Of a DNA stretch of 64,000 nt, positions 1 through 64,000 are shown in pieces. Within the stretch, counting starts at the first letter, position 1. The number at the start of each line of letters is the position of its first letter. The notes beneath the pieces were generated by a model. That model was not told the origin of the DNA and did no database searches. It saw nothing but the letters and a program-made list of their open reading frames with translations. Source of the DNA: Magnolia sinica (lineage: Eukaryota > Streptophyta > Magnoliopsida > Magnoliales > Magnoliaceae); the NCBI RefSeq assembly GCF_029962835.1, contig NC_080574.1, positions 23,720,001-23,784,000 on the forward strand, given 5' to 3'. A program made the translations under genes and the position numbers.

Positions 1-39
1 AGAGTGGGCCCCATAGATGGCATCCTTGTAGTGTCAAGA

Positions 40-345
40 GTCAGGGTTGAGGTTGTCATGTGTTAAAGGTCAAGGTTCTCAAGGTCGAGGTTGTCACGTG
101 TTAAGGGTCTGGATTATTGTGTGTCAACCTTTACCCTTAACACATGATAACCTTGACCCGCAACACATGATAAATATAACCCAAGCCCTTAATACATGAT
201 ACCATAGATCCTAAACATATGACAACCTATACCTTTAACACATGACAACTACGACACAAACCCTTAACAAATGACAACCAAGACTCTTAACGCATGACGA
301 CACAAACCCAAATCACTCACACATAACAGCCCGGACCCTTAACAC
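40..345. repeat. Degenerate minisatellite, CCTTAACACATGACAACC type
   Basis: Units of about 20 bases such as CTTAACACATGACAACC recur with changes on both strands, first as the complement (GGTTGTCATGTGTTAAGG) and then as the forward form. No gene is seen in this stretch. Confidence 0.7.
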
Positions 346-482
346 ACATGACAACCACTTCAAATAAGGCAACAACTATCATTCTCTACATCAAATCTCT
401 TCTGACAATCACTTATCCCCATGATAACAACCACAACCATCTTTATCCACAACTAAAATGCCCTCCATCTCTAAGAAAATGT

Positions 483-487
<5 letters not shown>

Positions 488-519
<32 letters not shown>
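488..519. repeat. (AT)n microsatellite
   Basis: Pure TA dinucleotide run. The remaining sequence from 346 to 900 holds only short open frames that I cannot assign to any family. Confidence 0.95.
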
Positions 520-521
<2 letters not shown>

Positions 522-915
522 CATTTAAAATATCTTCCACATATCAGTGGCTTTTATTTCTAAGAAATGTGATAGCCAGAACAAAAACAATAATTTTTAA
601 AGGACTTATAAGTTATTGGCTGTGCCCTTATGCTGAAAAAGATGATGATGGTGAACATACACCAGAAAAAGCAGTTGGAGGGGGTGGTGGTAAGTCCCTT
701 GAATACATACTTAAAAATGAAGAAGAAGCCCCCGTAAATCATCAAAGGAAGAAGCAGCAGCTCCGTACGGCCACCAAGTTCAAAAGTAGGGGCATTTTTG
801 TCCACTATTTCTCCAAAATATAATTAGAAGTCCCACCAAAGAATATATTTGAATGGTTAGATTTTTAGGACTTTTGGTAATACCATAACTTTAGTACGGT
901 CAAAATCCCCCTCTT

Positions 916-930
916 TTATATATATTAAAT
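916..930 (+). promoter_or_regulatory. Possible TATA box upstream of monooxygenase copy A
   Basis: TTTTATATATATTAAAT-like AT-rich element about 65-75 bases before the ATG at 991, at a distance suited to a short 5' UTR. No equally clear element is seen before copy B. Confidence 0.35.
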
Positions 931-951
931 CACCATTCCTCTTCTCCCGGC

Positions 952-954
<3 letters not shown>

Positions 955-990
<36 letters not shown>
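955..990 (+). repeat. (AG)n tract touching the start codon of copy A
   Basis: Thirty-six bases of pure AG directly before the ATG at 991, in the presumed 5' UTR. Copy B has only a few AG steps at this place, so the tract expanded or was lost after the duplication. Confidence 0.9.
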
Positions 991-994
<4 letters not shown>

Positions 995-1046
995 GTTCGT
1001 ATTCCATTGGCATCTGTGGCCTCGCTACCGCCCTCGCACTCCACAG
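991..1046 (+). pseudogene. Pseudogene copy A, exon 1 (shortened)
   Basis: Reads MSSYSIGICGLATALALHR up to the donor. Compared with copy B the segment with strand 1 and the first Gly of the FAD loop is absent, while the ATG, the rest of the exon and the donor are kept. Confidence 0.85.
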
Positions 1047-1609
1047 GTATTCCCATTTTCTCTCGAAAGGAAACACTTCTAAGCCTCGTGGACACTCTAA
1101 TCACTGTCCATCCGTTTCATCCCACAAGTTCATAGGCCACCATTCAAATAATACACCAGTCGGGTGATCCTATCCGTACAAAAGTTGGGTTTCTTTCTTA
1201 TAGGTTTTCATTTTACCCCATGGATATGGGATGGTTAAGATCGTCTGTTCAGTAATCCATAAGCATTCTATAAGTGACCCTGCCACATGGATGGTTTAGA
1301 TAGTTGTTGGTTCCACCTGTTTTCCACACAATTTTGGATGTCCATTTTATTGGCTATCGATCAAATAGAATCCTCTGCTCAGTGTGGTTTTTGGTTGGTG
1401 GCCCATGAAGAATTGCTGGACCATATGGACGGTTTACGCATGTTGATTACACTTTCTCAATGTCCCCGTGCGACCACGAGGGCTATATCATTGCATCATT
1501 ACTCACACTGCAGCCCACATGCAGAGATAGTCTGATGATTAGAAATTTTGAACTGTCGATATTCTCTATAGTATCACAAAAAAAGCTATTCTAAGTATGT
1601 AATAGCGCT

Positions 1610-1985
1610 TCAGTAAGTATCGTGAACGTTGCTGGTGGGGCTTAGAGTGGTGTATGTATGGCATGGAAACCATGCAGGATGGTCACCCAAACGAGAAAAC
1701 AATGCCCATCCAACCATCATGTGAACCATCACGTGAGTTTCCAAAATTTTGGGTAGCATTCCAGGAGTGGGATTCAGTAGTGACCACTTCAGTACCAAGG
1801 TTGGAGGTGGTCAGGGACGCGGATTTCCTGCTAAAGCCTTTCACAGGAAGTTCTTCCTGTGCCGAGAACCCAAGTGGGGCCCACAGTGATGTTTGTAAGA
1901 AATTCACCCCGTCCACCCCTTTCGCGAGTTCATTTTAGGACATGAATCCAAAAAGGAGCCGGATCCAATACTCAAGTGGCACTCA
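1610..1985. repeat. Dispersed GTGGGCCCCAC-type repeat in intron 1 of copy A
   Basis: Includes GACGCGGATTTCCTG followed by AAGTGGGGCCCACAGTGATG, the same arrangement found in inverted form at 35040-35130. It is absent at the matching place of copy B (about 25505) and so is likely a MITE fragment. The rest of intron 1 (1990-3060) shows no gene. Confidence 0.5.
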
Positions 1986-3322
1986 CTGAGGTTTTGAATA
2001 GGTAATCAAACCATTGATGGTCTTGCCACCAGAGCTTAACTCTCGCCATGGCCTCAAACAAACTGTCACTCCCATCTCACTACGTGTCTGGCTCCTCCAC
2101 TGATCGTCTCATCACGAACTTGACTCTCGTCGAGTTTCGAACAAAAGATCACCTTTCCCACATCCGTGACCATCCTTCCACGAAGCTAAGCTCACGCTAA
2201 TTAAGCGACAAACAATCTATCATATTTATCCCTAGCTGATTGTAAGTGTACTTATTATGAAATCATCAACAAAATACTTTCTGCATTGGACTGTATTTTC
2301 TCTCTATAATATTTCATTATTGAATTGTGGTTGCTATCAAGTGCTTGGTTGAAGTCATTTCAACCAAAAAGCAAATAGAACTCATCTGAACCAACCAAAA
2401 AAACGAAAAGAACTCATCCGAAGTACAAACCCTCCCCTTGCAAATCACATGTTCTCTCATGATTAGCAGCTAGATAAACAGCTGATTCATACAAAACTTA
2501 GTCTCCCGGTCTATTTCGACGCTTAAAATCATTGGTGTTTGGTTCAATTCGAACCACATCCGACTCTGGCATGCCTAGCACATACGACTAAATTTGAGCC
2601 AAAAAATATATGAACCTAAACCATGCATTGTCTGATGCAATTATACTCAAAATAAGTTCATATGATTCATAAATCATACAACATAAGTATAAAAACATAT
2701 TCCCTTGAATAATTTTAAGAAAAAGGGTTTTTATAGGATTTTTTTGCAAATCCTTTTTATATCGTCAGTAGATCTCACAATGCATTGCATGTATCAATAA
2801 TACAACGGAATTTTATGAAGGGTTTATGTGATACATAGAAATTTAATAACTCCCCTCCTATATCTCTTGCATATCGTATCGCCATATACGAACCAGTGCA
2901 TATGCCAAGGTTGAATGCTTGACAAACTATCATATTTAGCACCGCTTGCTTACTCGCCCCACGAATCCAGACCACTGAGATCAGGAGTGCCATTGGGTTG
3001 GGCCTTGGTTAGCCTGTACACTAACATATAGTTTTGATGCCCTAGTTTCTGCTGACTTGGCACACCTATCAAATATCACATTTAGTCATCAGTGGACCAC
3101 CCCATTAGTGATGTAGCTAAAAATTCAGGATAATACGTACGTGCAACAGGTGGTTCACGCAAACAATTCAGGATAATACGTACGTGCGTGCAACAGAATG
3201 AACGACCTGGATCTCTGACCCACGTGCCATATTATCACGTGTGGGGAGAAAATGATTCTACTTACTTTTCTTTGCCATCATACTGTGTTTGATTTTTCTT
3301 TTTCTTTTGGATTTATGTGCAG

Positions 3323-3464
3323 GAAAGGTATTGATAGTGTAGTTCTAGAAAGGGCCGACTCTCCGCGGGCAACGGGAGCTGCGCATTCAAACCAACGGTT
3401 GGCGTGCACTTGATCAGCTGGGTGTAGGTCCCACTCTTCTAGAGAAAGCTAATCGATTACGAGC
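3323..3464 (+). pseudogene. Pseudogene copy A, exon 2 (frameshifted)
   Basis: Aligns over its length with exon 2 of copy B. It lacks five bases just after GGAGCTGC, so the downstream reading frame is lost. Acceptor TGCAG and donor GTAGG are conserved. Confidence 0.87.
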
Positions 3465-4168
3465 GTAGGCCCCTTTGCTTTCGCATTCGTAGTCATTAGG
3501 TTCCAGGTGGTGCGTGTGCCAACAGGCACTGCACGAATCAAGCATGCCATCGTGCCCCTGGAAAAGGAAAATGGAGTGGGCCACGGTAAAAGTGACATTT
3601 GGTGCTGTCATGAATCATTCATAGCAGGGAACAGCAGATGGACAGCTAGGATTCATTCACATTTATGGCCATGGTTGGATTGCTGGAAGTGCCCATCTTT
3701 AAGAGTCACCATGAATGGATCACGCGCGGTCCACGTATCTCGACAATTGAAAGAGATCCAATGATTTTATATTCAAATGTCCTTTTAAATGTGTCCAAGT
3801 GGCTGATGGAGATCACACCTTTAGTGGAATTATTTTACCATTGGCTACAACGGCATGGTTCACTAGATGGACAGTCGAGGTCATCCAAACATGCAGCCCT
3901 ACGGGCTGAATCCATGGTGGCCTACCATTTCACCATTTTCCCACGTGTATGGTGAAGATGTACGCTTCACGAGGCTTTCCATGATAATGGCCCTTTTTCT
4001 TTTTTCTTTTTTGGCCGGTGGTAGGCCCACCATAGTAAGAAAATGGTATCGAATCCATCAGGCAGGGTCACTCTTCATTTAATATTGGACCGCCAAAAAT
4101 AGGTTAATTCAATCATTAAGTGGGCCGTACCATAGAAATCATTGAATAACCATCCCAAACCTTACGTT

Positions 4169-6450
4169 TGTTGGTTCTAATGAAGAGATCAAGGAGAAAT
4201 TTTAATTATAATAAATAAGAAATATTGAAGGAATTGTTGTATTAACAATAAATTTGCTCCTACAAGGAAGAATCCCGATGCACTGAGTCCCAACAATTCT
4301 ACCCCCGGAATATAACAGCTCTTCTCCACAAATGATGGCTTTATCAGGTGCACGCGTGATTTTAGCAAGATGAAATGAAGTCTATCCAAAAGAAAGTTGC
4401 CAAGATAAAACAAGAAGAAACTTAAGAGAAGGAGAGAAGATGGTTTTTTGGGATGTCATATGAATGAGAAAGGATGAGCCTTTGTAGAGAGAAAAGATGT
4501 AACCGTTAGAGCTCGAGGTGCATGCAGGCGGTACATTAATGATCTGTCGGTGCATGTCCGCTCAATTAATATTATGTCAGTGCATGGTGATTCTCTACCT
4601 ACATGCACATGCACGTGACCAGGCACGGATAATCATTTTTCTCCTACTTCAATTGTTCAAAAGATGCCACTAGTTCATTTGCCTCAAGTGATGGGATATA
4701 ATCTTCGATAATGTAAACCAGCATAAGGATAGTGAGATAAACTTCATTTTTTACTGTCATCTCTTAAAATTCTTCTCATAAAAAATCTTGATTCTAAAAT
4801 GCTAAAAAACAATTGTCATAGTGTCGAGATTTTCTTAGTGAGAAAATTGACTTTAAATTGTTAGTTCTAATGAAAAGATTAAGTAGAAAATCTAACTATA
4901 ATAAAGAAGAAATAATGAAGGAATAATCTCAAGAGTTAAGCAACGTTATAGTCATGTCATAAATTTGCCCCACAAGAAAGAACTTCAATGCACTGGGTCC
5001 CAGCAGTATTTTTACCCCTGAGAATACAATAGCTCTCCTCTATGAATGATAGCTTTAATCAAGTACGCATGCGATCATCTCCAGCCATCCTCGGGCTTGC
5101 TTCATATCATGGGAGGGCTGGCCCCTTGTTTCATTCCTTGGGAGATCTGGATTTCCAAAAATGCCTACAGATTTGAAGGGATACCCCCGCTGGCTGCTAG
5201 GATCATTACTCGGGTGACCTGGAGATTGTCTTCGTCTTGTTCTTTATCTCATGCCAATTCAGTCCGTCTAGCAGCCAATCTTCCAGCTATTCGAGACCAG
5301 GGCAACGTTAAATCTTTTAGGCCAAGGGCCCAATTAGAGTGGGTGAAATGGAGTAGGGCAAAGTGCGGCTTGGTCAAGCTCAACGTCGATGGGTCAGCTA
5401 AAGGCAACCCATGCCCTTTGGGGGGGTGGGGGGTGGGTGGTCCTTTTCGCTTTCGCGGCGGCATACAAGTTTGGTTCCAACACTAGAGCAGAGCTTCGAG
5501 CAGTCTATAACGGCCTTGCCTATTGTGGAGCTATGAGATTCGTCAATGTGGAGGTAGAATCGAATTCCATGTTTGTGGTGGGGCTCCTAATTGGGTCTCA
5601 AAAGTCAAGCTGGCGTTGGATGTATCGGATGCGGAGGATAGATAGATTAAGTGTCGGAGGCCAGGTCAGTTTTTCCAACGTGCTGAGGGAAGGGAACGGT
5701 CCAATGGATGGTTTAGCCCGTATGGGGTCCCAGCAGCAACTCTTCTATCTTGGTAAGGTCTGATCCAATCTTCCTCCCCAAATCAAGGGGCTGATCTTTC
5801 TGGACAAAGTGGGCCTTGGCAATAGGGAGGCGTATGCGTCAGCCTAAGTTCTGCCTAGTCAGATTCATAATTTTTATTTTTTCAGTTTTCTACATGATAA
5901 GCTTCCCACGGTTTTTTTTCCCCTCGGGTGGCCCGAAAGCGGTTGAGGTTTTTGTACATGGTTCCCCTTCTATGATATAATACTCGAGATTTATATATAT
6001 AAAAAAAAATTACGCATGCGATCTCAACTAAACGAATTGAAGCCTACTCGCACTGATTTTCCCAAAGGGAAGTTACAAAGAGAAAACCGAAGGAAACTAA
6101 GAGAAGGAGAGAAAATGGTTTTTTTCGGAAGCCATCTGAATGAGAAAGAATGAGCATTTATAAAAAGAAAAGATGTAGCCGATGGAGCTCGAGGTACATG
6201 TGAGCAATGGATTAATGATATCTCAGTACATATCAGTACATGTCAGCTTACGCAGAGAAAAACAAAATAGGTCAGGTCAAAGACACCACACATATAAAAG
6301 TGAAGATTCTTATGTAAAGTCTCGTAATTCTCAACACATCTGAAACATTTGTAAGACTAAACCAAACACATTTATGCAAGTGCGGTCAACACAAGATAAA
6401 ACTTTTTTTCTGATTTTTTAAATCCTTATTTTTTCCTTTTTATTCTAACA
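4169..6450. mobile_element. LTR-like insertion in intron 2 of copy A
   Basis: Relative to copy B (36500-36515) this block is extra. It begins TGTTGGTTCTAATG and ends ATTCTAACA, so it has TG and CA termini with a short inverted repeat. Its first part recurs from 4859 (TGTTAGTTCTAATG) for about 390 bases, as direct repeats that would suit a small LTR or TRIM-like element. No coding region of its own is seen; a LINE sits inside. The class is uncertain, it is old and it looks broken. Confidence 0.5.
5077..6010 (+). mobile_element. 5'-truncated L1-type LINE with RNase H
   Basis: Flanked by a perfect 13-base target duplication TACGCATGCGATC (5064-5076 and 6011-6023) and ending in an A-rich tail. 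It codes for the C-terminal RNase H domain of plant LINEs (VKLNVDGSAKGNP, then AELRAVYNGLAYCGA and VEVESNS), with a frame change near 5450. The 5' part of the element never arrived. Confidence 0.88.
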
Positions 6451-6937
6451 CCATTCACGTGGTGGGGCACCAGATGGTTGGACCAACCCAATTTTCGGGT
6501 GTCGTTGCCTATGTGAGGGAATCATCAACGAATCTCTGTTTTACAGAGGTATATATAAAAAGTAAAAATAGAGGGAGGCTTTTAATTTGTCATAAAACAG
6601 AGTGGCGGTTCACGGTGCAACAGTCCACGATCCAGATCGTTCATTGGGTGAGTCCCACTTCGGATCTGCTCCGGTGGAAGGACTATAAAAGTGTACAGTA
6701 TAGAGCATATTTGCAACGGCCGGCATCATATTGAAAAGGACCACCAGTTGGACTGCTCGGATCATCCCATAAGTTCAATTGGCAGATCATGCCACGTGTC
6801 CAGTTTGGATGCAGAGCCCCTGTTTAAAGGAAATGAGTCACAATATAGATTTAGCCTATGGGTTTATCAAAATGCTGAATATTCCAACTTTGTTATTTAC
6901 ATTTATATTTATTATTTATTGTCTGAATTATATTCAG

Positions 6938-6988
6938 GGTGCGAGAGGTTTCGCTCGACAATGGGATGACACAGGAAGTCCTAGTAGG
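6938..6988 (+). pseudogene. Pseudogene copy A, exon 3
   Basis: Codes for VREVSLDNGMTQEVLVG between TTCAG and GTAAAA, the same length as in copy B. It lies just after the LTR-like and LINE insertions in intron 2. Confidence 0.82.
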
Positions 6989-7201
6989 GTAAAATTCTAA
7001 ACCCGTCATCTGTCCAATAACTGATCAGATGGGCTACCAGTCCAATGGTCTAGATTATCAAGGTGTGGCCCAGCTGCACCTGGTTGAATACAGGAGCTAC
7101 CGATCGTTATGCTGTGAGGGTGTGCCAGTAGGCATTCTTCACCTCGACATTGTAATGTTTCCATTTGGATTTAAAACAGATTGTGCGTGGATTGATGGTA
7201 G

Positions 7202-7370
7202 GAAAGAAGAGTTTCGCTGCTTGCTGAGGAGTGATCTTATCCAAGTACTTTTTGATGGCCTACCGCACGGAACAGTCCGCTTCGGCTGTCAAATCGTCGC
7301 AGTCAAAACAGATCAAGTAACTTCCCACTCCGTTCTTCATTTCCATGATGGGAGTGTGACCACTACAAAG
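7202..7370 (+). pseudogene. Pseudogene copy A, exon 4
   Basis: Open along its length with LRSDLIQVLFDGLP. The acceptor reads GGTAG instead of the TGCAG of copy B, and the donor is GTGATC. Confidence 0.85.
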
Positions 7371-7764
7371 GTGATCTATTGATCCTGACTGTCATTTATT
7401 TTTTTTTGTGGCATTTGCATTATTTTTTAATTAACATTTCCAATTATGATAATATTTACAAAAGAGAGGGTTTCAAGTTTATCTGTGGACCATAATTTAC
7501 AGTCCACTAATGAATAACTTTTAACTTATCATGTTTTTTCGACATCCAACTCTTCCAATAGGTTGTTCACATCGGATCTCTTAGAAAAATCAGCCCCATC
7601 CACTCATTAGATGGGTCACACCATAGAAAAACAACGTTTTGATAAATAACAAAATACAAGTGTGGTCCAATTGGCACGAGGATGAGGCTGATTTTTGCTA
7701 AAAAAAAAATAATGATAATAATAATAATCTCAATGATTGGGCCAACTAATTCGATGGATTGGAT

Positions 7765-8425
7765 GTTGCACACATAAAAGGTTGGAAATTATTTAAACAG
7801 TGGAACCCGGTCCAGTTCCAGCTCAGTGGCCAGTGTCTTGCAATAGGCCAGTGATTAGTAGAAAGGATCAAGCATGTTTAGGCTGAAAGCATGTCCAAAC
7901 CCGGTCCATGATCCAAGTACCTGTTTCCAAGGTATTCTATAACAGTAATGGTGGCCATATGTGTCCTGATAGCCCTATAACTGCTGTTACAGTCTCTTTT
8001 TATTCTGGACCATTATAAGGCCATTATAACTGTACTAGGGCCTTTATGGGTTGGTTTTTTTCTTTTTCTGCAACAGCCAACCCCATAACCTCCACACCAT
8101 GATGTTTTCAGGCCCAGGTCACCTGAATCATGACTGGCCCTCCTTCTAAATACTAGCCTACTCATGACTCGCCCAGACCATGCTAAGTTGGGCTGGGAAG
8201 GCCTACTTTCAGGTCATTAGATAGATGCATGCTCATATCCAGCTCAATTAATTATAAGGTCTAGAATACAAGAACGTGTCCAACTCACAGACCTCAAGGC
8301 CCAGCAGACCAAATGCAGACAAAAACAGGCCGGGCTAGTCAAGCCAAGCCCACTAGCCAACCTACATGTGAAGCCTTCCCCACTTTTCAAGAGGTATTAG
8401 CCATTAAAAAGAAAAGCTGTCATTG
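7765..8425. repeat. Insertion in intron 4 of copy A, dispersed repeat
   Basis: Absent from copy B, where the flanks meet near 37755. Its part at 7960-8285 (TAACTGCTGTTACAG, GCCATTATAACTG, and the CCATGCTAAGTTGGGCTGGG segment) recurs at 41060-41390 in the spacer after copy B. No coding region is visible; probably a non-autonomous element. Confidence 0.55.
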
Positions 8426-8524
8426 GAACAGTTCAAATGATTTTGGTAATCAGCTATTTGATTTTGTTTTCTACGTGATTAGATGATTTAAAAAGAAAGA
8501 GAGATTCACATTCATGCAATGTAG

Positions 8525-8753
8525 ATTTTAGTCGGCTGTGACGGAGTAAACTCAATAGTGGCAGAATCACTCAAGCTAAAACCCACCAGAAGCTACAATA
8601 CAGTTGCACTGAGAGGGCTTACATATTACCCAAATGGTCATGGAGTTGACAATGATTTCGTCCGGACAAGGAAAGGACGTGTGATTGTAGGGAAACATCC
8701 AATCAACGACAAGCTCGTCTACTGGTTCATATCCCGGCCGCAGCTTCTCAAAG
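8525..8753 (+). pseudogene. Pseudogene copy A, exon 5
   Basis: Open and colinear with copy B; keeps LVGCDGVNSIVAES and the YPNGHG segment. The donor reads GTAGTG. Confidence 0.87.
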
Positions 8754-9053
8754 GTAGTGTGTACAGTTCAAATTCCTGCTAAGACTTATGGTAATCATCA
8801 ACAGATGAAAGATTCAAGATCAAGGTTAAAAGAATCAGTGACTCGGATGGATTCCTTGGGCCGACTCCAGCGGCAACCTGTCCAAGTCAGGGTTGAACCA
8901 GCCCGACTTGGGGGGCTGAATCAGCCCTTGGACAATCGTAACCGGCCGATTTGACTGGACATGGGCAACAGACATAAACAGTGCTCAAAAATCTAGTGCC
9001 ACTAGGCAGTTAAAACTGCAAGGCCCCACGACTAGTCCAGATCTCATGTTGGA

Positions 9054-10138
9054 CGGACGTGGTTTGCCTGCTGACACTGCTAGTAGCAGCCACCTCGCTA
9101 CTGGACGGTGATCTGTAGGCCCAAAATCATTATGTGTCTTATCCATACGGGTCATCTAACTTGGATCAGTATTTTAAGGCATGAGCCCAAAAATGATGCA
9201 TATCCAGATCTCAGGTGAACCACACAACAGGAAAACAATGGTGATTGAACAGTCACCTTTTAAAACTTCCTAGAGCCCACTGTAATGTTTATTTCCCATC
9301 TAACATGTTGATTAGGCCATAAATACCTGAATGAAGGGAAAAGAGAAAAAGAAATGGAAGTGCGTACCCAGTTAATCAGTAGCTCCTATCACACTGAGTA
9401 AACTCAGTTGAGCCCACCTTGAATGTATGTGGTCTATCACGCAGTCCATCCTTTTTTCCATCTAATTTAAGGGGTTGACCCCGAAATGGAAGCATTCCCA
9501 ATATCGAACGGATCATACCACAGGAAGGAAACAGTGGGGATAATGATTTCCAACTTTGAAACCTTTCTAGGTCCCACAGTGATGTTTATTTGTCATCCAA
9601 CCTGTTCACAAGATCATAAAGACATGGATGAAGGGATCACACAAATATAAGCTTGATCCAAAACTTCTGTGGCCCCCAAGAATTTTTTCAACAGTAGATG
9701 TTCAATTCAACTGTTTACTTTGGTGTGGTCCATTTTAATATTGTATATGCTTCATTTTTGGGCCCAAGCACTAAAGTTATCTGATAAAATGTATGGACGG
9801 AGCGGATAAAATAAATAAATCATGGTAGACCTTACAGAGTTTACTGAGTACCTACGCGTAGTGAGTAACGCAATCCGCTTCCAGAGAAATATCAGCTTGA
9901 TACAAAACTTTTGTGGCTCCTAAGAAGTTTTTAACGGTGAGAAATCAATCACCACTATTTCCTGTGGTGTGGTCTACCTGAGATTTTGCTCTACCTCATT
10001 TTTGGGCTCATCCCCTAAAATGATATGGAAAATGGATGGACGGCGTGGACAAAAAAAAAAAACATACATCATGGTGGGACCCACAGCACCGTCCAGTAGC
10101 CAGTCCACTACTGGCAGTGTCAGTAGGCAAACCGCATC
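9054..10138. mobile_element. MULE-type MITE in intron 5 of copy A, with nested element
   Basis: Flanked by the 9-base duplication CATGTTGGA (9045-9053 and 10139-10147); copy B has one CATGTTGGA at 38268-38276, the empty site. Imperfect terminal inverted repeats of about 50 bases share GGTTTGCCT.CTGACACTGC and CTACTGGACGGTG. No transposase frame. A second element (about 9358-9887) sits inside. Confidence 0.88.
9358..9887. mobile_element. MITE nested in the intron 5 MITE
   Basis: Starts GGAAGTGCGTACC and ends CGCAATCCGCTTCC, with complementary CTGAGTAAACTCAG and GAGTTTACTGAGTA near the two ends. It lies inside the larger element, so it is the younger insertion. Its own target duplication is not clear. 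Confidence 0.6.
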
Positions 10139-10196
10139 CATGTTGGACATCTCATATGCGGGTTCATTGACGTGAGAACGCCATACGTGTACGCAG

Positions 10197-10729
10197 ATTC
10201 TGAAATCTCGGGGAAGCCCGAACTGATCAGACAAACAGCATTGGAAGCAATGAAGGGATTTCCATCAGAAATAACCGAATTGGCCGAGAACAGCATGGAT
10301 GATTCTTTGAATTCTACAAACATAAGATACAGAGCTCCATGGGACGTGTTACTAGGAAACTTGCGCAGAGGGATGGTGACTGTGGCAGGGGACGCATTGC
10401 ACGTGATGGGCCCGTTCCTCGGGCAAGGCGGTGCAGCTGGCCTAGAAGATGCAGTTATGCTTGCAAGATGCCTGGCGAAAGCTAGGCATATGGAGCCAAA
10501 TGGAGATCTTGACGGGAAATAGCTGGTGAGTATAGTCGGATTGGCACTCGATGCATACGTTAAAGAAAGAAGGATGAGGGTTACAAGGTTGTCTACGGAA
10601 ACGTACATTTATGAATTGTTGGTGGAAACCTCATCTGTTTTTATGAGTGGATTGATTGTGTTCGTTTTAAAGACTCTATTCGGTGGTGGAATACTCGGTC
10701 ATTCTCAATATGACTGTGGCCGCCTTTGA
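10197..10729 (+). pseudogene. Pseudogene copy A, exon 6 (nonsense codon)
   Basis: Keeps YRAPWDVLLGN and the GD motif (VAGDALHVMGPFLGQGG) but has TAG at 10520-10522 where copy B has CAG. After the stop it stays colinear to the terminal CGRL, with one extra codon near 10687. Confidence 0.9.
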
Positions 10730-11879
10730 AAACATGTGGTCGTGATTATGTTTGTTTCCATAGTAGGCTGTTGTAAAGACTATTTGATGTAGGCCCATAG
10801 CTTACCATAGGGCCTGGTATGTGCTAATTTTGGATGGTTTGTTGTAAGATTTTAGAAGGGGCCTAAATATCAAATATCACATTTGCTATTTATGGTAGAT
10901 AAAAGGGACCTATGTGGAAGATGTCATTGAAATTTTTAAATAGTATTTTGCTATTTTAAGTCAAACATTTTTTATATATTGATGGGATTGTTATTATGGT
11001 AGACAAATTATAGGTTAGTTTGAAATAAATTAAGCTTGATTTGAAATCAATCTAGTAATTGGGAGAACTTCATTAAAAATTCATAGAACTTATCTTTAGG
11101 GTTTATAAGAGGTGTGTGTTTTTTTTTTTTTTTTTGAAGTAATGTAAGAAAAGAAGTTTGAATATCAACAAAATTCTTTTTCCCTCTCTATTCAAATATT
11201 TCTTATGAGTGTATGTATTTATTTTTCACAATTCAGATGTTAAGTTCTCATTGGTTAATAATCAGGTTGCACCATTTTGATATCAAGGTGAGTGATAGTT
11301 GAGGGATTTTCAACTTTACATAACCTTATAATGGCTCCAAAAGATATGATGAAAGTAGAGTTTGTGTAAGTAATCTAATTAACCTGCACACTTACACCCC
11401 ACAGAGTAAGTAAAAAACTTTTTCCATCGAATAGGCAATTTCATTAATCAAGTGGAAGAACTTCAATATGGAGGGAATCACGCCGTCGAAGTTAGAGACT
11501 CGAGGATAAGTAGGGGAACCTTCATGCCAACGTACTAGCCAACAGCGAGCCCTCCCAAAATCCTTTGACTTTTCGAATGTGATATAAAGCTTGGAATAAG
11601 ATGAAAATTCCTTAATTCCACAATTATTTGTATGTTGACAGCTTTATTGATTAGTGAGCAAGGGTAAACAAAAAATGTGTTTCAGTATAAGAAAATTACA
11701 TAACATTAATTTATTAGTATTGATTTCTTGTCACACGTTAGAATGATGGGACAATCTCCAAGTCAAACAAATTTGTCAAAATAAGGAGAAAATAAATTCT
11801 AAGAAAAAAGATCAAAAAGAAACTAAAACATAAGTTTTTACCTGCAACTTATGCCGATGACCTCTATCAAAAATATCAT

Positions 11880-12110
11880 AACCTACATTCAAGGAATAAA
11901 TCAATGAATGAATACACCGAGGAATTCTATACCTTGACATCACGACCAGAATTTTGTGAGTGCAAATATCAAAAGATTTCAAGTTATCTTCATAGGCTTA
12001 CCTAAACATAAGAAATGAATTGGATTCCAATGAAGTACATTTAGGATGTCCAATGCACATGCACTTACATTAAAAGCAAATGGAATAATTAATTGAAGAC
12101 TTAGGAAATG
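11880..12110 (+). mobile_element. Ty3/gypsy gag fossil
   Basis: A YTEEFY motif followed by a KYQKISSYLHRL segment resembles the gag of plant Ty3/gypsy elements. Only a fragment is recognised; it is broken and old, and its LTRs were not found. Confidence 0.5.
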
Positions 12111-13019
12111 ATTTGGTGCCCCAGGGAGAACTTCATTAACAATTGAGCAATATGCTAACTTCTCACGCCAGACAACTACAGAGCCTCCCATAGATCAGAT
12201 CGTGGAATGACAGGCCAACATCCAATAATAAAACCAAGAACAACCTATATGACAGTGGTTATGGAATGGGCATCCAAGATGGGACAAAATAGCATTCATT
12301 TTGCATGCTTGAAGTGTAGATATTCGAGATATTGTTATTTCCAATGTTATGAACATCAATCCACAGTTAAAGTGAATTTGACATAGCTGAAAAAAGTTGT
12401 TGAAAAATCTTCAATTGTATAAAAGTAGAAAATAGCATAGAATATGAAGAACATTCATATGAAAATGGGATACACATGTTGTGTAAATTGTACGTCTATT
12501 ACGGTAAGGTGAGTCGTTGGTTATCCAACAAATTACGTTATTAATGCCTCAAGTGATGATTGATAAAGGACAATATGGATAAGTAACTTATGAAAAACGA
12601 AGAAGTTAGTATAGCTCATGGAGACTACTATCACTAGGCAAGGCTAATACACAATATTTAGTGAAATAGAGGAACAAGCATTGTTCTGAATCACACATGG
12701 ATCACGGGTGATGAATGAAATTATTAGATTTGAACTTCTTTTAGTATGAAGCATCCAACTTTCTAGAGTTAAGTTATTTCCAATCCAGAGGGAATGATGT
12801 AGGCCCACGATTGTCCATATGGCCCATCATTTTCTACTTTAATTATGTGATGAAAAAGTAAAAGATGGCAATAATGTAATTTCTCCTCTTAAAAATCACC
12901 GGCCAGCAGTGTTTGGTTAAATCCAATTCCTCGAGGAATTTTTCTATAAAATGTCCCTTTTTTTTAATTAAAAAATAAATAAATTTATTTTCTCACCTTC
13001 ATTCCTAAGGCATTTTCCT

Positions 13020-13560
13020 ACTATGCAACCCAAATATGCCACCATCCATCTTCAATGGCTTCATATGTGCCAACTGTCAAATGATGATTTGTCCTTCTTT
13101 AATTATGCCCCACACCTGTCACTATGCCACATGTGCCACCATTTCTCCTCTTACACCCCATATGCTAATGTACTACATGTGCTACTATCCATCTTCTCCT
13201 GCGCCCCCACATGCTAACATGCTACCATTCCTCTTCTTTGGCACCAAAGGGGCCTAGCACCTCACATATACTAATGTACCACATGTGTCATTATCCATTT
13301 TCAGTTGCTCCAAATATACCACGTATGCCAATGATGTCAACCTGCACAAGTTTTGGTATTTAACTTCAAGTGTCCATGTGTCAAATGTACTAATACATCT
13401 TGTGCCACATGTGCCACCATGCAGCTTCAAGTACATATATGTGCCACATGCTATAATTTAACTTTAAGGACTTCACATGTGCCGTGTATGCAACACATTC
13501 ACTATCCCTCTTCAAGCATCCTGCATGTGCCTTTCTAACCTAGCACATGCCCATGACCAC
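13020..13560. repeat. CATGTGCCAC-rich degenerate repeat
   Basis: The motif ACATGTGCCAC and variants recur many times with irregular spacing in a pyrimidine-rich context. The open frames here follow from the repeat and are not taken as genes. Confidence 0.65.
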
Positions 13561-13567
13561 TGTGATT

Positions 13568-13570
<3 letters not shown>

Positions 13571-13615
<45 letters not shown>
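13571..13615. repeat. (AT)n microsatellite
   Basis: Pure dinucleotide run at the end of the CATGTGCCAC-rich stretch. Confidence 0.95.
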
Positions 13616-13621
<6 letters not shown>

Positions 13622-15715
13622 TAGGTCCTCAGTTTCTAAGAAAATCTTGTCGAAAGACAAAAAACAAATAAGAATGACAAGTAGGAAAAACAGCGTTTCC
13701 TTTTCCACATTTTCTACGAAGTCAAGTTTCCCTGAGAAACAGTATCTCCTTGAGTACAGATTGTCTATATTGAAGTAAAGAAAATTCTAGTGCAGGCGCT
13801 TCTCATTGGCCCATGTCATTTTTGATGACTCCAGTTCAAATCCGGGATCCCAGGCTTACCGCAAACGAAAACTCTTAATTGTTGCAATCTAAGTGGGCCA
13901 CATCATCACACTGCATTTAATGCAACAGTTCTGACAACCTCAGTGATGGCATTGGCATGGACTAATCAAAGATGCAGTAAAACAGGAGTGACCTGTTTGT
14001 GGCGAACAGAGGATCTAGAGGATCCGGATTCAAACAAATTAAATACGTCAAATTTCTCTACCTTATAGATTGCGTGATACACAGCGCAACTTTTAACACG
14101 TGGAATTTCTCTAGTCCCATCAAAATTTTTGTGTTAGATCCACACTATTCATCAATTTTTCTAGATAATGTTACTGCATGAATTCAAACATGAGTTACAT
14201 CCAACGATCAAGTTAATGACACTGCAGAAAGCAGTAGGGATTGAACAAATTGCCGTTGAAACCTTCCTAAAACCAACCGTGCACGTGAGGCTTATTTCCC
14301 ATCTGACCTCTTCGTCAGGTCACCCATACCCGGATGAAGGTAAAACACAAATAGCAGGTTGATCAGAGCCTGGCCCAAAATGTTTTCAACGGTGGCGTCA
14401 ATTCCTACTGTTTCTTATAGTGTGGTCCACTTGAGCTTCCTATCTTCCTCGTTTTTAGGTTCATATCCTAGAATGATCTAAAAAATTGATGAGCAGTGTG
14501 GATCTAAGAAATACATGGTCATGGGAAATTTTGACAAGGAAAATGGTTGCTTGGTAGAGAGAAGAAAACTGGAAGTACTGACATGTGTAACTTCGGTGGG
14601 CCCATATTATGATGTATGTATTAGATCCACTCTGTCCATCCATTTTTCCATACCTTTTAGTGCATGAGACCAAAGGCAAGGCAGATCCAAGCCTCAAGCG
14701 GGCCACATTACAGGAAACGATGGGAATTGGACGGCCACGGTTGAAAATTTCTTAGGACCACGAAAGGCTCTGATCAAGTTGATAATTGTGTTTTCTCTTC
14801 ATCCAGGTCTGTGAGACCAGGTGAAGAGGTTAAATGGCAAATAAACCTCACAATAGACCCTATGAATGTTTCAATATTAGTTAATCAATTCCTGCTGCTA
14901 TCTCTGGTATGGTCCACTTGACTTTTGGATGTGCCTCATTTTTGAGTTCATGCTCTAGAATAATCTTGAAAAAATTGATGGAAGGTGTGGATGTAACACA
15001 TAAATCTTGGTTTCCACACAGTAAAAGTTAGGTTGTAGTAAGCAATTGATTCGTGAGAAGGAAAATCTGCGTTGACATGACCAATGAGAAGCGACGGCAC
15101 TGAATTTTCCGGTGCCTTCAACACAGACAATCTGCACTCTATTTCGTTTATTATCTTCCAAACAGGCCCTTTAGTATTGTATTTTTTGTGTGCGTATACG
15201 CATTGACTTCTTTGTTATTCCGGTGTCGAGATCTCACTGAATCAATGGCCAGGTTACTCATGCCATAGGATTGTTTGTATTCTACTCACAAGTGCAAGTG
15301 CTAATGTGGCACCCGTGGAAGGCCCAGGCTGTTAATTACAAGGAACAACAGTCCAACAAGGCCTAAAAACCAGGTAGGTCCGCTCATTAATCAGCCCAAG
15401 ACACAATGGGCGACTGGAAGTTTAGAAACGGACTCATTTCCATACAAGAGTTGCCCAGCCCAGTGTATTCTTTTGGCGATGGCATATACACAGCAGAGCC
15501 CACTAATCAATATCTCCATCTCATACAGGCAGACGCTGCATTCCCTCTGTAGAATCCATGTGCTATTACTACTGTCATTTTGGTTTCGTTTTCTCTTTGA
15601 GGGATGTGTCAAAGGCAATGTTGAAACTACTTTCTCCACATCAGTGATTCTAATCAAGTATTTTTCGTCTCTAATCATGTATCTTTTGTCTGGCATACAC
15701 ACGTTTCTCCACATC

Positions 15716-16430
15716 TGATGCAGGGGAGGACGTGAGGTCGAGCACCGTCTTCCTCAAGAGGATAACTATTCCGAATCCACGGAACTTCTCTGGACTCCTC
15801 ACAGAGACTTCTCGAATTCACGAGGAAAAAAAGCAGGAAATAGAAAGAAATTCTAATAAATTCAAATTTGATTAATGAATGAATAAAAACGAGTTCACAA
15901 CCCTTTAAATAGGGGTACGGGAAAGAAATCAGAATCAAACTACAACTAAAACTCCTAGAATTCACGACTTACTATAAATAGTAAACTTACTATCTATAGA
16001 CGGTAGTGATGTCTACTAGTGCGCAAGGTTTTCGGCCAAAACTAGTAAGTGTCCTATTTAGCTTCACCAAACTATTCTCCTGATTATTCTAAGCTCTTTT
16101 CACGTTGGGCACAATTCCTAAAGCCCAATGGATGAAAAGTTATAATCAAACCAAAACTTACTATTTATAGTAAAAACAAAATTAAAATAGGAAAACGACC
16201 GTCAATCTGACGGTATTTCGCAAATCCAGCTTGGGTAACCCGGTGTAGCTGGGTTGGTGGCTAAAGTAGCTCGTTCTACCCCAAAATCATATATTTTACG
16301 TCAGGTAACTCATTCCGGATTGCGAGATACGCCCGATCTAAGGTCCGACGGTCCGAATCACTTCTGTCGTCGACTGGGCCTTTTCTGATCCATCTTGGCC
16401 ATGAAACTATCAGTGACCCGCTCTACATCA
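15716..16430 (-). mobile_element. Solo LTR, TGATG...CATCA family
   Basis: A 715-base LTR with the 5-base target duplication ACATC on both sides (15711-15715, 16431-16435). The matching place in unit B (41425-41429) is unoccupied. It is the reverse-complement relative of the LTR at 39156-39861. No internal region remains, so it arose by LTR-LTR recombination. It inserted after the segmental duplication. Confidence 0.88.
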
Positions 16431-16435
16431 ACATC

Positions 16436-17460
16436 AGTGATTCTAATCATGTATCTTTCATCTCTAATAATGTATCTTGTCTGGCATACACACGTCTGTG
16501 TTTTTGCTATGTGAAAATTCAACACTTCAGGCCATGATCTCTCTGAGCAGTAGCAGCAGCAGCAGCAACAATATACTAACATGGCCTGGAACCAAAGGAC
16601 TCTTTGGGCTCTAAAATCATAGATTTTTTTTTAAATTTTTATTTTTTATTTTTTATTTTTATTTTTGGATATTGAAGGTACTATGACCAGCTGACATGAT
16701 CTAGATGATGGTTTAGAAACACTATCGAATACAAAATAACCCAGCCTGAGAAGAAAACTGCTCAACAAATAAGCAAAAGAAACCATCCTGCTGGCCATCA
16801 ATCTCGGTATAATGAATAAAATTGGAATCGTCAAAAATGGAGAGGCATACAAGCAACATTACCTGCGATGGAAGAACGTAGGGACAAATTAGAGTCGAAG
16901 AATTCAAATATTTGCATTTGGAGTAAAGGAAAATACAAGTAAATCAAAAGGAGATTTCAAGACCAGCAGCTAGATAAGGCGCCAATGTTATGGCAGCTCT
17001 ATCCAGACTGACCATCCTTTTCTAACAGTAATCTCAAGATGGGGCAAAGTTGCAGATCAAGGGACAATAGCACATTTCAAAAAGCCTTAAGAATATATTG
17101 ATTTCTTTTTTCATCTTTACGTATAATGATTCAAATTGTATTAAAAGTAAATAACAGAAAGAATAGCAAGCAGGCATTAAGGGAAGGGGCAAATATCCCC
17201 AGTACAAAGAAATGGTCTAAAACCTACCTTGCCTGGCTAGCCAGTCAGCTGTATCCCTATAGACATGACTAAGTGCAATATTCAACCAAGAGAAAAAGGC
17301 CACGAATTTCCTAAAAACTGAAATATAATTTGTGCAATGATATTTGTGGAATCTGCCTTCTACAACATTAGTAACCCTCTCCAATACATGTTGGAATGTT
17401 ACCATAAAGCAACGGTATGATCTATGCATCCATGTACAATGATGTCACACCTTGAAATTT
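16436..17460 (-). other. Block conserved in both units, with LINE RNase H relic
   Basis: Matches 41430-42390 closely. On the minus strand 17217-17290 reads NIALSHVYRDTADWLARQG, like the end of the RNase H domain of plant LINEs (H-V-Y-R..AD.LA). The stretch 16500-16910 has several open segments that I cannot assign. It was present before the duplication. Confidence 0.5.
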
Positions 17461-17621
17461 GGTTCCCGTGACTCTTTATTCCTGGTCATGATTTATAATT
17501 TAAATATCTATGACCATAATTCCATAAAAATCACGTAACGGCAAACCAAATTTTCATAAAATAAATTATACAAAATGTTTAATTACAATAATTATCAAGA
17601 CTTTCCTTTGTACCCTTTATA

Positions 17622-17624
17622 CAT

Positions 17625-17680
<56 letters not shown>
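17622..17680. repeat. (AT)n microsatellite, only in unit A
   Basis: Pure TA run; unit B has a short T-rich stretch at the same place (42569-42585). Confidence 0.93.
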
Positions 17681-17683
<3 letters not shown>

Positions 17684-17766
17684 TAAAAGAGTACTATAGC
17701 TAGATAGACAACTAGATCTTTGCGAATAAAAGAGTACTATAGCTAGATAGACAACTAGATCTTTGC
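17681..17766. repeat. Perfect 43-bp tandem duplication
   Basis: Two identical 43-base units (17681-17723 and 17724-17766) starting GAATAAAAGAGTACTATAGC. Unit B has a single, slightly different unit near 42587, so this doubling is recent. Confidence 0.93.
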
Positions 17767-18030
17767 TCCGCTTCACTTCCTGATTAAACACTACAACCTG
17801 AAATATTATCAAGATGGGAAAGCACACATAGCTCAATGAGATCATTTATTACTCAAATTTTAAATTTTCTAAATTTATATCCAAAATAGATAACAACAAC
17901 ATATGCTTGAATTATAAAGCATCAATCAAAGAACATGTAATAAGATGCTAAGATCGCAAGGATACTATGAATGCATTGCCTACTATGAATATATTAATAA
18001 TAAATTAAATAAGTATCATTTCTTATTATA

Positions 18031-18242
18031 ATCTTTTAAGAGTAATACAGGCAAAGCACCCATGAATCTTTTAAGAACAATTCAGGGGAGAGTACCTGTG
18101 TTGTGGATCCTTTAAGGAGTGGATCTTTTAGGGACAATCCAATACAGAGCACCTTGACGTGGATCTTTTAGGGAAAACCAAAGCCAAGCCCTTATGATGT
18201 GGATCTTTTAAGGTCAATCCAAGCTAGAGCACTTGTGATATC
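18031..18242. repeat. 40-bp minisatellite, unit A
   Basis: About five and a half units beginning GGATCTTTTAGGGACAA, one of them cut to 16 bases near 18110. The same array in unit B has six regular units. Confidence 0.88.
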
Positions 18243-18399
18243 AATCTCAATTCAATAATTACATGCACATGATATGAATGCAACTTCATAATCATTAGAG
18301 ATATCAGATATAAATTCATCATTGCTACAAATACTAACTACATAAATTTGAAATTCCAAATTCGGGAAGATCACCTACCATTTTTGGTGTGAAGCGGAC

Positions 18400-18730
18400 T
18401 CAAATTTGTCTCGACTCAGTGAGACTCGGTTGCAACTCACTAAGACTCGGCATTGAACTCAATGCTCGGCCCCTCCCACTGAACACTCATATTCTCACTA
18501 GGGGTTCCGGCATTGCTGGACCTAAACTTGGCCCTGACTCGTCGTGTACTCAGCGAGTCTACTCGGTGAGTCAACTCAGTGTCCCTGGTTCTCCCTCTCT
18601 CCCGATCCCTCTCTTTCCTTTTCTCTCCTACTCTCTCCCAACCACGTCCAACAATGAGAGTTGGACTCGACAAGACTCAATTCGACTCAATGAGTCGAAC
18701 TCCACTATTCTCTCTCTCAATCGGAACTCT
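18400..18730. repeat. GACTCGG/GAGTCGA-rich stretch
   Basis: Irregular repeats of ACTCGGTGAGACTCGG-like motifs, shared with unit B (43285-43560) and similar in character to 27985-28330. No coding signal was recognised. Confidence 0.5.
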
Positions 18731-18749
18731 CTCGGTTGCTAGTTTGCAT

Positions 18750-18750
<1 letters not shown>

Positions 18751-18820
<70 letters not shown>
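18751..18820. repeat. (CT)n microsatellite, unit A
   Basis: Seventy bases of pure CT; unit B has only a short CTCTCTCTC at the matching place (about 43605). Confidence 0.95.
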
Positions 18821-18823
<3 letters not shown>

Positions 18824-19795
18824 CATTTCTAGGATCCGAATTACTTAACTTGCAAACAGGTTACGCAAGGAGGGTTTCCAACAGCTTGGTTTCTTTTATA
18901 CACTGATTATCATTAGTGCTAACACACGGTATGAGATCTGGTTTAAGAATCCGACCATTATATGATGATCTGATGGTCCTTAGGATGAATGTTTTAGATC
19001 AAGGATACGTAATTACCTAAGGTTCTACGGTCAGATTTTCTTGGTGTGGAAGATGAAGGTCGTTAATGGTGAATCACTATTATAGATCTTGATATTCCGA
19101 CTCTTCTGGACAGTTCAGATGCTTGTAACGGAGCTCGTGGACCCAAGTTTTAAACGGTCCAGAGATGTTTACCCAGTGGGTTCCGGAGGAGAAGATTTCT
19201 CTGCCACAGCACTCAAACGAGAAGATCCAAGGAGAGATCGGGGTGGCGTACGTGCGACAAACTGCGTCGACAGATTTTTTATTTTTATTTTAGGTCAATT
19301 TTATACAAGTGTGGGGGTTGTAGTGTCCCATTGATTGAACGGTCTGGATTAGGAATCTTGACGCAACAGGGAGCGTCCGTAGTTGAAATTGTCAGATTCT
19401 CCAGTCTTCACAATCTCCGGAGAGGGAATTCGGTTCGTATACAAGATGACTCAGCAATGCGTTTTGACCGAGGGTTAATGGAAGATGGACGGTCCTGATC
19501 AACGTACGGACCCCGTGCCTCGCTGAATGATGGTTTTTCCACAGTAATCTGGAGTGGAGGGGAGGGGAGGAGATGCAGTTGGAGAGGGAGACGGAAACGA
19601 CCGTACTTGGTGGCAATCTGTTGAAATGAAACTTCTCTTTGTTTTTTTTTTTTATTTGGTGGGCCCCATCGTGATGGGTGAGAAATTCACTCCGTTTCAT
19701 TCATTTTGCCATATTATGTTGTGCGACGGCGCCAAAATGAGGAAATTCCAAATCTCAAATGGGACACACGACGTGAAAAGTGGGTAGGGAAAGGA

Positions 19796-21618
19796 AACGG
19801 ATTGGCTACTCCCCTGCCACCAATGGCCGGTGGGCGGTGCTATGTGGACCCCATAACGATGTATGTGTTTCATCCATGCCGTCTCTCTATTTTTATAGAT
19901 CATTTTATGGCATTAAAGAAAAATGAGGTATATCGCAATCTCAAGTTGACCACATTACACGAAACAGTGTTGGATGAACATTTGCCATTAAAGGCCATAA
20001 AAGTTTTGGATAAAGCTGATATTTATTGTTTTCCTTCATCTGCGTCTGACCTAATAAAAATATTAGATGTCAAATAAACAGTATAATGGGCCTCAGAAGG
20101 ATTTTAATTGTGGATATTCAATCATTATTGTTTTCCTATGGTGTAGTCCATCTAATATTTATATCCCTATCGTTTTTTGCATCAAGCCATAAAATGATCC
20201 GTAAAAATGGATGAACCGAGTGGATGAAACATATATATTATAATAGGGCATACATAGCACTAAGCATCAGTGGCTAGTATATCTCGCACTAGCTGTATAG
20301 CAGCGGTATTTGTGGGTCTGATCATGAGGTATATGTTATATCCAAATCGTCTATCTATTTGGCGAGCTCATCTTAAGCTTTGATAGGAAAAGTAAGACAG
20401 TTCTAACCATCAAGTGAACCACACTGCAAAAAGCAAATTGAACATCTTCTATTGAAACCCTTTTTGGGATAATATAATAAAATATATTATCTTATATAAA
20501 ACAAGAAGAAAAGATTCAACGTCTACCATTGAACCGGAAGCGGTTTGGCTGGTGTACCTCAGCTATGTACCTGTTGTATTGTTGTCAGTAAGTTTTGTAG
20601 ATCTGATCATGAGGTATTTGTTATATCCAAACCACCCATCCATTTGATGAGCTAGTCTTGAGGCTTGAAAAGAAAAATAAGAAGATCTAACTATCAAGTG
20701 GACCATGTTCCAAAAAGCAGTGAGGGATTGAATCGTCTACCATTGAAACCCTTTTTGAGATAACGGAAGTTTTGGATAAATATGAATTATTTTTTTCCTC
20801 TTCATTCAGGTCTTTGTGACCTAATGAACAGATTGGATGGAAAATAAACCTTCTGGTAGGCCCTACAAATTTTTTAACAGTTAAAATCATTATCTCCGCT
20901 ACTATCTGTGGAGTGGTCCAAATGATCTTTGGATATGATTCATTTTTTGAATAATGCTCCAAAATAATCTCTAAAAATAGATGGACAATGTAGATATAAT
21001 AAATATATCACTGTGGGCCTACGTAACTTTGATATCCTTTGAACCTTTTCGGAGTTTGACGAGCGTCAGTGCTCATCTTCGCACACGACCGTGCATCTAT
21101 TCGCACACGGCCGTTTAGCCAATCCGATTCCCATAGAAACTCTCCGGACGCTGATTGCGTCCTACTACTATCCACACCCTTAATTATTTTTATATGATTA
21201 TTTTAATATATGAACCAAAAATAGAGATAGGTTCAGCCTTTAATTGGACCACAAATTTGGGATTAAACTTTCACCATTAAAAACTTCCTGGGAGTTGGAG
21301 AAGTGTCGGATCAAGATGAAATTTGTGTTTTCACTTCATCAAAAGTCTGCATGACCTTATTAATAGGTTGGGTGGTAAAACAAACATCAAGGAGGCCCTT
21401 AGAAATGTTTCAACGGTGGATGTCATTATCACTGCAGCTTCCTTTAATATGGTCCATTGGATCTGTATATCTGCTTCATTTTTTGTATAATACCTTTAAA
21501 TGATCGTATAAAAATGATTAACGGCGTGGATAAAATAATCACATCACTATGAGCCTCACAAAGCCCTACCTGAACGGATTACCGTCCGGCGGGGGTACGA
21601 CGACGCAATCCGCATCCC
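19796..21618. mobile_element. Cluster of MULE-like MITE copies, unit A only
   Basis: Absent from unit B, where the flanks meet near 44635-44650. Contains several diverged and partly nested copies with ends like GGAAGCGGTTTGGCTGGTG (20529) and GGAAACGGATTGG (19794), and bodies with the GACCTTATGAACAG and TTTTTAACGGTGAAAATCAT segments seen at 26.2-27.3 kb. No transposase. Confidence 0.65.
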
Positions 21619-21640
21619 CCCTAGATCCCCCTTGTTTTGG

Positions 21641-22252
21641 AAACGGATTGTCGGGTGTACCACACATCAGCTCTATAGCTGTTGTAGGTACGTGTCGTGC
21701 CAAGACTAGCACTGACGCTCCTCGAGTTACGAGTTGCACGGATGATTCAAAGGAGATCAAAGTTACATGGCCCCACAGTGATGTATTTATTATATCTACA
21801 TTGCTCATCTATTTTTAGAGATTATTTTAGAGCATTATGCAAACAATTAATCATATCCAAATGGACCACACCACAATAGCAGTGGGGATAATGATTTTCA
21901 CCGTTAAAAAATTTTTAGGGCCCACTGTAACGTTTATTTTACATCCAATCTATTCACAAGGTCACAAAGACCTGAATGAAGAGGAAAAACAAATTTCATA
22001 TTGATCCTAAACTTTTGTGACCTCGAAAAGGGTTTCAATGGTAAACGTTCAATCCTCCACTGATTTTTACAGTGTAGTCCACTTGATAGTTAGATCTATC
22101 TTATTTTTAGTGTCAAGCATTAAAACGAGCTCGCCAAATGGATAGACGGTTTGGATATAACACATACGTCGTGATTAGACCTACAGAACTTGCTGAGGTA
22201 AATAGAGCAGCTATATAACTGGCGTTGGTACACCAGCCAATCCGCTTCCCCT
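21641..22252. mobile_element. MULE-like MITE, complete copy
   Basis: Terminal inverted repeats GGAAACGGATTG and CAATCCGCTTCC. Flanks CCTTGTTTT and CCTGGATTC both align with the single CCTTGTTTC of unit B (about 44667), so a decayed 9-base target duplication is likely. Non-autonomous, with no frame of note. Confidence 0.72.
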
Positions 22253-23195
22253 GGATTCAAGTTTTCTTCTTCTTTTTTGTTTTATATAAGATAATATATT
22301 TTATTATATCGTCCTTTTTAATGCTGGGAACTTCCAAAGGCATATGCCTCTCATCTCTCTTTATTTTTTTATACATTATTTCTTTATTCAATTGAGTCCA
22401 TGGCAAGGATGTCAGTGGCTTTGTTTTCTCCATTTCCTATTTGAAAACTCCGCCACGCGTAGCCTCCGATTACACCGTCCGATTAAGACGAAACTCAATA
22501 GTTGTCCGCTGTTTGACACACCCATTCCAACGTGCTCAAAATTGGCTATGGTAACAAGAATTCTCTGTTGACCTGATAACAGAGGATCCGGACTCTCTTC
22601 CGGTGGCCAAGATGCATTTTTTCGGTTTACGCCTTTCCATGGTCCTTAGATCGTTTGCATGCGTCCCGTGCAAGAAGTAACTGGTAGTTCTGAAGTGTAC
22701 TCCATAAGCTTCTTATTGAATGGTTTTCTTCAGTATTTGGGTGGCCCAGTTGACATGATGAACGGTTAGATGTTGAATTATCATCAAAGTAATCAAATGT
22801 TTAGGACGCTAATCATATATATATAAGGTAATGTATGGTCAAATTAGTAATCACATATAGGTACAAGGTGAGTTTTAGAGTAATCCATGAATAAGGCCTA
22901 TACATTATTAGATTCAGATGACTTGTACACATGTGCAAGTTCCTTAGATTGTGACTTTGACAATGGTCTAAGCATATACATACGTAAAAATCAAGATGAA
23001 TGGATTAAAATCTCGAATAGACGTGAGTATAAACGGCTATAATGATCTTGTTGTCGGTCTATTATGATCGAGTACATAGTGAGCATCATAGATCATGATC
23101 GAGTAGATTTAGTGTATGTTCAATGGTCAGTTTTTGAGCTAGTTTATGGATAAATAGGTAGTCTTATGAGTGTAAGTGGTGAGAGTGCAAGTGTG

Positions 23196-24848
23196 TGTAT
23201 ATATATGTGTGTGTGTGCCCGTGTATGTGTGTGAATCATTACTTTGTTCATCCCTATTATCGCCGTTCCCTTTGAGAACCAATCAAGATAAGTTATGTAT
23301 GATATGTACGGATCCGCATGGTGTATTCAAAAATCTACTGATATGTACATTAAGATTTCTTGACAATAATAATTGGAGCGTATCAAACGATACCCTGTCA
23401 TTGTTTGAACTACTGATAAAGAAGCAATCATATGAAAGTAGTTACAGGACAAATGGCGAAAGGAGAAACAGAGGGAATTAAGTAGTGGTGAACGATTACT
23501 ATAACTGTTAAGACATAAGAAAGATCTAAATGGCTAAAGTAAAGCTATAAAAAGAAGAAGAATGCAAAAGGAAGATTTCGTCTCATACCAACTCAAACAA
23601 ACCAAATTTATCTTGTAATTACCGGACAATTTACATTTCATAGAGTAATAATTTACTTTCCGAGTAAAGCAAATTGCATTTCTCAGTGTAATCTTTTACT
23701 TTCAGTCTGTTATTTACATTCCATAATGTAATACGTAGCGTTAACCAAGTAATTGGTAATCTTTAGTTGTAATTTGAGTTTATCTTCGCACGCTGGATTC
23801 AGTTCATCAATCAAAAAGGTATTTTGCAAATGTTCACCCCGATCGATCATAAGAATCCCTTCTTCATTTTCATTTATCTGTATTGAAAAATCCTTTGGTA
23901 TAGAAGTCAAAGGTGCAACCCACCATCTGCATATCACTTAATTTAATTTTACACATTGAACGAGTAGTTGAATAGACAATTGATCTCATCAAATCTCGTA
24001 GCCTATCTTGGTGCTTTGGTAATAGTTGTTTCGTTTGAACTGAAGCCGCAATTTCAATTCTGGCACACTCGCACACAAACAGCCAAAAACAACAGCAACA
24101 TACTTAACTCAATGATTAACACTAAACATGCCCTAAAATAAATTGGGAAAAAAAAAAAGGGACAGCCTATATATATAATTCATACCTCGAGGTGGGCCCT
24201 ACTGTCAGCGTCCCACCGGGTTCTGATGTCGCAGCCAAGTTGCGAAAACAAAAAGGGCGGCAGCCCCCAGTTTGGGCTCTACTTTCGGGAAAAACTTTTA
24301 TACTCTGGCAGGGTATGATGGATGATATAGAAGCACTTAGAAACTGTACACATGACACAAAATTAATTTAAAATGAACCGTCCACATTATGGAACCAGTT
24401 TAGATATATACTGAACTAAAAAAGTACAATAATTTTAATTATATAACTGATCGGATTAGTGTACATTTATTGGACGGTTGACATGGAAAAAAAAAAAAAG
24501 CATATACATCTATCCGACAGGCCCTGTTTGAGCAAACAAATGTCTACAGAGTAGACGTTAGATTGTTCAATCAATCTGATTTAGGAACTGCGACGCGAAT
24601 TTATGCTGTTTAACTTGTAGTATATGCCACCTGTACAATTTTGTATTACCTGGGTATCAAGCATATACGCTGCCAGAGTATCAAATAACAACGACGTTTT
24701 CTAGATGTGATTCCAACCATGAATGTTAAGGCACGTTCGGCTAGGCGGATGGAGTGGGCCATAGAAAGCCGTGGTCATTACTCCAGCATTCTTCGGATCC
24801 CTCCACTTTAAATTACAGAACCATTTCTCCTCCCAGCTAGGGAGAGAG
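23196..24848. other. Spacer between unit A and monooxygenase copy B
   Basis: Starts with a GT-rich run (23196-23235). The part 23240-24090 has no counterpart in unit B. The stretch 24140-24848 contains the upstream region of copy B; no clear TATA box was found and no other gene is seen. Confidence 0.5.
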
Positions 24849-24931
24849 ATGGGTTCGTACTCCGGAAACAACGATATCGTAATAATCGGTGCCGGCATAT
24901 GTGGACTCGCTACGGCCCTTGCGCTCCACAG
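24849..24931 (+). CDS. Monooxygenase copy B, exon 1
   Basis: Starts at ATG and codes for the first 27 residues plus two bases of codon 28. It contains strand 1 and the complete GxGxxG dinucleotide-binding loop. The donor GTATTCC is conserved in copy A. Confidence 0.9.
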
Positions 24932-27900
24932 GTATTCCCATTTTCTCTCGAAATGAAAGTCTTCTAAGACTCGTGGAGACTCTAATCACTGTCCATCCCG
25001 TTCATCTCACAGATTCATGGGCCACCATGCAAATAATACACCGGTCAGATGATCCTGTCCGCACAAAAGTTGGGTTTCTTTCTCATAGGTTTTCAATTTA
25101 CCGAATGAATGATGGGATGGTTAAGATTTTCTATTCAGTAATCCATAAGCATTCTACAAGTGGCCCTGCCAAATGGATGGTTGTTGGTTGCACCTATTTT
25201 CCACAAACATTTTCGGATGTCCATTTTATAGGCAATTGATTAAATAGCTGGAATCCTCTGATCAGCGTGGTTTTTGGATGGTGGCCCATGAAGACTTGCT
25301 AGACCAAATGGACGGTTTAAATATGTTGAGTACACTTTCTCCATGTAGCAACAATGACGGCTATAACTACAGTGTCCTTCGAACACGCATTGTATCATTA
25401 TTCACACTCAGCCCACAGGCTGAGATAGTCTGATGATTTGAATTGTCGATTTTATCTGTATCATCATAAAATAAGCTATTGTCCTGTAATCATGTTCCAG
25501 TGACGATCGTAGCCATTGAAATTTTAATTTTCATTGTCATAAAATTCATTTATCAACAACGACAGTCAGCCCGTGGCCCATGTACCATAGATCCCAACAC
25601 ATTTTTTTTTTTATTTTTTTATTTTTTTTATTTTTTTTTTGGTTAGCTTGTTAGTACACCCATTGTCATTTCACATGTCACTGTTAGCCACCCCCGCTAA
25701 GGAATCGATACCAAGACCTCGTTGTTGAAACGAGTTATCTTTCACTCAGTCTACACTTGAGCTATGGATCAGGTGTACTAAGACTTCCCATTGCGATATT
25801 TGTGTTTTACCTCAGTTGTTCATTTATTTTGAAATGACATTTTTGGGCATAAGCTAAAACAAAGAGGCAGATGGAAGGCTCCAGTCCACCACAACATAAG
25901 AAGCATCGGTCTGCCGTTGAAAACTTCCTAAGACCCACGTGACGTTTATTTGCCATCCAACTTATTCGTAATGTCACATAGACCTAGACGAAGGGAGAAC
26001 ATTAAATATCATCTTCATCCTAAACCTTTGTGGTCCTTGAGAGGTTTTTGGTGATATGCATTCAATCATCACCGTTTCCTGTGAGGTGGTCCACTTGAAC
26101 TTTTGATCTACCTCATTTTTGGGCTCATCGCCTAAAATTATTTGTTAAAATCGATGGACGGTGTGGATAAAATACGGAAGCGGACTGGCTGGTGTACCAC
26201 ACACCAGCTATATAGATTGATGTCAGCAGGTTCTGTGGGTCCCATAATGAGGTATGTGTTATATCCAAACCGTCCATCCATTTTTCAAGCTCGTCGTAAG
26301 GCTTGAGCCGAAAATTAAGATAGATCTAACAATCAAGAGGACCACAGTGAAAAAAGTAGTGGGGGATTGAACATCTACCATTGAAATCCTTTTGGAGATC
26401 ACAAAAGTTTTGGATCAATATGAAATTTGTTTTTCCTCTTCATCCAGGTGTTTGTGACCTTATGAGCAAATTGGATGGAAAATAAACGTTATCATGGGCC
26501 CTACAAAATTCTTAACGGTGAAAATCATTATCTCCGTTGATCTTTGGATATGATTCATTTTATTTTTTATAGTACTCTAAAATGACCTTGAAAAATGGAT
26601 GAATAGCGTGGATATAATAAATGCATTGTTATGAGCCATGTAACTTTGATATCCTTTGAACTGTTCCTACAACTCGGAGCTCGAGGAGCATTAGCGTTCG
26701 TCTTCGCACGACACGTACCTACACCAGCTATATATAGCGGATTGGCTAGTGTACCACACACCAGCTATATAGCTAGTGTATTGACATCATGTCCTATCAT
26801 GAGGTATGTGTTATATCCAAACCATCCATCTATTTGGCGAGCTTGTCTTAAGGCTTGAGCGTAAAAATAAGACAGATATAAAGATCAACTGGACCACACT
26901 GGAAAAAGCAGGGGGATTGAACGTCTATCATTGAAACCCTTTTGGCGGTCACAGAAGTTTCGGATCAATATGAAATTTCTTTTTCCTCTTCATCCATGTA
27001 TTTGTGACCTTTTAACAGATTAGATGGAAAATAAACGTTATGGTGGGCGCTACAAATTTTTTAACGGTGAAAATCATTATCCTCCTTGCTATTTTTGGTG
27101 TGGTCCATTTGAGCTTTGGATATGATTCATTTTTTGTCTAATGCTCCAAAATGATCTCGAAAAATGGATGAACGGTGTGGATATAATAAATACATCATTG
27201 TTGGCCCATATAACTTTGATTTCCTTTGAACCGTTCATACAACTCGGAGCTCAAGCAGTACTCATCTTCGCACAACACGTATCGCTATATAGCTGGTGTG
27301 TGGTACATCAGCCAATTCGCTTCCATTTATATGGTATGGAAACCGTGTTTTGTAGGCTCAAATGATGTTCACATGGTGGTTGTAGTCCCAAATGATGGTT
27401 GGACCGGCTTGACTTTTTATGCAACCAATTTCGTGGTAGAGCAACATTTGTGAAATTATTTATAACATGATCCTACGTGCATGAGCTGTAGGATAAGCTT
27501 TTTGTGCACAGCTTCTCAATCCGGACCAGCTATCTTGTCGAGCCTATTGAGTAAATAATAATTAGTTATTTACCAATATTTACAGGTCATTACTGAGAAA
27601 CAAAAAGGCCCTAGCTAGATTGTCCACTGGTTCAAAATATATGTAGATCGGACGGTCCTAACCATCTAATCAGTGATATGAGCAACTGATGAAAGTGAAA
27701 ATATCAGGCCCTCACTAATAGTAGAGAAGTCAATTGAAAGTGACATCTATGATAAGTTAACCTTTGCATGGGGATTTGTTGTGGTAGAGCCCACAGCCCG
27801 CAGAACTCAAGATGCTGGATCCATATATCTGATTACATCTGACAGGATGATGTGCTCATTGCCAAGGATGACCATGTTTAAAATGTCATGTCCATCACCG

Positions 27901-30900
27901 TTGTAGAATGTTGACCTGTTTTTGCCTCTTTTGCTTATTAGCTGGCTCCATATGCCACCCATGGGATGGCTAGGATAAGAGGTGGAATCTAGTCGAGTCA
28001 GACCGAGTTATGTCTAACCCAACTCGTTCCGGTTTTGAAAAAGGCCTAACTTAGACTCGATTCGACTCAGTACCAAGTCCAACATGCCCGACTCGATCCA
28101 AATTCGAGTTTGTGCTGGACTGATCCAAACCCAGTTCGACCCAGTCAAAAATACCGAGTCGATCGAGTTGGCACCGAGTCGAATCGGGTTGCCGAGCTGG
28201 GTTACTGGGGCAAAGCTGCAAGAGCTTGGGCTCAAACACTTGACCCCAAGGGCTGAGCTCAAGCTTAAAAATCTAGTCTTGGGGATCGAGTTGCTATCGA
28301 GTTAGATCGGCTCGTTGGGCTAAGTTACTCTAGCAAGGCCGCAAGGGTTTGGGATCAAACACTTAACACGATGGTTGAGCCCAAGTTTAAAAATCTAGCC
28401 CTAGGGTGTCCAGATTATGTTCAAAATACAGATGTCGCTTAAAAGCACTAAGAGAAATTTTCTTTGAAATCAGAAGTAAATAAATCATGTACATAAAACA
28501 AACAAAGTAAATAAACATTGTCAAAAATAAAAAAAAATAAATAAACTACATCCATGTATAAACTAATAAATATTTCATTCATTCAATATCCACTATATGA
28601 TGAATGCCTTTGTGCCGTATAACCCGAGTAACATTGTCTATAATAGTAACCCCATCATCCACCTTTGTTGCTAGAATCATCCTTTGGTTCTCTTTTTACG
28701 GCTTCAACTGCGTGAGAATTCTGAGCTAACTTCGAGCTGGAGGTGTCCAAAAGATGGTTGTTTACCTCTACTAAATCGGAAGGTGGAGATGTCTTTCCAT
28801 CGTTGTCATTCATATATTTAATAAGTTTTTTCAGCTGTTTTTTATGATTTGATTTGTACGAGATTCCCAACTACTTATAGAATGTTGCATGACTTTTAAG
28901 AAACTTTGGTGATTTGCTCGTGCCTGCTTCGTCATCATGTTGTTTAGGGAGGGGTTATTTTTGTTGCCTGATCCTGTGCCATTTTCAAGCTTTCTTTTAC
29001 GGTCTCTTTATAATCTTGTTTTTCTTATTCCCTTAATAGTCTATTTTGTTTTTCTCTACTAACTGTGGAGGCAATTCCTCTGCTTAACCCTTCTTCAATT
29101 ATAACAGGCTTACTTTTATATATTATGTGGCTGGTTATATTGGTTATAATTGTAGGAGAATGGGTAGAGAAGTCTCTGTATTTGAGTTAGAATGGCTCGA
29201 AATAAATTCTGAACTTCCTGAGAATCTTTGCTACATGGGGCAACGTCTCATATTCGACAAGCCGAATATAATTTCAACCGATTTATTTTTTTTACAAATT
29301 ATTTTCCACACAACTTGTATTGTAATTTTATCTTTCCATCTAAGGCATTCATCAGATGTGTCTCATCAAGATAAATGCATTACCCAAAAATCATAGCATT
29401 CAACAACTAAGGTGATGGAGACATCTCGCGCAAACGCACGCCCCCCTTATGCACGTACACAAGGAAAAAGGCCCTACCTTTGATCTGGATCGATGACGAC
29501 ATCCATAAAGGGTCTCCTAGTTAGAGGATTGTGTTTTGATTCCTTAGGGTGGGCCCAATCGTCATGTAGATCCCATCATTGGATCTCATGATCATGGCCT
29601 ACTACCCTAGGTGACCTAGGACTTTGAGTTTTGCTTATCACCGTTATTAGGAACATCATGAACGATTTAGATTGCATTTCTTAGTTGTTATTTTTTATTA
29701 CTTCGTCTTTAAGTAATAGTATGCGCATATGGCGCAGCTTTGGGATATACATTTTTCTTATAAATATGCAACCCCTTATAGGGTTTTTCATTGAAGAAGA
29801 TTAATAAAATTCTGCATTTTTCTACTTCTCTAATTCTCTGAGTTGTGGAAACTTAATTGGGTGTGAAACCCTCCCTTCTTCGAAGATTTAACTACCGTGG
29901 TGCGAAGCCATACCCATCTCAAATCGCTCTTATCTCCTATCCTCTATATTCCTCATCTCTTACAGTCATCCCCTAATCAAATCCACCCACGTTTGCCGTT
30001 AGTCTTTCCCCTACAGCAGATTTCCAGAATCTGACCCTTCAGAAGGGCTGAAATTTCGGCGTAGCACCGTATTCAAATCGATCATCTGTTTGGCCTGAAA
30101 TTTGAAAGGAATGTAGCCCATCCTTGGCCGACCAGGCCCTAACTGACCGATTCTAGATTCGTGGGCCCCACACACATGCGATCCACCATCCACGCACATG
30201 CGTCAGGCCGGTTTGCTGTCCACACGCGCGGGCTGATCACAAGTTCCCTCTCGTCTCTATTTCATTCATCTTTCACCTTGTTTCCATAACTCTAACCCTA
30301 GTTCATCTCAAATCTCCAAGTTCTATTCCACTTTTGAAACCCTAAGTTTTTCCGAATTGAAACATGAGAATCCCTTGGATTGAGGAATAATTCTTTGCAT
30401 GTATAGATGAATCTACTATCCTTTGAACATTGTTCGGTCTATAATTTTTAATTAATTCAGCCCTAACATGTATAGGCTTGGACCCTCGTACATTCCGCTT
30501 GTCGAATGCTTGACTTTATGTGGGATGTGAAATTATTGTGATTGTTTCTAAATTATTATAATTTAAAGCCTGAAATGTTACACATCATATCTAATTTTCA
30601 TGTCCTGCATCATAAGGCAGGCAATAAAATATGCATCTAAAAGTTTTTAAGTATAGTTTTGTAAGAAAGCTAAGTGTCAATGCAGCCTAATTTTTGGGAT
30701 CAATATGAACCAAGAGTTGATGTACCTGATATACAAAGTAGATTTCATGTAAGTTAAGGTTGTTTCCTTAACGTTTGAGAAACTTATCTTGATAAATACC
30801 CATGGAAGGTATCATGTGTTTTCTATTCTAGTTGAAAGCGATATTGTAAACACCCCCTAGAAGCTGATAAGATTATCAAAGTATCCAATCTAATCCAACC

Positions 30901-33900
30901 TAGCCAACTCAAAACAAAGCACAATTTCAAGTTCAAGTCCAAAATCAAGTACTTGAGCTGCCCACGCCCGGCCCATTAGGGTTTAGGGACATATATAATA
31001 GTGTGATACCAAGTGATAAGGGGAAATACACCACCCCAGGGGCCCCTCTACAAAAAATGGAGTGCGTCCATGTGATGCGTGGTGCACAACATTGACACCT
31101 TCCAACTTCCACAGGGAGGTTAGGTGGGGTGGTGACGTCGGTTGAGATCCTTGGTAAATGCATTGAAATGGAAAAAGACCCTACTGTCTTTATCTTTGGT
31201 CGAAATTATCTCCTTACCACTGAATTTAACTGCTCAAATTGTACCATGTGGCAGCAGCCAATCCCAACCTTTGAAAAACTTTTTACCATAGACTTCTCAG
31301 GAATTACGAAAGTGTCATCTCAAAAGGCTATAAATACCCAATTCTCCTTTTTATTCCAATCCATCTCCCACATCCCATGCCTTCTGACTTCCAAACCTCT
31401 AAGCTTCTTAGGTCTCCCATCTTCCATCCCTCCACTAGAAAGAAGAAAGAGTAGAAGGAGAGGAGTTCCAACCCAGGTCAACCTAGTCAAGCCAACCTTT
31501 AGCCACTTAAGCAATCATAACACCAATCCAACCACTCAAGTATACCCTTGCGATAAATATGTTCACCCTACTCAAATCAAGCTTCATTCATACTTAACAT
31601 AAGCATCGTTCATCATTTTTTCCACTCCAAATCTCTTCTAGTATAGTCAGTCTAAGTGCATGCTCTACGGCTCATTGGTATAATCAGATCTTGTCAACCA
31701 AAAGCTTGGACTAAGTAAGCTTCGATTGCTTTCAAGAGGGTGCGTCCAGAGGGCTACGACAAGGGGACCCGATATCGCCGAGTCTTTTTATCATTGCGAC
31801 GGAAGTTCTTAGTAGAGGTCTGAAAGCTATTAGCACCCAGGGCCGTTGTCAGCCTTTCAAGCTAAGGACTGGTTGCCCGCTTGTCTCCCATTTACTTTAT
31901 GCGGATGACACCATTTTATTCCCGAACGGTGGAATTGCTTCTCTCAGAGTTTTGAAGAAATTTCTAGAAGATTATCAGAAAGGTTCTGGGCAAAAAGTCA
32001 ACTTGCGCAAGAGCATGTTCATCCACTCCTCTAAGTTGACTGAATCCAGGGTGAGGGTCATCGAGTCTACTCTAGGGATTGCTAGATCGTCGGGGGTTTT
32101 CTCATACCTTGGGGTTCCTTGGGCAAAAGGCAACCTGAAGGCAGCTCTTTTTAGGCCGCTTCTTGATAGGGTGGAAGGTCGGATTAGAGGGTAGCAATCT
32201 AGGTGCCTTTCTCAAGCTGAGAGGGCGGTTTTGGTTCGTCATGTGTTGAACAGCATTCCAATGCATGCCTTGGCAGCCTCTCATATTCCAGCCAAAGTTT
32301 TGAAGGATCTTAAGAAGCATTTTGCGGCATTTTTCTGGGGCTGGAATGAAGGGAAATCAAAGTGCCACTAGAGAAATTGGAAGTCCATTACAGTTCCGAA
32401 GGAAGAAGGGGGTCTTAGAATCAAAAGACTTAAAGATAATGTGTCAGCATTTCGGCTGAAGATGGCTTGGGATATCAGAATTTGTCGAAGAGCCTCTGGG
32501 GCTCATTTATGACATCTAAATACAATTGTGACCTTTCTCCCTTTGGTCTTTTAGGCCCCGCATCTTTTGGATCCCCTTTATAGAAGAGAATTCATGTTGT
32601 CATCCCGGTCGCGGAGTCTTATGTTCAGTGGTACCTAGGAGATGGTAAATGCAGATTTTGGCTAGACAATTGGTCTGGCCTAGGCCCGCTCCACCGTTTA
32701 GCTTCAGCCCCAGTGCCTCCCAACCTTCTTCAACTTTATACATGCCAGGTGCTGGGCAACAACGGCCCCCTTCCTCCATCAGAGGTATTTAATTTTCTGT
32801 CCCAATAGATCATAAATTTTATTTTTCAGCAGGGTTTCTGCCTCTCGGAAGCGTCTGACTTCCCTATCTAGCCGTTCACGTCGTCTGGAGCTTTTTCTAT
32901 TGCAACGGCATGGGAGAAGTGTAGAGTGTCAGGGCCTACTACAAGTTGGGCACGGGGGGTGTGGCATGATAAGCTCCCGCCGAGGATTTCCCTTTTCACC
33001 TGGAGGGTTGATTGTTGTTGATGAGGTAATTTAAGGCCGTGGTATTAGTTTGGCGTCTAAATGCATCTGTTGTGTTAGCGATCCTCAACACGGTCATGTG
33101 ACTAAGTCCATTTCACATCTTCTCCTCTCTTGTCGGATTGCAGTGGATACTTGGACATATTTCGATCAAATATTTGGAGTCCACATTCTGAATTCGCTGT
33201 CGGTGGAGGCTAGGATCGCGCAATGGTGGTCCGTGGTTACATCTACTTCGTCGTCATCTGTGGCTCACACGGTTGCCCCATGCATAATATTATGGTGTAT
33301 TTGAAAATGTAGGAATGCTCCTGTTTTCAATGGCACCCCTCCAACGATTGTCTCGGTGATCGCTAGAGTCAAATGGTGGCTTAACACCATTATTAGTGGT
33401 TATGGACAGACTAACACGCTGACTTCCCATCACGTCCCGAGTCATGTCACTCGATCTGTGGCTGCTATGGCTGATAGCCATAGGTGGAGATCGCAAGATT
33501 GCCTGGTAGTGAGATGGTTGAGACCGCAGAGTGGTTGGGTGAAAATCAAAGTTGACGGATCATCGCTTGGCAACCCGGGGAACTCGGGTTGGGGTGGTGT
33601 TTGCAGAGATGACAACAGGGATTTTCGCTTCGCCTTCTCCATAGGCTATGGGCGGGGATTGAACGTGAACGCAGAGCTGAGAGCTATTATGGTTGGCATG
33701 GACATTTGCATAAACAGAGGCTTCCAAAATGTGATTGTGGAATCAGACTCAAATCTGGTAATTAATTTCCTTACCTGTGCCGCGACTCCTGGGTGAAAAT
33801 GGGGGTATTGGATCCAAAGGATCAAGTGCATTAGGCGGTTCGGCAATATCCGTTTCTCACACATCTATAGGGAAGGAAACGCGGTGGCAGACCAGATGGT

Positions 33901-36900
33901 GCGAATCGGTAGTGCAGAGCAAGGTAGCAGATTGTTTCTTCAACAATCTACCCTCCTGGCAAAGGTTAGAGGTCTTCTTTTTTTAGACAAAGTGGGCCTC
34001 GGATCTATTCGGGAAAGAACTAGAGCCGAGTAGAACAGCCGCTGATTTTCTGTGCATGGCTGCAGGTTCCTTTTTTCCTAGTTTGTATAGTTTCTCTTTT
34101 CCAGGTGCTTTATGATAGGCGTCCCCCAGGTTCTTTTTCTCCTAGGGGATCCCCGAATGTAATTGGCCTCTTTTGCTCTAATGAAATCCTGTTTTGATTT
34201 ATAAAATAAAAAAAAAGTATATTTATTTGACCTGGGCTATCCCTTGTTGTAGGCACCGTGTCACATACACTTTTGCATTATCAAGCGCACGAAAACTAAC
34301 TCAATCCTTATACTTTATTTAATCATGTGAAGTGGAGACCATCTACTTATACGAGTAAAGAAGGTGCCTAACACTTTTCCTCTATGTAATCATGGTTCCT
34401 TACCAAAAATTTTCACCATACATCATGGTTATTTTTATGATAGGGAATACAATGATCCCTTCTCTTATGGTTTTTAAAGGGTCAATCCAACCGTAGTAAT
34501 ATATGTAATTGGCTAGTGGCAACTCCCGGTCATATATAATATAATATCCCCTCCCACAATTATGTTGCAAAAGCCCTAAAAAGGCACTCATGAGTGTGAT
34601 CCGCTCGCAATCCAGGTGGGGCCCACCATGATGTTTGTAATATCTGGACGTCCTATCGCAGAAGAATCTAGGTGGGGCCACCGTGATGTATATGAGAAAT
34701 ACACCCCATCCAACCAATTTTTGAGCTCATTTCAGGACATGCAACAAAAAACGAGCTGGATACACGACCCAAATGGGCCACACGAGAGGAAACAATGGGC
34801 CACCATAGGCAAATTTGCATTGCCACAAAAGTTTTTTTTTATCAGGCTAAGATTTTTGGTTTTCAATTCATCCCAGTGGAAATGACTTTATAAACATCAA
34901 GGTGGATCCCAAGAAGGTTGCAACGGTAGGCATGTCTTTCACCCGCTTTCCCTCTTGTGTGGCCCCTTAGATTTGAATCCAGCTCATTTTTGGTCAACTG
35001 TCCTAAAATGATATCGCAAAAGGGATGGACGAGGTGGATTTCTCACAAACGTCACGGCGGGCCCCACCTAGATTCCCGGCGCAGGAACTTCGTACGAAAG
35101 CCTTTCCCAGGAAATCCGCGTCCGTAATATCCCATGTACACATCAGTGGGCCACACCATATGTGATGTTACGAGAAATTCAGGATGATACATGCATCAGG
35201 TGGGTCACGCAAACAATTTAAAGTTGGCCGCTGCTTTCATCCTATGGCATGCTGATGGTGAGGCCAATAGAATGAACGACCAGGATCTCAAACCCACGTG
35301 CCATATTGTCAAGTGTGGGGAGAATGTGATTCTACCTTCTTTGCTTAGCTACCGTGCTGTGTTTGATGTTTTCTTGGATTTGTATGCAGGAAGGGAATTG
35401 GCAGTGTAGTTCTAGAAAGGGCCGACTCTCTGCGGTCGTCGGGAGCTGCAATCGGCATTCACACCAATGGTTGGCGCGCACTTGATCAACTGGGTGTAGG
35501 TCCCACTCTTCGAGAGAAAGCTCATCGTATATATGCGTAGGTTTCCTTGCTTTCGCATGTATATTAATCGTTAGGTTCCAAGGGGTGCGTGTTTTGTCGT
35601 GCCAACAGGCATTGCTTTGCACGAATCAAGCATGCCATGGTATCCCCCTCATACCTGGAAAAAGAAAAGGAAGTTGGCCACGGGAAATTGCCATTTGTTG
35701 CTGTCTTGGGTCATCCATAGCAGGGTGCAGCAGATGGAAAGCTAGGATTCAGTCACCTTTCTGCCCACGGTTGGATTTCTGGAAATGCATATCTTTAAGT
35801 CTAAGCATGGATGGATCACGGTCCACATATCTCAAACAATTGAAAGATCCCTAATCATTTTTTATCTTTAAGGAAAAAACAAAAACAAAAACAAAAAGGA
35901 AGCCGTTGATGATTATTATTATTTTCTCTCTTCAACCGTCCTTTTAAATGTGGCAAGTGGTTGGTGGAGATCATAACGTTAGTGGAATTATTTACAACGG
36001 CATGGCTCACCAAATGGACAGTCGACGTCATCCAACCATGCAGCCTTGTGGGCTGAATCCATGGTGGCCCACCATATCACCATTTTGCCATGTGTATGGT
36101 GAAGATCACGTTTCATGGGGCCTTTCATGATAATAGCTTCTTCTTTTTTTCTTTTTCTTTTTCCTAAATTACAACCCTTTGACGTTAAAAAATTTTATAA
36201 AATAAATTATCTTTTGAAGTAATTCTAAACACCTCCCTTTTATTTGGTGCCACTTGAAAAACTCCGACCCACAGGTATGGATTCTTACAATTACCTCCTG
36301 CCTGTTTGAGACGTTAGAGGAATCTGTGCCAAATGTCCCTGCCACTCGTATGACTAGCTCCTTGTGCCTGCCGTTGTGCCTACCTAACTGTCCAATTCAC
36401 TCTACTTTTAATATTGGACATCAAAAAATTGGCTAATTCAATCATTAGATGGGCCACATCATAGAAATCAATGGACAACCATCCAAAAATCTTACATTCA
36501 CGGGGTGGGCCACCTGATGGTTGGACCAACCCAATTTTTGGAATGTCCCATTTTCAGACCGAATGACCATTCTGAACAGGTTGGATGACATAAGCATACT
36601 ATGGTGGGTCCGCAAGTCTACAATTAGCTGACTACGAGCCAGTTAAAACGGTGAAATGCTTATAGATAACAATGCGAAGAGACACAGAATCATCAACGAA
36701 TTTCTGTTCTACGGAGGTATATACAGGAGGGAGGCATTTAAAATTGTCATAAAACAGAAGGCAAGTTCACGGTCCAACAGTCCACGATCCAGGCCGTTCA
36801 TCCAATCAGTTCAATTGGTAGATCATGCCACGTGTCCAGTTTGAGTGTAGAGGACCTGTTACGGGAAATGGGTGATAGTTCAGATATGCTTTTGTCAAAA

Positions 36901-38859
36901 TGCTGAATATTAATTCAACTTTGTTATTTACATTTATACTTAATTGTCTGAATTATATTCAGGGTGCGACACCTTTCTCTCGACAATGGAATGACACGGG
37001 AAATACTATATGGGTAAAATTCTAAACCCATCACTTGTCCAACAGCTACATATATGGGCCACCAATCCAATGGTCTAGATTGATCAAGGTGTAGCTCACC
37101 TGATTGAATACAGGAGCCACCCATCGTTATGTTGTGACAATGAAGGTTCTGTTTGGATTTAAGCAGTTTGTGTGGGGATTGTTGCAGGAATCAAGAGTAT
37201 CGCAGCTTGGCGAGGAGAGATCTCATCCAAACACTTTTTGATGGCCTACCGCCCGGAACAGTCAGATTTGGCTGCCACATTGTTCAAGTCAAAACAGATC
37301 CAGTAACTTCCCAGTCTGTCCTCCATTTCGATGATGGAAATGTGGTCACTGCCAAGGTGATCTATCAATCCCGGACGTCAAATCTTTTTCTTTCTTTTTT
37401 CTTTTTTGTGACTGTTACATTATTTTCTTAATTAACATTTTCCTTTTTGAGCAATGATGATAATATTCAGGAAACGAGAAGGGTTCAAGTCCAACTGATT
37501 GGACAATAATTTAGCGGTCCACCCAGTAAATAACTTCCAACCTTCCAATAGGTTGTCCCTACCATGAGGATCGCTTGGAAAAATCAGCTCCATCCACTCG
37601 TTAGGTGGGCCACACCAAAGAAAAGTAATGTTTTCATAAATAACTAAATACAAGTGTGGTCTAATTGGTATGTGGATGAAGCTGATTTTTGCACAAAATA
37701 ATCTCAATGATTGGGCTAGCCAATTCGATGGATTGGATGTCACACATATGAAAATTTAGAACAGTTCAAATGATTTTGGTAATCAGCTATTTGATTTTGT
37801 TTTAAAAAAGAAAGAGACATTCACATTCATGTGATGTAGATATTAATCGGCTGCGACGGAGTAAACTCAGTAGTGGCGGAATCACTCAAGCTAAAGCCTA
37901 CAAGAAGCTCTCATACAAGTGTAGTGCATGGGCTTACAAATTACCCAAATGGTCATGGATTTGGCAATGATTTCATCATGATGAAGAAAGGACATGTGAC
38001 TGTAGGGAGAAATCCAATCCACGGCATGCTCGTCCATTGGTTCATATGCCTGACGCGGATTCCTGAAGGTAAGTGTATTAATTCAAATTCCAGCTAAGAC
38101 TAATGGTAATCATTAACAGATGAAAGATGTTAATCATGGTTAAAAGAATCGGTTACCCAAGTCAGGGCTGACAATCTAGTGCAACAGACATAAAGAGTGG
38201 TGAACAATCTAGTGCCACTACCCACTAGGCAGTTAAAACTGCAAGGCCCCACAACTAGTCCAGATCTCATGTTGGAAATCTCATTTGCGGGTTCATTGAT
38301 GTGCATGCTTTCATCATACATGTACGCAGATTATGAAATCACAGGGAAGCCTGAAATAATCAGAGAAGCAGCACTGGAATTAATTAAGGGATTTCCAGAA
38401 GAAATAATTGAAATGGCGGAGAAGAGCATCCTCGACTCTTTTACTTTCGTAAAGATAAGATACAGAGCACCGTGGGATCTGTTACTGGGAAACTTGCACA
38501 GAGGAACGGTGGCTGTGGCAGGGGACGCAATGCATGTGATGGGCCCGTTCCTTGGGCAAGGCGGTTCAGCTGCTCTAGAAGATGCAGTTGTGCTTGGAAG
38601 ATGCCTGGCGAAAGCGATGCACATGGACCCAAATGGATATTACGACGGGAAGCAGCTGGCGACTAGAGTTGAGTTCGCACTGGGTGAATACATTAAAGAA
38701 AGGAGGATGAGGGTGATAAGGTTGTCTATGCAGACGTACCTTAATGGATTGTTGATGGCAGCCTCATCCTTTTTTACGTGTGGATTGATTATGTTCGTGT
38801 TAAAGACTTTATTTGGTGGCGCACTTGGACATGCTCAATATGACTGTGGCCGCCTTTGA
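24849..38859 (+). CDS. FAD-dependent monooxygenase, MO1/CTF2 type, intact copy B (six exons)
   Basis: Spliced gene with exons 24849-24931, 35390-35536, 36963-37013, 37188-37356, 37840-38068 and 38330-38859; all introns start GT and end AG and the joined frame is open for 402 residues, close to the roughly 400 residues usual for plant MO1/MO2 proteins. Visible motifs: FAD Rossmann GAGICG at residues 14-19 with acidic E37 at the end of strand 2, the CDG motif at 155-157, and the GD motif (G291-D292) followed by GPFLGQGG at 298-305. A hydrophobic stretch lies near 367-390 and the protein ends in CGRL, as in the Arabidopsis homologues. The family is flavoprotein monooxygenases of the PHBH fold; the substrate cannot be read from sequence. 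This is the downstream member of a tandem pair. Intron 1 is 10.5 kb and full of mobile elements. Salicylate hydroxylase-like and zeaxanthin epoxidase-like proteins are relatives, but the sequence pattern fits MO1/CTF2 best. Confidence 0.9.
25592..25775 (-). mobile_element. tRNA-derived SINE
   Basis: On the minus strand an A box (TAGCTCAAGTG, 25754-25764) is followed about 42 bases on by a B box (GGTATCGATTCC, 25701-25712) and the element ends in an A-rich tail (25592-25640). These are the internal RNA polymerase III promoter boxes of tRNA-type SINEs. It lies in intron 1 of copy B; copy A has no such block. The exact 5' end and target duplication are not certain. Confidence 0.65.
26176..26736. 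mobile_element. MULE-like MITE 1 in intron 1 of copy B
   Basis: Begins GGAAGCGGACTGGCTGGTG with an ACACCAGCTATATAG segment; the body carries GTGGGTCCCATAATGAGG. Its right end runs into the left end of the next copy at about 26736. No coding frame. Confidence 0.7.
26737..27324. mobile_element. MULE-like MITE 2 in intron 1 of copy B
   Basis: Left end GCGGATTGGCTAGTGTACC, right end CAGCCAATTCGCTTCC; terminal inverted repeats of about 40 bases including AGCTATATAGCT. It abuts the first copy in the same orientation. Confidence 0.72.
27985..28400. repeat. GAGTCGA-rich degenerate repeat
   Basis: Many ACTCGATTCGACTC and CGAGTTGGC-like motifs, and a segment at about 28200-28270 (CTGGGGCAAAGCTGCAAGAG) that recurs at about 28320-28400 in changed form. 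The rest of 27330-29400 holds no gene that I recognise. Confidence 0.5.
29413..30612 (+). mobile_element. Solo LTR of the chromovirus family at 53.3 kb
   Basis: A 1200-base LTR beginning TGATGGAGACATC and ending TGTCCTGCATCA, similar to the LTRs at 53311-54540 and 56737-57963. The 5-base target duplication TAAGG (29408-29412 and 30613-30617) is perfect. It is a solo LTR, clearly older than the two paired LTRs by eye. It lies in intron 1 of copy B. Confidence 0.88.
31437..35135. repeat. Repeat block shared with 39880-41040
   Basis: The parts 31437-31747 and 34217-35135 match 39880-40190 and 40190-41040 in order, including a GTGGGCCCCAC-type MITE (34590-35130). The middle of this copy is a LINE insertion. 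Probably an LTR-type or other long element copied to two places; the ends are not defined. Confidence 0.6.
31748..34216 (+). mobile_element. 5'-truncated L1-type LINE (RT to RNase H) in intron 1 of copy B
   Basis: Begins within the reverse transcriptase at RGLRQGDPISPSLF, shows the YADD active site (in LLYADDTILF), a finger-like segment, then RNase H (VKIKVDGSSLGNPGNSGWGG, AELRAIMVG, VIVESDSN), and ends in an A-rich tail. Several stops and frame changes; it is dead. The uninterrupted flank at 40185-40200 is the empty site. No target duplication longer than a base or two is seen. Confidence 0.87.
35390..35536 (+). CDS. Monooxygenase copy B, exon 2
   Basis: Follows an AG at 35388-35389. It codes for the second strand and the conserved stretch through NGWRALDQLGVG. 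The donor is the GT at 35537; using the next GT downstream would add a stop codon, so this site was chosen. Confidence 0.88.
36963..37013 (+). CDS. Monooxygenase copy B, exon 3
   Basis: Short 51-base exon bounded by TTCAG and GTAAAA. It codes for VRHLSLDNGMTREILYG, which aligns with the segment after the first FAD region in Arabidopsis MO1. Splice phases fit exons 2 and 4. Confidence 0.85.
37188..37356 (+). CDS. Monooxygenase copy B, exon 4
   Basis: Bounded by TTGCAG and GTGATC; ends on a codon boundary. It codes for RRDLIQTLFDGLP and the following beta-rich segment up to VTAK. Confidence 0.88.
37840..38068 (+). CDS. Monooxygenase copy B, exon 5
   Basis: Begins after GATGTAG with ILIGCDGVNS, the CDG (DG) motif of the FAD and NAD(P)H site, and runs into the substrate domain (GLTNYPNGHGFGND). 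The donor is GTAAGT. Confidence 0.9.
38330..38859 (+). CDS. Monooxygenase copy B, exon 6 (last)
   Basis: Starts after GTACGCAG and codes for residues 227-402. It includes RYRAPWDLLLGN, the FAD ribityl-binding GD motif (VAGDAMHVMGPFLGQGG) and the hydrophobic C-terminus, ending with TGA at 38857-38859. Confidence 0.92.
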
Positions 38860-38945
38860 AAACGTTTCACAATATAAGCTGCTGCAAAGTGATACAATAA
38901 GATTGTGAGTGGGGCCAACGTTCCCCTTAGCCACCACATTCAAAG

Positions 38946-38947
<2 letters not shown>

Positions 38948-39015
<68 letters not shown>
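38948..39015. repeat. (CT)n microsatellite after copy B
   Basis: Pure CT run about 90 bases after the stop codon of copy B, probably in or near the 3' UTR. Copy A has none at the matching place. Confidence 0.95.
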
Positions 39016-39017
<2 letters not shown>

Positions 39018-39155
39018 GTAATTATTGAATTTCCTGCTTTCTAAAATAAGCTTTGTAAGGGGAAAATAGTTAATAATGTATGCTTCTTTCCTTGTGAGAA
39101 TTTTTAGATTTTTCTTGAGAATAATTCCGCTCTTCTATTTGAGTGAGTGAATTAT

Positions 39156-39861
39156 TGATGTAGAGCAGGTCGCGGACGCCAAGATGGATAGAAAAGGCCT
39201 GATCGGAAGCGGAGGTAATCCAGACCGTCAGAACTTAAAACGGACATACAAACCGGAATAAGCTTTCGGACATACCATATATGATTTTGGGCTAAGACGA
39301 GCTAGTTTAGCCACCCAACCCCACTACACGGGGTTGACCACGCTGAATTTGTGAAATACCATCAGATCGACAGTCGAATCCCTGTTTTAATTTTGTTTTT
39401 ACTATTTATAGTAAGTATTAGTTTGAGTATAACTCTTCATCTGTTGGGCTCTAGGAGTTGCGCCCAACATGAAAAGTGCTTAGAATAGTTACAGGAACAT
39501 TATAATTCGGCCAAATAGGACACTTATTATTTTTGGCCGAAAACCATGCACACTAGTAGGAATCATGACCATCTATAAATAATAAGTTATTTATAGTAAA
39601 TCCGAATTCTAGGAGTTTTAGATGTAGTTTAATTCCGAAGCTTCTTCCATGGCTTAGTGTCCCTATTTAAAGGGGTGTAAACTTGTTTATCCAATCATCA
39701 CTCAAATTATGAATTTTATAGAATCTATTTTCTATTTTCCTTGCTTTTTTCCTCGTGTATTTGACAAGTCTCCATGAGGAGTCTAGAGAAGCTCTATGGA
39801 TTCGGAATAGTTATCCTTGAGGAAGACGGTAATCGACCTCATCACATTCATCCCCGCATCA
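39156..39861 (+). mobile_element. Solo LTR, TGATG...CATCA family
   Basis: A 706-base relative of the LTR at 15716-16430, here on the plus strand. Flanked by ATTAT and ATTAC, a 5-base target duplication with one difference. No internal part remains. By eye it differs from its relative at many sites, so the two are separate insertions. Confidence 0.8.
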
Positions 39862-39879
39862 ATTACCAACTTGACTGAG

Positions 39880-41040
39880 ATGAAAGAGTAGAAAGAGATG
39901 TGTTCTAGCCCAAGTCAACTTAGTCAAGCCAACCCTTAGCCACCTAAGCAACCATAACATCAATCCAGCCACTCAAGTATACCCTTGTGATAAACATGTT
40001 CACCCTACTCTAATCAAGCTTCATTCATACTAACATAAGCATCGTACATCATTTTCTCCACTCCAAATCCCTTCCGGTCTAGTCGGTCAAAGTGTATGTT
40101 CTATAGTTCGTCGGTATAACTGGATCTTGCCCATCAAAAGCTTGGACTAAGTAGACTTCAACTGCTTCGTCAAGACGGTGCATCTGAGTATATTTATCTG
40201 ACATGGGCTATCGCTTGTTGTAGGCACCGCATCGCACACACTTTTGCATTATCAAGTGCACAAGAACTAACTCAATCCTTGATGCTTTATTTAGTCCAAT
40301 GAAGTAGAGACCATATGCTTATATGGGCAAGAAGGTGCCTAATACTTTTCCTCTTTGTAATTGTGGTTTCTTATCCATAATTTTCACCATAGATCATGAT
40401 TCACTTTAAGACAAGGAATCTAATGATTATAGAAATATGTGTAATTGGCTAGTGGTGACCAAAAGTCATATATAATATAATACCTCCTCAATTACATTGC
40501 AAAAGCCCTAAAAAGAAGCATGAGTGCGGCCCGCCTGCAATCCAGGTGGGCCCCACCGTGATGTTTGTAATATACCAACTTAGATTTCCTTTCATAGGAG
40601 AATCTAGGTGGGGCCCACCTAGATGTTTGCAAGAAATCCACCCTATCCATCCATTTTTTGAGCTTATTTTAGGACATGCGACAAAAAATGAGCTGCATCC
40701 AAGACACAAATGGGCCATATGAGAGGAAACAGTAGGCCACCATAGACAGTTGCATTGCCATAAAAGCTTTTTTATATGAAGCTAAGATTTTTGGTTTTCA
40801 GTTCATCCCAGTGGAAATGACTTTATAAACGGTTTGGATAGCATATAAACATCAACGTTGATCCAGGAAGGTTTCATCGGTAGGCATTTCTTTCACCAGT
40901 TTTCCCTCGTGTGGCCCAGTTTTCCCTCGTGTGGCCCCCTTGAGTCTTGGATCCAGCTTATTTTTGGTCACCTGTCCTAAAATGATATTGCAAAATGGAT
41001 AGGGTGGATTTATAACAAACGAATCCAGCTTATTCTTGGT
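39880..41040. repeat. Repeat block shared with 31437-35135
   Basis: Uninterrupted version of the block in intron 1 of copy B. Contains a GTGGGCCCCAC-type MITE (40540-41035) at the same relative place. No coding signal. Confidence 0.6.
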
Positions 41041-41059
41041 CACCTGTTATGGTCTCTCT

Positions 41060-41390
41060 GTACAGGACCATTACGGGGCCATTACCACTGTACCAGGGAC
41101 TGTAACAGCCATTACAGGCCTTTATTGGTTGTTTTTTTTTTTCCTGCGACAGCCAACCCCATAACATGTAATGGTTGCGACGATACCTTTACTTAATGGA
41201 TGTTACTAGACACACGATGATGTTTTCAGGCCCAGGGCATCGAGCTCATGACTGGCCTTCTAAACTAGCCTACCCATGACTCGCCCGGGCCATGCTAAGT
41301 TGAGCTGGGCAGGCCTACTTTCAGGCCATTAGATAGATGCATGCTCATATCCAGCCCAATTAATTATAGTCTAGAATACAAGAACATGTC
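41060..41390. repeat. Dispersed repeat shared with 7960-8285
   Basis: Carries TAACAGCCATTACAGGCC and the CCATGCTAAGTTGAGCTGGG segment. It ends where the unit B spacer begins to match unit A (about 41390), so it lies at a junction. Confidence 0.6.
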
Positions 41391-44300
41391 AAAGGCAATG
41401 TTGAAACTACTTTCTTCTTTCTCCACATCAATGATTCTAATCATGTATCTTTTGTCTGGCATTCACTCGTCTGTGTTTCTGCTATGTGAAAATTCAACAC
41501 TTCAGGCCAAGATCTCTCTGAGCAGCAGTAGCAGCAACAATATACTAACATGGCCTGGAACCAAGGGACTCTTTGGGCTCTAAAATCATAGAAAAATACT
41601 TCTTTTTTGTGGATATTGCAGGTACTATGACCAGCTGACATGATGCACACAGCTGATAGTTTCGAACCTCTATCGAATACAAAATAACCCAGCCTGAGAA
41701 GAAAACTGCTCAACAAATAAGCAAAAGCCATCCTGCTGGCCATCAATCTCGGTATAATGAATAAAATTGGAAATAAAATTGGAATCGTCAAAAATGGAAC
41801 ATTACCTGTGATGGAAGAACGTAGGGACAAATTAGAGTAGAAGAATTCAAATATTTGAATTTGGAGTAAAAGGAAAATTAATTAAATCAAAAAGAGATTT
41901 CAAGACCAGCAGCAAGATAAGGCGCTAACGTCATGGCAGCTCTATCCAGACTCACCATCTTTTTCTAACAGTAATCTCAAGATGGGGCTACGTTGCAGAT
42001 CAAGGGACAAAAGCACATTTCAAAAGGCCTTAAAGTAGATGTTGATTTCTTTTTTCATCTTTACGTATAATGATTCAAATTCTATTAAAAGTAAAGAACA
42101 GAAAGAATAGCAAGCAGGCATCAAGGGAAGGGGCAAATATCCCCAATACAAAGAAATGGTCTAAAACCTACCTTCCCTGGCTAGCCAGTCAGCAATATCC
42201 CTATAGACATGACTAAGTGCAATATTCAACCAAGACAAAAGGCCACGAATTTCCTAAAAACTGAAATATAATTTGTGCAATGATATTTGTAGAATCAGCC
42301 TCGTACAACATTAGTAACCCTCTCCAATACATGTTGGAATGTTACCATAAAGTAACAGTGTGATCTATCATCTATGTACAATGTTGTCACGCCCTAAAAT
42401 TTGGTTCCCGGGTTAGCCAAACCCGACTCTGTATTCCTGGTCATGATTTATAATTTAAGTATCTATGACCATAATTGCATAAAAAACACATAACAGCAAA
42501 CCAAATTTCCATAAAATGTTTAATTTTAATAATCAAGACTTTCCTTTGTGCTTCCACTATACATCTTTTTTTTTAATATACAACTAGAATAAAAGACTAC
42601 AGCTAGATAGACGACTAGATCTTTGCTCCGCTTCGCTCCCTGATTAAACCCTGCAACCTGAAATATTATCAAGATAGTTTAAGCATACATAGCTCAGTGG
42701 GATCATTTCTTATCCAAATTTTAAATTTTCTAAATTTATATCCAAAATAGATAACAACAACATATCCTTGAATTATAAAGCATCAATCAAAGAACATGTA
42801 ATAAGATACTAAGATCACAGGGATACTATGAATGCATTGCCTACTACGAATACATTAACAATAAATTAAATAAATATAATTTCTTATTGTAATCTTTTAA
42901 GAGTAATACAAGGCGAAGCACCCGTGAATCTTTTAGGAACAATTCAGGGCAGGGCACCCGTGTTGTGGATCTTTTAAGGACAACCTAAGGCAGAACACCT
43001 GTGATGTGGATATTTTAGGGACAACCCAAGCCAGAGCACATATGATGTCGATCTTTTAGGGGAAACCCAAGGCAAAGCCCCTATGATGTGGATCTTTTAG
43101 GGACAACCCAAGGTAGGGCACCTGTGGTGTCAATCTCAATTCAATAATTACATGCACATGATATAAATGCAACTTCATAATCATCAGAGATATCAAATAT
43201 AAATACATCATCGCTACACATACTAACTACATAAATTTGAAATTCCAAATTCGGGAAGATCACCTACCTGTTCTGGTGTGAAATGGACTCAAATTCGTCT
43301 CGACTAAGGCGCCTCCCACTGAACTATCAGATTCTCACCAGGGATCCCGGCACTGCTGGACCTAAACTTGGCCCTGACTCGGCCTGTACTCAGCAAGTCG
43401 ACTTGGTGAGTCAACTCAGTGCCCCTGGTTCTTCTTCTCTCCCGATCACTCTCTTCGTTTCTCTCCTTCTCTCTCTTCTCTCCTACTCTCCCAACCACGT
43501 CCAACAATGGGCACTGGACTCGACAAGACTTGATTCAACTCAATGAGTCGAACTCCACTATTCTTGCTCTCAATCCAAACTCTCTCGGTTGCTAGTTTGC
43601 ATGTTCTCTCTCTCATTGTATAGGGAATTTATAACTCTTAGTCTCTCTACATTTCTATGATCCGAATTACTCGAGGAAACTTGCAAACAGGTTACGCAAG
43701 GAGGGTTTCCAGCAACTTGGTTTCTTTTATACACTGATTATCTTTAGTACTAACACACGATATGTGATCTGGTTTAAGAATCCAACCATTATATGATGAT
43801 CTGATGGTCCTTAGGATGAATAGTTTAGATCAAGGATAGGTGATTATCTAAGGTTCTACGGTCAGATTTTCTTGGTGTGGAAAATGAAGGTTATTAATGG
43901 TGAATCACTATTATAGATCTTGATATTCCGACTATTCTGGACAGTTCAGATGCTTGTAACGGAGCTCGTGGACCCAAGTTTTCAACGGTCCATAGATGTT
44001 TACCCAGTGGGTTCCGGAGGAGAAGATTTCTCTGCCAGAGCACTCAAACGATAAGATCCAAGGAGAGATCAGGGTGGTGTGCGATAAACTGCGTCAACAG
44101 ATTTTATTTTTTATTTTTTATTTTTAGGTCAATTTGATCCAAGTGTGGGGGTTGTGGTGTCCCATTGATTGAACGGTCTGGATTAGGAATCTTGACGCAG
44201 CAGGAAGCATCCGTAGTTGAAATTGTCAGATTCTCCGGTCTTCACAATCTCGTTTGAAGAAGAGATGGAGAGGAATTCGTTTTGTATACAAGATGACTCA

Positions 44301-45530
44301 GCAATGCGTTTTGACCGAGGTTTAATGGAAGATGGACGGTCTTGATCAACATACGGACCCCGTGTGTCGCTGAATGATGATTTTTCCAGTCATCTGGAGG
44401 GGAGAGGAGGGGAGGAGATGCAGTTGGAGAGGGAGACGGAAACAGTCCGTACTTGGTGGCAATCTGTTGTAATGAAACTTCTCTTTGTTTTTTTATTTGG
44501 TGGGCCCCACCATGATGGGTGAGAAATTCACTCCGTTTCATTCATTTTGTCATATTATGTTGTGACACAGGCCCAAAATGAGGCAATTCCAAATCTCAAA
44601 TGGGCCACACGACGTGAAAAGTGGGTAGGGGAAATGCCTACTGTTGGAACCTCCCTAGATCCCCCTTGTTTCATCTTTTCTTCTTTTTTTATATCTAAGA
44701 TAATATATTTTATTATATTGTCCTTTTTAATGCCGGGAACTTCCAAAGGCATATGTGTCTCATCTCTCTTGTTTTTTTATATATTATTTATTTATTTAAT
44801 TAAGTCCATGGCAAGGATGTCAGTGGCTTTGTTTTCTCCTTTTTCTATTTGAAAACTGCGCCACGCGTAGCCTCCGATTGCACCGTCCGATTAAGACGAA
44901 ATTCAGTCGTAGTCTGTAATTTGACGTACCTTTTCCAACATGCCTAAAATTGGCTAGTGGCCAATATGCATTTTTACGGTTTACGCCTTTCCATGGTCCA
45001 TAGATCGTGTGCGCGCGTCCCGTGCAAGATGCAACTAGTAGTTTTGAAGTGTACTCCATGAGCTTCATATTGAATGGTTTTCCTTGGTATTTGGGTGGCC
45101 CAGTTGACAGATCTGAACGTGATGAACGGTTAGATGTTGAATTATAATCAAAGTAAGTAATCCATGGGTAAGGCCTATACACTATTAGATTCAGATAACT
45201 TGTACACATGTGCAAGTTCCTTAGATTGTGACTTCGACGGTAGGTTAAGCATATACATAGGTAAAAATCAAGATGAACGGATCAAAATCTCGAATGGACG
45301 TGAGTATGAACGGATATGATGATCTTGTGGTCGGTCTACTATGATTGAGTCTATGGTGAGCATCATGGGTCATGATTGGGTAGGTTTAGTATATGTTCTA
45401 CGGTCAGATTTTGAGCTAATTTATGGATAAAAAGGTAGTCTTGTGAGTGTAAGTGGCAAGAGTGCACACACACCAAAAAAATCATATAATTGTTCATCAC
45501 TTAACTCAATGATTCACACTAAACAGATCG
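41390..45530. other. Unit B spacer, counterpart of 15.6-23.2 kb
   Basis: Follows unit A without its solo LTR, 43-bp doubling, long (AT)n and (CT)n runs, and MITE cluster. Contains the LINE RNase H relic (about 42170-42240, minus strand) and the 40-bp minisatellite. No host gene was recognised. Confidence 0.75.
42895..43132. repeat. 40-bp minisatellite, unit B
   Basis: Six units of about 40 bases with the pattern GGATCTTTTAGGGACAACC and ending GCACCTGTGATGT. Between-unit differences are several bases each. Confidence 0.9.
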
Positions 45531-45539
45531 ATCATGCAT

Positions 45540-45660
45540 ATCAATGGTCACAACTAGCACAAATTGATGGATGCATGTATGTATGAATGAATGGATGGAT
45601 CTATGCATGTATGCTTAGATGAATGCAAGTGTAAATGCATGCACGTGTACACATGCGCAC
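45540..45660. repeat. Tetranucleotide-like ATGN repeat
   Basis: Imperfect ATGGATGGATCTATGCATGT-type tract in the spacer between unit B and the TFIIIC gene. Confidence 0.7.
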
Positions 45661-46090
45661 CAAAATCCCATGTCATCATAAATGTAAATTTCCTAAGCGA
45701 GCAGTTGTGAAGCATCGGTAGTTAAAGTCATGTTTGAGACACAAGCAGGATATGTCACCAAACGATCAAGAAAGTTTTGGAGAATGCCAAATAAAATTAA
45801 GAATGGGCATTTATTATCTGAGGGCATTATTTCTTTCCCATCCCCTAAAATTCACTAGTTGCACGGTAGCACAATCAACAATGGCATGTTATCATTCACT
45901 GTGTTGTACTTCCATGGCTTTACTAACAAGAGGATATTTCCATAAGCTCTCCATCACCGAAAAGAAAAGAAAGAAAGAGTTGTACTTATTTGTCCATATT
46001 TTCTTGACCACTTAATAAAATTTGTTACTTCCCAACCAAAAATGAAAAGAGTCATCCTCATGTTCAGAACATACCAGTTAATGCAAATCC

Positions 46091-46357
46091 TCATGGATTG
46101 CAGTAATCTTTCAAGACCTGCCTTGCAAGATCTAGAGCCCCACTGTTTCTGTAGATCAAGTGTAGATTGTATGCTGCCTCCCTATGAAGATTACAGTAAC
46201 CCGGGTTTTGATTTTCTGGAAGGCTTAAATTCTCATTAGGAAGCCTTGGTATGGGGTAATCCTTCTCACGAATTGCAAGTACCTTTTCGTAATATATGGT
46301 TGCTAGAGTAACAAGGCCAACATGCTGATATGCCCGGGCAATATTATAAAAGGCTTC
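46091..46357 (-). CDS. GTF3C3: TFIIIC subunit last exon
   Basis: Acceptor TGTGCAG. Begins EAFYNIARAYQHVGLVTLA and ends LARQVLKDYCNP before TGA. The closing motif is the conserved C-terminus of the plant proteins. The spacer to the duplicated block on its left is about 0.6 kb. Confidence 0.9.
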   Translation of the reverse strand, partial: EAFYNIARAYQHVGLVTLATIYYEKVLAIREKDYPIPRLPNENLSLPENQNPGYCNLHREAAYNLHLIYRNSGALDLARQVLKDYCNP

Positions 46358-49300
46358 CTGCACAACACAACAACATATTTAGAAATAATACAGCAAGTGC
46401 CTTCAATCTCAGTTCCTTTGATAAACTAGTAGTTGTGTTTTCACTTTTGAAGAATCATATGATTCTTTGACCAAATGATATATTATGCATAGTATCTCAG
46501 ATCTAGAGTTCGTACAAGTGGTGAATTGGTGATCTAGAGTTGATTTGTGAGCCCCACTGGGGATAACCACACTCCAAAAATCTCCCAGATTGGATGATAC
46601 TAGCCATCCAATCTCTCACCATTTTTCCATTGAATGTGGACCATTGCTGTATTTTTACTCAACCATTCATATATTTCCCTCTTACTTTCTACTATTTCCA
46701 CAAGAGAAGAAACTAGAGCCTTCATATTTCAGGGTCAACTTTTTCAGCATGTTGATGAACATGCAAATACATATAATCAATATACTCCCTCCCTTTCTCA
46801 GAGGGTGCACACACACTCATGCACACCCACCACACACGTGTATATACAGAGAGAGGCAGAAAGCATCACTTGCCTGCCCTCCCACACGTGCACACACACG
46901 CACGCGTGTACAAGTGTGTGAGCAATGTTGCATTTGTGCATGCATAGACACACACAAGCATATACATATGTATTAATTGGTTTACCCTATCCCGTGCATG
47001 GAATTATAGGAGTTATTTCTTTTTAAGCTCAATTAAATGACAATGGAGCTCTAAAACTTCATATCTTTTTACATTAGAATTAGAACATTACTTACTGGAG
47101 AGATTCCAAAATTTTATATAGTCTAATATTTAGTACAATCATCGGAATGCTATGGATATAATCATCAGAATGTTGCCTGAAATTTCTCATTGTACGAAAA
47201 CCTGCATATATTTTTGCTAATTGTACATTAAAAAAATATAAATAAATAAAAGAAGCCCAAATGCATTTTTTAAAACATGGAAAACAAGAACGAGCTCCAT
47301 GCCATGAGAATAATTATTGATGTTCTAGCTGAAGGGCATAAAAATAGGGATCAACTTGTGCAGCAAAAGGAAGAATGAGAATGGGTCAGCTTAGCTGAAG
47401 CAGATTGTGCATGAAAAGATGGTTTGGAGTGAAAAAAGGGGTGGAGTCATACAGCCCAACTTAAAACAATAGAAGTATACCATTCAAACTAAAAGATCTC
47501 AAGCATTACAGAAAATATCCAAACCTGGCTGCTTTTGCAAAGACGCATATAGTTGTAGAGGAAGGCAAAGCCTTGTGCAATACACTGGTGCCGGTTCCGA
47601 ACTCTAAGTCCAAGGGCTAGGTTTATCAAAGCAGTGCCTTTAAAATGAGAAAAGTTTAGTCCACAAGGTTAATAGCAGGATAGGAAGCAGTGATCAACTT
47701 TAACAATCACATACCGGCACAAAGATTGACCAATGGATTGTCTGGCTGCACTTTATAAGCTTGCAGATACTCCCTGGCAGCATCTTGGTGCTTGCATTTC
47801 ATGGTAGACTGATGCCCCCTAATGATCACGGGGTGCACACAATCAGGGTGAGCATCCCGCATACCAGGCAAAAACTTGTCATGCTTTGGTAACCGACTCC
47901 CAAATCTACAATAATAAAAGGAAAAAGTTTCAGTAACTAAAAACTTGATACGCACCATAATCTGAATGAGAGAAATTGTTCTCAGTAGATAAGCCAGACA
48001 TTACTGTCAAGTCAATAAATCATGACAATTTAAAGCAGATATTAGTAAAGGATCCAAAATACGTCACAAAACAACGAAGAAAGAGATGAGGGTATGGCTT
48101 TACTGCACAAATATAATGAGGCCATTAGAGGACAGAAGTGATGTGTTTTTAGGTTTGAAGGATGCTGTATTTGTGTGTGTGTGTGTGTGTGTGCCCCTAC
48201 TAGAAGGTTATAGTTGTAATTTCCTCTCTCATGATTTAGGATCCGTTTGGATATCCAAAAAAACCTGGTTTGTAGGATTTTGAAGAAATCAGATTTAGTC
48301 AAACCTGATTTCCACATAAGCCAGTTTGGATACCCAAATCATCATCATCTATGCCTTATGCCCACCAATTGGGGCCAGCTACATGAACATTGCTCCACTA
48401 TTTCATATCCTCATTTAAGACAGGTCATAAAATCTTTTCTCACTACCGCCACCCATGTCCTTTTGGCCCTTGGCCTTGCCCTTCGTAACCTTCGACTTGA
48501 ACTAACTTCTAACCAATACAGTCCTTGTTCTCCAATAAACATCGGCAAACCATCGAGGCCAATTTCCCTCATCATAAAACCAATTAGGGCTAGTCCTAAA
48601 TTCCCTCAATGTGTCCATTTCTATTCTATCCTTCCTCATCCTGCTGCCCATCCATCTCAACAGCCTCATTTCACCTACACATTCTAAGAAAGTGTTGTTC
48701 CTTGACTGCCAACATTATGTCCAATAAAGCATGGCTGGTCTTATAGTTGTCCTATAAAATATCTTCTTCAATTTGATTTGTATGTGGTGATCACATAAAA
48801 CTCTAGACGCACATCACCACTTCATCCACCTAGCTCTATTTCTATGAACAACATCCTTTAAATTATTGACCCAATATATTGGAAGTGATAATTTTGGGGT
48901 ACATCTTGGCAATCAATCTTGATTAGTTCTTTGTTTCAACTCCTATCATGCTAAAATTGCATTCCATAGATTCCTTTTTGTCCGGCTAGTTTTAGAATAT
49001 TTATATCCTAAAATATCCCTCCATAGTCCTATGTTCGTGTTTACCCCCTCCCAACCAAAACTACGTCATCTGCAAAACATCATACACCATGAGACCTCTT
49101 CCTATAAATGCCTAATTAACTCATCCATAACTAATGCAAAAGGATAGAGACCCAATGCCAACACTTGGTGTAGACATACTATAATAGAAAAATCACATAT
49201 TTTTCCACTAGTGGTCCTCACATTAGATACCGTTCCCATTTACATGTCCTTAACCAAGTCAATATATCTTCAGGAGACTCCTTTCTTTCCCAACACCCAT

Positions 49301-52300
49301 CAGATTATCTCTCTAGGGACCTTTTGGTATGCTTTCTCTAAGTCAATAAAGACCATGTGGAGATCTTTTCTCTTTTTCTGAACTTCTCCATCAACTATCC
49401 AAAGACGATACCCTCGACGGTTGACTTCCCTGGCCAAAGTTGAAACTTATTTTCTAATATATTTGTCATATGCCTTAATATTTGCCCAATCACTCTCACC
49501 CAGACTTTAATTAGTATGACCCATTAGTTTATTTCCGTGATAGGTAGCGCACCTTTTTTCTCCTTTATTATTGTTTAAGTCCCACAACACCTTTTCTCTA
49601 TTTGTCTAGCGTTACTTCATTCTTACAATCTTGTCGAACAATTTAGTCAACCAAAATAAGCCAATCTGTATCATGCACTTCCAAACTTCTATTATTATAT
49701 CATCTGGTACTAAAACCATTCCTATCTCCACCTTTTTCAAAGCTTTTTTTTTTTTTTACTTCAAACATCCTAATCCTAGGTAAGTATCAATAATCTTCCA
49801 AACTCACTCAAGCTATGATTCTTTCCATCCCGAAGCTTTCATAGTGGTAATCATTCAACAAGTTCTGGAAATAACGTCTCCACCTTTCATTGATCTCATC
49901 ATGCTTGACCAATACCCTCTGGTCATCGCTCTAAATGCATCGAGCATGATCTAGGTCCTTACACTTCCTCTCCGTCATTTTTTAAGACATCTTTCTCACC
50001 CTCTTATCCCCAATTTACTGTAAAGATCATCATATGCCTTAAGCTTAACCTCACCACTTTCTTAGCATTCTTCTTGAGGTTTCTACATTCTTTTAGATTT
50101 TCTCATTTGCCCCTTGTTAAGCCTTGTAACTTGATCACTAATACCATATCGCATATCATCATTCCGCCACAAAGTTCCCTTAAAAGTGGTTATTCCCTCC
50201 AGGTACTCCTAATATTTCTTTGATGCACTCAGCTATCTCATTCCACATAACATCAAGTTGATCCTTTGCACTGACGTTTCAAACCACTCATTGTTTCTGA
50301 TGATGTTTTTGAAGATTTGAATCCATTGATTGATTCATAGTATTTGTTACTCTATGGAGGGACTCCTCCGAAGCGAGAAGAAAGAAGGGATCAATTGATT
50401 TTCTGGATTACACAATATGGATTTCTATAGATGAGACATCCTACAAATCATTTCTATACTAATCTCACTCTACAAAAAGAAATAACGAAAATTTCAAGCC
50501 AAAAGAAAAAAACTCTTAATGCACCGGGTGAAAAGATGAAATCTTGGATTGTTGCACATATCCAAATCCTTATTGATTATCTCATAAATGTTAAAATTTT
50601 CTTTTTTTACTTTTTTTGGGGGAATTTTGCAAAGAACTACCTAATTCATATCGAATTTAGATTAAGGTACCTTTTATAAGAAGGTTTTCAAACAGCTACC
50701 TCATTTATTCAAGTATTATCGTTCCACTACCTTCCGTACGGCCAGGTTGGGTCGGTAGTGCAAGCAAATGGGCAATGGATGGAGTGGGCCCCACCGTGAT
50801 GATTCTATGAAATCCACTCGAATCAACAAGTGTGTCACCCCATGTTAGGCCTAGGGCACCAAAATCAGCCCCATCCAATATTCGTGTGCATCACATGATT
50901 GGAAACATTGTAAAAGGCAATGATCACCCTCCAAATTGTTTCTCTTGGTGTGGCCCACCTGAATCACAGATGAGCCTGATTTTTAGGCATCGGGCTTAAA
51001 TTACAGTGTGGCATCTAATAGTTGGAGTGGATTTTATATAATCATCACAGTGGGCCCTAAAAATATCAAGAGTGGATGTCTCTCTCTAAACTGTTTTCAT
51101 TTCTATGGCCCACCTAAATTGCAAGTTAGCCTGATTTTTTGTTTATGGCGGCCTAAAGTTGGATTACATATTTAATGGTCAGAGTGGATCCATACACATC
51201 ACTGTGGGCCCATCAAAATATGAGTGGGCACCCCTTTTTTAAAGGTCTCAAGTCGACCCAATTGGATCACAGTTTACAATCCACCTATTGGATAACTTCC
51301 AACCTCTTAAGTTCTTGTGATGTCCAATCCTCCCAATAGGTTAGCCCCACAATGAGGATAACCCAATGTAAAAATCATCCCTAGCCACTCATCAATTGAG
51401 CCACATCTTAGAAAACAATGTATAGCCATTGATAAATAGCAAAATACAAGTGTAGTCCACTTAGTTAGTGGATATGGCTAATTGTTTGTACAAAGTGTTA
51501 TTCATCATGAGTCCAATCTATTGCAATGTTTTAAATATCGATGATATCAGCCGATATATTCCACGATATATCTTGTATCTCACCTGTGCGATACGAAATG
51601 CACAAATAGTGCTGATATATCACACGTAAAAAATATATGCAACTATGCTAACGCTTAAAATGTTGCCCCTCTCTCTATGCAAAAGTTTTACGTCCGCTGC
51701 CTACCTGACAGAACCCTCATCTATTTAGGCTTGAGACCCGCAATGAGAATGCAAAAACTCGTGCTTGTGGATTTTTGTAGTTACCTAAGTTCCAAAAATA
51801 AAATTTTAAGTATAAAGCTCCAATTTCATGAAATCCCAGTAGGACTTGGATTTTACAAAAGTTGGATCTTTAGAAGGCTAAATTCTGAAGGGCAGGCAAT
51901 GACCCCTTTCCCTTTTCAACCAACTAGTTTGTTAAGCCTACCTACGTGTGTGCAAGGGTGCCCATCTACACACCACCACCAAGTCATCCATCAAGTTTCC
52001 CCCACCATATAAAGATGTAGTCCAAAAATCAAGCTTGTCCATTGATCATGTAAATGATAATCTAATGGGTGGCAGGTGGCTAACAAAAAGTGGGCCAAGT
52101 ATTTTCTAAAACCATTCATTTTTTCCAACATTGTGGCCCACAAGTTGTTTATCCAAGGAATCAACACCACGGGACCCTTTGATGGAAATCTTGGATGTCT
52201 CACACATTTGATGTTGGGGAACATGATGGTGTGTAGATAGGCGGCCTTCTAGAAGTGTGTATAGTGTAGGCTTAGTAAATCTCTCCAATCAGAAAAGGAG

Positions 52301-55300
52301 TTTGATACCCTGGCAGTGTCATAGTTCATACGCATGCACTAAGTGACTTTACATGTGTATATATCTAACTCAGACTAAACTGTCCAAATTGTGAACCCCA
52401 CTTTAGATGGGTCATAGAACAAAATATTGCACTGAGATGGTGTCTCAACTTGCCTATCATGGACACCTGATGAACAATATAAATGAAAATATATCAGTGG
52501 TACAAATTCAACAAACAAATGTTAACTAAACTAATCTGATTTTGAGGTCATGATCCATCTACAATAGGTCCCACGAATTGGATGGTTTATTTGGATTACT
52601 TGTGTTGTATGCAACCCATGTGATTACAAAGTGGATATGTATTTAACAACGACAATCTTCCAGAGTATGAAAAGTTCCATGCCTATCAACCCCTTTTCCT
52701 ATAGGAAAGGAGATACGTTAAAGCTCAAAGAACCTGAATATGTTAATCTCTCCAGCAAACACGTGGCAAGGTGATGTACCAATCAAAGTTGTCCATCCAG
52801 TGGACCCTCTGATGGATTCTGATGTCTCAAAAATCTCGCCTACTAGATGATCTAATCCATCATATTTCTTCACCTTCCCATGCTGAATGTGTCATCATTA
52901 ACTGGTTTTTTCACCGTTACTTTTAGGGCCACTGATCAAACAAATAGAATCACCCAATCTAGGAATATTTTAAACCATTTTCACACCACAGAAGGGGCAA
53001 CAAGATGGACAGTTCCAATGCGCTGTGAAGAGTTGGCTATATCATATTCCGGTTAAAATATGAGATAGCTTTTTTTTCTGTGGTATGTGTGGAGATCAAT
53101 TTGTGAGATTCATGGGGATTTGGGGGGAGCAGATTTCAACCAAATGGGGCAAGACAAGATAGAAGAACCTGGGGCAGAAAAGCATTGGGAGCTTTTTAGG
53201 TGAGACCCTTCCAAGCGTATCAAGTGCAACACACACACACACAAAAACCCTGCTCCGATGGCATGGCTATGGAATTCCGAAGGCCACCAAGAGTAGAAGC
53301 ATTTAGATGGTGATGGGGACATCACGCACACACGCGCACTCACGCCGCCCCCCTACGCACGTACACCAGAAGGAGGGCCCCACCATCGATCTGGATCAAT
53401 GACGACGTCCAGGGAGAGCCTCCTACCTATAAGACGAAGTTTTGATTCAAAAGAGTAGGCCCGTTAGTCAAGAAAAGCCCATCATGGGATCTCATGATCG
53501 TGGCCCACTAGTCAGATTGATTTCATATTTTAGGTTTTGCTTATTAATGTTATTTAGAACATCATGGACGCTTTAGATTTCTTTGATTAGTTTTTATTTT
53601 AGTTTACTTCATTGCCAAGTAATAGGTTGCGCACATGGCGCAAGTTTTAGGGTATAGGGTTTTCTTATAAATAGGCACCCCTTGTAGCTTTTTTTTTGAT
53701 TGATTGAAGATTAATAAAAATTCTGAGTTTTCCAACTCTCTGAGTTGTGAAGCCTAATTGGGTGCGAAGCCCTCCCTTCATCGAAGGGTTAGCTACCGTG
53801 GTGCGAAGCCACATCTATCCCGATTCACCCCCATCCATCGCCATCTCTACTACCCATCTTCTACCATCCCTTCTTCTCATCTCACCCCATCATTTACACT
53901 TCGAATCAATCATCTATTGCAGCAATTCTCCTTCCCACAGCAGAATTTAAAAATCTGGCCCTACAGGAGGGCTGAAACTTCGGCGGAGCACCACGCACAA
54001 ACAGTACATCGGATCAAGCTGAGATTTGGGGGTTTTGGAGTCCATCCCTGGCCGACCAGGGCCAAGGTGGCCTTTTTCTAAATAGTGGGCCCCACACATG
54101 TGCAGCCGAGATCACACGCATGTGCGTCTGGGCCATTGTTGTTGTCCACGCGTGCGGTACTCCTCTGGCTCGTCTCTCTCCTCTCTTTCACTCCGCTTTC
54201 ACCCAAAATCCCTAAACCTAACCCTAAATTACTCAAATCACCAATTTTATGCCCCTTTTCTTACCCTAGGGTTCCTTAATTTGAAATTGGTGAATTCCTT
54301 GGATTAGGGACTGATTACTATGCATGTGTGGATGATTATTTCTTATCTTTGAGTATCGTTTGGTTCATAATTTTTATTGATCCAGCCCTATCATGTGTAG
54401 GCCTGGACCCGCACAGATTCCCCTTAATTGAATGTTTGGACTTTCATGTGGGATATGGAATTTGTGCAATTGTTTTTGAACTAACGTGATCTTGAGCCTG
54501 AAATCTCGCATATCATATTTAATTTTCATGTCCTGCATCAAATTTGGTATCAGAGCCTAGGGTTCTTGTAGGGGAATTCATTACATGTGTAGGATTTGAT
54601 TGTTTATATCCATTACGCATCAATTGTCATCATATATGGCTGTTTAGAGGTCCATAAACCCTGACATAAGCTGCTGAAATTTTCTATTATCCCCTTATGT
54701 GAATTATTTTAGAACTTAGTTTTCTATTTCTAGGTTTAGAAACTTTCCTTTTTTGTTTTTTTTTTTTAGAAACTTTCTTAATCTGTCTTTAGAAACTAAT
54801 TTCCTTTCCTTTTTCTTTTTTAGAAACTAGTTTACTTTCCTTTTTCTTTTTAGAAACTTACTTTCAATTTTTAGAAACTTTCCTTTTTCTTTTTCTTTAG
54901 AAACTAGGTTGTTTTTTTTAGAAACTTTTCTAATTTGTTTTTTTTAGAAGCTTTCCTAATTTTTTTTTAGAAACTTTCCTTTTTCGTTTTTAGAAACTAG
55001 GTTGCTTTTCTTTAGAAACTTTCCTAATTTGTTTTTTTTAGAAACTTTCCTTTTTCATTTTTTGAAACTACGTTGCTTTTTTTTTTAAGAAACTTTCCTA
55101 ACTTGTTTTAAAAACTTTCCTTTTTCATTTTTAGAAACTAGGTTGTTTCTTTAAAATTTAAAAAAAAAAAAAATAAATAAAATAAAATAAAATCCTTATA
55201 TTTTGACAACTATATTGCTAAATTTTGGTTGACACCCTACACTAAACATGGAACAATTGCAAAAGTCACTAAACAAGCTGTCCCAAAAGTTGGAGTTTAT

Positions 55301-58300
55301 GATTAAGCGCTTGGAAATGGACCAATACTTAGAACAACTTGATGTGCGCATTACCCAACTAAAGACCATCGGCAGGACAAACCCCACCATTGGGGTAGAT
55401 GTCCCATCTCAGGCAGGTGGCCTGGTGGATAGACCAATGAATGGAGTTGGTAAAGGAATCAATTATGGGTGTACACCCGTGCACCCATCCCATGAGAGAC
55501 ATTAAGACCACTATTTTGAGGGGTACGACGTGTGCGGCCTTGTGGCTGGAGAGAGTGCACCAGACGCTAGTGTAAAGTTACCCACTGAGGCCATTCCGAT
55601 AATGGATGAGCTACGTGATGTCTTTCCTGATGATCTACCGGATGAGTCTCCCCCTAGGAGGGATATAGAGCACACCAGAACATGGGACACCGTAATACCT
55701 ACAGCCGAGTTTGCGTTTAATAGTTCTGTCGATAGGTCCATAGGTCTCAGTCCTTATGAAGTCGTTACTGTTTATAAACCTGGGAAACCTATTAATCTTA
55801 TCCCTATGTTACTGTCCCATAGGGTGTCAGAGCCAGCAGAGTCTTTCGTGCATCACATTTATTCATGGCAGCAAGAAATCAGGTAGAATATTACTACTAG
55901 TAATGAACATTACAAATTTTTTACAAACCAACATAAACGTTTCAAAGAATTCAATATTGGGGACTCTGTGATAGTCCGCATCTGGCCCGAACGGTACCCT
56001 CCGGGGGTCATTCGTAAGTTACACGCGCGTAGCACTGGACCCTTCAAAATTATAAAACGAAACGGTCTCAATGCGTATGAGGTAGATCTTTCACCTTCTA
56101 TGGGAATTAGTTCCACATTCAACGTGGAGGATCTAGTTACTTTTCAGGGGACCACTAATACTTTGTCCGGCCCTTCGCCTACCCGTCCTCATTCCCCATA
56201 TTTATCCCTTGAACCATGGCCCCTTCTCGACCCATTTTCCCAGCCTCTATCTCCTATACCCACTCTTCCTGACCTTTCTTCTCAGCCTCTACCTCCCATA
56301 CCTACCTGTCTCGACCCATTTTCTCAGCCTCTACCTCCCATACCTACCCGTCCCGACCCATTTTTTCAGCCTCTACGTCACATATCTACCCGTCCCGACC
56401 CATTTTTCCAGCCTCTACCCCCATACATACCCATCCCGATCCATCTTCCCAACCTCTACCTCCCATATCTATCCTTTCCGACCCATTTTTCCAACCTCTA
56501 CCTCTCATACCTAACCTTCACACACCCAAAAAGGAAATAAAGGATATCCTGAACCATCAGATAGTTTCAACGTCGGACGGCGGGTTTCAGAAGTACCTGG
56601 TTAAATGGAAGTCACGCCCAGCTTCAGACAGCACGTGGCTCACTGAGGAGGAGCTTCAGAGACTTGATCCTAGCATCCTGGAGCAGTTTAGGAGTTTTAT
56701 TTCTCCAGTAGCGAAATCTTCATAGCCGAGGAGAATTGATGGAGACATCACGCAAACACGCGCACTCACGCCGCCCCCTACGCACATACGCCAGAAGGAG
56801 GGCCCAACCGTCAATCTGGATCGATGACGACGTCCAAGGAGGGCCTCCTACTTAGAAGACGAAGTTTTAATTCAAAAGAGTGGGCCCGTTAGTCAAGAAA
56901 AGCCCATCATGGGATCTCATGATCGTGGCCCACTAGTCAGATTGATTTCGTATTTTAGGTTTTGTTTATTAATGTTATTTAGAACATCATAGATGCTTTA
57001 GATTTCTTTGATTAGTTTTTATTTTGGTTTACTTTATCGCCAAGTAATAGGTTGCGCACATAGCGTGAGTTTTGGGGTATAGGATTTTCTTATAAATAGG
57101 CACCCCTTGTAGCTTTTTTTTGATTGATTGAAGATTAATAAAAATTCTGCGTTTTCCTACTTTCTGGGTTGTGAAGCCTAATTAGGTGCGAAGCCCTCCC
57201 CTCATCGAAGGGTTAGCTATCGTGATGCGAAACCACATCCATCCCGATTCAACCCCATCCATCGTCATCTCTACTACTCATCTTCTACCATCCCTTCTTC
57301 TCATCTCACCCCATCATTTACACTTCGAATCAATCATCTATTGCAGCAATTCTCCTCCCCACAGCAGAATTTCAGAATCTGACCCTACAGGAGGGCTGAA
57401 ACTTCGGCGGAGCACCACGCACAAACCATACATCGGATCGAGCTGAGATTTGGGGGTTTTGGAGTCCATCCTTGGCCGACCAAGACAAGGTGGCCTTTTT
57501 CTGAATAGTGGGCCCCACACACGTGCGGCCGAGATCATACGCATGAACGTCTGGGCCATTGTTGTTGTCCACGCGTGCAGTACTTCTCTGGTTCGTCTTT
57601 CTCCTCTCTTTCACTCCGCTTTCACCCAAAATCCCTAAACCTAACCCTAAATTACTCAAATCACCAATTTTATGCCCCTTTTCTTACCCTAGGGTTCCTT
57701 GATTTGAAATTGGTGAATCCCTTAGATTAGGGACTGATTATTATGCATGTGTGGACGATTATTTCTTATTTTTGAGTATCGTTTGGTTCATAATTTTTAT
57801 TGATCCAGCCCTATCATGTGTAGGCCTGGACCGACATAGATTCCCCTTAATTGAATGTTTGGACTTTCATGTGGGATATGGAATTTGTGTAATTGTTTCT
57901 GAACTAACGTGATCTTAAGCCTAAAATCTCGTAGATCATATTTAATTTTCATGTCCTGCATCAAATCGGTAGTGAGTTGTGACAAGGTGTTGAAGATTGA
58001 CCATTGTAGACAGCATATTGCCCTTAATGTTTGTTATTTTCTGCTTATGGGAGGCGGAAAGTGAGGACAACTTTTTCATTCACTATCCTATGTTATTGAC
58101 ACATGGAGTTGTTCTTGAATGAGTTGGGGCATCTTGATGTATACCTGGGATGATCGCACTTTCATGCATACCTGGTAATATGGGTTCCATGGTCAAAGCA
58201 GAACATTCTATAGAAGCTATGTTTTATTGCTTTTGGAATTGGAAGGTTGAGAGAAACACCAGGCTTTTCCAACAACAGCAAAAAATCAATATCAGATGAT

Positions 58301-59106
58301 AGATTGGTTGAGACATAGACTTGTTCAACAAGATCATCAAAGGAATTCACAAGCAATAAAATGGAAGATTCAATGAGGGGTTAGTTCTTCTTTAGGACAA
58401 ACATGCATGCTTGAACCAATATTGCTGCATTTTGCCATTTGGACTTCTCAGTAATAAATTCTGCTCATCGGTTTTTGTTTTTGTTCTTGTTTTTTTTTTT
58501 TTGTGGGGGGGGGGGATTAAATCTGGCCCCAAGTAGCTGGGACAAGTCTATGACGATGATCAGGGGAAAAAAAAACACGAGATGCATGTTATATGCAAAA
58601 GAACAATGCCAATACCTCGAAACTACTTTATAGTAACCATTCCAGGCAGCCGAACTATAAGGATGGTGCCGAACTCTATGTCGTACATGGTCATACCCAT
58701 GCATTGGATCAGTTGTGTTGCATGCTATTTCTGTGGATGGACACAATAAAAAACAAATTAGAGCATACAATGGTTCATCTTAGCAGCATCACACAGCAAT
58801 CCAACTCCAATTTTAAATGGAAAAGGAAGCTTGACCTTGAAACTTTGCAACTGCATGAGCTCGAAGTTTTCAGTCAGAATGATAATTAAACCTCTAGATG
58901 GCATTTTCAGATACGCCATCAGATTTAGCACCCAGATAAAAAAGAGTAACACAGTAGAAATTCCAAGTTTTGTACTTACGAGCACCTAGTGACCGGAGCT
59001 CCTCCTCCTCCTCAACAGATAGCGTTTTGTGTGCTAATCTCAGAGTATGATTAATAATCTCTAATGCTTCCCGAGATCGCTGCAAGGATGCCAATGCTTT
59101 GCACAA
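46091..59106 (-). CDS. GTF3C3: TFIIIC TPR subunit (GTF3C3 family), 3' five exons
   Basis: Minus-strand exons at 58980-59106, 58616-58730, 47715-47905, 47525-47637 and 46091-46357; phases and GT/AG sites agree across all joins and the frame is open to TGA at 46091. The protein shows the plant family's conserved C-terminus: LCKALASLQRSREALEI, IACNTTDP..YDHVRHRVRHHPYSSAAWN, HQDAAREYLQAYK..PLVNLCAG, INLALGLRVRNRHQC, then YNIARAYQHVGLVTLATIYY and EAAYNLHLIYRNSGALDLA. These are tetratricopeptide repeats. In yeast and animals this subunit sits in the A-box-binding half of TFIIIC and recruits TFIIIB for RNA polymerase III genes such as tRNAs. The N-terminal part is not in the window as far as I can see. 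One intron of 10.7 kb (47906-58615) holds mobile elements. All visible exons look intact. Confidence 0.88.
46800..46975. repeat. CA-rich simple repeat in a TFIIIC intron
   Basis: Interrupted CACACA tract in the intron 46358-47524. The open frames across it come from the repeat. Nothing else of note is seen in this intron. Confidence 0.75.
47525..47637 (-). CDS. GTF3C3: TFIIIC subunit exon
   Basis: Codes for GTALINLALGLRVRNRHQC and QGFAFLYNYMRLCKSSQ. Acceptor TTAAAG, donor GTTTGG; ends on a codon boundary. Confidence 0.85.
47715..47905 (-). CDS. GTF3C3: TFIIIC subunit exon
   Basis: Acceptor TTGTAG, donor GTATGT. Codes for FGSRLPKHDKFLPGM through KHQDAAREYLQAYKVQPD, a TPR pair, and ends in NLCAG. 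It joins in phase across the 10.7-kb intron. Confidence 0.87.
48339..50300 (-). mobile_element. RTE-type LINE relic
   Basis: Minus strand, in the 10.7-kb TFIIIC intron. Recognised by the RT segments LHMVFIDLEKAYQKVPRE (near 49350), ALGLYPFALVMDELIRH (near 49150) and a decayed FADD region, and by the 3' end in a GATGATGAT tail (48339-48350). The 5' part is missing; many stops and frame changes, so long dead. Confidence 0.8.
50750..53300. repeat. Dispersed GTGGGCCC-type repeats in the TFIIIC intron
   Basis: Several diverged MITE-like pieces, such as GTGGGCCCCACCGTGATGAT at 50787, and a palindromic ATATCGATGATATCAGCCGATATAT region at 51535-51650, of the kind seen at hAT ends. No host gene was recognised. 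Confidence 0.5.
54715..55145 (+). repeat. T-rich minisatellite inside the chromovirus
   Basis: Many irregular units of TTTTTAGAAACTTTCC and TTTTAGAAACTAGGTTG between the primer-binding site and the gag-like start. Confidence 0.85.
56215..56525 (+). repeat. About 51-bp tandem repeat inside the chromovirus
   Basis: Roughly six diverged units of about 50 bases containing CAGCCTCTACCTCCCATACC and CCGACCCATTTT, lying between the integrase end and the chromodomain. Confidence 0.8.
58616..58730 (-). CDS. GTF3C3: TFIIIC subunit exon with HPYSSAAWN motif
   Basis: Acceptor CCACAG, donor GTATTG. Joined to the exon before it reads GAQIACNTTDP, and it ends in the family's WNGYYKVVSR segment. It lies at the upstream end of the 10.7-kb intron. 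Confidence 0.85.
58980..59106 (-). CDS. GTF3C3: TFIIIC subunit, first visible exon
   Basis: Read on the minus strand after an acceptor CTGCAG, ending at donor GTAAGT. It codes for a TPR helix pair with an acidic EEEEE run (SVEEEEELRSLGA). Upstream exons are not recognised before the right edge. Confidence 0.82.
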
Positions 59107-59484
59107 CTGCAGATGATGGAATTCTTAATTTGGGTGGTTCATAAACTTAAGGTAAAATGAAAACAGAAATACTTTATTAACTTGCCAGTTGTAGTTAGGG
59201 CCGGGAATGGCTACCAATGGGTGGGCCTGGGGTTGGCTCAGGCTGGATTTTGAACTAGTTGGACCAGGTCTCTTCAAAATATTGACCTTGACAGGAGCAG
59301 GCCATTACATTGCCAGCCCTAGTTGTAGTTAAAATTTAAATTGTAAGGTTGAACCCCTGAATAAAATTGCACAGGGGCATAAAACATTGCACTTGTCAAC
59401 AGTAAAGGTAGTTAATAATTAATAAATGAACAGATATCTGGATTACAAATACCCCGTGTAATCAGAATATATGATCATCTTAAT

Positions 59485-60280
59485 TGTTGAATCACATGGT
59501 GTGCTAATGCAGAAAGAGGAAAAGTACTGGGAGAGAGAAGATGTAGAGAGATTGTACTCTTCTCTCTCATCTAAGATTCTTTTATTATGAAGCCATAAAC
59601 ATAAAATGATATGATGTCTTAAAGGACCACTAAGGAAAAATACCAACTACCCCACAGATATAAGGATACACGTACACATGCACGCCCACATACAATCTCC
59701 TGCGGTGGTACCACACCCAAACTCCCTTTCAAGCTAGAGCATAGATGTCACATATGCCCAGCTGCTCCTACTTGCACACAAACACCTGAAGCTGAGAAGA
59801 AAGAATGGCGTTGGTGAGGATGTCTGCTAATCGATTGTTGGACGGCACCTATGGAGTACAAAGCAGCTAGGAAGAGATCTTTTCATGCACAAAGTGACAA
59901 TCAACTTCAATGTGCTTTGTTCTCTCACAAAATATAGGATTAGAAGCAATATGAATAGGTATTTGATTGTCACAAATCACAATACAATGGAATTGAGTAG
60001 AAACTTCCATTCGCATGTTCTGAAGAACGATCTAATCCACATAATTTCACATGTGAATCTGGACCCAGGAGATAAGATTAACTGCAACAAACATGTAATA
60101 GCCAGTAGTTGACTTCCTATCATTAGAAGACCTGCCCAAGCTACATCACAGTAGCCCCGAACTTGAAGATGACTATGATTGGCATACAAAAGACCCTGGT
60201 GCAAGGTAGCCAACACATAACGAAGATTTTGTAGACTGCTACAAGACAGTGAGAACACAGAGATCACCTAAGCTGACTCA
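59485..60280 (-). mobile_element. Ty1/copia 3' fragment
   Basis: Minus strand: the end of the RNase H domain (VRGYCDVAWAG), then a polypurine stretch (59721-59735) and a short LTR (about 59485-59720). Only the 3' part is present; it is broken and old. Its upstream side stops where the hAT-like end begins. Confidence 0.72.
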
Positions 60281-60284
60281 TAAC

Positions 60285-61370
60285 CAGTGTTGCCATATGC
60301 AATTGCTTAAGCGATTATGTGATCGCATAATCACATAAGCCCATGCACATGGCATATGCAATGGTCGCATATGCTATATGCACGGTATGCGATTGCATAG
60401 TCTCCAACGGTCAGAAATCTGACCGTTAGAGCATTTTTATTTATTTTTTTTAAAAAAAAAAATCTGGTTCTTTTACCTATAAAAAGGCACTCCCCCCTTG
60501 TCCATTTGCATTATATCTTCCCCAAAACTCTCATACACTCTCTTGCTCTCATTCTAAAGCATTCTAAAGCCCTCCAATCCCATACTTTCATTCTCTCTTT
60601 CATATTTCACTAGAAGACGAGATCAAGAAGCAAGAAGACAAGAATCAATCTTCATTCTTCATTCTTCAAGGAGACAAGATCACAACTCACAAGAAGCAAT
60701 ATCTCATTCTATTTCTAATATCTTTTATTATCTTATAAACTCTCTCTTTCTTTCTCTCTTCTCTAATCTATTCTAATTCTCTAATCTATTCTCTCTCTAT
60801 TCTCTTATTCTCTAATCTCAATCTATCAGCTCTCAACTCTCATACTCTCATCTCATCTAATCTTTCTTTCATTAGCATCTATTTCTAATCTCTACTCTAA
60901 GTTCTAACTTGTATGATCTATTTCTTTCATTAGCATTCTCAACACTCAAAGAGACTCATACAGTAAATCAACTCGAGAGTCAAGTGAGAAGCACACATTC
61001 CAAGCACCACCCAACATTCAAAATTATTTTGTTTTATTGTAATTTGTAATTGTATAAGTGTATTGTGTAGTTACTTTAGTGTACCATTCATTCATTCTTA
61101 GTTTATACTCATTTATTTGATCAAGAATCAAGATTGAAGACATTACATCAAGGATTCAAGAATCAAGACTTCAAGAGAGTCTCCCTCCCTCCCTCCCTTG
61201 AAAGTATTTTTTCACTTTCTTATTATTAACATAAATAAGAGAAGAGTGGATGTCCAGCCCTACAATCCTCTTTTCCTTTCTTTTCACAACTCTCTCTACT
61301 CTCCTCTTATTTCTTCTTCTTTTGTCTACTTCGGGTTTACAAATTTACAGATTGACAGAGCAATCTGATT
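60285..61370 (+). mobile_element. hAT-like transposon end with promoter-like region
   Basis: Begins CAGTGTTGCCATATGCAATT, like the terminal inverted repeats of plant hAT elements, followed by subterminal GCGATTATGTGATCGCATAA and TATGCGATTGCATA repeats. A TATA-like TATAAAAAGG lies at 60479 and a CT-rich leader follows. No transposase and no second terminus are seen in the window, so the element is partial or runs on beyond later insertions. Confidence 0.45.
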
Positions 61371-62029
61371 AAAGTGATACTAAGCAGACATGAGCGATCA
61401 ATTGAGGGGTGTAGAAAGGATGGTCACTACAAATTGATGATTGGAATTATAATTGACATGTACTATTAGTTACATTGACAATTGATCAAATGGTTGGGAT
61501 TATTTGATCGACTTAGATTCTTTAAGAGATAATTGACAATCTGCGATAGGGTACAAGATGGATAATCCAAGTATGCATTTGGACCTCCACTTATTGATTA
61601 GAGCCGTCTATTCAATTGACCATTTGATCATATGGTCCAACCAAAGTAATTCTGGGGAGACATGGGTAATAAGAGATGGGCTCAACAATGTGAACAATTT
61701 TGATCAATAACTAGACCTTATAATTGCTATGGGTCATTCATTTTACTGACCATTAATCAAATGATTAGGATCATTAATCTAAGTAATATTGAGAAATATA
61801 GGCAATGCAAGGTGGGGCCCACACAATGGATGATAAGGATAATCACTGGATTCATTTTCCCTAGTGATCTTATTAGTTAACAAAACTAATTAACAAAGTG
61901 TTTAATTGACACATCAAAACGGACCTTAATAGATTCCACAAATTCATGAAAATCAAACTTGGATCTGATCATTGCTATGATCTTGGAGTCTTCTGTTAAC
62001 TTTGAGAGAACAGTAAAATTAGAATCTTC

Positions 62030-64000
62030 AGTTAACTATGATGTTGGAGCCCTCTCAGGTGAGGAGAGGAAGGGCCTAAGGGGAAGATTAGTGCCCCAAT
62101 GAGGATCGAGGATCCCAACCTAGGGTGTCGGCAGAAGAGGGAGAAGATTAGAAATCTCTGTTGTAGGCCGAAAATTCAATTGGTTGCACTCCAAGAGACC
62201 AAGCTTAAGGCTATAGACCAAAAGATTATGGATTTGCTATGGGGTGTGAAGAGCAGAAACTAGGTGACGCTGGACGCGTTGGGTTCAAGAGGGGACATTT
62301 CAGTAGCTTGGAAGAGTGCCGGAGAGGCTCTGTCTCGATCTCAATGGTGTTGCAAGATGTGGGGTCTACTTTCAAGTGGATGTTTTCTATAGTATACGAG
62401 CCTAATCAAGTAGCTCAGAGACTGTTGTTGTGTAACAACCTTGATGAAGCATGGGAAGATCAAGTCTCCCATGGTTCGAGAGGGGATTTCAATATGACAA
62501 GGTTCTCAATGAAAAATCAACTAGGGTTAGAATTTCTCAAAGTATGCGGGAGTTCTCTTATTGGGTGGAGCAACATGAAATGGTGGACCTTCCCATGGGG
62601 GTTGTGAAGTCCATATGACCAAATAGTTAGGAGGTGCTAGTGATGTCTAAAATCGACATGTTCCTGGTGTTAGCTAAGTGGGTGGAGTTCCCACTAGTGT
62701 AGCGATAGGGTCTCCCAAAACCAACTTCCAACCATGTGGGAAGTGGATGAGTTGGATTGGTGACCTAAACCTTCGAGCTGGCATGGCTAGAGGTCAAGGA
62801 CTTCCCTTCTCATGTGAAGGATTCGGGGTGCTCCTTTGAGGTTGAAGGATTTGCAAGTTCCAAGCTTGGGAAGAAGCTAAAATTGTCGAAAAGAAAGTTT
62901 CTACTTAGAAGAAAGAGGTGATGGGGAATCAAGAGGCAGAATTCAACAATATCCTTAGGGAGATTCAACCTATAAACACTAAAGAAGGGGAGGCCCTTCT
63001 GGAACAAGAGAACGCCTTGCAAGTGCAATTATCATTGAGTATGAAAACTATCTCAAGGAAAAGAGGTTAGGTGATGACAGAGATCTAAAGTTGTGTGGTT
63101 AAAGGTGACAAAAATACGAAATTCTTTCACAGCATTGCAAGTGCCAAAGCAAGACATGATAGCATCAATAATAGTGTTGTTGTAGAGGATTAAAAAGTAG
63201 AGGAGAAAGATCAAGTTTGTGAGGCTATCAACAATTACTATAGGGACTAAATATCTCAGGAAAGCTGGTGAGGCTCAGTTGGATGATTTGGCTTCCAAGC
63301 AAATTTTGAATGAGGATGCAGCTCTATTGGAGAGGTTGTTTGTCGAAGACGAGGTTAAAGAGGCCATGGATTCTCTTGGAAGGGATGAGGCTCTGGACTA
63401 AACTCTAACAGATTCCCAGTGGCTTTCTTCCAAGTTTTCTGGGAGGTGAAAAAATTAGGTGTGATGGGTTTCATGGCGGAATTTTCCGAGAGAGGTCGTC
63501 TACTGATGGGCCTAGGGCCATATTTTTTGTTATCATCCTTATTGTGGAAGGGGCAAAATGTATAAAGGATTTCAGGGCATTCAACCTAACTGGGGGACCT
63601 CAGAAAATTCTTGTTAAAGCATTAGCACCAAGACTTCAAATGGCATTATATGATGTGATTTTGAAGCTTTAGGGAGCTTTTATAGTAGGAATACAAAATC
63701 CAGATAGTGCACTAATAGCGCATTAGTGCATTGACTCGCAATACAAGGCAGGGAAAAAGGGCATTGTATGCTTTGGATATTGAGAAGGCCTACAATCACA
63801 TTAATTGAGACTTTTTGGACTACATGCTAGGCAGATGGGGTGCAAGTGAAAGTGGAGAGGCTGGATTTAGGAATGCATCGGATTGGCTACCTTTTCAGTT
63901 TTGGTTAATGGATCCCCAAAAGGGTTTTTCAAGTCTTCAAGAGGCATCCACCAGGGAGATCTACTATCCCAATTCCTCTTCGTGGTAGTAGTGGAGTAGT
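62030..64000 (+). mobile_element. L1-type LINE ORF2 (endonuclease to RT), open at right edge
   Basis: Endonuclease segments VALQETKL (62180) and RGDFN (62480), then reverse transcriptase segments near LDIEKAYNHINWDFLDYML (63773) and [20 protein letters not shown] (63900), continuing out of the window. Several frame changes and stops, so inactive. It is a different copy from the LINE at 31.7-34.2 kb: this one keeps the 5' domains. Confidence 0.85.

Follow-up and report, generated by a model that had tools for sequence, protein, structure and literature searches.

Two colinear FAD-dependent monooxygenase units in tandem in Magnolia sinica, one with an open gene and one with a pseudogene, and their uneven divergence

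Within a 64,000-nucleotide stretch of the Magnolia sinica genome (NC_080574.1, positions 23,720,001 to 23,784,000; hereafter the window, with coordinates counted from its first letter), an open FAD-dependent monooxygenase gene lies next to a broken relative. Are the two parts of a tandem duplication that diverged as one unit, and has the broken copy been decaying ever since?

Two units and their genes

Self-alignment of the window with blastn and MAFFT revealed two colinear units on the same strand, unit A (~985-24128, ~23.1 kb) and unit B (~24839-45525, ~20.7 kb), each consisting of a six-exon FAD-dependent monooxygenase gene and then a spacer. The same-strand blocks, which may contain smaller gaps, pair A 985-1590 with B 24843-25480, 3072-4168 with 35126-36498, 6452-7776 with 36495-37748, 8423-9053 with 37756-38276, 10148-10733 with 38277-38863, 16463-19792 with 41436-44633, 22248-23189 with 44662-45466, and 24102-24128 with 45499-45525. 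E-values for the blocks at 6762-7776 and 16463-19792 were printed as 0.0, far past chance. The units are real colinear copies, side by side and in the same orientation. A first-pass annotation had described a direct tandem pair with one decayed and one intact monooxygenase, and this description holds; the unit size of about 22 kb that it gave is an average only. A search of the window for a third gene copy (tblastn with the B protein, E ≤ 1) returned the two copies and one weak match (E 0.16), and a third copy was rejected. In the self-alignment, intron 4 also matched 51.3-51.5 kb, which was taken to reflect a shared repeat.

Copy B (24849..38859, + strand) is intact, with an open frame of 1209 nt encoding 402 amino acids in six exons (24849-24931, 35390-35536, 36963-37013, 37188-37356, 37840-38068, and 38330-38859) and GT/AG introns, the first of which spans 10.4 kb. 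The Pfam domain FAD_binding_3 was detected over most of the protein (residues 9-323 of 402; 97.0 bits against a cut-off of 22). Class A FAD-dependent monooxygenases carry GxGxxG, DG, and GD motifs, and the three were read from the copy B translation as GAGICG, GCDGVNS, and AGDAMH. Judged by domain and motifs, the product of copy B is probably a class A flavin monooxygenase. At E ≤ 0.001, copy B matched 95 distinct PDB sequences, 60 of them among the matches listed. Tropone 2-monooxygenase (8rqh, E 9.9e-23) and 6-hydroxynicotinate 3-monooxygenase (5eow, E 2.1e-17) have the same domain and motifs as copy B, as remote relatives that give no inference of substrate. Both copies may belong to the MO1/CTF2 type of plant FAD-dependent monooxygenases. 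Copy B resembles this presumed type in its FAD_binding_3 domain, GAGICG loop, and DG and GD motifs, whereas in copy A the dinucleotide-binding fold lacks its beginning. One study describes MO1 as At4g15760 (PMC2664814).

Alignment to copy B places copy A, a FAD-dependent monooxygenase pseudogene, at 991..10729 on the + strand (exons 991-1046, 3323-3464, 6938-6988, 7202-7370, 8525-8753, and 10197-10729). The same alignment exposed a 27-bp in-frame deletion in exon 1 across the dinucleotide-binding loop, which removed the start of the GAGICG motif, and a 5-bp frameshift deletion in exon 2; a third lesion, in exon 6, is an internal TAG at codon 335 in B numbering. All five introns lie at the same places as in the intact paralogue, and GT/AG is retained at 10 of 10 intron borders. 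With disabling reading-frame lesions and shared introns, copy A would be, in our judgement, an ordinary duplicated (unprocessed) pseudogene.

Flanks, junction, and inserted elements

The repeat had been described as broken only by insertions, a picture that fails beside the genes. Between the stop codon and the spacer no colinear match was found, and homology is thus not continuous from gene through flank to spacer. Comparison of A 10734-15606 with B 38864-41386 gave repeat-family matches only (blastn, E ≤ 1e-5), and the local alignment scores of B 38867-39155 with A 10737-11100, 10737-14100, and 15010-15605 were equalled by 91/200, 41/60, and 82/100 shuffles, respectively. Little homology is present upstream of the ATG, where the 5' flanks have at most a weak common stretch (A 905-951 / B 24797-24837), with a score that was reached in 5/200 shuffles. 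That 47-bp match is the most that blastn and shuffle tests found between the A 5' flank and the segment comprising the junction and the 5' flank of copy B (24129..24848). No counterpart of 24129-24838 was detected in 45526-46500 (53/60 shuffles reach the score) or elsewhere in the window (E ≤ 1e-3), and the duplication junction is therefore not directly demonstrated.

According to a study of plant pseudogenes (PMC7935947), tandem and proximal pseudogenes are over-represented relative to functional loci (for tandem ones, grape is the exception among the analysed species), and tandem pseudogenes most often retain flanking homology. Copy A and its neighbour are like the duplicated tandem pseudogenes in that account in their kept introns, disabling lesions, and intact neighbour copy, but unlike them in that immediate gene-flank homology is nearly gone and the more distant spacer has diverged less than the introns.

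Several insertions could be delimited. A TIR element of 1085 bp in intron 5 of copy A (9055..10139; ends GGACGTGGTTTGCC / GGATGCGGTTTGCC) is flanked by a perfect 9-bp target duplication, ATGTTGGAC, and its uninterrupted site is present in B at 38269-38277 (ATGTTGGAA); because of this 9-bp duplication, we assume that the element is Mutator-like. The A spacer holds a solo LTR (15716..16430, - strand; ends TGATG...CATCA) with a 5-bp target duplication, ACATC, at 15711-15715 and 16431-16435. Unit B carries another solo LTR from this family (39156..39861, + strand), at a different site and in the opposite orientation; its target duplication, ATTAT/ATTAC, agrees at 4 of 5 bases. Given the TG...CA ends, the target duplications, and the different surroundings, the inverted block 15733-16431 / 39841-39155 was rejected as a local inversion and read as two solo LTRs. 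Self-alignment, which had been proposed as the check on the duplication, returned the colinear same-strand blocks, but also this inverted match and the homology gap 3' of the genes. A further insertion in the A spacer (19793..22249) has inverted ends GGAAACGGATTGGCT / GGAAGCGGATTGGCT and is related to repeats at 25.9-27.3 kb; a search for its target duplication recognised none. In B, a 9.6-kb insertion-rich part of intron 1 (25481..35125; counterpart in A, 1591-3071) contains an LTR-like sequence (29411-30612), a reverse transcriptase (31715-32194), and an RNase H (33305-33796). The transposon sets of the two units differ, and the target duplications reveal separate later insertions in each. 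The proposal that each copy serves as an empty-site control for the other applies in some cases, namely the A intron 5 element and the A-spacer solo LTR.

Unequal divergence of introns and spacers

The unit A spacer (15607..24128), interrupted by the solo LTR, a TIR element of 2.46 kb, and further insertions, was aligned with blastn and MAFFT to the unit B spacer (41387..45525). Mismatches were found at 377 of 3931 spacer sites (9.6%) and at 406 of 2577 intron sites (15.8%), a difference with a likelihood ratio of 54.7 and a block permutation p of ~5e-5. The spacer mismatch rate is ~0.6 of that of the introns, and its gap-event rate is ~0.43 (8.7 vs 20 per kb). CpG decay was ruled out as the source of the unevenness, since non-CpG mismatches show the same difference (7.9% and 9.9% in two spacer parts, 14.3% in introns). 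Of 144 fourfold sites, 34 differ; outside CpG the count is 18 of 116, in agreement with the introns. Because introns and spacer differ to this extent, a single clock is unsuitable for the pair. Single-event duplication with one rate is rejected, and with it the earlier view of gene and spacer as one evenly diverged unit. That an assembly artefact placed two unmerged haplotypes in tandem would be very unlikely because of a divergence of 10-16%, which is far above usual heterozygosity; the different transposon sets also speak against it, and nothing found speaks for it.

The gene pair and the spacer pair may instead differ in history, with an older gene duplication and spacers that were later gene-converted or re-duplicated. 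Such an account would fit the lower mismatch and gap-event rates of the spacer, its lower non-CpG mismatches, and the lack of detected homology from stop codon to spacer. We nevertheless consider it somewhat unlikely, as one event fits the equal order and orientation of both units, and the patchy divergence of the spacer (dispersion 1.73) is also expected under constraint. Constraint itself, with the spacer a non-coding region such as regulatory DNA that evolves more slowly in both units, would agree with patchy conservation (3 to 21 mismatches per 100-site block) but less well with a slow-down that extends over nearly all of the 4 kb. Spacer mismatches by codon position looked flat in most of 13 windows and, by eye, uneven in two (41742-42042 and 42658-42959). 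In six frames, the unit B spacer gave no Pfam family at E ≤ 0.01, and no Rfam family reached the gathering score in the window. These results also count against constraint, which appears improbable. The Pfam six-frame scans covered 41021-45500, 45526-50500, and 57967-62940, and elsewhere in the window five single ORFs only. A Pfam-recognisable gene was rejected in the first of these intervals (E ≤ 0.1), where the sole below-cut-off match (E 0.015) was taken as chance, and none was found in the other two.

The probable working life of copy A and the history of the pair

Gap events between A and B number 3 in 1177 aligned pairs in exons (2.5/kb) and 52 in 2594 in introns (20/kb). At the intron rate, 12.1 indels would be expected in the copy A exons, against 3 counted (P(≤3)=0.002). 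Ka/Ks between the copies is 0.52 (bootstrap interval 0.39-0.69; 389 codons), and over exons 3-6 up to the stop the Pfam profile scores A at 53.5 bits and B at 54.1 bits. Compared with seven prokaryotic relatives, 24 of 105 differing residues are nearer in A, 23 are nearer in B, and 58 tie, a split that relies on outgroups of 27.8-32.5% identity. Because exon gaps are few, Ka/Ks is 0.52, and the profile fits equally well outside the lesions, copy A probably functioned as a gene during most of the pair's history. The same evidence counts against the earlier view of the pair as a natural experiment, or at least a clean one, with one copy functional throughout and the other decaying. No gaps were assigned to B lesions, although coding sequence evolving neutrally at the rate of the introns would be expected to carry ~12.1 indels (P(0)=5e-6; P(0)=0.005 at the spacer rate).

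Neutral decay of copy A since the duplication, as the first-pass annotation implies, would account for its three lesions and for its lower whole-protein Pfam score (80.1 bits vs 97.0 for B), part of which stems from the deleted loop. With the spacer rate as the neutral one, 5.3 indels are expected in A, and the deficit is no longer significant (P(≤3)=0.23). The deficit at the intron rate, the Ka/Ks value, the ten retained splice borders, and the equal profile scores outside the lesions argue the other way, and we regard such decay as quite improbable. The single premature stop in A is not significant at branch K 0.05 (P(≤1)=0.46) or 0.09 (0.18), and becomes so only at K 0.164 (P(≤1)=0.03).

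An ancient tandem duplication, with both genes long constrained, A disabled late, B open, and separate insertions, is the history that we consider likely. An ancestral gene-plus-spacer segment would have been duplicated long ago, most simply by unequal crossing over, and coding constraint would have acted on both gene copies for most of the time, as indel counts, Ka/Ks, and profile scores suggest. Going by a rough lesion count, copy A may have been disabled in about the final fifth of its existence (range ~4-57%), and the copy B frame would have remained open. Transposable elements would have entered the two copies separately, and indels may have erased the homology beside the genes. Against this history stand the 3' flanks without detected homology and the 5' flanks with little, although the introns still align. 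The lower spacer divergence is left over; to explain it, a second event, constraint, or gene conversion acting locally would be needed. That the spacers were held similar by a gene-sparing process (e.g., recurrent gene conversion in the 4-kb spacer) or as a constrained non-coding element of the pair seems to us unlikely.

We judge the intact and broken pair to be an ordinary outcome of gene duplication, save for the well-preserved spacer behind each copy. For some repeat families of this genome, empty sites are available from the separate insertions with target duplications. Were the spacers indeed homogenised or constrained, the locus would illustrate how unevenly the parts of one duplication can evolve. 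A pair with one decayed and one intact copy need not imply redundancy from the start; here, both copies were apparently long kept before one died.

Organization of the two units

Self-alignment of the 64-kb window, small-word searches, and MAFFT blocks resolved two colinear units on the same strand, unit A (~985-24128) and unit B (~24839-45525), each comprising a monooxygenase gene followed by a spacer; sequence found in one unit only lies between the matching blocks. The dot-plot check bore out in part the direct tandem duplication of ~22 kb proposed in the first-pass annotation. The window lacks any N, has a G+C content of 35-48% (2-kb steps), and contains no Rfam family at gathering score. 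Its gene style and repeats suggest plant DNA.

The gene of unit B (copy B) has a frame of 1209 nt (402 codons plus stop) in six exons (24849-24931, 35390-35536, 36963-37013, 37188-37356, 37840-38068, and 38330-38859) with GT/AG introns. It matched Pfam FAD_binding_3 (97.0 bits). At E ≤ 0.001, it also matched 95 distinct PDB sequences; tropone 2-monooxygenase was the top match (9.9e-23) among the 60 listed. GAGICG, GCDGVNS, and AGDAMH are present, which we take to be the three motifs of class A flavin monooxygenases. Copy B may be of the MO1/CTF2 type. Arabidopsis MO1 is described as an aromatic-ring hydroxylase with homology to salicylate-degrading enzymes (PMC2664814).

Its counterpart in unit A (copy A) retains the same six exons (991-1046, 3323-3464, 6938-6988, 7202-7370, 8525-8753, and 10197-10729), with GT/AG at 10 of 10 intron borders. 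Exon 1 has lost 27 bp in frame, and with them the first strand and the first glycine of the dinucleotide-binding loop; exon 2 carries a 5-bp deletion, and codon 335 is TAG; a 3-bp difference from copy B in exon 6 keeps the frame. Because copy A has these lesions and copy B is open, the pair was rightly described as decayed and intact.

Small-word search found no colinear homology in the stretch from the stop codon to the spacer, and alignments of A 10737-14100 and 15010-15605 with B 38867-39155 scored within shuffle range. Upstream of the ATG, the units share one weak 47-bp stretch only (score reached by 5 of 200 shuffles); a longer 5' comparison (A 1-985 with B 23190-24842) gave a score reached by 8 of 60. 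Insertions and deletions in the gene flanks must be assumed. Small-word search and shuffled alignment found no counterpart of 24129-24838 beyond 45525, and the A-B junction is not directly visible in the sequence.

Insertions and repeats

The suggestion that each unit provides empty sites for the other held in part. An element in copy A intron 5 (9055-10139) has perfect 9-bp target duplications, near-identical inverted ends, and an uninterrupted site in unit B. The inverted match 15733-16431/39841-39155 consists of two solo LTRs of one family, at 15716-16430 in unit A (target duplication ACATC/ACATC) and 39156-39861 in unit B (ATTAT/ATTAC). For the 19793-22249 insertion, which also has inverted ends, no target duplication was recognized.

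Related inverted-arm repeats occur in many copies, in both orientations and partly nested, at 9.5-10.1, 14.1-15.0, 19.8-22.2, and 25.9-27.3 kb. An LTR retrotransposon (53311-57966) has 1.23-kb LTRs with 74 mismatches over 1230 aligned sites, an inter-LTR distance of only ~2.2 kb, an internal Tf2-1-like SH3 domain, and no clear target duplication; its 5' LTR is followed by TTGGTATCAGAGCC, presumably a methionine-tRNA primer site. Copy B intron 1 contains a lone LTR-like stretch (29411-30612, ~71% identity with the two LTRs of this element, at 53311 and 56737) and remnants of a LINE-like reverse transcriptase and RNase H (31715-33796), to which a fragment in copy A intron 2 (5118-5823) is related.

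Timing of the decay of copy A

Over 389 codons (NG86), the copies differ by Ks 0.328 and Ka 0.170, a ratio of 0.52 (bootstrap interval, 0.39-0.69). Gap events numbered 52 per 2594 aligned pairs in introns, 34 per 3908 in the spacer, and 3 per 1177 in exons. Neutrality throughout at the intron rate would predict 12.1 indels in the coding sequence of copy A alone (P(≤3) = 0.002); at the slower spacer rate, 5.3 are expected and the deficit is not significant (P = 0.23). For copy B, zero indels has P = 5e-6 and 0.005 at the respective rates. Outside the lesions, profile scores from exon 3 to the stop in exon 6 were 53.5 bits for A and 54.1 for B. Against seven prokaryotic relatives (27.8-32.5% identity), 105 differing residues were comparable, with A nearer at 24, B at 23, and 58 tied; in columns with at least 60% agreement among these relatives, the residue was kept by A in 5, by B in 3, and by neither in 21. 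Together, indel counts, Ka/Ks, profile scores, and residue comparison indicate that copy A was probably under constraint during most of its history.

Copy A has three disabling lesions where ~15 would be expected (12.1 indels and, at branch K 0.09, 3.1 stops), which suggests neutrality for about one-fifth of its branch (4-57%, exact Poisson range for three events). Taken alone, the stop count is not decisive: P(≤1) is 0.46 at branch K 0.05, 0.18 at 0.09, and 0.03 at 0.164.

Uneven divergence of introns and spacer

Between the copies, 406 of 2577 intron sites are mismatched (K2P 0.178), in agreement with fourfold sites outside CpG (18/116; 34/144 overall). Spacer A (15607-24128) and spacer B (41387-45525) differ at 377 of 3931 sites, with K2P 0.10 and 0.12 in the two parts. 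This contrast (likelihood ratio, 54.7; block-permutation p ~5e-5) is alike at non-CpG sites; mismatch dispersion reaches 1.73 in the spacer, compared with 1.09 for introns. Since the spacer diverged less than the introns, a single clock does not hold for the whole unit. Gene conversion, constraint, or separate events may account for this. No Pfam family scored above cut-off in the spacer, and mismatches by codon position looked flat by eye in most of 13 windows and uneven in two.

The spacer also carries a 41-bp minisatellite (5.0 copies at B 42924-43130; a related array of 2.6 copies at A 18119-18222). At the start of spacer A (15607-16500), a short direct duplication, single in B, comprises 51-nt and 19-nt matches spaced 793 and 791 bp apart, with the solo LTR in between.

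Misplaced haplotypes laid down as tandem copies are strongly argued against by the 10-16% divergence between the units and by their different transposon sets. From its sequence, we judge this to be an old, ordinary tandem pair, one member of which would be a late pseudogene. As such, it fits the excess of tandem pseudogenes in plant genomes described in a published survey (PMC7935947). The point of the pair that merits follow-up is its under-diverged spacer.
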